Origin: Helicostylum pulchrum | Lineage: Eukaryota > Mucoromycota > Mucoromycetes > Mucorales > Mucoraceae | Length of the DNA stretch: 64,000 nt | Assembly (NCBI GenBank): GCA_025677825.1 | Contig: JAIXMO010000019.1 | Location: forward strand, 434,001-498,000 | Direction of reading: 5' to 3' | In this document: positions 1 through 64,000 of the stretch, piece after piece | Layout of the letters: the number at the start of each line of letters is the position of its first letter | Position numbering within the stretch: position 1 is the first letter of the stretch | Translations under genes and position numbers: made by a program | The notes under the pieces: model-generated | What the model saw: the letters and a program-made list of their open reading frames with translations, nothing else | The model's database searches: none | Told to the model about the DNA's origin: nothing

Positions 1-38
1 TTTTCTCTCTCATTAAATCTATTTTTTTAATTCTAAAA

Positions 39-1903
39 ATGCAGTCCACTACTCGCCAAGTGTTAAGAGGTAAAAAAAATAAAATAAAAAAATTTATACA
101 ATTTATTAGTCAGAGATCTTATCTATAATTCGTATTTAGCTGCTTATCGTCAAGCACCTACAGTAAGACGTACCTTACAACAAAGATTCAATTCTACTGC
201 TACTGCCACTGAAGCACCCAAGAAGACCTACTCCAAGTGGAAGGCCATTAAGAATGTTACCAAGGTTGGTACTGTAGGTTTTATCGGTTATACTTTCTAC
301 AGTAAGTTACATAAAAAAAAGTTGCTCGGTTTGTTTTTTTAAAAAAGGAAAAATTATAGACATGTATGAGCACTCTCATCCTGTTATGAACCCTACACCC
401 GCTGATCCTAGCAAAAAGACTATTGTGATCCTCGGTAGTGGTTGGGCCAGTACATCTTTCTTGAAATCCATCGATACCGAACTTTACAACGTTGTTGTTG
501 TTTCTCCTCGTAATTATTTCTTGTTCACTCCTCTTTTACCTTCCACCACTGTTGGTACTATTGACCATCGTTCTTTGGTTGAGCCTATTCGTTTCATTAC
601 CCGTCACAAGCCTAATGAGGTCAAGGTTTATGAAGCTGAATGTACAGAGATTGATTCTGACAAGAAGATCATTACAATTGTTGGTAAGTTTTTTTTTTTG
701 TAAATCTTTTTTTTTTGTTGTTGTTGAGTCATAACGCGTACACAAACTTTGTAGATAACTCCGAAGTAAAGGGAGATAGAGCCACAAGCACTATTTCTTA
801 CGATTATTTGGTTGTAGGTGTTGGTGCTCAAAGTCAAACCTTTGGTATTAAGGGTGTTGAAGAGTACGGTTGTTTCTTAAAGGAGGTCTGGGATGCTCAA
901 AAGATTCGTACAAAGTTGATGGATTGTATTGAGACTGCTGCTTTCCCTGGTCAAGCTCCTGAAGAAATTGAACGTTTGTTGCATATGGTTGTTGTTGGTG
1001 GTGGTCCCACCGGTATTGAATATGCTGCTGAACTTCACGATTTCCTTGCCGAAGATTTAAGCGCTTGGTATCCTGGTAAGTAAAGAATAATTTATAACTA
1101 GTATCTATAACTAACGAAAGGAAAAAAAAATAAAAAAAATAGAACTCGTTGGCAAGATTAAGATTACTCTTATTGAAGCTATGCCTAACGTTCTTCCCGC
1201 TTTCTCCAAGCAATTGATCGACTATACCGAATCTACATTCAAGGAACAACACATTTCTCTTCACACCAAGACCATGGTCAAGGAAGTAAAGGAAAAGGAG
1301 ATTATTGTACAAGGACCTAGCGGCGAGAAGGAAGCTATGCCTTACGGTTTGTTAGTTTGGGCTACTGGTAACACCACACGTCCTTTAATTAGAAACTTGA
1401 TGACTCAACACCCCGAGACCCAAAATATCCGTCGTGGTTTAGCTGTTGATGACTGGCTCAGAATGGCAGGCGCCAATGATATTTACGCTCTTGGCGATGC
1501 TACTGCTACCAAGTACGCACCTACCGCGCAAGTTGCTGCTCAACAAGGTAAGTACTTGGCTCGTGTGTTTGCTCAATTGCATGCTACCGAGCAGTACGAA
1601 AACGAAGTAGAGATCGCAGCTACGGCTGAGGAAAAGGCCAAGAAGGCTCGCAAGTTGCAAAAGGCTCAAGATATCAAACCCTTCCATTACTCTCATCAAG
1701 GTTCGCTTTGTTATATTGGATCAGATAAGGCAATTGCTGATGTGCCTTTCGGTCCTGGTAACGTCGCTGCTGGTGGTGTTGCTACTTATGCTTTCTGGCG
1801 TTCGGCTTATATCTCCAACTTGTTCTCTGCTCGTAACAGATGGTTAGTCATTACCGATTGGACCAAGAAGACTTTCTGGGGTCGTGATATCTCCAGAGAG
1901 TAA
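39..1903 (+). CDS. NDE1: Alternative (type II) NADH:ubiquinone oxidoreductase, mitochondrial
   Basis: Exons 39-69, 140-301, 360-683, 755-1075 and 1143-1903 join in frame to 532 aa. Seen: a basic, Ser/Thr-rich N-terminus free of acidic residues for about 30 positions (mitochondrial presequence-like), then a short hydrophobic stretch (TVGFIGYTF), a first Rossmann motif (ILGSGWAS) for FAD, a second (VVVGGGPTGIEYAAEL) for NADH, the LGDATA motif, and a C-terminal amphipathic segment ending WTKKTFWGRDISRE. This is the domain order of NDH-2 enzymes, which oxidise NADH and pass electrons to ubiquinone without pumping protons. The family includes external (NDE) and internal (NDI) forms. The hydrophobic stretch after the presequence favours the external form, but this is inference. 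No EF-hand insert is visible. A long A-run follows the stop codon. Confidence 0.93.
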
Positions 1904-2329
1904 AAAAAAAAAAAAAAAAAAAAACCCTTTTTTTTAGCATTTTTATCTTATTATTTTAGAAACACACAATTATCTTTTTTTTTTCTTTCCTTTTCCTTTC
2001 CCATACATTACATAAATTACAACTAAAACTAGTCTCTTTTTTTTCCCTCTTACATAACTATTGCCGTGTTTTATATTTGCAGAGTAAAGTGGACAAACTC
2101 GCATTTTGTTTTTACCTAATATGGCGTTTTCAAATGAAAACATTTCATTTTTCTTGGCGGGACGCATTGTTTCAATCAGATAAAAACGACTTGCCTTTCA
2201 AATCAAATGTTTTTTCTGACATGCCCTAAAAAGGAATTTTACACAAATGACCGAAAAAAGAGAGAGGGGGAGTATAAAATAAAGAGTAAATGTTTGCTTT
2301 TACTTCTTTTTATTATTATTATCATTGGA
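1904..2329. other. Intergenic, nothing recognised
   Basis: This stretch starts with an A-run at the end of the NADH dehydrogenase gene and contains CT-rich tracts. A reading frame open from 2207 runs into the next gene, but its extra N-terminal residues are low-complexity, so the later ATG at 2330 is preferred as that gene's start. Confidence 0.5.
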
Positions 2330-3520
2330 ATGAACAAATCGCAACAAAAAAGAGCATTGCCACCTACACCTTCAACGAGTACAAAATATACCAACGTATC
2401 AGATGCAATTCAGTCTTTATTAGATACGAGCTATGAAGGATTATCAGATAGAGAACGAAGATGGCATAACGATCTTTCCAATTGTCAAAAAATATTAGAG
2501 CAAAAAGAAGTAAACACTATATATTTAAGCGTGTATGTTCAAGTTACTAACTTTTACTATCTTAAAAACCAAAAAAAAAAAAAAAAAGTCTACTATAAAT
2601 AATTTAAAAACAATAGTCATGGAATGGAAAAAAAAGGCAACACAATATGAAAATGCATACAAAGAGACGCAGCAAAAGTTACTAGGTAACTTTTTTTTTT
2701 TTACTTGATACCTGCTTGGGCTAATTTTTTTTTTTAATAAAAAGCTCGCGAACAATTTTTGATTAAACAACATGAAGCAGAATTAAAAGCTATAACCAAA
2801 GTACAAGTGGATCATACAAATGATCATCTCGATATTATTATACAATTAGAACAAGAAAATCAATTATTAAGACAGCAGTTGGGTCAACCAATACAGCCGC
2901 TTGCAATTCATCAGCCTACAAGTACCACACGTTTATTGTGTAACAATGCAGAAGTAAGAGCAAATTATTTATTTTAAAAATAAAAAAAAAGCTCACCTAG
3001 TACAAAAAAAAACTTATTTTTAGATTGCAAACAAAGCAGCACTTGAAAGTGTATCGAGTAATAAAGAGAATTCTGAGGAATTAATTCAGAGAATAAGCGT
3101 AAGTAAACAAAATGCAAGTTTTTATTTTTTTAAAATGCAACATTTTATTTTTTTAAAACTGAGCAATTAAAATAGGATATGGTTAATGCAATGGAAGGAA
3201 CACTGCATGACTTTCAAAATAATGATAATAATAGTACGGAAGATGTGTATTTACAAGACACAAACCCTAGTAGTAGTATACCAGGCTTGATATCTGACAC
3301 TTCATCTTGTTCATCCGCAGACGAAAATAATAGCGACCAACAAGTCCGAACGGTAGTACCACCAACAAAAAAGCGTTCAGCGACAATCCCAAATTTCCTG
3401 TTCCGTGGTAACACCAAGAAAAAAAATGATCAAGAACAACAAGCCATGAAACGAAATCAATCTTTAAATGAATCCAATAACACTTGGGTTCAAAGGAAAC
3501 CCATACGAATCAATTATTAA
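2330..3520 (+). CDS. Coiled-coil protein of unknown function
   Basis: Exons 2330-2509, 2589-2685, 2745-2953, 3024-3098 and 3176-3520 join to 301 aa. The second exon was placed at 2589 because the more obvious acceptor at 2616 breaks the frame. Using 2588 restores it, and the intron has a TACTAAC branch-like site at 2546. Residues about 45-145 are strongly heptad-like, with Leu/Ile and many Glu, Lys and Gln (for example LEQENQLLRQQLGQ). The tail is Ser/Asn-rich and basic (TKKRSATIPNFLFRGNTKKK) and looks disordered. The N-terminus is Pro/Thr-rich. I do not recognise the family. A scaffold or cytoskeletal adaptor would fit the coiled coil, but nothing in the sequence proves that. Confidence 0.75.
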
Positions 3521-3569
3521 AAAATAAAATAGAAAAAAAGAAAAACAAATTAAATTACAGACTATAAGC

Positions 3570-3677
3570 CACTGGTTTTTTCTTTTTTCTTTCTTTTTAT
3601 TTCACTCCCTTGTTTAAATCTTTTGATTTCTACCTTGGTTGGTTTTGACTCCTTCTCTTTTCATTGGTATTATTAAC
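3570..3677 (+). promoter_or_regulatory. CT-rich leader/promoter tract of the uL30 gene
   Basis: A nearly uninterrupted pyrimidine-rich strand lies directly upstream of the uL30 ATG. Such tracts are common upstream of fungal ribosomal protein genes. The transcription start cannot be placed from sequence alone. Confidence 0.4.
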
Positions 3678-4558
3678 ATGGTTACTTAGTAAGTTTTTTA
3701 TACGTAAAAAAAAGTGAAAGAGTACAAGAGAAAAATCTAATCTCGTTTGTTAGCAACGTTCCTACTGTCAATGACGTCCTTGTCCCCGAGACTCTCTTGA
3801 AAAAGAACAAGTCTTGTGCCAAGGCTGCTGAGGCTCTTGCAGCAGAAAAGGCCGAGCGTCGCAAGGTTTGTAGACAGTCTAAAAAACAAACAAACAAACA
3901 AAATACTTAACAGTACATATACATGTTATAGGCTAAGCTCGCTAGACGCCGTGAAATCTTTAGACGTGCTGCTAAATACGACGCTGAATACAAGGCGGCA
4001 GCTCGTAACGAAATCCGTCTTCGCCGCCAAGCCAAGTCTCAAGGCAACTACTACGTGCCCGCTCAAGAGAAACTTGTATTTGTTGTCCGTATCCGTGGTA
4101 TCAACAACATTGCGCCTAAACCCCGTAAGGTGCTTCAATTACTTCGTCTTTTGCAAATTAACAATGGTGTGTTTGTTCGCCTCAACAAGGCAACCTCTGA
4201 GATGCTTCAATTGATCCAACCCTATGTGACCTACGGTTATCCCAACTTGAAGACGATCCGTGAGTTGATTTATAAGCGCGGGTATGGTAAGGTGAACAAG
4301 CAACGTATTCCTATCCATGACAATGCCGTCATTGAACAAGCTCTTGGTAAATATGACATCATCTGTGTTGAGGATCTTATCCATGAGATCGCTACGGTTG
4401 GACCTCACTTTAAGGAAGCCTCCAACTTCCTTTGGCCTTTCAAGCTCTCGAACCCCAAGAACATGTGGAGACCTCGTAAGTGTCTTCACTTTGTTGAAGG
4501 TGGTGATACCGGTAACCGTGAACACTTTATCAACAAGTTGGTTCAATCTATGAACTAA
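3678..4558 (+). CDS. RPL7: 60S ribosomal protein L7 (uL30)
   Basis: Exons 3678-3688 (only 11 nt, reading MVT plus two bases), 3754-3865 and 3932-4558 join to 249 aa. Seen: the family's basic N-terminal helix ([20 protein letters not shown]), the L30 core ([19 protein letters not shown]), the highly conserved [20 protein letters not shown] block, and the end [14 protein letters not shown]. The length matches fungal L7. It is a structural component of the large ribosomal subunit. Codon use is biased towards C- and G-ending codons, as expected for a highly expressed gene and unlike the AT-rich neighbours. Confidence 0.97.
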
Positions 4559-5190
4559 ATTTCTTTTTTTAATGAAGAAAGAAATGTTTTTTTTTAATAA
4601 AAATGATATATTTAAATATAGTTTCTTTGTTGTGTTGCGCGCGCGCGCGTGTGTGTGTGTGTGTGTACTACTACTGCAATTTGGCTTGTTGTTGAGGCTG
4701 AGAGAGAATACTTTTTTGAATAGTATTCCAAGGGATGAAAAATTTCCTTTTTAGCAGACGGAAAAAAAAAGGAGATCGTCGCCTGCAAGTGTATTTTACA
4801 CTATACGTACGTAAAAAAAAAAAGAGAGAGAGAGAGTTATATTGAAGGAGTAGCATAAAGGGTTCAACGGAAAAAAAAAAAAAAAAGGAGAGGGCTTAGG
4901 CTCAAAAATACGTTGGCTCGTAATGTTAAAATAACATTTTGTCATTGTGTGTGTAGCGTAGCACATAAACAAATGTCTATTTATAAAAAAAGGTTAACTA
5001 TCTGGTCTTTTTTTTTTTTTTCTTACTATATACATATTGAAAAATAAACAAGAACTAATAAGGAGTGAACAAATTATTTAGAAGGGGCATTTGCATAGTC
5101 CTTTGAAGGAAAGGAAAAAAGTCTTTTTTTTTTTTTTTTATGAGGGGTTGAATACAGCGTTTTTTATTGTAAAATATATATCAAATAGAA
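4559..5190. other. Intergenic, low complexity only
   Basis: The stretch holds a dinucleotide microsatellite (about 4637-4666), several A- and T-runs and a GA repeat near 4821. No open frame longer than noise carries a recognisable protein. Confidence 0.5.
4637..4666. repeat. (GC)n-(GT)n dinucleotide microsatellite
   Basis: Alternating purine-pyrimidine: about five GC units pass directly into about ten GT units. Such tracts can adopt Z-DNA and are length-variable. Confidence 0.85.
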
Positions 5191-6168
5191 CTAAGCCCGT
5201 GAAAGACAAGCATAACTTTCAAAAAAGTCAGTTAAGTGATCATCATTCAAGACGGATCTTTCTAACAATGGAAGTAACTTTGATTTTAGATCGGATTGTT
5301 CAGTTGACCAAGGTATCACTTGTAGGTATAAATGTTGGTTATCTTTTAATAAGAATAAACGATTGAAATAAGCCAACACATCCGATAAATCTTTACTTGT
5401 ATTTGCTAATAAATTAGGCAAAATGTCTTTTTCTAGGGCCATAAATACTGCATTTAAATTAATATTAATATATTCATCTAATTCCAAAGATAGTGCGGAA
5501 GCCTTTTCTTTTAAACAAGTAGAACTTAGGTAGTCGCCTTCATCTTCTTCTTTTATATCCAGTGTACAGTGCTTCAACGCAATCATTCGGATATACATTT
5601 CAAATGCAGGTTGCCCTAATTTATCAGATAGTCGATCCCATGCGATATGTAAACTACCTTCAGTATGTGCTTGAATCGCACCAAATATTTGCGCATGCAA
5701 AATCTCTAAATCCATCATTGTATCCCATGAAGAAGAACTTCTTACTGTATTAAATGACTTTTGTCTTTGATTGTTAATAAATGGCGCATTCTTATCATTA
5801 TCGTTATTAGTTGCTTCAATACTGATTTTGATATGTTCTTGAAATAATTCTGATATAATTTTATAGGTTCCAGACTTTATTGAGTCCAGGTGGTCAAATT
5901 GCCAATGTGTTGATAGTAGTTGCGCAAATCTTTCCACTGGTATACCGTATTCCGTATTTGGGCATCTGTCTTCTATTGATTCTATTGTTGTTGATGATAA
6001 TGATGATGTTGTTGTTGTTGTTGTTATTAGTGATGATGATGATGATGATGATGTTGTTATTGTAGATGTTGTTGCTGCTGCTGTTACTGGTGTGCTTTTT
6101 ATTGTGATGGGTAAATTATAAACGAATGACACCAAACTGAATAAAAAGAGAATTATAAAAGCCTTCAT
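5191..6168 (-). CDS. Secreted Ser/Thr-rich protein, function unknown
   Basis: An intronless frame of 325 aa. Residues 1-18 (MKAFIILFLFSLVSFVYN) are a clear signal peptide. Residues about 22-60 are a Ser/Thr tract from repeated TCA/ACA-type codons, a likely O-glycosylation linker. From about residue 66 a compact, mostly helical region follows, with Cys at CPNTEYG, HCTLD, SSTCL and YACLSRA (four Cys, possibly two disulphides). No GPI-anchor tail is visible. Homology to a known family was not recognised. A cell-wall or extracellular role is inferred only from the signal peptide and Ser/Thr linker. It is convergent with the upstream uL30 gene and tandem with PPT1 on the same strand. Confidence 0.72.
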   Translation of the reverse strand: MKAFIILFLFSLVSFVYNLPITIKSTPVTAAATTSTITTSSSSSSSLITTTTTTSSLSSTTIESIEDRCPNTEYGIPVERFAQLLSTHWQFDHLDSIKSGTYKIISELFQEHIKISIEATNNDNDKNAPFINNQRQKSFNTVRSSSSWDTMMDLEILHAQIFGAIQAHTEGSLHIAWDRLSDKLGQPAFEMYIRMIALKHCTLDIKEEDEGDYLSSTCLKEKASALSLELDEYININLNAVFMALEKDILPNLLANTSKDLSDVLAYFNRLFLLKDNQHLYLQVIPWSTEQSDLKSKLLPLLERSVLNDDHLTDFFESYACLSRA

Positions 6169-6311
6169 TTTTTTTTTATTGTTAAATATTTATTTTTTTA
6201 ATTGTACAAGAAAGAAAAAGAAATAAAAATAAGAAAAAAAAAGAGGGGAAATTTATAAGCAAAAAAAAAAAAAAAAAAACGGGCTTGTCAAATTTGGAAA
6301 AAATGTATTTG

Positions 6312-6949
6312 CTAGTCTTGCTTAATCAATTGTATCTTTTGATGTTCAATCAAATAAGGTTGAATAACATTGTCACTTAAGTATTCATCGCTTATTTGCA
6401 TCTAAAAGAGAAAAAATTTGTCGTCAATAATACAAGGTAAAACACATTTTTTATAGTCTTCCCCTTACATGCTGTCCTGGACATACTAAAAATTCTAGAC
6501 GTCCTTGATTATTCAAAGACTTTAATCCAAGCCAATCATTTTTATAAAGAGTCTGGTTCTGTAATGGCACGAGTTCACCTTGATCATTATCTATCCAAAA
6601 CCACTAAATTTAAATAGTTTTTAGTTGGTTAGTAATGTATTGTATTTATTTAATCCTTCTTACAGCACTGAATCCAGGTTTAATCATAACATCCTCACTA
6701 AATCGGATCAAAATAAGCTTGTCTAGAGACTGTATATTTTCCTTGTAACTTTCATTCTTTTCGTCCACCAATTCATTATTGATAAAAGGTAAGAATTGAT
6801 TCTTTTCAAGGTACCCTTTATCTCTGTAATACTGTGCCTGAATAATTCGATTTTGAATATAATTTGAATATACTCCACTTTTAACCATAGATCTCATTAA
6901 TCTACATGTAAAATCTCTTGGGTTCATACAGTTTGGAATATCTGATACA

Positions 6950-6988
<39 letters not shown>

Positions 6989-7738
6989 TTTAAATTTCAT
7001 ACTCGGCTAATATAAAATATATAAAACACAAACCTCCATGGGGCGATCCAAACGTAATCAAACGATGAATAGCGGGTCGATTACATCGTTCCACGTAAGT
7101 TCTGAATAGTCAATAATAATTTAACCAAATTTTACTTTTTTTTTCAAGGGGATTTTTTTTTTTTCTGCTTGAATTCTTATACATGCATTTTTCGTACCTT
7201 AAAAGCAATCCACCCTTTTTTTTTTTTTTTGTGTTAACAGATGTCATCCTTCTTTTATTATGTGTAATTTTGCTTTTTACCTGAGAGAAGCCAATGGCAT
7301 TAAATCCATTCATTAATTCAGGTATACTAGATAATTCCTCACACACAGCGTCAACCTGATCATTAATTTTCCCAAAGAAACCTGCCTTATGGTCGCTTTC
7401 AGTTGTATCACCCACTCTCACACTGTAAATAAAAGTTCCCGGCAATTGACTTTCCAGCAATCCTTTTACTCTACCCATCGACTCTGGATTACAACAATCG
7501 TCTCCCATGCCATGCCATAACACAACTTGGTTTTTTTTTTAATTATTAATAACTGTTAAATACTGTTTATTCAGCAAAAGTATTATTTACCAGGTTTTTG
7601 CACAGCTTATTATTATAGGGATATATTAAATTTTGGTTTTTTCAGCCACATCAAAAAAAAAAAAAAAACTTATTTATATCTTTTACCAAAACATAGACTT
7701 GAACTTAACAGTAAAATAAATAACCTAATGAATATCAT
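6312..7738 (-). CDS. PPT1: Palmitoyl-protein thioesterase 1
   Basis: Eight exons on the minus strand: 7738-7687, 7605-7591 (15 nt), 7525-7281, 7214-7198 (17 nt), 7101-7034, 6950-6664, 6603-6469 and 6401-6312. They sum to 909 nt, 302 aa, close to the 306 aa of the human enzyme. Seen: a signal peptide (MIFIRLFILLLSSSLCFG); the VVLWHGMGDDCCNP oxyanion region; the nucleophile motif GFSQGG, created by joining an exon to the 17-nt microexon; TYVERCNRPAIHRLITFGSP; IPNCMNPRDFT; a candidate catalytic Asp in RFSEDVMIKP; and His in CPGQH near the end. The enzyme removes fatty-acyl groups from cysteines of proteins in the lysosome or vacuole. Without the two microexons the nucleophile elbow and the signal-peptide junction are lost, so automatic annotation may split or truncate this gene. 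Confidence 0.93.
6951..6985. repeat. Poly-T run inside a PPT1 intron
   Basis: About 35 consecutive T on the plus strand, so poly-A directly before a 3' splice site on the gene's strand. Such runs are assembly-error prone. Confidence 0.9.
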
Positions 7739-10700
7739 GTTATTAAGAGAGAGAGATATATATAAAAAAAAGGTTAGTTTCAGCATTAGATTTTTTATTT
7801 TTTTGCTCTCAGCCCACTCAAGCTCAGCCCATGACGCCCTTTTGTCCTGCAAAAAAAAAATGAATGACGTACAGTGTTTCTTGCTAGTGTTCTTTCGGAA
7901 CCTTTTTTCAAACCGTCATAACGATTTATATAATAAAGATTTCCAGTATCATCGCAACGAGCCCCATACATACTCTCTGGGACGAGATTAAAAAAAAAAA
8001 AAAAAAAAAAGGTCTTTTTACGTAAAAAAAGCAAATGTTTTATGAGCCTTGAAAGATGATAGGATTATTTTGTTGATCTTCTAAATAATCAAGGCACAGT
8101 AAATGCCGCGTAGAAGGTCTGACCGTGAGGACAATTCCGCAGTTGATCAGTGTTCACCCGTATGACCTACAATCTAAAAAAAGAAATGCGTAGAACTTGA
8201 GCCGAGCTTTCATTATTTAGTTACTTGTGTCCATTTGTCTCGTATTTAACTTTTGACTAATTCTTACTGCTCTCATGGTAAATATAGCTCTTATACGACT
8301 ACAGCGAACCGTATCTCCAGGGTCTTCGTTAATCAGAAAAACAAGTTCACTAAAATCTGAAGAGCGTGGTACTGCCGCTCGATATAAATGACCCAAGACC
8401 GTGGCTTCCACATGTATTTTAACTTTTTTTAAAAGTAAATCAATCACTTTTCTTTCTCTTTTTCCTTTACAATGCATACCATCCAGTTAGTATTTTTTAT
8501 ATGTTTACCTTTTGAATGAGCTCATATTTATTATTCTGCGTTTTCTTTATGTCTGTAAAAAAGGACCAAGGTTCTTCCTAAAGAAACTGCCGAATATAAG
8601 CTAGCGCAAGGCTATGAGATCCGCAGTAGAAATTAATACGAGACACAACGAAATTGCGCGATCATCTTCTTTCAAAAGTGAATACGATAATACAATTCAC
8701 TATTACTGCTGCTTCGTCTTTTTTTGTAAGTAGACTTGTATTTATTTTTTTTAAAAAAAAAACCTAATAGCCGTTATATTAACTCTTGGTACTTAGGAGA
8801 GACAAATGCAAGAAGAAAGTCTTGCCATTTCGGCAAGAAATTTAATAACAAGAGCTGCCGTTTTAGACATCGATAGATAAACCGCTTCTTTACATTGTTC
8901 TTTTTTTTTTTGTATGTGTGAATGACAGGGGATTTTAATTGTAGTTAAATATTCTCTTAATATTTTATATCTAAATCCTACTTCAGTGATTTATAACATG
9001 TAACCATTTCTTTGTTTTATATATAAAGAAGATATAGTTTTTACTTTTTATATTAATGCTCTGTTTAATACAATTAAATCAATATTCCTGTTTATACATT
9101 AAAGGGATAAAAAGGGACGATTTTGTATTAAGTTACCAAAGACGTGTTTATTTAATTTACGAAAAAAATTGTAAAAAGGCTAGTCTTCGAAAGTGTATTA
9201 TCAAATCGATGTTACTCATAAAATAAAAGAATAATAATCAAACTGATATATCTAAGGAGAAAATAATGAAATAGATGTTACAAAGACAATAAATTTAGAC
9301 TTGAATGGAGTGTGTATCAGCAGTGAATCTTTAGAAAATTAGCTGCGAAACGCGTGTTTTTAAGTGAATGTTTAGGCATTACTTCTATAAAAAAAAAGTC
9401 ATTTTTACAGTGACCGAAATAAGATATTTTTTTTGCGTAATTAAACATCAGGAAATGATTCTTTTGCCCAAGTTACTTTGTAAAAGTTAGTCATTAGAAT
9501 GTTGTCTTTAATATCATTTTTTTTTTAAAAACTGCTTATTCTATATATTTCTACTTTTTTTTTCGGTTGGCCATTTTTAATAATTTTTGATCATTTCTAA
9601 GGGTCAATCGGTTTTGTGCTTGTGCGGATATTTTGGAACTACTCGAGATCTACTTTGCCTTAAAGTTTCTCGATCATCTTTTGATTTTATCACATTAATT
9701 TTATCACAATGGAGTCCCATCCAAGTAGCTTGACAGGAAATATAGGTTACACCATTAATTCTTGCAGGAAAAAAAATTCAACTGGTTCTTTGGAAAGTTT
9801 ACAAAATGAACAACTGCAGAATCATTTTTTTTTTAAAAAAAAAAAAGGATAGGAAACGCAAGTGTTATTCAGTCATCCTTTCAAAGAATAAAAAAAGGCG
9901 AGTGTCAGTGACACACAATCATTACATTTTATACATTGTTAGAGTTTACGATAGTGTCAATCGACTTTCAATAACATATTTATTTTTGTATATTTTGTTT
10001 ATCACTATGACATTCATTTTAAAGAATTAAAACTTCTTATGCCTCACCGTTTAATTATCCCCAATATACTGCTTTGAACGCTAAAAAATTGTAATACAGC
10101 ATTTTTTTAAAGAAGGGGGTGATTGAAAATGACAGGTTTTATAGAAATCTGCGAATGCAAAAAAAAAAAAAAAAAGTGTGTATAATTGCCTTTTTGGCCA
10201 TTAAATACTTCAATACGGCGTGTATAAAATAAGCAGAAGAAATGACTTACTGTTATTGTTTATCTTTATTTGGTCCAATTCGCGTTTTTCTTCTTTTATT
10301 AAAAATATATATATAGGGAAGAATTGTGTACGAAATGAATATGAGCGTATAAAATATCGTTCTAGGTTCAGAAGAGCAGAAAGCACAGCGAATAATCTCT
10401 GATATGTTTAGATAGCATTTCCGAGACGATATGTAGTGTTTCTCAGGCGCGAGTACAAAGTGTACAGCAAACTTTCCAAAAACGCGCCAAAAAAAAAAAA
10501 TCAGTACAATTGAAAAGTGCTATATAAACTAAACACTTGATAAAAAAAATCTTTAAAGGAGAAGAGAACCCTCGCCTCTACCTAACCTTATTTAAACGAG
10601 TACGTTTACTCTCTTGAACATAAAACTTGAGTGAGAGAGGGGGACCAGAAAAAAAGATTACGGTGACGTACAAATACATTTCCGAGCCGGACTTGGAGCA

Positions 10701-10821
10701 CTTTTAAAAAATAATTTTACGCTATGCGGGAACCAAGAAAAAAAAAAAGGTGTAAATTGAAATCAACAAGTGCTACCATAAGCGTACTTTCTCTTTCTCT
10801 AGACCATCCAGATTATCAACC
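7739..10821. other. Gene-poor 3 kb stretch
   Basis: AT-rich sequence without a convincing gene. Two minus-strand open stretches (8477-8217, 86 codons, and about 7985-7850) contain non-random-looking peptide but no start, splice pattern or family that I can defend. A weak WW-like segment is described separately. From about 8.6 to 10.8 kb only short frames, A/T runs and no repeats of note are seen. Confidence 0.45.
7850..8477 (-). pseudogene. Possible decayed gene fragments, WW-like segment
   Basis: On the minus strand, 7990-7920 reads LVPESMYGARCDDTGNLYYI followed by NR, which resembles the middle of a WW domain (DxxGxxYYxN) but lacks both signature tryptophans. Further upstream an 86-codon open stretch (8477-8217) and a stop-interrupted stretch (about 8160-8050) follow in the same direction. 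No complete splice model could be built. This could be a relic or chance. Confidence 0.2.
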
Positions 10822-11708
10822 ATGGTGGTATGTACTTTTATATAAAGAATGGATACAATAAAACACAGAGAGATAGATGGATGATTACAACAAATAACCG
10901 ATGGATTGGAGAGAAGAACAAAGAAACCAGTATAGATTTTCTTTTTTTTTTGTGTAGTATATATGTTTTAAGCGAGATTGACAGCCCTTAAAAAAAAACA
11001 AAAAAATAGTTGGACCCAGACTGAAATAAAAAGAACTCAACAATAATAGCAACAATAACAACAGCAACAACAGCAGCAGCAGCAGCACCAACACCAATAT
11101 CAATTCAATTTATGTACCAGTCATTTTTTCTTTACCATTTACTCTCTTCGTGTGTTTTATTGTGCTCCCTTAAAACTTAATAAGCTGGGAAAACTAAAAA
11201 GCATATTTTTTTTTTATAATTTGTATTTAGCAAGGTACTTTCAAGCGTCAAGTCGAAGTTGGTCGTGTTGTCCTCATTAACTACGGTACTGATGCCGGTA
11301 AGTTAGCCGTTATTGTTGACATTATTGATCACAACCGTGCTCTTATCGATGGTCCTACCACTGGTGTCTCTCGTCAAGCTTTTGCTTACCGTCGTATGGT
11401 CTTGACTCCTCTTGTCATCAAGGACCTTCCTCGTCAAGTCGGTCAATCTGCTCTTATCAAGGCTCTTGAGAAGAACGAGACCGTTGCTGCTTGGAACAAG
11501 ACCGCTTGGGCCAAGAAGCTCGAGCAACGTAAGGTTCGTTCTAACTTGACCGATTTCGATCGTTTCAAGTTGATGAAGTTGAGAAACCAAGTAAGTTTTT
11601 TTTTTATTTTAAAAAATTAGGTTGCAAGTTCTAATTTACCCCTTTTTTTTATAGCGTCGTTTCGCTGTTGGTTCCACCTGTGCTGCTGCCAAGAAGCAAG
11701 CTGCTTAA
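10822..11708 (+). CDS. RPL14: 60S ribosomal protein L14 (eL14)
   Basis: Exons 10822-10827 (ATG GTG only), 11231-11590 and 11655-11708 join to 139 aa. Seen: the eL14 KOW-like start ([20 protein letters not shown]), [19 protein letters not shown], and the family's C-terminal helix ([20 protein letters not shown], then [15 protein letters not shown]). The length is normal for fungi. It is a structural protein of the large subunit. The first intron is 403 nt, several times longer than any other here, and begins after two codons. Long first introns right after the start codon are typical of ribosomal protein genes. It contains a CAA/CAG-type repeat near 11040-11095. Codon use is strongly biased as in uL30. 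Confidence 0.96.
11040..11096. repeat. (ACA/GCA)n trinucleotide tract in the eL14 first intron
   Basis: Imperfect AAC/CAG/CAC triplets within intron 1. On the opposite strand this reads as an open poly-Leu frame, which is an artefact of the repeat. Confidence 0.7.
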
Positions 11709-11882
11709 ACAAAAAAAAACAATCAAACTTTAACTCACATAACTCACCTTTTTGTAATTCAATAAAAAAAAATGTCGAGAAAGGGGCACTTTTTGTTTAG
11801 CCTTTTAAACATATATATAAAAAAAAAATAGCGTTTTAAAAAAAATATTAAGTGTTTTTATTATTAAGAGTTTTATTTTTTT

Positions 11883-12309
11883 TTAAAACAAAGCAGACAA
11901 GTCTTCAGGAAGAGGGTATTCTTTGATAGGTTGATCCTCGCCTGTAACTTGATGTGGATTATCATCAGAAGATGTTTCAGTAGGAGTGAATATATTGGCT
12001 TCCTCAGCAGCCTGCTGCCTTTCCTTCGCTTCTTGAATAATTGTTTCTACGTCTTTTGTTTCTGAGGTTACTTGTCTTCTACGTTTATAAAACAAGAGAT
12101 ATGCCGCATTTGTCTATATTTTATAAATGTTTAATAAGATAAAAATCTAATGAATACAAATAAAAACTCTTTACCTTGACAGCTTCTGCGTTTACTTTGC
12201 TAACATGACTGTCATCAAAGTTATACCAATTTCCATCTTCAAAATTTTGAGCATACGCAGTATCTACATTTTAAAAAGAAAGCAATTAATACGTATATTT
12301 ATATATATA

Positions 12310-12342
<33 letters not shown>

Positions 12343-15300
12343 TACAATGTCCACCACCTAAACCACCAAAATGATTATCAACAGCATATAAATCATACAT
12401 CAACCTATCTTCATCCTTAATATTCTGAGGATCTTCAAGACTCATTACACGATCAGTTAAATCAAGTTCAGTAATAGGAAAATCGATCATGACATCAATC
12501 TTATCTCTCAAGGTACGGGAATGACTAAATCGTTTTAAATGAACGACAATGATTTCAGGCATACGCCACAGATCGAATTTCTTTGTAGCCTGTCGATGTT
12601 CTTTACATTTAGGACAGAACCAAAGATCCTCTTCACTTAATTCTTCTTCCTTTGTAAATTCATCTAAACAATCAGATAAAGTGACTTGCTTGGGTTGGCT
12701 GGTTTCACCTGTTACAAGGTTAGGATCGCCCAAGTCGTTCATATCTTCCCATGCCTCGGTGTTGACAGCGTTTGGATCACCATAGGAACGAGACGTACCA
12801 AACAATTCTTGTGCTTTTTTAACTGTCCATTCTAATAAAATACCTTCGCCTTGTCGGATAATGGTACTAGGAGGTAAAGTGACCTTGTGTTTAGATAAAT
12901 TGGCGAATCTAGGTTGATTGGTTACTGGTGTAGGGTTAGTTGCAGTGGTAGTAGCAAGGAACTGACTATCACTATCAGTATCTGAAAGATGGTTAGAGTT
13001 GTTTTGAATGGAATCAAGGTCATCAGTTTCATCTTCGTCCTTGAGTTCTTCAAAAGGTTGCGAATTATAAGGTGGATCTTGTAAGATATCGTCCATTGAA
13101 TCATTATTGATTCCATCTTGTGCATAAGAGGCAGCAGCATCTTCTACAACATCATCCTCATCATCGTCTTCCATCTCAGAGGGTAAAACAACAGATTCTT
13201 GTAAGTCCGAAGTTAAATCAATTGAGTTAGCAGTGGGTTCACCCATATCACTATCATCTGCATAACATTCTTCAGTTTGATTTAATTGTTCCTGTTGTTT
13301 ATAATATTCTTGACGTTGCAAGTATTCCTGTTCAGCACGTTCACGAAGATCGATCAAATTATTCCATCTTTCATTAGTAGGTAGTAATTCTTCACCGTCA
13401 CTATAATACGAACGGGGAGCTGAGAACACCTTCATTGCAAACAAGTTACTCATGGGTTCAATCTTTTTACCTCCAGCAGGTAATACAGCAGCAGCGGTAT
13501 GAATCAATTGAGGTTGAATATCAATATCCATGTCTTGTGCTTGGTTCGTATCATGGCTCATGATGGTTTCATACTGAGGAAGTTCTTCATCCATGGGTTG
13601 TCCATTTTCAACAACAGTATCTGAAGAAAGTTCTTCGGCAATAGAAGTTGTTGGTACATCAGATCCTTTAATTTCTTCAAACAGTTTGAATTGAGTATAA
13701 CGTTCAACATGCTGAGACACCAACTTGTATAAGAGATCAGGATTATTAGCATCTTTGTAACGGACGGCTAATATAATAGGTTCACCAAACTGGTTAACAG
13801 AACTGTAAGAGGATTCACTGGTGGAGACAGTGGCACAGTAAACAGGAAAGACAATTAATTGATTTTCATCTACAGCTGCTGCTGCTGGTTCTGCTTGCAG
13901 AGAATAACCAAAAGATCTTTTACGAACAGGAGGAACAGAACCAGGAAGTTGGTATACGTAAATACTATCGGAACTTCCAATGCTAGCAACAGGTTCATAT
14001 AAAGGAAGCACCTTGTAAATTTTATGGTTAAAGATTTCAACCATTAAAAGAGAAGTAGGGTCTTCGACAGACATCATTTTAGCGACTTCTTTTTGAAGGT
14101 GAGCGATACTTGCATCTTTTCCTACGGTGACTACCATACGTTGAATTTGTTGAGAAGGATCATATGGTACATACACAATTGGAGTCTTGATTTTTTTCTT
14201 AATTGGAAGTGGTAAAGATAAGTAGGTGAATGGATCGAATGTGACAGAGACATGATTACAATAACCACAAATCAATCTACTTTTAAATTGTCCTTGAAAT
14301 AAATCAACAATGTAAGAAACATTTCTAACGCTGTGATACTCCCAACTAAGATCAGCAATCTCTTTATCCGTCAAGCCGTCATATTCAGGAGGTTCAATAC
14401 AGGGCTTTTTAACGACTCTATTTAAATCTTCGTGGAGACCATCTAATAAGACGGCCAATACTTCTTGTGTGTCGTGTTGGTGATATCCAATAAACGACTT
14501 ATTAAATTTGCCTAGCGTATATTTGAAATCTCTTGGTGCAATACTGGATGATTGTCCACTCCATAACTTTTTAACTAATTCTGCGTATTCTTCTGCTATC
14601 TGACCATTCAAACCCAATGGATTTTCTCGATTCAAATCCTTTTTATATAAATCAGCTATATATATTCACACATACAGACAAAAAAAAAACATATACAATA
14701 AAATTAGAAAAAAACAAAGAAATTTGTATATACATATTGTATTATGATATTTACCCAAGAAATACTTTGTTAATTGTGGAGTATTACTAAGACATTGTAA
14801 AGCCGAGTTCATAAAACAAGTATTGCCCAAGTTTTGCAAACCACAAACACCTCGTGCGAATTTGGGAGTAACAGCTTGAGGAGGAGGGGTTGAAGTAGAC
14901 AAGTTATTAAATCCATTAGCAAACACACTTGAAGTAGAAGAAACGGACGAAGTATCGTTTTTAGTTAAAGATTCGGAAGGAAAGCTTTCTAATTTTGTTT
15001 CAATAGCCAAATTAAATTTACCAGAACGAGATAAAATAGCGTCTTGATCATCCGTATCTAATAAAGTAGCTTGACTTAAATTGGTGACTGAGATATTAGG
15101 AAGTTTACTAACTACTGGACTCTCTTTCAATATCCAGGCTTGTATTTCAGTATCTGGTGCCAAATAAAATGCTTCTCTGACAGCGTGTAAAAATTCTTTA
15201 ACGAGGCTAGTTTGTGATAACGTGATGACGGGACAATGCTCCAAGTTGCTGATAAATGATGTTTCGTCATGTTCGATAGCGTATAAACGAAATTGAGGTG

Positions 15301-15835
15301 GGTAGAGTTCAACTATTAAACCATTAGTTGTGTTGATTACTTGTCTTTCAATAGGATCTGCACTTTCGTCATCAACACCATACCTACAATAACAATAAAA
15401 AAAAGAATAAAGAAATAAGAAAAAAAAACGAACAAAGGGAGAGAAAGAGGGCTTCATTATTTACCATGCTACCAATTTTTTCCAAGCAGACATGGGTACA
15501 CCATACACGTCTTGATTATAAATTAAATCTTCGGCGATTTGACCATTTTTATAAAGAGATTGGTTACGAATGGGACCTGGGTGAGTTTTTTCACCAATGG
15601 ATCTAGTATCAGGGTTGCTCATACGAGCACAATATTTTGTCCAAGAGTCGTACCAAGCCTTTGAAATTAAACACCAAGATTCGCCATCTTTTAAATGTTG
15701 TTCCTGCAGTTGAGAAATCAATTTCGTTTGGTCTTCAGGGTCTAATGGAGCTTGTTCAGTTGCTTGATCTTCAACGCTTGCTTCTCTTGCTCGTTTAACG
15801 GATACGGAACTTTTCTCGACGTCAGAATCTGACAT
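11883..15835 (-). CDS. UBP12: Ubiquitin carboxyl-terminal hydrolase, UBP12/USP4/USP15 type
   Basis: Five exons: 15835-15465, 15383-14755, 14655-12346, 12263-12175 and 12113-11883, giving 1,209 aa. Seen: an N-terminal DUSP domain (residues about 45-130, [16 protein letters not shown] and GPIRNQSLY), a ubiquitin-like region, the Cys box [18 protein letters not shown] with nucleophile Cys313, zinc-binding CGYC and CPKC pairs, a long acidic/Ser-rich insert splitting the catalytic domain, and the His box [20 protein letters not shown], whose His and Tyr are joined across an intron. This is the DUSP-UBL-USP layout of yeast Ubp12 and human USP4/11/15. It cleaves ubiquitin from substrates. It is head to head with a HECT ligase gene 1.1 kb away. 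Intron 12345-12264 carries a run of about 30 A (T on the gene strand). Confidence 0.94.
12311..12340. repeat. Poly-A run in a UBP12 intron
   Basis: About 30 consecutive A on the plus strand right after the splice donor (gene on minus). Confidence 0.9.
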
Positions 15836-16937
15836 TATTAAATTACTTCTTTTAAGTAAAGGAATTTTGGGAGCAAAAAAAAAAAGAAGAAGAAGAGAAA
15901 GAGTGGAAAAAAAAAAAAAAAAAAAAAAAAAATGAAATTTTTATTTATTTAATACGTGTACTAAATTTGGGTTGTAAAAAAAAAATAAAAAAATGGTGAA
16001 ACGTGGTTCTTTGTATTAATGTAAAATGCAGCCATCTTTTTTCTTTTTATCCGTTGAAACAAATACTTTATAGTGGTATTAATTAGCCATTAAATACTAC
16101 TGCTACAACTACTGTCTCTCTTTACGGAGACTAGGAAGGGAGGCCTACCACCTTTTTTTTCTTAAACTAACAAGTAGGGTCCAAACTTTACACCCTTGTG
16201 GCGTTCAACATCAGTGCATTTTGTTTTTACTCTATCACTGATCAAAAAGAAGGATTTTTGAGTGGTCTAATACGCCTACCTTTTTATCACTCGATATTAA
16301 AAAAGAAAGTCGACGTGCTTTTATTAACAGGGAGGTGTGTGTGTATAGTTAACGAGACACTAGTTGCCGTTTGTTTTTTTCAGGGATGTTTCGGTGTAAT
16401 ACTACTCGAGCTTTATTTTCTCCTTACACACAGTAGCACGAAACCAAAAGTAATGATAATAATACGTTTACTTTATCAACCAGAGTTTTATCAAGCGGTT
16501 TCTTGTTTACTGATTTATAAAGTTCTGCGATGGTTGTGAAAGGTACTTTAGCAAACAGATGCAAAAAATACTCGGAACTTGAACGATTATTACGTAATTG
16601 TGTTTTTTTCAGCAGTCATGGATGTTGGGTATTTTTTAAAAAACAACCTTTTTTTTTCTGTGTACTTCTCTTTTTCTTTTTTCTTTTTTAAAATAAATAA
16701 ATCTGGCCTTCTTTTTTTATTTCCCTTTTCTTCTTGCACATATTCATATATATAAAAAGAAGATATACATAAACACGCTTTTTTCTTTTTTTTTTTTAAA
16801 CGCAACCCTTTTTCTTAAGAAAGGAATACATAAAAAAAAAAGGAACAGAGAAAAAAAAAATACAAGAATATATATTAAAAAAAAAAAGGATTTTTTTTTT
16901 AAACAACAAAAAAAAAACGTAAAACCCCCCCTTTCTT
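15836..16937. other. Shared upstream region of the UBP12 and UFD4 genes
   Basis: About 1.1 kb between divergent start codons. It holds long A-runs (15909-15932) and T/C-rich tracts. A 113-codon plus frame at 16198-16539 is hydrophobic but matches nothing and uses rare patterns, so it is not called. Promoters of both ubiquitin-pathway genes must lie here or in their leaders. Confidence 0.5.
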
Positions 16938-19900
16938 ATGGAACAAAAGTCCAATAAATTAAAAAGAAACAAAAAGGACTCTTCTAAACCCGCTGAACGT
17001 TATAGTTTAAGAAATAAAAAGGAGTCTGTAAATAAACCCCACACAAGGTAAAATAAATAAAATATACAAATAAAATAAAAAAAAAACACTAACAAAAAAA
17101 AAACAGGTCTGAAAAGAGAAAAATCGAAAAAGAACAACAAGAATTAAATAATAAAAAGACCAAAATGGATACAAAAGGAAAACAAAAGGCAGGTGAAAGT
17201 TCTGTAACTCCTACGACTACCGCTACTACTACTAAATCAATTACCGCTTCAACGTAAGTTTTTAAAATGATTAATGATGATACAGTTTAAAATAACCCAG
17301 ACATTTTATATATTGACTAGTAAGGAAAAGGAAGAAAATAAACCAGTTGATACTTCACTTGATTATTATAATAATGATGGTGAAGAAGACGATGATGAAG
17401 AAGAAGAGGTGATGCATGATGATTGGGATGAACCAAAAGAAGATGAAGAGGATAATGAACCAGAAGAAGAAGAAGACGAAGAAGACGAAGACGAAGAAGA
17501 TGAAGAATTATCCAACATGCGCAGAACATTAGGTCTTCAAATGCAAGGATTATTTGGTGGTATCATGTCTTCTGATTCGAGTAGATTTCGATCCATTTTA
17601 GCCAGTCTTAAAAACCAAGAGGATTCAACCATGCAATTAATCGCTTTACAAGAATTAGCCGAGATTTTATCTGTTAGCAGTGAAGATAATTTAGCTGGTT
17701 ACTTTTCCAGTGATAATTTCTGTAAAGAACTAGTCAGAATCATGAAGGGTCCTGAGGAAATGATCCCCATGACTGAAGATATGGATGAAGATATGATGCT
17801 GGCATTAGCAATGAGTGAAGGGTTTTCTGGTCCTAACCCCGAAGTCATGCTATTGGCTTGTCGTTGTATTTCAAATCTCTTGGAAGCAATGCCTACTGCG
17901 GTGACTAGTGTTGTATTCCATGGTGCTATTAGTGTTCTCTGTCAAAAGTTAAAATCAATTCAGTATATCGATTTAGCTGAACAAGCTCTTTATGCTTTGG
18001 AGAAAATATCCGCTCAGTTACCAAGAGCCGTTGTACATGAAGGCGGACTAAGTGCTGTCATGATGTATTTTGATTTCTTTAGTATTCATGCTCAACGTAC
18101 TGCTTTACGTACAGCCTCCAACTGTATGCGTGGTATCGATCAAGATTCATTTTCTCAAGTAATGGAAATCACACCTACATTAATGAACACCATCAGTTAC
18201 TCGGATAGATCCGTCGTTGAATTAACCTGTCATTGTTGGGTAAGAATCTCGGAAAGTTATCGTAACCAACGCGAATCCTTGGAACGTGTCATCACTGTAG
18301 ATTTATTAAAGGTTTTATTTGGTTTGATTCCTATCTCTGGAAATTCAAATGCCGTTCATGCTGGTACCTTTCAAGACTTGTTACGTATATTCCGTAGTAT
18401 CTCAAAGGCATCACCTCAACTTAGTTTCGAGTTATTAAAATTAGGCTTGATTGACGCCTTTTATCAAATATTGACTGGTGCATCTACTGTACCTTCAACT
18501 CTGGATAATGAAAAACCAATTCATATTACACTCGATACCAAATGGCGTGATTCTGTCCCTACCATTATGAAAACTATTGTTGATTTATTACCTCCGTTAC
18601 CCAAGGATGATATGTTTAATTCCAGAAGATTTAAAGAAGGCGGATTACGTCGACCCAGTGAGACGGACTCTACCCTTGATCCTCGTGTACAATGGTTCCA
18701 AAACGATCCTCAAGTCTTGTTAAAGATGGACACTGTCTTAATCCCACTCATCTTGGATATGTACGCCTCCACAGTGAATTTACGTGTACGTCAATTGGTA
18801 ACACACACACTTGTCAAATTGATTCATTATTCCGACACCGATACCCTCTCCAAGGTGCTCAAAAACGTTTCGTTATCTAGTTTCTTATCCGGTATCTTAA
18901 CTCGTCAAGAACACCCAGCATTATTAATCGATGCGCTTTATCAAACTGAACTCATGATTAAAAAGTTACCCGAGATATATCACTTTTTATTTGAACGAGA
19001 AGGTGTACTTTACGAAATTGAAAATATTTCCAAGTTACCTTTTGTAGCAGATGAAGATCAACCTCTAGAAAAAAAATCCGCAGCACCGCAGCAGGATGAT
19101 AATACCACTGTAGACGAAAGTGATGGTACCACTACGGATGCAGAAAAGAGAGACGGCAAAAAAGAGGAAGATGAAAGTGACGAAGACGAAGAAGATTCAA
19201 AAAAGGAAAACAAGTCTGGAGAAGAAAGCGGTGGCCCTTCCTCTAGTGATTTCCGATCTGCTCATCGTAGATTATTAGATCGTGGTGATTTACAAGCTCT
19301 GTTACGCAGTAGATATGATTTCTTACAACAACAACAACAAAAGTTAAATCGTCATCAAAGTGCTGAAGCTGAAAAGGGTGTAGGAAAGAACTCTACTCGT
19401 AAATACATTATTCAATTAGCTCAGTATTTTGTTGAGAATTATGCTGAAAAGAAATCCGTGGATGGTACTTGTGTACCCGCTGGTGGTAGCTTAAAAGAAA
19501 TCATTGATTTTACAAACAATATTCTTTCTCCTACTGACGATGATGATCCTGCCTCTGAAAAGACTTTACAGCGATTATCCGTTTACTTGCGTGATTCTAT
19601 TATGGGTATCAGTAGTTTCGAATTGATTAATTCTGGTTTGATGAAGGCTTTATTAGCTTACTTGACGAAAGAAGAAGGCCAATTCAAGGCATCTCTCAAG
19701 GACCGTACTCAACTCTTTGAATCTATCTTTGTGGATCAACCTGACATTGATCAAAACGGTAACAATGCTCTCAAGAAACTCGTTGTTCGTTTACAAGAGA
19801 TATTGAGTCGTTCTGAAGCATTTGAAGTGGTTACTCCTTTAGAATCTTCTTCCAATGAAAGTTTACGTAACCCTACAAGTATGTTGGCCAAGCAATTACG

Positions 19901-22237
19901 TTTAAGATTAACTGGTGCCGGAGAAGATATTCCTAATGCTTATAAGCAACTGATGGTGTCTACACATGCTGTTGCTACATTCAGAGTGTTGGAAGAATAC
20001 TTACTTGCTCGTATTAGTGCATCATCTGCTGTTTGTGATATGGAAGACGACGAGGAAGAGGACGATGAAGAAGAAGAGGAGCATGTATTGATTGACGAAG
20101 GTAAAGATGAAATGGATATTGATGCACAAGATAACGAGGATGTCGAAATGGCTGAAGCAGTTGTCGTAAAAAAGGATGAAACCGAGGAAGAGGAAGTAGA
20201 AAAGGCCTCTGCCAGTTCCAGTAAAAAGAAGGAAGGCGAATGGAAGATTCAATTCTCGTTACATGGATCTGTTATCCCTAACGATTCTACTGTGTATGCT
20301 GCTGTTCACCAATACGAAATGAATCCCGAGAATGAGCATCGTAAAGGTCGTAACTTTTGGTCTACATCTTACCCTATTACTTACGAACGTATTTGGGTAT
20401 CCGCTACTGAAATAACAGAAGCAGAAGCCAAGAAGTCGTCCGCTACACCTGTGCGTCAACTCGCCAACATTGTGCGTCCGAAGGAATTGCAAGATGATTC
20501 TACCTGTAACCAAGTGATTGATCTCTTAAAGGCGCTTTCTCCTGCTATTGCTAAACGCCCTAACGGTATTACCTCTCAAGACTTTATCAATCGAAAGCTC
20601 ACTGCCAAAATGAACCGTCAATTGGAAGAACCACTTATTGTTGCCAGTTCTTGTTTACCTACCTGGACCTACTGGTTAATGCATATTGCACCATTTTTGT
20701 TCCCATTTGAAACCAGATATTTGTTTATTCAAAGTACATCGTTTGGTTACTCTCGCTTGATCGCTCGTTGGCAAAGTCTTCAAATGCGTAACAATACGCA
20801 AAATGGACCTCGTAACGATTCGGAGCAACAGCCTACGTTGGGACGTATGGAAAGACAAAAGGTGCGTATTGTGCGTAGTCAGATGCTTGAATCAGCTATC
20901 AAGATCTTGGACTTGTTCGGTAGCTCGCCTACAGTGCTCGAGATTGAGTATATGGATGAAGAGGGTACTGGTATGGGGCCTACGTTGGAATTCTACGCAT
21001 CTACTTCTAAAGAGTTTAGTAAGCATTCTTTAAATATGTGGAGAGGATCTCAAAAGTCTGAAAAGGGGTATGTGGAGTCTGTTAACGGATTGTTCCCCAA
21101 GACTTTGGCAAAGTCTGGGTCTAAATCAACAAAGAAGATTGTGCATTTGTTCAAGACATTAGGACAGTTTATTGCAAAGGGTTTATTGGATTTCAGAATT
21201 ATTGATATTCCTTTTAGTCCAGCTTTCTTTAAGGTCGCTTTAGATAATGTGAAGCCTACACCTGAACTTTTGATGGTAACTTTTTTTTTTTTTTTGCTTT
21301 AATTTAGGTATTAACTTTATTGTTATTAGGAAATTGATCCCGTTTTGGCCAAGTCAGTTAATACGTTACAATCCTTTATTGAGAAGAAACGTCAAATTAA
21401 CAATGATTCTACTACGGTAAAAAAAAAAAAAGAAGCTGCAAAAAAGTAATTTTTTTTTTTACTTTTTGATACTAATTTTTTCTTCTTCAAAATAGTCAAA
21501 TGAAGAAAAGGCCAAGGCTATTAAAGATATTCGCGTAGATGACGCATCATTAGATGACTTATGTTTGGACTTTACTCTTCCTGGTGATCCAAGTTATGAA
21601 TTAAAGGTACAAAAAAAAAGAAGCTTTTTTTTTTTTTTAATTGTGAATACTAACGTGCTTTATTCTTAAAAAAAAGATGGGTGGTACTGAAATCGCAGTT
21701 ACAATTAACAATGTAGACGAGTATATTGAATTACTTCAGGACAGCATTGCAGGATCCGGTATTGCACAACAAGTAACAGCATTCCGCCAAGGCTTTAATC
21801 GACTCTTTGCAATTGACGATTTAAAACTCTTGACTCATTTAGAACTGGTATCACTTTTCGGCAAAGCTGAGGAAGACTGGAGTTTGGCTACATTATCTGA
21901 TACCATTCGAGCCGATCACGGTTTCACAATGGAAAGTAATCCTGTGCGATACTTGTTGCAGATTCTTTCAGAGATGGAAGCTACAGAACGACGTCAATTC
22001 TTACAATTCACAACTGGGTCACCTAGATTACCTATTGGTGGATGGAAGGCATTACGTCCTGTATTTACAGTCGTACGCAAGATCCCTGAAGAACCTTTAA
22101 CGGCTGATGATTATTTACCTTCTGTTATGACTTGTGCTAATTATTTCAAGATGCCTGCTTATACAACAAAAGAAATTATGAAGGCAAGACTCTTGACATC
22201 CATGAGGGAAGGTCAAAATAGCTTTTTACTTTCTTAA
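16938..22237 (+). CDS. UFD4: HECT-type E3 ubiquitin ligase, UFD4/TRIP12 family
   Basis: Exons 16938-17047, 17107-17253, 17321-21275, 21330-21416, 21496-21606 and 21677-22237 join to 1,656 aa. Seen: a basic N-terminus, an acidic tract (EEEDEEDEDEEDEE), armadillo-like helices (SILASLKNQEDSTMQLIALQ; LLACRCISNLLEAMPTAVTS), two more acidic segments, and a C-terminal HECT domain starting near IEYMDEEGTGMGPTLEFYAS. The catalytic Cys is Cys1623 in VMTCANYFKMP, 33 residues from the end, the standard HECT distance. Family members ubiquitinate ubiquitin-fusion and N-degron substrates and add branched chains. The start at 16938 is the first ATG in frame. Several 3' splice sites follow A-runs instead of pyrimidines. 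It is divergent from UBP12. Confidence 0.94.
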
Positions 22238-22504
22238 AAAAAAAAATCCAAATACACACACAAACACACACACACATATCATCATCTTTTTTTTTTCCAC
22301 ATTCATCTCTCTTTTTTTCTTTCTATCTCTTGCTCTCTTTTTAAAAAAACATGTACACAAAACCCCCAATGATAACGTTTTTTTAAACAAATAAAAATTA
22401 CCCTTTTTTTTATAAGATGGTTAAAAAATAAAAATATGCGTGATTGCCGCAGTAAAATAAAAAGAATACAATGTTCTCCATTATGTTAAAAAGACACAAT
22501 TTTC

Positions 22505-22542
<38 letters not shown>

Positions 22543-23577
22543 CGCGTTTCTTTTCTTTCTCATAACCATTTTGGAAGACAACAACAAAAAAAGACTCATA
22601 GTTTCCACTACCAATGACGCGATGAAATAAATGCCATTGTCAAAGACAGTAAAAAAAAAGGGAGAGCGTAATTGTATATTATTGCCACCATCAAAAGACG
22701 CTGTAAAAAATATTCATTACTTTATTAAAAAGACACAAGACATTATTAAAAAGACATTTACAGTTTTTTTTTTTTCATTTTCATTATTTATATAAGGGCG
22801 GAGCCAACGTCCCTTTTCACGGAAGCCGAGCGATCAAATGAATGATACCCACAGAGAGCAGAAAGAAGGTGAACTCGCACAATCCAAGCTATGGTCATAG
22901 GGCTTACCATAACCTGAATAGGTCGCATCTAAAGTCCAGCTTATTGATTTTTTACGTCAAAAAAGCCTTCGATGGTCAACAACGAAGCAAGATATCTGAC
23001 TAACACTCAAAGATACGTTACCGCACATTGGGCTGACTTTAAGACTTGTCCAAGGATAAGCCGGCACATCAACACTGAGTGATATGAAATTGGACTTCAA
23101 AGTACTCATGATATACCCGAAGTGGCTCCTTTTTTGAAAAAAAAAAGAAGAAAATGGAGCATGAAAAAAAAGTGGGGGGTTTTTATAGTTTTTTTATGCC
23201 CAAAAAAGGAAATCGTTGCCAGGACTGCGGTTTGCTTTACAGTGTACACCCTTTGCGTTATCAAAAACAAAAAAACAAAAAAAACTATGGTTGACAACTG
23301 TTTTTGCGTAATAGATGCTGTACTTATTAGCTTTACGGAAAGTACGCGGGTTACAAGACACACACAAAAAGTAAATTGTTTTTTAAAAAAAGACCTGCTT
23401 GATAAACAAGTACGCTCCATATCATGACCATATTTTTTTATCCCGAGATTTATGTGTATCAGCTGGTTCCTTTTTTTTTTTTGCTTTAACAAATTGTACC
23501 GTTCTCATAACTGGTGCTTCCCCCTTTAATATTCAAAAACTTTAATTATTTTTTTTTCTGAAAAAAAAAAAAGGGTT
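22238..23577. other. Intergenic with a trinucleotide repeat and a less AT-rich block
   Basis: Holds a (CA)n-like stretch after the UFD4 stop, a (CAA)n microsatellite at 22506-22542, and a less AT-rich block at about 22795-23125. In one frame this block reads YVKKAFD, reminiscent of reverse-transcriptase motif A, but no longer homologous frame exists. Otherwise nothing was recognised. Confidence 0.45.
22506..22542. repeat. (CAA)n trinucleotide microsatellite
   Basis: About twelve CAA units in a row, in intergenic sequence after the UFD4 gene. Confidence 0.92.
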
Positions 23578-25317
23578 ATGCCTTATCTTGCACCTAAACT
23601 ATTATACACATTCTTATTCGCTTGTCAAGGTTCTGCGCCAGTTTATCTTGCTTTATTCTATTCCTCCCAATTAGGACTTAAAAGTGATCAGATTGGACTA
23701 CTTGTAGCCATTGGTAAAAAAAAGAAAAAAAAAGAAAAGAAAAGCTTCAAGCAACATGTACAATTATTAACAACATATAATAGCACCATTTATTTCGGCA
23801 ATTGCATGTCCTTTATGGGCAACTATAGCAGATAAAACCAAAACGCATGGTTACATCATGTGTATTGTTCATACATTAGCTACGATTGCTATTGTCAGTG
23901 TGATGGGTATATCAGTAGTAGTACAACACTTGACGGACGATACAGAAAAGAGCCGATTGACGATTATACTAGTTACCATTACTTCCATTTGTTTTGCGTT
24001 CTTTGGTGTACCAGTGGGACCCTTGGTGGACGGAGGAGTATTAAAAATCCTGGGAAGGAATAAAGACCAGTATGGTAGACAACGTATGTTTGGATCCATT
24101 TCGTTTGGTGTAGCTTCATCGTTGGTTGGATTTATTACGGATTGGACTGATGATATGAATGCTATATTTTATGTATATGCGTGTTCTGCCATTTGCTTTA
24201 TTTTGGTGGCTGGTAATACACACTTTAAATCAGAAAGAGTGGAAGAGGTTTATATGCATCGACAAACAAATAATTCTTCCTCTTCTTCTTCAAGTTCATC
24301 GCCAGAGCCTAGACAGGTAAAATCAAATGTACAGAGGCATGAAAGAAAAATGAAACGATTTCAAGTGGATCCTTATGAAGAAGTAGGTATCGATTTGGAT
24401 TCTTCGCAGATACGTCAAAACGAAATTCAACGATTGATTCAGTTTGCAACCGAATCAAGTATTATTGAAGCTGTCAATTTATCTAACCCACCATCACATC
24501 GTAGACGATCCGTACGGCCTAAATTTGATGAGCCTTCTACCATTTTAGAATTATTAAAGAAACCTGAAGTTTCCCTGTTTTATTTAACAATGATGTTGAT
24601 GGGTGCTTCTTTAAATATGGTAGTCAGTTTCTTTTTTATTTACTTGAAACAAGATTTAGGTGCAAGCTCATCTCAAGTAGGTTTAACTGGTTTAATTGGT
24701 TCTTCTACCGAATTGGTATTCTTTTATTATTCTCGAGATGTAAGCATTTCTTATCTTGTCCCGTTATATATGCACACATATAACATATACTCAACTTTAT
24801 ATACTAGCTTATTCGATTGTTTGGTATCAAAAGTTTAGTTATTCTAGGACACGTATTGACAATTATCCGTGTGTTTGCATACACCATTTTACCAAAGAGT
24901 CCAACAGGTGCCAGTATGGCATTAGGATTGCATTTACTAAACGGTATTGCGTTTTCAGCATTATGGGGAGCTGGTGTAGTACAAGCGGATGAATTAGCGC
25001 CTCCGTCATTACAAGCAACATCACAAGGTTTGTTAGCGGCCATGTATGCAGGCGTAGGAGCTGGGCTCGGAAGTTTGGTAGGAGGTGTGATATATGAACG
25101 ATACGGATGTAATGCCATGTTCTATACAGTGATGGCGTTAACAATAACCAGTTTAGAAATCTATCTGGAAGTAAATACGCGATGTGCCATTAGCCATTTT
25201 ATTAAATGGTTGTACACAACTTGTATTTATTTATATAAACGGATACAACAAGCAAGAGGTATTGGACAGGCTGTACCTAGATGGAGTGGTGGTAGGATTA
25301 GATTAGAAGATGATTAA
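23578..25317 (+). CDS. Major facilitator superfamily transporter (MFS_1-like)
   Basis: Exons 23578-23713, 23784-24739 and 24808-25317 join to 533 aa. Seen: repeated hydrophobic segments, with the MFS loop motif PLWATIADKTKTHG after the second helix and its counterpart FGVPVGPLVDGGVLKILGRN. A central cytoplasmic loop carries a Ser run (residues about 190-200) and charged sequence, and the C-terminal half has Gly-rich helices (LWGAGVVQADELAPPSLQAT; GVGAGLGSLVGGVIYERYG). The topology and motifs resemble the MFS_1-like/MFSD6 group, of unknown substrate in fungi. The C-terminal tail is short and charged. The ATG at 23578 is directly before the first helix, so there is no long N-terminal extension. 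Confidence 0.87.
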
Positions 25318-25628
25318 AAAAAAGTAATAATGTATACTGTAAATAAATTTACTTTTGTCTCTCTTTCTCTCTTTTATATGTGATAGGCTGCATGATTAAA
25401 AACCATGTACAAAGATAAAATGTAGACTATATCTCGATTAAAATTACAGAGGGAACTAGCTGGTAATCAATGCAGGCTTTTTTCAATCAAAGCGTAAAAG
25501 AATAAGTTGTTCTTTTGTACTTCTTCGTATACAGAAGAACAAATGATACTCAACACAAGCGTAGATTTAAAAACCACTGTTTCTCAAACTTTTTTGAATC
25601 TTGTATTGTACTTAAAAAAAGGCAAGCT

Positions 25629-25661
<33 letters not shown>

Positions 25662-25770
25662 AAAGGGGTATTACTTGCAAATACAACTGTGACTCTCGTT
25701 TACGACAACAAAAAAGGGTTTTTATGCACAAGATAGAAAAAAAAAGGTACCCTTCTTTAAACTCATCGTC
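25318..25770. other. Intergenic, nothing recognised
   Basis: AT-rich, with a long A-run near 25631-25659. Short plus-strand frames over the A-run are low-complexity Lys artefacts. Confidence 0.5.
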
Positions 25771-26519
25771 ATGTCGCAACAAGTTTGTTTATGGAATCAA
25801 TGTTTATTAAAGGTACCGGAACTTGCTTCTCACTTGTCGGAAGGTATATACATATAAAAAAGAAAAAGAAAGTAAATAGATTAAAAAAAAACTAGAACAT
25901 GTTGGTTGGAAACAAGATGAATACAAGTGCCAATGGCAACCATGCCATCGAAAAAATGTTTATTGGCATAGTCGGTTCTCTTTTATTAGTCATTTACGTT
26001 TGCATACAGGTGAAAGTCCCTTTGAATGTTGTCACTGTCACAAAACGTAAAAAAAAATGCTGTAAAAAAAATAATTTTTTTTATTATTTATTTATTTATT
26101 TATTCTCTCTTTCTCTCTCTTCTTCATTTAGATTTTCAAGTATGGAAGGATTAGAAAAACATGGCAAGTTGGAACACGAACAAATTGAAAAGAAGGTGCC
26201 TAGCTCAATAAAAAAGAAACGCAAGTTGGCAGAGTTACAACAACGATACAATGATCAACTTTCAGATGAATCAGACGATTTACCAGAGTTACCGTTGGAA
26301 CGAGATATAGTTTTACCAAAATTGAAATCAAATCATATCAAGAAAGATAGTATTATGGAACAGTACAAGTTGGCTAAAGCTCAATTGAATTATATTTTGA
26401 GAGAAAATGAAATGTTGTGTGACGAATGGGCCTTAACTGAAAAGAAACTTAAAAGATTAAAGACAGAACGAAGAGTGTTATTGGATGCATTAGTAAAGAG
26501 AAATTATGAAGAAGAATAA
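25771..26519 (+). CDS. C2H2 zinc-finger protein with an INO80E-like coiled-coil tail
   Basis: Exons 25771-25843, 25896-26046 and 26132-26519 join to 203 aa. Seen: three GLI/ZIC-style C2H2 fingers at residues about 6-24 (CLWNQCLLKVPELASH), 37-62 (CQWQPCHRKNVYWHSRFSFI, then SHLRLH) and about 69-89 (CCHCHKTFSSMEGLEKHGKLEH), linked by the classical HTGESPFE linker. A basic stretch (SIKKKRKLAEL) looks like a nuclear localisation signal. The C-terminal helix (YKLAKAQLNYILRENEMLCD and KKLKRLKTERRVLLDALV) follows the residue pattern of the INO80E chromatin-remodeller subunit. The INO80E assignment is by eye and therefore tentative. Role inferred: a nuclear DNA-binding protein, perhaps in an INO80-type complex. 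It converges on deoxyhypusine synthase with 46 bp between stops. Confidence 0.82.
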
Positions 26520-26565
26520 AAAAAAAAAAACTTTTTTTTTTTTTATTATTATCATTATTTATAAA

Positions 26566-27716
26566 TTATTTTTTTTCACTGTGAAGTTCTTTAGCAAAAG
26601 TCTCTGCTACGATAAGTGGGAATACGAGTGTAGCATCTGCATAGACTTTACATGATCTACTATTTAATCTAATTTTACCCCAAGAAACAGCTTCATCAGG
26701 ACGAGCGCCTGCATCACTACCATCAAATTCTTGACCAGTATTAATATAAACAGCGTAATCAGCACCATTTCTCATCAAGTTTGCATTACAAATATGATGC
26801 TTAATAAGACCACCACCTAAAATAATCATACCAGTCTTTTTAGCAAAGACAGCTTGATTATTCATTAATCTAATATCAGCAGCGATATCAACAATCAAAC
26901 CAGGATTCTTGTATGAGTGAAAGTAAATCATATCACCTAATGATCCATCTGTAATAGCAGGACAAAATACAGGAATATCATTCTTGGAAGTCCAATAGTA
27001 AATACTAGATTCATCATTAATTTCTTTACCTAAACGATGAATCATACTAGAGGGAGTCCAAATAGTACCATTTTCCTTTTGTTCCTTCAACATGTCATCA
27101 AGAATAGGAATAACCCAATCTTCAAATTTACAATAATTGTTATTAGGAACTAACAAGTTACCAATACGATTTAATCCCTTCTTTCTTAATTCACGACCAT
27201 CAAGTGCGAAATCACCTAAATAGGTAGGTGCTAAACACTTAATAAAATCTTCTTCAATACCACCAGCAGATGATACAATCACATCTACCATCTTATGTTG
27301 TGCAAGGAATCGAATAATCTCTCTTAATCCTGATGATACCAAGTTGGAGGTGTATCCTAAAAAGATTTTACATTTCGTTTGTTTACGAATTTCTGGGTCA
27401 AGGAAGTCTTTAGCTTCGTCTTCTGTGATAGGATCATCTGAAAGTCTCCATTTTCTCTATTCATTCGCTACGTTAATATCTATAATATCTATATAATCAA
27501 CTATACATGTATTACCATTTCTTTGATAATCTCAATAGATTCACCGAGACTGCTACCTTGATATCCCATTTGCTTATAAGCTCCCAATAACTGAGAAAGT
27601 GTCAACTCTTTATTAAAATCAGGTCCTTGAATAAGAACAGATCCCTCAGGCATCTCAACTGACTCTACAAAGACTGCGTCTAAAGCTCCATTAGGTTGTT
27701 CGGTATTGTTTGACAT
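26566..27716 (-). CDS. DYS1: Deoxyhypusine synthase
   Basis: Exons 27716-27516 and 27456-26566 join to 363 aa, close to the 369 aa of the human enzyme. Seen: [20 protein letters not shown] (NAD-binding start), [19 protein letters not shown], the spermidine/NAD pocket ([18 protein letters not shown]) with the active-site lysine in WGK (human Lys329 equivalent), and [18 protein letters not shown]. The enzyme transfers the aminobutyl group of spermidine to one lysine of eIF5A, the first step of hypusine formation, in the cytosol. The gene is convergent with the zinc-finger gene, so the 3' UTRs must overlap or be very short. Confidence 0.97.
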
Positions 27717-29583
27717 GTTGAACTAATGAAAAAGACAACAACAACAAAAAAAACTTTTTTTTTTCTTTCTTTTTTTTTTATCAAGACCCTGTCACATTTG
27801 CTGTTTTAGAAGCAGTCATTTTAAAAAGTATGTATTGTTCAGTCTCAGATATCCCTTTTCGTTATTAATGAGAACATTCTGCGTAAGTTACATATAGTCG
27901 TTATATAAGGTCTGTTATTCTGTATTCGTATTTTTACGGTAAGATTCGAACTGTGTTCAGTTTTATTTAACGAAAGGAGTTTTTTTTTAAAAAAGAGCCT
28001 TCTGTCATATCTCTCTCCAGACATTATATTTATACGGGTGTTGAATATTTTTTATGCATGAATAAAATATAAGCAAGCACACAATTGTAGTAGTGAACGG
28101 CAGTGCCAGTAGTAGCAGTATTCTAAGCACTGCACACGGAGTAATGGAGTCAATGTAGCAAATGATATATAAGATGGGTAAGCGGCATATCATTTATTAC
28201 TTGCACCAATTTCTTGCACTTTCATCGTTCCTGCGTATCTCTCGAACTTCAAGTAACTAATTATTGTTTTCTCTCAAAGTTAGGTGGAACAATCAAATAT
28301 ATACATTACGTCTATCTTTTTGCATTATGTTCTGGTAAATCGTTACACTGATACTCTTTCATGGAGCTTCTTTCTTTTTCTTTTTCTGTGCGATAAACTT
28401 GACGCTCGCGTGAGTGACTAAGACTCTATTATATGACGTTTTTTTTTTTGTTTGGTTATGCATCGAAGATTCTTTCATGCACCTTTCACTAACTTGTTTT
28501 GAAAAAAAGTTTATTAAGGACGAAAACACATGACCTAAGCTTCTATAGTGATAGACATGTTGCAAGAAGTATAACGCGTAAATACAAATATTCACACCTA
28601 AAACACTTTTTGATTATTTAATCTAAACTTTAATTCTATACAAGTATTATGACCACCCCTTAAAAAAAGTAGTAGACTTTTGTAGTTATCCGAATTTAAA
28701 AACTATTTCTACTACAATCAATTCGGTTCAAAGGTGAGATAGTATTATTAGTAGGTAGGTATTAGAGCAATCTGCTACTCTTAAAACTGATATATTTCGC
28801 TTTACACGCGACCAAATATACATGCTATAAAGCAATAATTACCCCTGTTTGACCCCGGCCATAAAAAGATGGGGCATGCCTCCGAGTTGTTATATTTGTG
28901 TGAAAACGATAAATAAACTTGACGATTCATTATTCTCGTAGTTACTACAAATATCATAACCATACTTGTACATTGAAAGTTCCAACTGTACATGAAACTA
29001 TTTGTAATATGTTTGTTAGAAGGGCCGACTTCATTTGGATTATAAAAAATAAGAGAACGAGCGATGGTTTATGAAGCCGTAAGGTTATTTATTTGAAACA
29101 AGAGATGTGGCACCCACAGCATTCGAGTTAGATTGCGCATAAAAAAATTGGGATTATCGTCTAAAGTAAAAATGGGGCACTTCTTGGTTTATTTTCTCCA
29201 AAAAATGAAGAACATCCGATATTTGTATACGTACGCACTTTATTTGCTTTACTTTAAAAGAAACCATTTTTACTCTGTTATGTTTACGCGTCAAGAAGAA
29301 GAAAAAGAAAAAAGCGAGGTACAGCTAAATAAGAAAAAAAATCGTCGTTTTTAGCTATCCATGGTGGTAGATAATGCTTTTCATGTAATATAAGCTATTC
29401 TCAAACAGATAGAACATACACGGGAGTCGACGCCCAGTATTCGAAATAACAAGGAAGCTTTATGCTGTGTAACAAATACTTTTCAAATCACCAGGTTCTT
29501 TATTTAACTTAAATAAGGCGAAGTCGTTGTACTCTCTCTTTTTTTTTTTCTTTTTTTTTCCCAACCCGATACAAGAACAAAAA
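27717..29583. other. Intergenic between DYS1 and the ATPase array
   Basis: About 1.9 kb of AT-rich sequence. Short frames on both strands carry no recognisable domain. No copy of the array proteins was seen here, so A1 marks the left edge of the array. Confidence 0.5.
29539..29583 (+). promoter_or_regulatory. CT-rich tract before A1
   Basis: A CT/T-rich tract ends some 20 nt before the A1 ATG. Comparable pyrimidine tracts precede A2, B1, B2 and B3. Confidence 0.4.
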
Positions 29584-32500
29584 ATGTCATTAAAAGATAT
29601 TAGATATGTGGTTGGAATAGGTTATTATTTACGCGTCAAAACATTATTAATAGCAAGAGTGACCATCTGACATCATTTTTTCTAGATTTTGGCGCTGTCT
29701 CTTCTGGTGTATCGATCGCTCATACAGAAGAACCTTCTGTAAAATACACTGTGAACGAATGGTAAATATTGACTTGATTTTAAATAAATTAAATAAACGT
29801 TGTCCTAAACTAAATTAATTTATTAGGGAAGAGAAAAATAAGGATGAGAAAGAAAAGTCGAATATTAAAGGTCCCAAACAACTCCTTACATCTATTTTAT
29901 ACAAAGCTGATGACACTATAATCTGTGGCCTTTCTAATACTGCGAATGATAAAGCGTCTAGAAAAGAAGGAGATGTTTACATTAATAATATTAAGCAGTA
30001 TATCCTGAACATTGACCAAGCAAATGAAGAACTCGGACAAAAGAAGGAAGGTTTGACCATTCAAAAGGTTGTTACTGATTACTTGAAAACCCTCCATGCA
30101 TTGGCTATAAAGTGTTTAAATAATCAGGAGGACTTTCGCAATAGTGATAAATTTAAAAAAGATTTCAAGCCCGAAAATATTCGTTATTGTTTATCTTGCC
30201 CCAAGTCTCAGAAGGACTTTATGGAGCAATGTTTTGTTGCCGCTGGTATCATTGAACTGGATGACCTTAGTTATCGACTCGTATGTGTGACTGAATCCGA
30301 AGCTTCTGCTTACTACTGTCTTAGTTTAGATAGAATCAAATCCAAAATTGTGCATGACCAAGAATACTTTGTCTGTGATATTGGCCATTGTTCTTTTGGT
30401 ATGTCGAAGATCTGCGCTGATACCACTGAAATCCTAAGTAGAGTAAACTTGATTTCTGAAGTACCGGGACAAGGATCAATGAACTTGGAAAATAGCTTTA
30501 GAAAATACCTGAATGAAAATAAGATCGACTTGAATTTAAATCAAAGTATTATTGGCACTTTAATGGAAAAGTTCCTGGATGAAATTAAGGTAATTACATT
30601 TTTTATTCGCAATTATGTATTCATATATGTTCCAACTATGAAATCTTTTTAAAGCACTCGTTTAGTGTGACTCAGGTTGGACTAACCGAAGAAGAGGAAA
30701 TGGAATTGGAAGCTAAGAAAAAAAAAGAGTCAAGTAATGACGATGAAGATGAAGATGAAGATGATGACGACGAAGACTTTGATTTAGAATTTTATGATGA
30801 TGAAAACTGTGACGATGAAGAAGGCGAACCCCAAGAAGCTATCGAAACCTCAGTTAAAGGTCTTGGAGTTGGAAATGGAGAAGAAATCCGATACGTCTTT
30901 GATGTTCAAGATATTAGAGGCAATACTGTTAAAATTACTGACAATGACTTGAATGTGCATGTTTTTTCGCCCTATATTAAATCCATCACTGATTATATTT
31001 CGGCCAAGGATGAAGAAAATAAGAACGAAGCCAAAATTTTTCTTTCGGGAAATTACAGTTCAGATGCTAACTTTTATGAAAAATTAGCGAATGTAAACGA
31101 CGGGAAGTTCGAGTACTTTCTCGCTTTTGTTGATGATACCAACGGAGTAGATGTAGTCTCCTTAGGTGCCGTTTCTTTCGGATTAAGATTCCATGACTTG
31201 CAAACACCTTTTTTTAGACATAAAACATGGCTAAGTCAGGACGAAATAACTGCAAAAAAAGACAAAGAAAAAAGAGAAGAAGTAAGAAACGAAAAATACC
31301 AAGCAAGAAAGGAAAAACCAATTGACTTCATTGTTGGTATCGGTAAATAACAAATAAACAATATTAATTATTTTACGCTGATATTTTCTATTATAAACCT
31401 TATTAGATTTTGGTACAACATTTTCTGGATGCTCTTATGCCGATTGTAGAGGAGTTGAGGTCCACGAGAATATTCCCATTAAGACTCTGAAGTCAGGATG
31501 GTAATATTAACTATCAAACCTAATTTAAACATATAAATATTTAACTTGTTTTTTCTTATAGGCCAGGTGGGGACAACATTGGTTTCGGAAAAACCCCAAC
31601 GTTGATGATGTATGACAAAAAAATGAAGGCGAAGTTTTGGGGTCAAGCAGCAAAGCAAAAAGTCGGCACGTATACGGACCTTACTCTTTTGGGGAACTTT
31701 AAGTTATTCCTGTCTCCTAAATCTGTTGCAACTTACTATGGTATTAACAATAAAGAAATTAAAAGGCTTGCCCACGAAAATAGTTTCAGTAATACTGTTT
31801 CAACTGAAGACCGAGTTCGCACTGCTGAACCTGACGAAAATAAAAAGTACCAAACAAAGAAAGATCATGCTTACGATGCCGTTGATGCTGTCGATATTAT
31901 CTCTGATTATCTCAGAGTCTTCCACGACCACGCAATTAAAAAAATTCTCAAAGCTGAAACGAAGAAAATTTATTTGGGTCTTTTTGGAAGAGCTACAAAG
32001 GAAGACTTTAATATTCGCTATGTTCTTACTGTCCCTGCCATGTGGTCCGCATCTGCTAAAGAAACTATGGCTCAAGCTTCTATTGACGCTGGTATTATTA
32101 CTAAAGACGAACTACATAATCTCCTCATTATAACTGAACCTGAAGCTGCCGCTCTCTTTTGTGATAAGACATTTTCGGAATGTATTCGTGATCCTAAACA
32201 CCCTAAAGCTGAATCTAATTTTGTCGTATGTGATGCCGGTGGTGGTACAGTCGATTTAGTCACCTTTAAATTAGAAACTGATGAAGAAACTGATAAACCG
32301 AAGATCTGTCAAGTTGGTGAGGGTTCTGGTGACACTTGTGGCTCCTCTTATCTTGACAGCAAGTTTAAGGATTATCTGTTGAAATTTTACAAGGACATGG
32401 ATATTGACGCTAATTTATCCAACACCGATTTTAACTCTGTTATGGACCATTTTATTAATGTTACAAAGGTAGGATATAATGTATTTATATAAATTAATGG

Positions 32501-33544
32501 TATACTTATACAAAATTAGGTCAAATTCTGCTCGAATTCTGAAAGAGATGGCTTTACTGATATCAAGTTGCCCGCTCAACGCCCCGTACTAAATGTTCCG
32601 GAAAAAGATGCGGCTAAAAAATATACACTCAGAGATTCAAATACGACACTCCGAGTGAAGGATGCTGTTATGAAGACGGAAATTTTTGATCCAATCATTG
32701 TAAACATTCTAAATCTAATTGACAAGCAAATAAAACAAGCTGAAGAAAGTGGGTGTCCAATTAAAAGTATTGTGCTGATTGGCGGATTTTCAAGAAATCC
32801 CTATTTAAAACAGCGCGTCATTGACCATTATAATTCCGCGTACAAAGTGGGTGTTCCTAACGAAGGTGTTGCAGCTATTTCTAACGGTGCGGTATCTTAC
32901 GGCTTAAATCCTCGTATGGTTTCCACGAAAATGGCGGGTCAGTCCCTCGCTTTAGAAGTGCAAGCGCCATTTGAAACGAAAAATGAATATATGAATAAAG
33001 AAGTACCTGGTCCCAATGGAGAAAAATTCGTTAGAAATCGCTTAGAATACTTTGTTAAGAAAACGGATCGTATTGACGGCGAGGAATACCATAGAACTGT
33101 CAGTGTAAACTACCCTCAAAATGTCTTGATAGGTAAAATGCAAGTCAAGTTACAATACGTATCATACTTACTCACATTTCTTTTTACATTCTAGCTATTT
33201 TTTCTTGTGACTTTAAAGAAAAAGAATATGATGACGATAAAAATTGGAGATATGTAAGCAATAAACATAACAAAATTATGGAAGAAACAATCGAATTACC
33301 TGAAGTTGAAGGAATCAGAAAAGGTACAAATATCCAGTTCGACGTTACCCTTAGAATGGATCACATTGGCGTCACCGTCATAATCGAATGCTTAAATTCT
33401 TCTATGAACAACGAGATCGAAAAAATAACTAAACTTCCAAGTTTAAGAATAGTGCGTAAATGTAATTTTGTTGTATTCAGAAACAAAAAACCTTTGATTC
33501 AGTATTCTTTAGCAAAATCGCAATTTGCCTATGGTTCAAGTTAG
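29584..33544 (+). CDS. Array gene A1: tandem HSPA12-like protein, inactive-active modules
   Basis: Exons 29584-29620, 29686-29761, 29827-30589, 30655-31342, 31407-31500, 31562-32468, 32520-33132 and 33195-33544 join to 1,175 aa. Two Hsp70/actin-fold ATPase modules lie in tandem. In module 1 the phosphate-1 loop is DFGAVSSG (residues 13-20, no Thr pair) and the phosphate-2 loop is DIGHCSFGMSK (about 222), without GGGT or the following Asp, so it is probably unable to hydrolyse ATP. An acidic insert (about 315-350) follows. Module 2 is canonical: DFGTTFSG (522-529), DAGGGTVDL (777-785) and the adenosine motif LIGGFSRNPYLKQR (about 941). It ends in a small beta-rich domain encoded by a 350-nt exon. 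There is no Hsp70 peptide-binding domain, signal peptide or membrane segment, as in HSPA12A/B. The two-module layout was not recognised as a described family; its function is unknown. Confidence 0.9.
30735..30834 (+). other. Acidic linker of A1
   Basis: Encodes an almost uninterrupted Asp/Glu stretch in module 1, at the position where A2 has its SDEED repeats. Confidence 0.8.
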
Positions 33545-33765
33545 ATAACGCCGATTGGCCCATAAAAATAAAGTGCAAAATAAATAAAATACAGTTGTAT
33601 AAAAAACTCTCGCATTCATTGAGGCCTACGGCTGCATTATTTTTTGAAAAATATTTTTTATCCGAAACTCTTCGCAATGTGACTGTAGATAATGCAAACC
33701 CCTTTACTTATTGTAGTTAAAAGTAAAAAAAATCAAAAAAAATGAGGGTTCAACTATAATAAATC

Positions 33766-35279
33766 ATGAAAAAAGAACAAAGCGAGCTTTATAGTGTAAA
33801 CAGATATGCTAAAACCTTTTTAAGTGAGTTTACATGCTTTATGATACTATTTAACTAAATAAATTAAATATATTTGTAGCAAGATGTATTAGTACGTTCG
33901 TAGTATTAACAACACTACTCTTACTTGCACATATTTCATTCTTTTACGAGTATGGCTTTAATAAAGATGTAAGTGTTTGGAAACCCAATTCCAACAATAT
34001 CTAAAGCTTCTCTGATATTGTTTAGGGTAGACTATGCCACGGTTATTTAGACTATCCTAATGAAATAATCTCTAAAGATGCTATGGAGCTATCTCAATTT
34101 ATGCAGTCGCTTAGTCAAACTTGGAAAAATGATAAAAAAATATGTTGTCCGTTCAATAAAGAGGTCGAGGAAAGTAATGATAGATACTGGACAAAAGAAA
34201 TTGATGTTAAAGAACAGTATAAGCGCAATCAAGTTATCCAGGGAATAGCAAAAGAATTTGGACTTGAAACTGACAGACTTTCTGATATATCGACTACTGA
34301 TAAAATAAAAACTAATATCCGAAACAGGATAGCTTCTCCCCCAGAGTACTTGAAATTAAAGCGACCAAAGCGATCACAAGTACCACAGTGCGATATGACG
34401 AAGTTACAGCATCATAAATCAACATTAGTCTCATTTTCTTTTTTACAATTTAAAACTACGCGTATTAAGTTGGATGGTTTGTTTAGTAATGGCGGTAAGG
34501 TTAATATCAGAATGGCGACTACTGAAGAGGAAGATGAACAAACGGCGACAAATAATATTAGACTTAATTTAACGCTGTATGCGCAAACTGATGATCTATT
34601 CAACGCCGTATCACTTTCTAAAATCGAAGATAAGGAAACTTCAACTGAGAATATATATATCAACAGCCGTCATAGCACTGCTGCTTGCTTGGTATATCAC
34701 TTAGATATAATTTTCCCTTCCAATCTTGCTTCTTACCAGAGTTTCCATTTGGAGGCGAATCATGCAAACAGAGTCAGTGGAGACTTGAAGTCAATTGTAT
34801 TTAAATCGTTTAGTGTTGGATTAGGAAGAGGCGCCATTGATTTAAAGGTAGTTTTTTAAAGTCATTGTTTATTCATTCAAACTTATTTTTGTTATTATTT
34901 GTAGAATATCAAAGGAAATAATATAATTGTAGGTACTCTCAACGGTATTATACTAGGTAACTACCTGCCGATAGAAACATTTGGCGCAGCAGCAGTTCAA
35001 GGTGCCACCATGATTAAAATATCACCTCAATCTGCACGCTTAAAGTCTACTGTAGTTACCTTAGATGGTCCTGTAAAAGCTATAATAAAAGAAGGTGGAA
35101 GGTTTAAAGCACATTGTTGGTTATGCGTGCCTGTAATTGAATCGACTTTGGATCCTAAGCTTATTCATTTGTCTTTATCGAGACGCAAATCAGTCAAACT
35201 AGGATATTTCAACCAAAGTAAAGGAGCACAAACTAGCCTACATAGTAGATATGGAGAAGTTAGATTAGTTTATAGCTAA
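33766..35279 (+). CDS. Single-pass membrane protein with a beta-rich outer domain
   Basis: Exons 33766-33823, 33880-33968, 34026-34847 and 34905-35279 join to 447 aa. Seen: a short basic/polar N-terminus, one membrane helix at residues about 22-43 (STFVVLTTLLLLAHISFFY), then a large domain with repeated beta-strand-like Gly/Asn turns (NIKGNNIIVGTLNGIILGNY; GAAAVQGATMIKISPQSARL). This last part resembles the repeating strands of DUF4097-type putative adhesins, seen by eye only. A type II orientation with the domain outside or in the lumen is inferred. It lies between A1 and B1 on the same strand. The equivalent place after A2 has no such gene, so it was inserted here or lost there. A working link with the ATPases is possible but not shown. 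Confidence 0.8.
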
Positions 35280-35970
35280 TATATAAATAAAGTAATAAAC
35301 GGTCCGTTCTAATTACTAGTTTGGGCGTAATAGTAGAAATTCAAAATTCAAAATTAAACACGCAGATATAAAATAGACCCATCTTGTTCTTTCACGTAAT
35401 TCATGCTTGCAACAGCCAGGACGAGTATGGAGGTAGTTGCGTTGTGAAAATTCAAAGAAGGTTATTGTCGTTTCGTAAAGCACCGTATCTTATGGGTTAC
35501 TGCTCTGTTGGATTTATAGAATACTTGATATGGCTTCACAAGTACAAACATCTTTTGAAAAAACAAAACGAAATTGTGTTACTATTGAATGTCAAAACGG
35601 GATTATCCTTGAACATGTGATCTCGCTGTAATGAAAAAAACCTTTGGGGCTATCGTAAATGCAGTGCTACCAAAATTTTGCAAATATTTGCGGCTGACGA
35701 TAATATTTTAAATATGTTTGTTATTTAAAAAATAAGCTTTTTGAACGGAAATCTGAAACCCATATTTTTATAGCGGCACTTTTAGTGGATATAGTATACA
35801 AAAAAAAAACAAGCAAGTATAAAAAAAGGGAGGGGTATTATTATGCATGGAGTATTACATTCTACGGGGCTTGGTAACGTATAAGTGAGATAATAACATA
35901 AAAGGATATAATTTAGCACCTGTTACTTCCCCCCCCCCCTTTTTTTTCCTTTTTACTTTTATAAGAAAAA
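35280..35970. other. Spacer before B1, partly homologous to the spacer after A2
   Basis: From about 35627 to 35885 this spacer matches the sequence directly after the A2 stop (45397-45680), with substitutions and small gaps. A 78-codon plus frame at 35384-35620 has no recognisable family and is not called. A C-run (35931-35940) followed by T/C sequence lies just before the B1 start. Confidence 0.6.
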
Positions 35971-38900
35971 ATGGCTTTCAGATATCACCAGTATCAATTC
36001 ATTATTAGCATTGGTAAGAAAGTGAAAGAAAAATAGTTACAAAAAAATTTAGTTAATAAAAATACGCGTTATTGTACAGATTTTGGAACCACTTTCTCAG
36101 GAACTTGTTTTTCTAATACATCTGGTTTATCAACCCAGGCTTTGAACGAAGCAGAATATCCGAAAATTACTCAAGTCACCACTTGGTAATTACCTCTGTT
36201 TTTTTTATAACGAAGTTAAAGCGCGCCACCGGCTAACAACAATCCTCTTTTTTTTTAGGCCCGAGCAATCTGCAGATGAAAATAAAACGCCTTCAATCAC
36301 AATTTATGATAGAAACTTTCACTTACTATACTGGGGTAAAGCCGCTCGAACTCGTATAGAAAATGGTTTAAAACCTGGCGAAATTGTTAAAGAACGTTTC
36401 AAGTTAGAACTTCCTTCGTCTGTTCCTCAAAAAGGCGCCATTTATAAAACAAACAACACCAAAAAAGCAGAACATGACAATATGAGAGCAACTATTGATT
36501 ATTTCAGAGAAATTTTCGATCATACTGTTAGCGCCATTAAAGACGAATTCGGCTTTACTGAAAAAACAGTCGAAAAGAACGATATTCGTTTTGTTATTAC
36601 TGTGCCTGCTCAATGGAATGACGTACAAAGAACTATTATGCGTACTGTATCTAAAGAAGCTGGTTTGATTACTGATGACGACCATGAAAACCGTTTATTG
36701 ATTATTAACGAATCTTCTGCCGCTACCTTACATTGTGAGCAAAGCGAAACTGACATGGATGACCTAAAACCTGGAGATAAATATGTCATTTGCGACGCTG
36801 GTGGGGGTACAGTAGATCTTGCAACATTTGAGTCGGTAGAAAAGGTTACTGGTGATCCTGCTGATAGTTTCCGTCGTTGCCAGTTGACTGCCGATAGTGG
36901 AGATAGATGTGGTTCTACATTCATAGATAAAGCGTTGCGTAAACTCCTTACGTGGTATTGTTATGGAGATGAAAATACCAAAGTAGGAGAAGAAAAAGAA
37001 AAAGAGCGTGATAAATTATTTTCTCGCGCAATTTGCATATTCATAAACGAAACTAAGGTATAGATATAAAATACAAATTCGATAACTTTTCTAATTTTTT
37101 AATTCATAGGTACAATTTGGCAAACGATCGGAGGATTTTAAATTTCCTAAATGTAATCATGATGAAGACGAATACATTGTTCCAGATGAAGAAGTTGATG
37201 AAGGAGATCCTAATGACGAACAATGTGCTATTTGTAAATACGAAGACTTCAAATTCATACACAAAAAAAATTTTGGAGACCGTAAGTTTTCATATTATTA
37301 AAATGCGTTACAATGGGATATTTGATTCATCAATATTTTTGTATAGCTGTCATAATAACTTTAGAAGATGCTATAATTGTACCCAAACTGCGCATACGTT
37401 CGAATAATCTTATCAAAAATAAAATTGAAAAAGGTTCCTGCAGAATAACAATTCCGTATCTTGTCATCGCAAAAATAGTATTCGATCCAGTCATTGATGC
37501 TACGATAGAACTTATAAATCGTCAGATAAAGAAGGCCAACGGTGGTATTTCGCGTACATATCTAGTAGGAGGTTTCGGTGGCTCGCCTTATTTGCGAAAG
37601 AAAATCCTCAAAAAATTTTATAAAAAAGGTACTGACTTCCCGAATTCCGAGTTTGAATCAGGCCGATTAATCACTGACACTATTGGTAATTCTGCCGCTA
37701 TGCGAGGAGCCATGGTATATGGTATCGATGGTAGTCGAAGAAAGCCTCAAACTGATGTTGTCGAAACCCCATTTGACTGCGCTTCTACTGATAAATATAA
37801 TACTCTAATTTGTTTAGGTAAGGCTTGGTTTTTTTTTATTCCCATTAGATTTTTTTTTTTTTAATTATATCCCCATACAGATATTGGATACCTTACAACA
37901 TCGTGTTCTTACAGAAATTTAAAAAATGAATCTGATGAAATGACTGATATTACCGATTGGTAATGTATTCTTTTTTATTTTTCTTTATTATATCACATGT
38001 AAATTAATAAGGATGTACTATAATAGGCCCGGTTTAGATGGAGGCGATCTTATGATCCCTACAGCAAAAGAAACAGTCGACAATGTAACAAGTTGGGGCG
38101 CTCAAGTTGATCAGCTTATTGGTTCAGGTCATAATGATCACAATAATCGTATTGCCTCTGATCATACTAAATTCATTTCCCCCAGCAAGCTAATGTCCAT
38201 CGCCAAAGCTGATTTAAGACACTATCTTTGCGAGTATCTTAAACTTGTACTTGGTCATGTTCACAAATCAGTTGCCAAAGCTAATTATGAACTCTCAGAC
38301 AATAACAAGTACAGATATGTCATTACTATGGAAAACTGTTATCAATTCTTTAACAACAAGTCTGAAATGCGTTATATTGCTCAATTAGCAGGCATTATTT
38401 CGAAAGAAGATCCGTTTGGGCGTCTTTTATTAGTTAGTCGCGATAATGCTGCTGCTATGTATAATGAAAGGAAATACTTTTCAGACAAGAATGCCAACAC
38501 TAGCCATGTTTTACAAATCAATATTTACAACGGTGTATGTAACTTATCATTAATGGAACATACCAAAATTAGTGGTACCGATATAGATTCTAAAGATACC
38601 GACGAAAACAAGAACAAAACTAAACTTTTTAGAAATGTTAGAAGTGTAAGGTCTGCTACGTTTGATTTCGACTTTATCGGTAGACTCGTTTCTAAATTGA
38701 ATAATTACATATCAACGAACACTTGTGTTGAGTGCACTAAAAGCCATGGTACCTATAGTCCAACCTACTATGCCGAACTTCGAAGAGGCTTCCTCGAGCA
38801 CATAAAGGTTTGCCTATGATAAAATTTTCCATGTTCGTGACGCTAACTTTTTTCTCTCCCTCTCTCTCTTTCCTGTAATAGACAACATTAAACTTTGATA

Positions 38901-40019
38901 ATAATGACGAGACTCAGAAAATTTCCACCACTGATGCTGGTTGTTGTATTGCCTCTATTAAAGTTTATGACCTCTTGGAATATGTATTTCGTCCTGCTGC
39001 AAAAGACTTTGCATCTGAAATAAATCGCTTTGCAACTCAAACAGATATGACCCAACGTTTCATTTATGACAACATCCTTTTATCCGGCTTCTTGTTGGAA
39101 GCAAAAGAAACTAACTACGAATTTTTGGAACGTATCGTTATTAGCAACATTTCTGAAATCATGGGTATCCAAACTGACTACATTAAACGTTCAGCTGATA
39201 ATGGAAAGGAAGCACTTTTAGGTGCCGCAATTTACGGTAACTGCCCTACATATTTCACTGAAAGAATCGCAAGAACCTCCTATGCTGTTAACATTCGTGC
39301 GTATAAAATTAAAGAATTTGAAGAACAAGCTAAAAAAGAAATCAAAGACGAAAAAAGCAAAAAACAGAAAGATTTGAAAAAAAGAATTTACGCTGTAGAA
39401 TCTGCTTATGGTCATGTCAATGAAGATGAAAAAGTCGACTTGTTTTATCAATCTCCTCATAACCCCTCCATGTATACGACAGATTTTGACCGTAAAGATG
39501 ATGATTTGACATATCTTATTCGTCGAGGTGATAAAATTTTAGAAAAAAACCAAAAGAAGGGTATCTTTAAAAAGTTTTATGCTAAAGAAGACTGCATTGT
39601 TTATGCTAGTAAGTAAATTACCACTTTCTGTAATATTCACACGACTAACTATATTTTTTATTTTTACAGCTATTTATTCTTCCGATGCAGATGAGTTGCC
39701 TCAACATGGAATCAAGACAGGTAACTGTCAATTCAGAAAGATTCATCAATTTGAGCTCTATGTGAAATGTGATGAAGACGATCCAACGACAGCTGGCGAC
39801 GAATGTCGTCTTCACTTCGATATCCGTCTAATCCCTGATAATAATGAAGCAAAATTCGAAGCTAGAGTTGGCTCAAGATTAGGGAAGAAGATCCCCGAAT
39901 ACCGTTTCAGAGACGAATTCTTAGTGGCAAATATTTACGATGATAGACAACTTATTGAAGTTGGTAATTTAACTATTGATGAAGTTGTTTCGGGGTTAGG
40001 TGATGGTGAATCGTCTTAA
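35971..40019 (+). CDS. Array gene B1: tandem HSPA12-like protein, active-inactive modules
   Basis: Exons 35971-36013, 36080-36185, 36259-37057, 37110-37281, 37347-37817, 37881-37959, 38027-38807, 38882-39608 and 39670-40019 join to 1,175 aa. Module 1 is canonical: DFGTTFSG (15-22), DAGGGTVDLATF (229-240) and LVGGFGGSPYLRKK. A separate exon (residues about 317-374) adds a CxH ... CxxC insert (CNH and CAIC). Module 2 is degenerate: the phosphate-1 position reads DIGYLTTS (531-538), the phosphate-2 position reads QINIYNGVCNLSLM (about 720) with no Asp-Gly-Gly, and a conserved CVEC-x3-H follows near 788. It ends in a 350-nt exon encoding a small beta-rich domain. The order is the reverse of A1. 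No signal peptide or membrane helix is present. Function unknown; an A/B pair is inferred. Confidence 0.9.
39396..39702 (+). repeat. Identical tract, copy 1 (gene-conversion tract in B1)
   Basis: This 307 bp segment covers the end of exon 8, the whole intron 39609-39669 and the start of exon 9. It matches 50476-50782 base for base, while flanking exon sequence differs at many positions and the other introns do not align. Confidence 0.9.
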
Positions 40020-41295
40020 CAACTCTCTAAATAAATTTGTTACTTTTTTGCCTGTAATATTTAAATAAACTGGAATGTTATTACCACGTACTTAGCCTCA
40101 GTTAATAATGATGTGTATTATAAAACAAATCTTTAGTAGTTTGATAAGAATGATGTTTTATTATTGAAAGTGTTTATACTAAATTAGAAAGGTCTAGAAT
40201 AATTGAGAAGGATGGTCACTTTTTCAACAACAACAAAAAAATGGTAGTACCAAGTGACATTATAACTATGTTAATGAAATTGGTAGTTGAAACCTATTAC
40301 TGTTTTTTATTTATAATAGCCGAGGCAGAAGATAATAACGCTATGTACGTTCAATAGAAGAAATAGAGGCTCGGTGATCAGCCGTATAGTAAATAAAGAG
40401 CGTAATCGAGAGGAAGTTCATGAAAGTGACAAGCGGAGGATTTACTACCAATATATTCAGGACAAAAACAGCAGCTTGTTTTCGGCTTGCAACTCCGTTA
40501 TGGTTGTAAAGTGGTTACTTTGAGACGCTAAATTTAAAGTTTTATTGATTTAGTTAGCAATTCCGTTAGGTTTATATACATAAATATTAAACAGAGAAGT
40601 AATTTCGTTTGTGTATAATAATGTCCCTTCCTTTAGCCAGCAATCAGCCAGCTGTGCTCAAGTATGCTGCGCCCAATAATAAACACGTTGAAAAATCGGG
40701 AGCCCATAGAGGGATTATATTAATTTTTGAAATGACTAGGTTGGATAGGGATCGTAAAAGTATAAAAATATATGTACCCTACCAATATACTTTTTTTCTG
40801 GTTTATAAGGAAGAGAACCCGAAATTATACTTCGATCTAGCTAAGCTTGCGACAAAACTGTAGTAATTGGACTCTATTGAACACCCACTTATTCCCATAA
40901 AATGTTGGTGTACTCTCATTTTGTACAACGCGGCTGAGTGTTTGGAAGAAATTCTAACTAGCACAAAATTGTGTAACAAATAAACAAGTTTAAATTTCTC
41001 TTAAACAAAGCTCAATGAACGCCGAAAATGGTTTTTCTGTAAAGAAGAAACTTGGTAAAATTTACATACTGTTTTTTATGTATTATTTTATGGATTATTG
41101 TATACGCGTAAGATTAATACAACGCGTAAAAAAATACTATTTTATGGGCTTAGTTAAACGTGTAACCTAGGTTCCTTTTAATCGCAAGATCCGAAATGTG
41201 TGGCACATCTAATACATACATCGCATCTTTCTCCTTTTTTTTTTTCTTTTTCTTTTTTCTTTTTCTTTTTCTTTCCCTCTTGAAACAAACAAAAC
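40020..41295. other. Spacer between B1 and A2
   Basis: About 1.3 kb, AT-rich. A short plus frame at 40609-40863 has no recognisable product. A strong CT tract (about 41229-41280) precedes A2. Confidence 0.5.
41229..41282 (+). promoter_or_regulatory. CT-rich tract before A2
   Basis: Repeating TTTTTC/CTTTTT units end 14 nt before the A2 ATG. The tract before B2 is nearly the same. Confidence 0.45.
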
Positions 41296-44200
41296 ATGAC
41301 TTTAAGAAATAAAAAATATGTTGTGGGAATAGGTTAGTATTTACTCCAAAAAAAAAGACTTCATATGATGAATGATAATCTAACAGTGTTATTTAGATTT
41401 TGGTGCTATTTCTTCTGGCCTCTCAATTGCTCATGTAGATAGACCTCATTCGAAATTTACAGTGAATAAATGGTTAGTTTTATCTTATTTTAAGCAAAAA
41501 AAACCCCCCCTTTTTAAATGAAGTGATTTTTAGGGACGGTGAATCAATTAAAAGTGAATCAATTAAAAGTGACCCCAAACAGTTCCTTACATCTATCTTA
41601 TATAAATCTAATGGGGAAATACATTGTGGCATTTCTAAAGATAACAATGTATTCAGCGGAGCGGTTGAACATGAAGGAGATGTTTATATTGAAAATATTA
41701 AACAATATACTCTTAATGAGGATGAAGCAAATATAGAACTCGAACAAAAGATGGAAGAATTGACCATTAAAAAGGTTGTTGCTGATTACTTGAAGCAATT
41801 TCATGCATTGGCTATAAAGCGTTTAAGAGAACAAAAAGACTTTCGCAATAGTTATAACTTTGAACAAGATTTTAAGCTCGAAAATCTCGGCTATTGTCTA
41901 TCTTGTCCTACCTCTTTAAATGGTTTCTTTGCTGACTGTTTTGTGAAAGCTGGAATTATTACCGAGAAAACTAATCTCGTTTTTGTATCTGAAGCTGAAG
42001 CTACTGCTTTTCATTGTCTTAGTCTAGATAGACTGACGACCAAAATAGTTCCAGATCAAACTTATTTTGTCTATGATATTGGCCATAGCTCCTTTCGTGT
42101 TTCAAAGATTGAAGCGGATTCGACCGAAAACTTTAGCGAAGTAAAATTTATCTCTGAAGAACAAAAAGGCTCAATGGTGTTAGAAGAGAGCTTTAAAGAT
42201 TACTTAATTAAAAATATGTCCGATTTGAATTTAAATGAAAGAACTATTAGCATTTTAGTCGAAAATTTTGTGAAGGAATTTAAGGTAACCAATTTCTTTT
42301 TTTAGATATACTTGTATGTATCCTGTACTAACTGCTACCTCAGTTTTCTTTTCTAGTTACCCCAGACGGAGATGAAGTCAAGATAGACAGTATTAATAAT
42401 CTACAAGAAAACGAAGAAGGCAATGATGGAGAAGGCAGTGATGAAGACGGCAGTGATGACGAAGACAGCGATGAAGCAGACAGCGATGAAGAAGACAGCG
42501 ACGAAGAAGACAGCGACGAAGAAGACAGCGACGAAGAAGACAGCGACGAAGAAGAAAGTGAAGAAGAAGAAAGTTTTGGTGAAGACAGTAAAAGTAGCAA
42601 AGGTTTAGTCTTAATATTGCAAGAAGATCCCACTAAAGCCGGACAAGAGCACGAAGAAGAAGAAGTTTCGTCACTTTTCCATGTTACCGATGATAATGGT
42701 GTTTCCATTAAAATCAACATCACTGCTGAAGATTTAGGAAAACATGTATTCTCACCGTATATTGATTATCTTGTTGAAAAAATTATGAAAGTTGATCGTG
42801 ATAATAAAAATAGTACGAAAATTTTCTTGTCAGGAAGATTCTGCTCAGATCCAAATTTCGTTGAAAAATTAAATGCCCAAAACAATGGAAAATTTGCGCA
42901 ATTTGTTTCTTATATTGAAGACACAAATATCGATGCTGTCTCTTTAGGTGCGGTTTCTTCTGGATTAAAAGCTACAAGAATACAGATTCCGCTTTTTAGT
43001 GAAGAAAACTCCATGTCTCCTGGCCCAGGATCACAAAAAAATATAAGTAGTGAAAATCTCAGAACCAAACCCATGTCTAAAGACGAAGAAGACGAAAAAA
43101 TAAAGAAGTTTGACTTTATTGTTGGTATTGGTAGGTGATCTAAATATGAGGGTAGATAGTATATGCTAATTTTCACCTTTCTAAACATTATTAGATTTTG
43201 GTACAACTTTTACCGGGTGTTCATATGCTAATCCAAACGATCCCTACGTTAAAGATCTTAAAGCTATTCATACAATCGAAACAGGCTGGTAATATTAAAT
43301 TATTGTATCTGTTTATATAATACATCTAATTTCTACATACAATTATGGTAGGCCTGGAGGAAATGCTATTTCATACGGAAAAACGCCTACATTACTAATG
43401 TACGATAAAAATATGAAGCCAAAGCTCTGGGGCCAAGAGGCAAAGCAAAATACCCATCGTTACAAAGACCTTACTCTTTTAGGTAACTTCAAGTTGTTCC
43501 TTTCTCCTGAAGCTGTTGATGCACAGTATGGTCAAGCAAATGAGGACATTTTTAAAATCAAAGAGGCCAATAGTTTTGCTCCACGTAGTGATACAAGTCA
43601 AACGCAATATAACATGAAGAAAGATAAAATTCCTAAAAACATAGATGCTGTCCAGGTTATTGCTGACTACCTTAAAGAAGTTAAAGAACACGTAGTTCGA
43701 CATATTGTTGCTGAAAATAAATTCAAGAAGGAGGGTAAAAAAGGCTTTAATCTGTTCTCAAAACGGTCTGAAAATGTTCCCAAAATCCAATTCGTTCTTA
43801 CTGTCCCTGCCATGTGGACTACACCTGCTAGAGAAACTATGGTAAAAGCCGCTATCAAAGCTACTATCATTACAAAAGATGAAGTAGACGATCTTCGTAT
43901 TATCAGCGAACCTGAAGCGGCTGCTCTCTTTTGTGAAAAGAAATACTCGGACCTTGTTCGGGACCCTGAAAATCCTGATGCTGAATCTAATTTCATTGTT
44001 TGTGATGCTGGTGGGGGAACAGTGGATTTGGTTACTTTCCGTCTGACGCGTAATAAGGAAAGTGGTGACCCAATGATTTGTCAAATTGGTAGTGGTATTG
44101 GTGATACTTGTGGATCGACCTATGTCGATAGAGCATTCAAGGAATACTTGTTGAAATTTTACAGAGATATTGGTTTAGAAGTTAAAGACACTGATAAAAC

Positions 44201-45400
44201 TTTTGACTCTGTTATGGACGACTTTATTTCTAACATAAAGGTAATTGATAGATATATTTATATGTATATGAAAGTCTTTTATTCATGAGTTTTTAAATCT
44301 ATAGTGTCCCTTCCAGCCAGATTCTGCTAATGATAAATTCTGTTTAGTCAAATTACCTGCTGAGCGCAGAATAACCAATATTCCAAACACAAAAGAAGCG
44401 AAACAATATACGTTGGTAGAAAGGAATACAATGCTCAAAATTAAACATGCAGATATAAAAGAAAAAATCTTTGATCCTATTATTACAAAAATTTTGGCAC
44501 TTATTCAGCAACAACTCATCCAAGCTTCCGACAAGAAACATAACATCGAAGCCATCAAAGCCATCTTGTTAGTCGGCGGCTTTTCACGTAATCTTTACTT
44601 GCAACAGCGTATCCAGGAAGAGTATAGAGATCAGTATGACGTGAAAATTCCTGAGGAAGGTGTTGCTGCTATCTCCAAAGGTGCGGTCTCTTATGGTTTA
44701 AAACCCCGTTTGATTTCTAGTAAAATTGCTGGTCAGTCTGTTGCTTTAGAAGTACGAACACCTTTTAAAAAAAAAGAAGACGACCGTTTGGATAAGAAAG
44801 TAGACCGTTTAGGTAGTAAATTAGACATTGATGATAAGAATGAAGATGGCGAAATCGTAACGGATTTGTACTCGAAAAACCGCTTAGAATATTTTGTCCG
44901 TCAGTCTAACGATTTAACAGGTAAAAGTCTTACACTCTTCAATAGAACAGTAACTGTAGATTATCCCAACAATGCTGTGATAGGTAATACATTTTCTAAG
45001 TAGCTTGTTTCAAATGCATGTATATAATATTAAATTTTTCTATACTTCAGCTGTTTTTGCCTGTGATTTTAAGGAAGAAGAAGATAAAGAAAGCTGGAAA
45101 TATGTAAGCAGAAGACATAACAAGATTCTGGAAGAAGTGATTAAATTGCCAGAAGTCGAAGGAATTGAAAAAGGTACTCTGATTCGTTTTAACGTTGGTC
45201 TTCAAATGGATTATATTGGTGCTACCGTTACTATTGAATGTCAAGACAGACTTATCAATGGAAAGATCAAAGAAATGACTGAAGGAGTTGAAACATCTTT
45301 GAAAGTAATTCGTAAATGTGATCTCATTGTAGTGAAAAACAAAAAGACTTTGGTAGAATATTCTTTAGCAAAAAATGCATTCTCGTTGAGCAGTAAATAA
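41296..45400 (+). CDS. Array gene A2: tandem HSPA12-like protein, inactive-active modules
   Basis: Exons 41296-41332, 41397-41472, 41534-42284, 42344-43130, 43195-43288, 43352-44240, 44305-44983 and 45051-45400 join to 1,220 aa. Exon lengths 37, 76, 94 and 350 nt are the same as in A1. Module 1 is degenerate: DFGAISSG (13-20) and DIGHSSFRVSK (219-229). The linker holds a repeated SDEED acidic tract. Module 2 is canonical: DFGTTFTG (551-558), DAGGGTVDLVTF (800-811) and LVGGFSRNLYLQQR. The acceptor 42343 was chosen because the next AG (42355) puts a stop codon in frame, and because the resulting FSFLVT matches HSFSVT of A1. Domain order and loss of phosphate-binding residues in module 1 match A1, so the pattern is inherited and not recent decay. 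Function unknown. Confidence 0.9.
42434..42555 (+). repeat. 15-nt tandem repeat coding for SDEED units
   Basis: A GACAGCGACGAAGAA-type unit is repeated about seven times within an A2 exon, the 3' units being exact and the 5' ones diverged. It is always in frame and encodes an acidic Ser-Asp-Glu linker rich in potential casein kinase 2 sites. Confidence 0.9.
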
Positions 45401-45704
45401 AACCTTTTTTGGACCTATCATAAACAGTACCACCAAGATTTTTCAAATGTTTGTGGCTAACGATGCTTCATACGTGTTTGTTATTTAAAAAATTAATTTT
45501 TGTATTTGTAGTCTGAAAATTGCATTTGAATAGTGGCACCTTTTTTAACGGATTTAATATACAAACAAATGAACAAAAAAAAAATCGATGGACTTTATTA
45601 TTGTATTCTGCAAAAGGAGAGATTGGAAGAGGGGCGCTATTATGCACGAAGTAATACATTTTATGATGGATTGGTAAGGACATGGGATACGAATAGATAC
45701 AAAG

Positions 45705-46236
45705 AAAATTTAGATTTCGGAACCACTTCCCCAGGAACTTGTTATTCTGATACTCCCGCTACTCCATCGAAAGTCCGAACGACCTCTTTTTTTACTTATT
45801 CTTTTTGTAACAAAGCTAAAATTTCCACTTTTATTAAGCCGGAACATTGGCGTAGCAGGAGCCGTGTTTTCTACCCTACTGAAAAATAGCGCTCAATTAT
45901 GCCTAACCTATCTTTTTACTTTGGAATTTAATTTCGGTGCACTGTTGTAAAAAAAAATACATTAACTCTTCCAGTGCAAATGGGTTACCTCAACATAGAA
46001 TCACGACAAATAATCTTGATTTAAGAAAGATTCACCAATTTTAACTCTATGTGAAACGTGATGAAGACGATCCAATGGCAGATATTATTGAACCTCGTCT
46101 TCACCTCTATATTCGTCTTATCCCTGATAATAACGAGGATAAATTTGAAGCTAGAACTGGTTAAAGACTAAGAAAAAAGATCCTTAAATGCCATTTCAGA
46201 GATGAATTCTTGGTAGTTAGCAGATATTTACGATAA
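45705..46236 (+). pseudogene. Type B pseudogene, internally deleted
   Basis: The start reads LDFGTTSPGTCYSDTPA, matching B1/B2 exon 2 (DFGTTFSGTCFS). After about 230 bp the sequence jumps to the final exon: 45975-46236 aligns with the last B exon (CAxxxRLPQH-like start, RKIHQF, KRDEDDP, IRLIPDNNE, FRDEFLV), with in-frame stops (at 46042 and 46162) and small frameshifts. Everything between exon 2 and the last exon is missing, as is exon 1. It is a decayed member of the array. Confidence 0.8.
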
Positions 46237-46894
46237 ATATGCTTCCGAGTTAGCTGTACGAATACTAGGCTAATTTTTATTGTATGTGAGTAACTAGTCG
46301 CCTAACCTCGCTTCGCTCGGTTGCATCGTTGCCATCGCCCTGCGGAATTAGAGACTTGCAATATTTTACAAAATATATCTTTTCCTTATATGATCCCCTC
46401 TTTGAGTTGAATGTTTGGCCTCTTGAAAAAAAAACATGTCAGACTTCAAATGGTAGATTTCCTAGACCCAATTGGCGAGTCCTTTAACAAGGGAAGTACA
46501 GTAGACATTCACGCAACAATTGCCAAAGCATGTCAAGCCGCGTATGATATATCATAAAAAACAGCATCAAGTTCTCTGCCGCTGTTTATTCAAAACATTA
46601 AAATAAAAATAGTATACACCGTTGAGGTTAAGAACCCGTCAGCACTATACTTCCCATTATTTTATTAAATAAATTGCGAATTACACGACCTTTGCAAAAA
46701 AACATCTCTAAAAAACCATTTCGAACTTTGGTCGCACTTGTAATGTTTTGAGAAAGATCCCCAGTGTTAAAAGCTATACTTTAAACGGAACAAGACACAG
46801 AAAGGGCTTAGAGATCACAAATATATTATTGGTGTAACACATAGATCAGCCAAGCGGGTGTATCGAACAGGTTAACTTTCAACAAAAATTCCTT

Positions 46895-46965
46895 TCTAAA
46901 ATACAGTCATTCGAACTGAAGCATTCTACTTTCGTGGTGTTTAGAAACAAAATTGTTTGTTAAGT
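46895..46965 (+). pseudogene. Possible type A C-terminal relic
   Basis: One frame reads KHSTFVVFRNK and then stops shortly after, resembling RKCNFVVFRNKKPL of A1 and RKCDLIVVKNKKTL of A2 near their C-termini. The match is short, so it is only suggestive. Its place just before B2 is where an A gene would be expected. Confidence 0.35.
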
Positions 46966-47137
46966 GAGAGATGTAAAGAAGTAAAGTTATGTATCATGTC
47001 GTACTTTGGCTCGGTTGGTAACACCTTACACAAGTGAGGTACTAAAATAAAAGCTACAAGATCTGAATATCTACATTTAATTATATTTCTTTTTCTTTTT
47101 CTTTTTTCTTTTTTCTTTTTCTATTTAAATTTAAAAA

Positions 47138-50100
47138 ATGGCTTTCAGATATCACAAGTACGGAATCATTATTAGTATCGGTAAGAGAAGCAAATGCCTG
47201 TAAAGAAAAAAAATTAAAGCTTGTTATCCTATAGACTTTGGCACGACATTTTCGGGAACATGCTTTTCTGTTACTACAGAACTATCTACTGCAGAACTTT
47301 TAGATAAAAACTATCCTGATATTACGGTAGTTACAAGTTGGTAAATTTATTCATGAAATTAAACTAAGAAAGTGTCACTTACAACTTTTCTTTTTTTTTA
47401 GGCCACAGCAGACAAAAGTTGAAAACAAAACACCCTCCATCAACATTTATGATAGAAACTTCCATTTGTTGCACTGGGGTGAAGCTGCTCGAATATATAT
47501 TAAAAAGGGCGGCGTAAAGCCGGGTCAAATTATTAAAGAAAGATTCAAGTTGGAACTTCCTTCATCTGTTCCACAAAAAGGTGCCATTTATAAAACAAAC
47601 AACGCCAAAAAAACAGAACATGACAATATGAGAGCAACTATTGACTATTTCAGAGAAATCTTTGATCATACCGTTAGTACAATCCAAAAAGATAGTGGTG
47701 GTTTTGGCCTAGTTTCAGTTGAAAAGGAGAATATTCGTTTTGTTATTACTGTGCCTGCTCAGTGGAACGACGTACAAAGAGCAATCATGCGTACTGTGGC
47801 TAAAGAATCCGGTTTAATTACTGATGGAGACCACGAGAATCGTTTATTGATTATTAATGAATCTTCTGCTGCTACCTTACACTGTGAGCAACAGAAAACT
47901 GGCATGGATGACCTAAAACCAGGCGAAAAATATATTATTTGTGACGCAGGCGGTGGTACAGTAGATATTGCAACCTTTGAGTCAGTAGAAAAAGTTACTG
48001 GCGATCCTACCGATAGTTTTCGTCGTTGTCAATTAACGGCTGACAGTGGTGAGAAATGTGGTTCTACATTTATAGATGTAAAAATGCGTGAGCTCCTTAC
48101 ACTTTTTTGTTACGGTGATGAACCATGTAAAGATAAAGAAGAAGAAAAGGCACGCGAAAAACTATTTTCTCCTGTTATTGACATGTTTATCCGCGATATC
48201 AAGGTAAAAATTTGCAAATTCAGTAAAATAACAGCTCTAACTATTTAATTTATAGCCAGTTTTTGGTAAACGTTCAAGGGAGTTTAAATTCCCTGATTGT
48301 AAGCACGCCAAACGTTTGAAGACACATACAGGTCCCATTTCCAAAGGGCCCATTGATGAAGGGAACCATAACGATAGACAATGCATTGTTTGTAAAGCAG
48401 AAGATTTTAAATATATGACTGAACCAAATTTTGGAGACCGTAAGCTTTTTTTTTTGTAATGGCGTTACAGCAGTCATTAATTTATATACTCTTTTCTATA
48501 GCTATCATTGTGGTATTGAGAGATGCTATTATTGTACCAGAATTGAAATTACGTTTGCCTGAAGGTGTTAAGTACGAACGTACCGGTGGTATTTGCGAAT
48601 TGACGATTCCTTATGATATCATACAGACACAAGTATTCGAAGAAGTTACAAAACGTACATTGACCCTGATAGATAGACAGATCAAAAAAGCCAATTATGA
48701 TATCAAACGTACGTATTTGGTTGGTGGCTTCGGAAACTCCCCGTATTTACAAAAGAGAATCCTTAAAGCCTTCCCTGTAAAGAGCACTTCGTTTCCCAAC
48801 AAGCAGTATAAAATCGGTACATTAATCACCGACGATAACGGCAATTCCGCTGCAATGAGAGGTGCCATGGTGTACGGTATTGATGGTAGCAGAAGAAAAC
48901 CTCAAACTGATGTTGTCGAAAAAAAGTTTGTTGATGAATATAATACACTAATTTGCTTAGGTAAATAGTCGATTTTTAGTATATGTACCTGAGAACAATT
49001 CTAACTTTTTTTTCTAATCGTACAGATATTGGATACCTTTCTACATCATGCTCGTACAGGAATTTGGGAATTACATCTGATAAGATGACCGAAATCACTA
49101 ATTGGTATTGTATTGCACTTTTTGTTACTATGCTATATTTAACCTAATGTGAATATATTATAGGCCCGGTCTAGAAAAACCCCATTTTATGATCCCTACT
49201 GCAAAAGAAACGGATAAAGAAGGTCAAACAACTTGGGGTGCCGAAGTTAAACAGCCTATCGACCCTGACCACGAAAAACTCATTGCTCCCAGTCAATTAA
49301 TGTCTATTGTTAAGGCCGACTTAAGAGAATATATTTGTGATTACTTGAAACTTGTACTTGGTCATGTTCACGAAACAATTGCCGAAGCCAATCCAGAACT
49401 CTCGAACAAGGACGGGTACAGATATGTCATTACTATGGAAAACTGTTATCAGTTTTTCAGCAAGTCCGAAATGCGCTATATTGCTCAATTGGCCGGTATT
49501 ATTTCAAAAAAAGACCCTTTTGAGCGTCTTTTATTAATTGGTCGCGATACTGCAGCTGCCATGTATACCGAAAGAGAACACTTTTCGGGCGTACCTGCTT
49601 ATACTAATCATGTATTACAGATCAATATGTACCACGATATTTGTAGTTTATCATTAATGGAGCATACCAAAATCAGTGGTAATGATATAGATTCTACAGA
49701 TGAGAAAAACACTGGAGTCTTTAGAAATGTTAGAAGTGTTAGATCAGCTACTTTTGACTTTGATTTTATCAGCAGAATTGTTTCTTATTTAAACAGCTAT
49801 GTTTCAACAAATGATTGTATTAAGTGTAATGGAAGTCACGGCACATATAGTCCTACCTATTATGCTGAACTCAAGAAAGGCTTCTTGAACTACATTAAGG
49901 TTGGTTATTAATTATGTTATATATATTCGAAATACTAATTACTCCTCCTCTAAAATAGACAAAATTAAACTTTAATAACAATGACGAAACTCAAATTATC
50001 CCTATTACTGACGCTGAGTGTTGTACTGCCTCAATTAAAGTGTATGATCTCTTGGAACATATATTTAGACCTGCAGTTAAAGACTTTGCATCTGAAATAA

Positions 50101-51159
50101 ATCGTTTTGCAACGCAAACCGATATGATGCAACGTTTCAGTTTTGACAAGATCTTTTTATCTGGTACCTTGTTAGAAGCTGAGAAACCTAACTATACATT
50201 TTTGGAGGGTATCGTCATTAACAACATTTCTGAAGTTATGAATATCAAAACTGAATTTATCACTCCTTCAAAGCACAATGGAAAGGAAGCGCTTTTAGGT
50301 GCTGAAATTTACGGTAATCACCCTAAAGATTTTACTGAAAGAGTTGCCAGAACTTCCTATGCTGTTAACGTCCGTGCGTTTGGTCTTAAAAAATTTGAAC
50401 TCAAAGCAAAAAAAAAAATTGAAAAAGAAGTAGCAAGTGAAGACAAAAAAGACTTGAAAAAGAAAATTTACGATATAGAATCTGCTTATGGTCATGTCAA
50501 TGAAGATGAAAAAGTCGACTTGTTTTATCAATCTCCTCATAACCCCTCCATGTATACGACAGATTTTGACCGTAAAGATGATGATTTGACATATCTTATT
50601 CGTCGAGGTGATAAAATTTTAGAAAAAAACCAAAAGAAGGGTATCTTTAAAAAGTTTTATGCTAAAGAAGACTGCATTGTTTATGCTAGTAAGTAAATTA
50701 CCACTTTCTGTAATATTCACACGACTAACTATATTTTTTATTTTTACAGCTATTTATTCTTCCGATGCAGATGAGTTGCCTCGACAAGGAATCAAGACAG
50801 GTAGCTGTCAATTCAGAAAGATTCATCAATTTGAACTCTATGTGAAACGCGATGAAGACGATCCAATGACAGCTGGCGACGAACGTCGTCTTCACTTTGA
50901 TATTCGTCTAATCCCTGATAATAATGAAGCGAAATTCGAAGCCAGAGTTGGTTCAAGATTAGGAAAGAAGATCCCCGAATACCGTTTCAGAGACGAATTC
51001 TTGGTTGCAAATATATATGATGATAGAGAGTTTATTGAAGTTGGTGATTTAACCATCAAAGGGGCTTCAACCACTGATAAAGGTGATTCAACCACTGGTG
51101 AGGGTGTTTCGATCATTGATGAAGCTATTTCCAGGTTAGATATTGCTAAATCGTCATAA
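47138..51159 (+). CDS. Array gene B2: tandem HSPA12-like protein, active-inactive modules
   Basis: Exons 47138-47180, 47235-47340, 47402-48203, 48256-48439, 48502-48960, 49026-49104, 49164-49899, 49959-50688 and 50750-51159 join to 1,182 aa. Exons 1, 2 and 6 (43, 106 and 79 nt) have the same length as in B1. Module 1 is canonical: DFGTTFSG (15-22), DAGGGTVDIATF (231-242) and LVGGFGNSPYLQKR. The Cys/His exon has CKH and CIVC. Module 2 is degenerate: DIGYLSTS (532-539), QINMYHDICSLSLM, then CIKC-x3-H. The C-terminus is longer than in B1, with an added GDSTT/GVSTT-like repeat. From 50476 to 50782 it is identical to B1. A CT tract precedes the start codon. Function unknown. Confidence 0.9.
50476..50782 (+). 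repeat. Identical tract, copy 2 (gene-conversion tract in B2)
   Basis: Partner of 39396-39702. It includes the intron 50689-50749, which is the only intron identical between B1 and B2. Confidence 0.9.
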
Positions 51160-51327
51160 TCACTTATTTTAATGCAAATACAGTAAATAAACATGCAGTG
51201 GTATATATTTTATAACTTCCGCTTGAACTCTTTCGTTTACTTTTTCTCACTTCAATTCAATTAACTCTCATTTTTTCACTAAATACCTCTCTCTTGATGT
51301 ATCACTTTATTAACAACAAAAAAAATA

Positions 51328-52928
51328 CTATTGGCATTTTGTTTCAATAATTGAAGAACCAATTTCTTCGTATTCTTTCTTTGAAATCCATAATTGATTG
51401 AATGTACCTAAAGAAGCTAATATAGAGCCACCTAACCAGCTACTGCTCTTACGTTCGATTTGACTTCCAGCGGCATGTACCTTGACTTTACTCTATTATA
51501 TGGTGTATATTAATTAGTAAATAAACAAATATATATATTAAAAAAATCTCAACTTACACCAGGTACCATCATAGGTAAATCGTTGCTTAATCTTTCCGTA
51601 AATCCAGGGAAAAGAGTATTCCCACCAGTAACTATGACATTATTGAAAAGTAAAGGACGTAAATCGATGTCACATGCACTAATACTATTGAAAACTAATT
51701 GAGAGACACCAACAGAGTGTTGAATTTCATTAGCAGAGACACCCAATGAAGGGATCTTTTGTGATTCTTTTCCAGGTTCAATAGGAGGCTAATATAGAAG
51801 GATTCCATCAATATCCATTTTAGAAAAAAAAACTGTACCTTAACTTACCAAACGAATGTGATGAGGATTAAACATGATTTCTGGTACTCTGTAACGCTCT
51901 GCGCCAAATGCATTATTATATCCATCAGGAAATTCAAAGGGTCTTTGAGGCCTTTGATTCAATAAATGCTCATCATAAGGGAATTCGGAAACTTGTGAAA
52001 CAGATTCCTTATATTCGTGAATAACTCTCTAACAAAAGAAAAGAGATTAGTTCAATTTTTGCCTTTTAAAATAAATAAATAGTAATATTCGAAGCTTACA
52101 GAAATTTGATAATCATCAAAGCTTTTTGTTGTATCAGGTCGTTTACGTAACTGAAGTTGAGGTGCAGCACCAGCAGGAACGGGTTTCTTACTGGCGATTT
52201 TATAAAGAGGTGTTACATCCAATTGTAAGTTTCGTTTAATATAATCTCGAATTTGTTGAGACAAAATATCACCGCCGATCGTTTGATGAAGTACACCCTT
52301 TTTTAAAACATAACCGTCATATACAGGAACAGCACTTGTGGTGCTTCCTCCCGAATCTAAAACTAAACCGGTAGCTCTTCCTACAGAGAAACTTTGTACA
52401 AATGCCAAATTCAATAACAATTTTTTTTGATAAAAAAAAACTGTATCGTATACACTTACGCTGTCATAACTGCATCTTTAGCAACATAAAAAGCAGGTGC
52501 ATCAAACTTTTCAAAGGCTAATTCCATCATTTTTTCACGATTCTCTTGTGTGTTCCAAGCGGGCTCGGTACATAATAAAGGATGTTCAGCAGAATTAACA
52601 TGTAACATGTTGTTATAAGCTGCCTGCCAAATTTGTTCAATGGCATCCCAATCGTGTACAAGTCCATCCTTCATGGGATTTTTAATTTCCATGTTGGGTC
52701 TCCAGGTGTTTAATTTAGCATCACCAATATAATAGTTGTTTTCTTTATCGATACCGTAAGATGTAGGAAACATGGACTTTGGGACATCTTCACCTGCAAA
52801 ACCTACACGTGTTGAAGTTGATCCGATATCAAACACAAGCGCGTTGACTTCATCTAAATAACAAGGTATCAGTATTTGATCACTTTCGTCAAGATTTATT
52901 GTATCATACCTCCTCCGTAAGTGACCAT
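51328..52928 (-). CDS. ARP4: Nuclear actin-related protein 4 (ARP4/BAF53)
   Basis: Exons 52928-52910 (19 nt), 52853-52460, 52391-52100, 52028-51849, 51788-51558 and 51492-51328 join to 426 aa. Seen: [20 protein letters not shown] (the ARP4 start), [39 protein letters not shown] (actin phosphate-2 loop), [34 protein letters not shown] and the ARP4-type end [20 protein letters not shown] followed by KKEYEE. ARP4 is a shared subunit of INO80, SWR1 and NuA4 chromatin complexes, in the nucleus. It lies on the opposite strand within the array of actin-fold ATPases, but is an ordinary single-copy gene of a different family, so the placement may be chance. Confidence 0.95.
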
Positions 52929-53593
52929 AGTTTATATATACTTATGTTACAGAGAACAACAACAAAAAAAGGTCGAAAAAAATGCACTGCAAAAAGAAAA
53001 GGAACAAATTTGACGACAGTCACTTTATGTGTGTGTGTGTTCGGCTAATGAACATGCTGTCAGTGGCCATTATTGCTCTTTTTAGATGGATGACCTCTGC
53101 AGGTACTAATTTCTAAAAATAAAGCGACAGCAATCCCATCCTCAAGATGTGTCACTACTATTATTCTACACGTTCAAAAAAAAAAAAGTAAATAAAACTT
53201 GCAAAGATTATCGAAATGCTTTCGCCTTCTCAACTCCTTTTATTAGAAGCAGTAATTGATATGGCTTCGAATCCAGTTCTAAATACAGCGGACAGTTCAG
53301 GAACGAGGACCTCCGTATTTTGAAACACGTGTTGAACCTGTCAGTGTCTTTGGGAAACAGTACCCAAAAGTTGCTATTCAAAAAAAGCGGGAAGAAAATG
53401 GGTGTAATAGACAAAAGAATATATCTAAGATCATACTTTCTAGTTAAGGTTTTAGTGACACCTTAAATATTTCACAAGTAAAAGGAATATTTTAGCAATC
53501 CCAACCCCTCTTTTGTTCTCTTTTTCTTCTTTCTTTTGTTCTCTCTTTATATATATATATATATATATATATTTACTTTTCAGTTATATAAAA
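52929..53593. other. Spacer between ARP4 and B3
   Basis: About 660 bp. It has a GT microsatellite near 53027-53040, a CT-rich tract (53509-53548) and an (AT)n run (53548-53572) just before B3. No gene recognised. Confidence 0.5.
53548..53572. repeat. (AT)n dinucleotide run upstream of B3
   Basis: About 12 AT units ending some 20 nt before the B3 ATG, where the other array genes have only CT-rich sequence. Confidence 0.85.
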
Positions 53594-56500
53594 ATGGCTT
53601 TTATACCCGCCGAGTATGAAAATATTATTACTATTGGTAATAAAAAATGAATAGACACGAAAGAAAAATACAAAATAACAGACTTTATAGATTTTGGTAC
53701 AATTTCGACGGGAGCAACCCATGCTAATATTGATTTTCTACTAAACCGAGAGCCGACATGTATGGGATTTGAAACTAATGCAATAACTGTTAAAAAATGG
53801 TAAAATTTACTTATAAAATGCAAAAAAGGGAAGATGGATTATGTTATCACTCATAGACTTACGTTTTTTTTTTTTTGTACATAGGCCAGGACAACAACCT
53901 TCAGAAAAAACGCCTTCGATTAGCATTTACGATAGACGACATAATCTATTACACTGGGGTGGCTCGGCCCAAGCATATATTGAAAAAAAAGGTGACCATC
54001 TAAGCCCGTCTTCTCGACTCGTTCGGGAAAAGCTTAAATTAGAATTCCCCTCATCTGTTCCACAAGAAGGCATAGATCATAGAATAAATAACGTTAACAA
54101 GAAAAAATACGATACTATGAGCGCAATTATTGATTATTTTACAAAGATTTTTGATTATACCGTTGACTACATGATGGAAGAGAAAGAACGTAAAAATGAC
54201 AAAATTCGATTTGTTATTACTGTACCTGCTCAATGGACAGGTGCTGAAAGATCCGTGATGCGTAGTATATCTAAGAAAGCGAAATTAATCAATGACCAAG
54301 ACCACGAAAACCGTTTATTGATCATCAATGAATCTCTTGCGGCAGCTTTATATTGTGACTTGGAAATGACTGATTCGCAAGATATGGAACTGGGAGATAA
54401 ATATATTGTTTGTGATGCGGGTGGGTACACTGTAAAGCTTGCGACTTTTGAATGTGTAGAGCGATCTGAAAACGACGACCCTATCGATACTTCCTTTGGT
54501 CACTGTCAATTAACAAACAGCAGTAGTGCTGAATGCGGATCTAACTTTATAGACATGAAAATGTATAAACTCCTTACACGGTTTTTTATAACGGCGAACG
54601 ACCAAAAGATCAAAAAGAAACAGACCGACGTGATAGATTATTTGCACCTGTCATGAAAAAGTTTATAAATGAATATAAAGTAAAAAAAAAAAGAATTGCA
54701 AAAAAAAAAGACTCTCCCTTTTTCTCTAATATATATATATATTTTTTGTAGCCAAGTTTTGGTAAACGTTCAAGCGAATTCGAGTTTCCTAAATGTAACC
54801 ATGACAAAATTTTGAAGACGTGCGCAGATGATATTTATAAATTATCTCTTGGTAAAGAATTCTTTGATGACGATAAATGTATTATCTGCAAGATAGGGGA
54901 TTTTAAACACTTGCATGAACCAGATTTTGGAGACTGTAAAAAAAAAAAATGCTTTTTATATATAATGTATTCGTAATTTTACAACCTGTTTTAATTATTT
55001 TTTTCTATTTTATTTCTGTAGCTTTTGAAGTTAAGTTATCAGATCCTTTTATTGTTCCCGAGCTTAAGCTGTATATACCAGATGCCGTTGACTATAAAAA
55101 AAAAGAAAGCGTTAAATATAACAAAAAAGAAGGTGTTAGATATAGAAAAAAAGAAGGCGTTTGTACACTTGTCGTTCCTTATAGCATTATGCGAACTGAA
55201 GTCTTTAATAGTGTTATCCGGTCTACACTGAACCTAATTGAGCAGCAGATAAAAAAAGTCGATGGGGATGTGAAGCGTATTTATATTGTTGGTGGGTTCG
55301 CAAGCTCTCCGCTCTTGCAAAAGATGATTTTCAGAAGATTTTATGTTAAACGTAATCTCTTTCCTCGTACCAAGTTTCGTATGGGTAGCTTGGTTAATTT
55401 GGGTCTGTTGGCCGTAATGAATGGGGCTATAAAATATGGTACGCATGATGCTAAAGAAGCACCTCGATCTGATATTGTTAAGAATGAGTTTGGATACACG
55501 ACTACAGACGAATATGATGTTTTGATCTGCTTAGGTAAAAAAGTTCTTTTTTTTTATTTTCCATCTGTGTTTTTATTAATCCACAAACTATTTATTTTAC
55601 AGACATTGGATACGAAACAACATCATGTTCTTATAAAGATTTAACAAAAAAATCTGGTAAAATGATTGATATCACTGATTGGTAAATATATATTTATAAA
55701 TGCATGTTATCATATAATCTGATATACGTATTTATTATTAGGCCTGGAAACGAAAAAAGCAATGTCTTTATCCCCACTGCAAAAGAAACAATCAACGGTG
55801 AAACCTTATGGGGTGCTCGTGTTCAAGACCCTTTTAATCGAGACAGCAAAAAACTGATTACGCCAAGTAAACTAATGGCTCTTGTCAAGGCAGATTTTCG
55901 AAAATACCTTTGTCAGTACTTGCAACTTGTGCTGAACCACGTCCACGCGACAATTGGTAGTCTTTCAGACAAGAGCAGGTACAGGTATGTTATCACCACG
56001 GAAAACTGCTACCCGTTCTTTACGGATAAGTCTGAAATGCGTAAAATAGTTGAAAGAGCCGGTATTATCTCTGCAGAAGACTCTGCGCATCGCCTTTTAT
56101 TAATCGGCCGTGATCATGCTTCAGCCATGTACTTTGAAAGGAAATACTTTTTAGAATCTGATGCTTGCACGCATCATTTCTTACAGATTAACATGTACCA
56201 TGATACTTGCTACCTATCGTTGTTTGAATCTATCAAAATTAATCATGCGGGATATCGTAGTAGAAATGTCAGACGGTTAAAGTCGGTTACGTTTGATTTT
56301 GATTTTATTGACAGAGCTGTTCTTCGTTTGAACAGGTATGTAACGGAAAATGTTTGTATTGAATGTAATGATGGTCATGATACGTATTATTCATTTTATT
56401 ATTCAGACCTCAAAAAGGGATTTCTTCATTTTCTAAAGGTTAATAGTCATTTATTTTAAAAAAGTATTCATGTATATTTTTCTAACAAAAAAAAAAAAAA

Positions 56501-57595
56501 AATTAGACAAACGTGGATTTTTCTGAACGTGATAAAATTCAAGGTATTCAAATCACAGAATCTAAATGCTGTACTGCTGTCATAAAAGTATACGACCTTT
56601 TAGAGTACATACTTTGGCCCGCTCTTGAAGATTTAGCGTCAGAAATACATCGTTTTGCCAGGCAAGCAGATATGATGTTACCCCAATTCAATCTCGAAAA
56701 GATATTTTTACTCGGTACTTTAATCGAAACCAAGGGACCTGCTACGTATTCTTTTTTGGAGCTTGCTCTCATGAAAAAGATTTTAGCGCTTACCAATGTT
56801 GATGTTGAACATATTGTACCTTCTGGCGGAAATGAAGCTCTGTTAGGTGCTGCACAGTACGGTATTTGTCCCGAAAGCTTTACGGAACGAGTTTCCAAAC
56901 ACTCTTATGCTGTAAACATTCAAGCCTACGCAATGAAAGAGTTTCAAAAAGAAGATAAAGACGATATTGAAAACAAAAGAAAGAATAGTGGAAATGATTT
57001 AAAGCACGATGTGTATAATATAGAATCTGATTTAGGTGCTGCTGATTTTAAGCAACAGGTAGAGTTGTTTCATCATACAAAGAATTCTGGATTAAATCCA
57101 GATCATTTAAGCGTTTTTGCTCGCCGTGGTGATAAAGTTTTAGAAGACAAGATTTGTAAAACTTTTTTCGCTAAAAGGGATTGTCTTGTCTATGCCAGTA
57201 AAAAGCTTTTTTTTTTTATATGTGGCTATAATTTTTTTAACTCTTTTTTTTTTTTTTTTTTTTTGTAAAAAATAGCTATTTATCGGTCTGAATTGGATGG
57301 TTTACCACAAGACGAATCCGAATTAGATTTTAGCAAGTTTCGAAAGATTCATCGGTTTGAAATCTATTTGAAAGCGGATGAGGATGATCCGACAGTTCAG
57401 AGCGACAACAACTCAACTCGTCTTTCCTTTGATATTAGTTACACTGTTAATAACTATGAAGCTCTATTTGAAGCTCAAATATGTTCAGTTTTAGGTCGAA
57501 AAAAGATACCTGATTTTTATATTAGAGATGAGTTTTTGGTAGCAAATATCTATGATGATAGTCAACATGTTGAAATTGGCGATTTGAAGATTTGA
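53594..57595 (+). CDS. Array gene B3: type B protein with a frameshift, both modules degenerate
   Basis: Exons 53594-53636, 53691-53799, 53885-54679, 54752-54935, 55022-55534, 55603-55681, 55742-56438, 56507-57197 and 57276-57595 follow the B1/B2 pattern, including 43-, 184- and 79-nt exons. Exon 3 lacks exactly one base: the frame breaks at a T6 run (54582-54587), after LLTR. One more T would restore the frame and the same codon count as B1. All other exons are open. Module 1 has lost key residues: DFGTISTG and DAGGYTVKL, where the canonical Gly and Asp are Tyr and Lys. Module 2 is degenerate as in B1/B2 (QINMYHDTCYLSLF). The Cys/His insert is kept (CNH, CIIC). An YRKKEGV-like unit is repeated three times near 55100. 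It may be a young pseudogene, an assembly error, or a fully inactive paralogue. It converges on FNIP with 40 bp between stops. Confidence 0.8.
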
Positions 57596-57635
57596 AAGAA
57601 AATTTCGAATATCTTTTTTTTTATTTTATTTCAAA

Positions 57636-60600
57636 TTAATTATTAAACGCATTCCTTTGCAAGTCCCACATCTTGGTATCATAAGTACTGCAGACATTAA
57701 GCAACAACGGAATATCATTCTGATGCAGACCTAGGGTCTCTGCTAAGCGTGATGTATTGCTTAGTGGGTCCTGACCGTTTTGAAGTGCGTCTTGTACCGT
57801 GTCTTGTAACATGGTACTGTGTAAATAAATCAATTGTAAACTATCTTCCATTAAATCGATGACCTTTAGAAAAAGAAATTTTTAGTATAAGAATACATAT
57901 ATATAAAAAAAGTTACAAAGAAACTTACTTGCTCTGAACAAGATAAATCGCTATTGTTTTGTTCAAAAATTTCCTTCATATCGACCAACATGGTGTGTAC
58001 TAGGTTAGACATACCAATGACCTGCCAATTTCCTTGATTTGGTTTCTTTGTATCTGTCTCTGACAATTTATGATTCAGCACACGGCATTTACTATTATTT
58101 TTTAAAAAAAGAAAATTAGATGTATACTACAAAATACCCAAAAAAGAATATTTACAAGTTATTTGTATCGATAACAAGACAAGAAGCTTCTGAAACTGAA
58201 TCGGTAAGTGTGAATTGTTCCAATGTAGTACGTAAATCGTTATCCAGTATGGTTGTGGAAGGTAAAGTGGGAATACCCATTAATACAAAATCTGATTTGT
58301 ACGTGTCACAGTAAGACGCCATTAATGAGCGACCGTATGATTTGGAAAAGAGACGGTCAGTTCTGGTTGGGGTGTCATTTGATTCGGGAGTGATATCTGG
58401 TTCCATATGCGTCACTGTCGATCTAAAAAAGAGAGAGATCAGATATACACACATATAATCTATAAAAAAAAAAAGGGAATTTACTTTGGCATAGCGACAT
58501 GACAACTTCCAGAGGGAGAAACGGTAAGCGAAGGTACCTCTAACGAAGAGGACGAAGACGAGGATATCACGACAAAGGGATCTGGCGACCACGGTCTATC
58601 CTCAGCCTCACTATACCACTTTGACGAACTCTTCACAGAATTACTAGATTCTACCGAAGACGGTGGTGCATACAAGTGGTTCCTGTTATTGTTTGGGATT
58701 GCGATAGACTCAACGTCGCCGGTCAAATGGCGTACGATTTTATCTTCAAACTTGTCAGTAGTGGTATCGTCTAGTTCATGACTAAATATGGAATCGGATG
58801 AGCTGTTTCGACTCTCGGTGTTTTCAAAGACTTCGTTGCATCGGATAAAGTACGTGAGGATATAGAGGATGCGACGCACTAGGCTGGGACGAAGTCCGAT
58901 CACAAGTGTACGTGTAATACGTGAAGGTGTACCGATAAATCCATACAGGTCACTTTTATCAAAATGTTAAAAGCGGTATACAATAAAAAAAAAAGGGAAT
59001 GTAGTGTTACCTTAGTTGAGCCCAAAGTGGGTCATAATTACCGTGATGGTATCCTGCATGCTAATTTTAAATTGTTAGGTCATATGAAAGTAACAAGTGA
59101 TATATCAACAACTTACTATATCGGCTTCAGGAGGTGCTACAGTGTTTACCCAAGATAGATGGTGCATCAAAACGCCAGTTAATAAAGTGGAGATAAAATA
59201 ATTGTAAGATTTTGTATCGTACATTTGTATTAAAGCCATGAGTTCTTTTATTAAACTGGCTTCATAATCGGATTTCTTGTCTGGGTAAGTAGACATATTT
59301 AACCACAGGGGTTCCTTTATCAGGTTAAAAAATTAGAAAACTACGTAAGAATAGAGGGGGTGACACTTACTTGTATGCGAGGTGTTTGATATAAATCAAA
59401 GAAAGAGGTTTTGAATTGAGTAGCGGCTTCCATCAAGATGATGTCTTTTTGAAAGGTGTTTGGACTTAGAAAGATGGAACTGGAACGTTTACGCGGCTGA
59501 AGGTACGAATGAGGGGGGTGCGATTTAAAGTACTGATATAATTGTTTGAATGCAACTGCTTGTAATTGATGTAGTCTATTTTCAATTAAAGCAAAGTGAG
59601 AGAATATAAAATCGTACAGCGTTTCGTTCTTGTCTTGCAGTGTAATTATAATAGCTACAGCAAATTTGACGGATCTTGATGTATGTTGTCGCACAGGCTG
59701 AATAAAGAATGTTATATATATTGGAGTAGTAATATACGATAATAAAAAAACTTACATTTTCTAAAGGGGATATTCTAGTGGTTGGTAATGGGGTAGGACT
59801 AAATATACCGTTTTCCATATTTGTCTGGCTAAATCTACGTGTGCGCTTTGTTGATTGATACAGACCCAGTACAGGAGGATAAATGGAGGCGGCCGAGAGG
59901 TGATCATCGTCACTTGATTGCTCAGATACATTGTCTTCGCAAATAGATGATGCTGCTGTAAATGATGTAGTGGATCTATCGCTATTTACTGATGAAAACG
60001 AAGTACGTCGAGTATTAGCTGCTGCTGCATCCATTTGAGCTGTATTATTCAGTGTAAATAATTTAGATATAATAATTTGTGGGTTCTTGTCTCGTTTGTA
60101 GTAATGAACTTTGGTGTTCATTCCTTTATAAGCAAGCGGTGCAGTACCAAAGATCATCTCACCCGTTAAATCTAATTTGCGGTTACTCTTTTTTTTTTTT
60201 TGTTATTAGTAGATTATTTATATATATATGTGTGTGTATATACATGATACATACTTGTCTATAATTACTCTGTTGGTTTGGATCTACTGATAAGGAAGGC
60301 ATTGTTCGCATATAAGAAGGTCTCCAGTCATGACGTTGGTCTTTAAATGAACCTATATCCATGTTTGGTCTACTGCTATGTAATTGAGAACCATTCCAAG
60401 AACGAGCCAAAGGAGTGTTTGGAGGTGGAGGTGATCGACTATCTGTTTCTGTATTTAAAAAGTAGTCGGAATCGTATAATATTGTCTTGTTGGAATCTCC
60501 TACATCCTGACAAAATAGTATTCGTAAATCTTGCGGTTGTATGTTATTTGGTTGCCATCTATTTTCATTTTTTTTATACAATGTAAAAAAAGAAGGTCTT

Positions 60601-60817
60601 TTTAAAAAACACAAAAAAAAAAAGAAAAAAAAAAAAAAAGAGGAAATTTTGTTTCCTTCCTTTCCCATAAAGCTACTCTTTCTCCCCCTCCCCCTTCCTT
60701 TTAAAAAATATATTGAATTGTGGTTTTTATTTACGATTGAGATTCTAATAGTAATTGGCTCTGAAGGTCGTCTGCGTCTCTTGAGCCGGTTTTGTTACGA
60801 AAAAGTCGTTGGAGCAT
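57636..60817 (-). CDS. Folliculin-interacting protein homologue (FNIP)
   Basis: Ten exons: 60817-60735, 60558-60255, 60187-59756, 59697-59371, 59314-59117, 59060-59011, 58952-58485, 58422-58156, 58091-57929 and 57863-57636. They join to 839 aa. Seen: the longin-type start ([20 protein letters not shown]), [31 protein letters not shown] with [44 protein letters not shown] (joined across a 50-nt exon), the DENN-type core ([20 protein letters not shown], then DFVLMGIP) and the FNIP-type end ([19 protein letters not shown]). FNIP proteins partner folliculin and signal amino-acid state to Rag GTPases/TORC1 at the vacuole or lysosome (yeast counterpart Lst4). Long Ser-rich spacers separate the blocks. 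The start ATG (MLQRLFRNK) is the first available and is followed by a phase-2 intron. Confidence 0.9.
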
Positions 60818-61808
60818 AGTTTCAACTCGATTCTCTCTTATAAAAAAACCAAGAAAAAAATAATAAAAAGGAAAAAAGAGAAACTTTCAAAAAAGGAAAA
60901 AAACATGTATTGAAATTAGAAGTTGTCAACTGGTTGAATGGTAAGTCACAAGATTTGCCTTATTTGTAAAATAAAAAATACATGTAAAGCGCCTCTCTCT
61001 CTCCTTCTTTTTCAGTTAATGACTAACAATGTAAAAGAACAAACTTCATTGGCTCTGGTACACATCATTTTTTGTGTTGTTTATTCCATTTCCCACGCGT
61101 TTCAAATGACTTTTGTTTTTTCCTCAAAGGGGAGGAGGAGGATAAACAATTTAAAAAGTCAGCGCTATATTTTTAAAGTTATGCCGATTATATTATGCGT
61201 GGACAAAATAGATGTATATTTAATCCGAGGGCATCTTCTGTACCTAAAAATAAAAAAGCCGAATAGAAATACAATTTACCGCAGTTGATAGGTATTCAGC
61301 GTTTGGGGAAAACACGTGAAATACTACGACTGTACTTTTTTGAAAATGTGCTTTTCACTAGAAGGAAAAGTGCCAAGAACCTACATTAAATCGTACGAAA
61401 AAAAAAAGTTACACGTCATTTTTACGCAGGATAAAAGCTGAGCAAACATATATTTCTTTATGTGTATTTTAAAAAAACTATTTTAAAACAATAGAAACCA
61501 TTGAAGTGATACACAAAGAAAAAAGTTGCACAAAGAAAAAAAGAAAGAGTTTTTTTGTTTAATTCAATTACAATAAAAGTAGATATTGGAACGCGAATAC
61601 TATGTATTAATAGAATGCATTAAAGAGAAATAGGAAATGCTGTTTTTCTCTTATTGCTGCTGAAAAAAAAAAGAGTGCTTGATTAAAAAAAAGACACCTA
61701 AAGATTAGTCACATGATGTAAAAAAAAAAGGGGGGGTGAAAATGAAGTTAAAAATAACACACTCTCTTTTTTCTCTTTTTTATACAATTGACCATCATTC
61801 AATAAACC
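60818..61808. other. Shared upstream region of FNIP and the F-BAR gene
   Basis: About 1 kb between divergent start codons. An ATG directly at a splice-donor-like GGTAAGT (60938) followed by a pyrimidine-rich CAG acceptor near 61015 could be a leader intron of the F-BAR transcript or chance. The 116-codon plus frame at 60938-61288 has no recognisable product. Confidence 0.45.
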
Positions 61809-63713
61809 ATGATAATAGATACAACTTGTTCTATAGAGAACAACTTTTGGGTAACTTTTTTTTGTCTGCTGTTTTTGAAAATCCTTTTATTAAAAGAACC
61901 ACTCTTAAAAAAAAAGTCTTCGGATAAAGCTGCCCTGAATATTTTAATAGATAGACTTGAACAATCTAATAAAACCAACCTTGCCATTCAAAACTTTTTC
62001 AACCAAAGGTTAGCTTAAATTAAAAACCAACAAAAAAAGATGACTTTTTTTTTTACTTACATACCAAAAAAAAAAAAAGAGCTCAAATAGAACTAGAATA
62101 TGGAAATCAGCTGCTAAAATTATCAGAGACGTTTCATACACAAGATGAAAACTTTAGTGTGCTTTCGAATACAACAGAAATGAACGCAAGAGCACATATG
62201 GATCTAAGTGATAACATAAAGAATTTACTACAAGTACCGTTAACCGATTACTTTAAAGAACAAGAAGTTATTAAATCATTTGTACGCTTTTTTTATTACA
62301 AAACAAAAAAAAGAGATTGTCTAAAAGTTTTTATATAGATGACCAATCAAATGAAGGAATCACAAAACATAAAGATATTGCATGGTGATAATGTAAAAAA
62401 AGTACGCTACACAAAAAAAAACTATACGCTATATATTTATATATTATTACTACTATTAGTCTCGACAGCTATATATTCAAGAATGTCAAAAGTCGAATCC
62501 GTCTGATAAAGAAACAGACATACTAGATTACGAGTACCAAAAAGCTATTAATTTAATGCAATCCAATTCACATTTATGGATATACAATTGGCGAGAGTCT
62601 TGCAAGACCTTTGAATCATTAGAATCTAATCGATTAGAGTATTTAAAAGCTGTGATAAAGACGTAAAAAAAATACCTTTTTATATGCGTATAAATGTATA
62701 TTGACCCTATAATTATACCTTTATGTAGTTTTGCCAGCATGACGGCTTGTGCATATAGCATTGACGATCAGGTGTGTGTGTGTGTGTGTGTTTTATATAT
62801 GCAGTAAACAATTTTTATTTATATACATGTATTTATATATATATAGACTTGCGAAAGGCTACTAACAGTTATGGATGATGTAAATGTGCAAGAAGAAATA
62901 TCTAAATTCATAACAAATTACGGTACAGGTTCGACATTACCAGGTAAAAAAAGAAAAAACCTCCTTTTTTTTTTTACTCTCTCGTATACTAATTTTTTTC
63001 TTTTAAAAAGAGATCCCAAAATACACTAAATATAAAAGAGATGGAAGGGAACGACAAGCAGAAACTATAACAATTAAAGAAATCAATATACCTACCAGAC
63101 ACGATGAACAGTTACGATCAGTCAATGAACAATTAAAAAAGATACCTAGTCCTTGGGATACAAAAAAGAAGGTAAGAAAAACATTTTTTTTATTGTTATT
63201 ATTTGCAAGCTAAAATGAAAAAAAGAAGGCTCTATTACCATCGCATCAATACCCACTCGATCCATTATATAAATCAAGTAACAAATCAAAGAGTGATCCA
63301 ATATTAAGTAACCTGACATTTACAGATGATAAAAGTAAGTAGTAGTATCATAGATATAAAATAAAAAGTGTTCTAATACAGATTGTAAAAAAGGCTACAA
63401 TAAAAATAAATCTACGCTCCTTACACCTTATGAAGAAACAAATGACTATGAACCACATCACCACCACTTTTTACCGACGCCAACCAAAAAGACTTCACTG
63501 TTATTTTCTCCACTTGGTTTCTTGAAGAAGAAAAAGGAAAAGAGACTATCACTATTACCCACTACTACTACTAATACTACTACTACTACAAAGATACCAA
63601 ATAATCGATCGTCATCCGTTTTAACCCCTCCTAGTCCGTTATTTAGCCAAATGGATTTTTATTATTCCCCATCCGATCATCATCATCATAATTTACCATC
63701 TGACATATATTGA
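61809..63713 (+). CDS. F-BAR domain protein, Cdc15/Imp2/Hof1 type
   Basis: Exons 61809-61850, 61917-62008, 62080-62281, 62339-62401, 62460-62662, 62729-62771, 62847-62943, 63011-63171, 63229-63334 and 63382-63713 join to 446 aa. Seen: the F-BAR start (SIENNFW then SSDKAALNILIDRLEQSNKT), FFNQRAQIELEYGNQLLKLS, the middle helix (YQKAINLMQ, WRESCKTFESLE) and the late block ACAYSIDDQTCERLLTVMDD with ISKFITNYGTG and PKYTKY. After residue about 285 the chain is Ser/Thr/Pro- and Lys-rich and looks disordered. There is no SH3 domain before the stop, unlike Cdc15 and Hof1. Family members bind curved plasma membrane and act at the septum or in endocytosis. The intron pattern is dense (nine introns), and several 3' splice sites follow A-runs. 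Confidence 0.88.
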
Positions 63714-64000
63714 TACCCCTCCTCTTCTACCAAAATAAATTTTATTTTCTTTAAAAAAAAAAGGCCTAGACTGTATACGTTAAATCAGACTTGATGCTAT
63801 TTGACCCTTTAGATGTTGCCAGTACCATGTTACATATTTTTTTGGTACTGAGACGTTTGATTATCTTTAGCAAAGAGAGAAAAAAAAAGAGTCTAAATAA
63901 GGCTGGTCTTTTAAAAAGGTAATTAGTAGCTTAATTTGCATACCGAGATCTACGTTAAAAAAAAAGGGACCATTTGTTTTTGAGTGATTCCCTTTTACAA
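63714..64000. other. Right end, no gene recognised
   Basis: Sequence after the F-BAR stop; short A/T runs only. Confidence 0.5.

Follow-up and report, generated by a model that had tools for sequence, protein, structure and literature searches.

What do the large Hsp70-like genes lined up in this DNA encode, and do their two types belong together? The window, a stretch of 64,000 nucleotides from Helicostylum pulchrum (Mucorales), carries a row of such genes of two types, A and B. Our reading, to which we give a probability of roughly one half, is that A and B are lineage-specific HSPA12-like classes, that each combines an NBD acting as an ATP switch with a regulatory pseudo-ATPase NBD, and that the two are probably partners. 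The genes, their modules and one relic are placed as follows.

29584..33544, plus strand: gene A1, 8 exons, 1,168 aa; degenerate NBD, canonical NBD, CTD
29584..31314, plus strand: A1 module 1, degenerate NBD with acidic insert
31315..33544, plus strand: A1 module 2, canonical NBD and C-terminal beta-domain
35971..40019, plus strand: gene B1, 9 exons, 1,175 aa; canonical NBD, degenerate NBD, CTD
35971..37786, plus strand: B1 module 1, canonical NBD
37787..40019, plus strand: B1 module 2, degenerate NBD and C-terminal domain
41296..45400, plus strand: gene A2, 8 exons, 1,220 aa; degenerate NBD, canonical NBD, CTD
45943..46227, plus strand: relic of the last part of a B gene; 95 aa match the end of B1 at 62% (E 5e-29)
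47138..51159, plus strand: gene B2, 9 exons, 1,182 aa; canonical NBD, degenerate NBD, CTD
53594..57595, plus strand: gene B3, B-type

An earlier note on this DNA had described five full or nearly full genes of 8 and 9 exons, with one or two relics. The exon models hold: in A1, B1, A2 and B2 the spliced reading frame is uninterrupted, with GT-AG introns of 51-86 bp and proteins of 1,168-1,220 aa. Deposited protein models match three of these four intact genes. A1 agrees at 99.4% over 1,175 aa with EDC94DRAFT_609368, which has seven more residues at one splice acceptor; B1 is 100% identical to EDC94DRAFT_694350 over 1,175 aa, and B2 to the partial EDC94DRAFT_609376 over 1,148 aa. Among the matches listed there is no deposited A2 model from the same strain; A2 is 73% identical to Mucor flavus 002447, with 99% of the length covered. 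The fifth gene, B3, is broken: its B exons are recognisable throughout, but the reading frame shifts within module 1 near 54.58 kb, and phosphate-2 is altered to DAGGYTVK. Between B2 and B3 lies an actin-family gene on the minus strand (PF00022, E 9e-49), which may be ARP4, as the earlier note labelled it. As for the relics, that of a B gene stands and has an internal stop, but the A relic between A2 and B2 was not confirmed, the best A match in the intergenic stretches being at E 0.13. A phosphate-1-like scrap at 45707-45754 matches B1 at E 0.008, and A1, over 45611-45751, at E 0.14. Near 46.9 kb a short string resembles the A C-terminus by eye; it was left uncounted.

How is each protein built? 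It had been proposed that every chain consists of two complete and equal Hsp70/actin-fold ATPase modules. The tandem itself is borne out by profile comparison, in which the two modules are homologous in A (E 1.8e-42) and in B (E 1.1e-17); instead of the single NBD of HSPA12 there are two homologous NBDs per chain. Completeness goes too far, since module 1 is an NBD alone and the C-terminal beta-domain follows module 2 only, and equality fails, since one module of the two is degenerate at its nucleotide-binding motifs in both types. The Pfam check agrees with the family assignment: PF00012 is above its cut-off in A1 and B1, in each within the canonical module, and it is found at E<=0.01 in 28 of 29 A and 16 of 24 B proteins. 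Profiles of whole A and whole B match Hsp70s in PDB, and the best Hsp70 stretches fall in A module 2 and B module 1 (best 60 of 120 and best 60 of 113 rows); a single-sequence search of PDB with A2 module 2 gave nothing at E<=1. Fold searches, which covered mainly residues 7-508 of B1 and 515-986 of A1, returned the Hsp70 NBD fold, with both kinds of NBD from the Hsp70-Hsp110 and Ssz1 pairs among the matches. The A1 matches reach residue 1150-1151 against the NBD+SBD chains 2v7y and 7odi (rmsd 20.1 and 8.9 Å), and in B1 a few rows extend to 1121-1142, a region barely covered by the fold search; the rmsd between CTD and Hsp70 SBD is high throughout, at 8.7-20 Å. The predicted model of A1 has a pTM of 0.55, at which domain packing is not reliable.

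Which module keeps the ATP motifs differs between the types: the order is degenerate-canonical in A and canonical-degenerate in B. The phosphate-1, phosphate-2 and adenosine motifs are present in A module 2 and B module 1, and as a set they are not found in A module 1 or B module 2. The adenosine GG is found in every canonical row (30/30 for A module 2, 25/25 for B module 1) and in no degenerate one (0/30 for A module 1, 0/24 for B module 2). The 128 module rows behind this tally come from the four window genes, 18 single-module homologues and 51 database proteins, of which 28 are A and 23 are B. They were drawn from 197 proteins, 75 of them with at least 800 aa, and omit, among others, the 1,853-aa P0002, P0003, P0006 (which is B2), P0148, P0150, P0194 and truncated models. 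In A1 module 1, VCDIGHCSFGMSKI stands at phosphate-2 and FLSGNYSSD, which lacks the GG, at the adenosine motif; in B1 module 2, DIGYLTTS and INIYNGVCN replace the ATP motifs. Some nucleotide binding by A module 1 is possible, since 27/30 rows keep the first phosphate-2 aspartate, 16/30 the connect-1 glutamate and 11/24 a phosphate-1-like D-x-G-[TS]-[TS]. On the canonical side the exact DAGGGTVD occurs in 20/30 rows of A module 2 and 13/24 of B module 1, and in a number of A copies module 2 is eroded (DAGAQTV, DVGAQTV); thus some of the proteins may be without a working ATPase.

Is this layout new? HSPA12A/HSPA12B and the fungal HSPA12-like proteins of one module (about 650-740 aa) share their NBD motifs with A and B and their C-terminal part with module 2, but have one NBD where A and B have two, one of them degenerate. 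The link to HSPA12 comes from the source names of single-module homologues, two of which (P0098 and P0103) are deposited as Heat shock 70 kDa protein 12A, rather than from a human HSPA12A/B sequence. A profile of B module 2 aligns with the single-module HSPA12-like proteins at an hhalign E of 4.5e-29. The earlier note gave known HSPA12-type proteins one module; this is contradicted by tandem ones. The Rhizophagus proteins P0100 and P0097 (973 and 979 aa) have the NBD-NBD-CTD layout of A and B, but with canonical motifs in both NBDs. Their halves are 47% and 43% identical and, among the rows compared, closer to each other than to A/B modules, which indicates a separate duplication. P0192 (JGI) has a degenerate NBD first and a canonical one second, as in A, and its halves are 72% identical, which indicates a duplication both separate and more recent. 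P0031 and P0034, from two basidiomycetes, contain two HSPA12-like modules per predicted protein; both modules extend to the C-terminal part of the profile, the phosphate-2 and adenosine motifs are canonical, and these models may be fusions of neighbouring genes. Judged from such comparisons, the A/B tandem is a further form of a known fold, and HSPA12-like tandems are not unique to Mucorales. For paired double-module proteins, which the earlier note did not know as a described system, no study was found in the best-ranked open-access literature. Trees of 81 rows (366 columns) and 37 rows (356 columns), subsets of the 128 module rows, were built. The origin orders considered for the four module types were fusion before the A/B split, separate duplications, and a shifted module frame. 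The clade of A second modules is weak (48/8 and 73/47), with long branches flagged. First and second A modules form one side of the best 37-row tree (41/18) and group at 81/49 in the 81-row tree. None of the six groupings of module types examined was decided, the five others having AU p 0.23-0.45.

What might two unlike NBDs do in one chain? In both A and B one NBD would stay an ATP switch, and the other, with most ATP-handling motifs gone, would persist as a pseudo-ATPase, most likely a built-in domain for docking and regulation, clamping or sensing the live NBD. In Hsp70-Hsp110 and Ssz1 (RAC), a related NBD whose nucleotide use is altered controls a live Hsp70 NBD; those pairs are separate proteins, while A and B carry both kinds in one chain. 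The tandem mammalian hexokinase has one inactive half; it is a sugar kinase of another family, and what it has in common with A and B is an ASKHA-fold tandem with one inactive half. By analogy with Hsp110 and Ssz1, which act in trans on Hsp70, or with the inactive hexokinase half, regulation in A and B may occur in cis. The substrate-binding-like beta CTD adjoins the live NBD in A and the degenerate NBD in B. If it binds clients, binding could be gated by ATP in A and insensitive to nucleotide in B, which would carry its ATPase in front. Pseudo-enzymes fused to live paralogues illustrate how dead domains gain regulatory jobs; A and B set this within one superfamily, in mirror-image orders and two often-linked gene types, at least as old as the common ancestry of Backusella and Mucor. 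Should A and B interact, they would make a natural covalently wired Hsp70/pseudo-Hsp70 system and give the HSPA12-like families of early-diverging fungi a first testable role. A bolder version, which we consider rather unlikely, is a four-NBD machine of two proteins in which the live NBD of either one contacts its partner's degenerate NBD, making a heteromeric chaperone or switch of mirror-image layout that arose in the Mucoraceae/Backusella lineage and multiplied as an array.

Are A and B partners, or neighbours only by descent? They may be functionally unrelated members of a birth-and-death HSPA12-like family expanding in some Mucoraceae, with linkage due to tandem duplication only; this is a serious alternative, one we hold to be possible rather than probable. 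The two alternating types and growth of the array by tandem duplication, as first described, are supported. The relic, the broken copies and gene conversion within the array fit birth-and-death. A stretch of 307 bp in B1 recurs unchanged in B2:

39396..39702, plus strand: 307 bp in B1, identical to B2 50476-50782, spanning an intron

The C-terminal end was probably converted, as the identity crosses an intron and dS between B1 and B2 falls from 1.23 in module 1 to 0.26 in the C-terminal part (module-2 NBD 0.85, overall 0.81). Did the array grow as A-B units, as its gene order had suggested? This is possible. Mucor flavus has the neighbours 002446-002448, and the intergenic DNA of A1-B1 and A2-B2 shares one short similar stretch (76% over 101 bp). 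With a whole-gene dS of 1.31 for A1-A2, the A and B pairs agree only outside the seemingly homogenised parts; dN/dS and dS are Nei-Gojobori estimates with Jukes-Cantor correction, rough where dS exceeds 1, as several do. The degenerate modules are under purifying selection like the other modules, and dN/dS of B3 against B1 and B2 is 0.20-0.26. The highest values (0.56, 0.52; C-terminal 0.74) belong to a broken-looking A copy at C87:402-406 kb, comparisons with other loci being made from tblastn pieces that may contain a little intron.

Birth-and-death is also favoured by A-only runs of locus numbers in M. saturninus (003039-003041, 012743-012745) and by at least six A loci, at least six B loci and two A fragments in the H. 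pulchrum genome, some of them broken. A and B are not adjacent everywhere: the one double-module type seen on C95 was B, and on C101 it was A. Neighbouring A/B locus numbers occur in three species among the matches listed. Against birth-and-death stand this adjacency and the span of both types from Backusella to Helicostylum, with Mucor, Thamnidium and Parasitella also having both among the matches listed (best 120 of 453 for B1 and best 120 of 145 for A2, 8,000 candidates scored each; for B1 module 2, 15/15 matches). In M. flavus, 002446 groups with B2 (95/54; with 002387, 88/31), 002447 with A2 (100/94 and 100/99) and 002448 with B1 (99/85 and 100/99). The apparently frequent adjacency of A and B and their joint inheritance make it probable that they work together, in line with the partnership we propose.

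A second alternative is that the degenerate modules sense something of their own, be it a metal, a protein ligand or a different nucleotide that they bind, and do not regulate the live NBD. B module 2 has conserved motifs of its own (DIGY, YVITMENCY) and keeps Cys/His residues, and an insert in B module 1 carries C...CxxC in 18-19 of the 22 rows having residues there. The latter is missing from 6/24 rows (Parasitella, three circinelloides-group rows, Backusella and Thamnidium P0027), and we consider the sensor reading improbable.

Finally, it is scarcely credible that two neighbouring genes were misread as one at each locus, because a single exon bridges both modules in all four intact genes.

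37347..37817, plus strand: B1 exon 5, one open exon running across from module 1 into module 2
30676-31342: A1 exon 4, same layout
42344-43130: A2 exon 4, same layout
48502-48960: B2 exon 5, same layout

The halves are thus not separate genes, a point the earlier note had raised as a possible refutation. Some deposited models, namely P0198 (662 aa), the partial P0199 (588 aa), P0141 (671 aa) and P0144 (724 aa), consist mainly of module 2, and linker methionines are present in A2. However, the module-2-sized P0198 and P0199 start within the last conserved motif of module 1 and are truncated there, and P0144 contains the end of module 1 by eye; P0141 begins in the apparent linker and could be a genuine single-module protein. 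Full-length models under many different locus-tag prefixes, and a module 1 without a C-terminal domain of its own, likewise argue for one gene. Three single-module ORFs (L050, L060, L061) continue straight across the third intron site. A fourth on the plus strand, L057, ends exactly at this site and may have that intron, so A and B are not necessarily the only genes to carry it.

The double-module proteins of types A and B both follow the domain order NBD1-NBD2-CTD, that is, two Hsp70/HSPA12-type nucleotide-binding domains and a C-terminal beta-domain. The 8- and 9-exon gene models of the earlier note held, as four genes are open when spliced:

A1, 8 exons, 1,168 aa
A2, 8 exons, 1,220 aa
B1, 9 exons, 1,175 aa
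B2, 9 exons, 1,182 aa

In each gene a single exon bridges both modules. Deposited models agree with A1, B1 and B2, and the B1 model is identical to EDC94DRAFT_694350 (Helicostylum pulchrum) across 1,175 aa. In B3, the reading frame shifts within module 1, and phosphate-2, read from the exon, is altered to DAGGYTVK. Since its dN/dS against B1 and B2 is 0.20-0.26 despite the frame change, B3 was under constraint for a long time, and the break is recent or in the assembly.

The ATP motifs look canonical in module 2 of A and module 1 of B, and not in module 1 of A or module 2 of B. Among the aligned module rows, the adenosine GG is found in 30/30 of A module 2 and 25/25 of B module 1, and in 0/30 of A module 1 and 0/24 of B module 2; for the phosphate-2 GG the counts are 25/30, 24/24, 1/30 and 0/25, respectively. 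Single-module rows have both (18/18 each). There is contrary evidence, however. A module 1 retains a phosphate-1-like pattern in 11 of 24 rows, the first phosphate-2 aspartate in 27 of 30 and the connect-1 glutamate in 16 of 30, while no more than 20/30 A module 2 and 13/24 B module 1 rows carry DAGGGTVD in its exact form. In M. flavus and H. pulchrum KT1b, whose genomes are reported in PMC11385716, some of the A copies are eroded in module 2 as well. Are the degenerate modules then decaying? They are not, because their dN/dS is similar to that of the canonical ones: between B1 and B2 it is 0.20 for the module 2 NBD against 0.185 for module 1, and between A1 and A2 it is 0.34 for module 1 against 0.26 for module 2. 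In comparisons with other loci the NBDs give 0.215 to 0.56, with no consistent difference between modules. Type B also has a specific insert with C...CxxC (B1 exon 4, window 37110-37281), kept in 18-19 of the 22 rows having residues there and absent from 6/24 rows; it is possibly a metal site.

The earlier note states that known HSPA12-type proteins have one module. A claim to a first double-module protein of this type fails, as tandem ones are found in Rhizophagus and two basidiomycetes, and the JGI protein P0192 is another. The Rhizophagus proteins P0100 and P0097 are NBD-NBD-CTD as in A and B, but both NBDs are canonical. P0192 has the degenerate-canonical order with halves 72% identical, and in the basidiomycete tandem proteins P0031 (Pseudohyphozyma) and P0034 (Microbotryomycetes) both modules are complete. 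Among the rows compared, the halves of these five are nearest each other or their own lineage, so these are separate duplications. Backusella P0194 is also tandem, with a degenerate first module and a second half closest to single-module proteins. What remains unusual in A and B is the canonical/degenerate split, its reversed order in two often-linked types, and its age. No description of these proteins was found among the best-ranked matches of an open-access literature search, in passages of PMC2266713 or in PMC11385716. According to PMC2266713, human HSPA12A/B form the Hsp70 group that has diverged furthest, and in the genomes examined there only vertebrates had homologues.

In profile comparison the four module types and the single-module proteins are all homologous, and the C-terminal part of the latter is aligned by module 2 of A and of B only. 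Each module starts with a mini-exon carrying the phosphate-1 loop, with an intron on either side in phases equal across modules. A third intron position is common to all four module types, and a fourth, within the CTD, to A and B; these common sites fit common descent. The single-module ORFs L050, L060 and L061 of this genome read straight through the third site, and L060 does so at the fourth. However, the plus-strand ORF at another locus, L057, stops exactly at the third site and may have that intron, so it need not be exclusive to A and B. At L057 (C80:122500-132400, on the window's contig) there is a B-like double gene that has diverged, and a single-module HSPA12-like gene lies close to it.

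Full-length relatives of A and B are found in Helicostylum, Thamnidium, several Mucor species, Parasitella and Backusella. In the tree, A module 1, B module 1 and B module 2 each form one clade with Backusella basal, thus both types are probably older than the Backusella split; support for the A module 2 clade is weak, long branches were flagged, and the tests favour no one deep order of the module types. Judged from locus numbers, which are indirect evidence, A and B are neighbours in M. flavus (002446-002448) and M. saturninus (012672, 012673) and two numbers apart in H. pulchrum KT1b (001502, 001504); in M. mucedo and Thamnidium their models lie on contigs of equal size. This genome has at least six A loci and at least six B loci (B3 included) plus two A fragments, with a further B and A head to head at C87:184.3-194.4 kb and a broken-looking A copy at C87:402-406 kb. 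Among the homologues listed, Helicostylum, Thamnidium, M. flavus, M. mucedo and M. saturninus have more copies than circinelloides-group species; a tie between higher copy number and growth in cold is only a guess.

What might the degenerate NBD do? Hsp70-Hsp110, Ssz1 and tandem hexokinase serve as models for its role. By analogy, it would dock onto the live NBD and set its state; the ATP state would be coupled to the C-terminal domain directly in type A, and via the degenerate NBD in type B. We infer cooperation between A and B from linkage and joint retention only.

The dS between A1 and A2 is 1.31, and between B1 and B2 it is 1.23 for module 1, 0.85 for the module 2 NBD and 0.26 for the C-terminal part. 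A stretch of 307 bp, intron included, is identical between B1 (39396-39702) and B2 (50476-50782) while the rest has diverged, which makes gene conversion of the C-terminal end probable. The suggested growth by A-B units is possible, fitting the module 1 dS values and one short common intergenic stretch. One relic was confirmed, and other genes lie within and upstream of the array:

45943-46227, clear B relic
52456-52941, minus strand, actin-family gene (PF00022 match) between B2 and B3
12299-15457, minus strand, ubiquitin hydrolase (UCH), upstream of the array
17271-21299, plus strand, TRIP12-like gene next to it, with a HECT match slightly below cut-off
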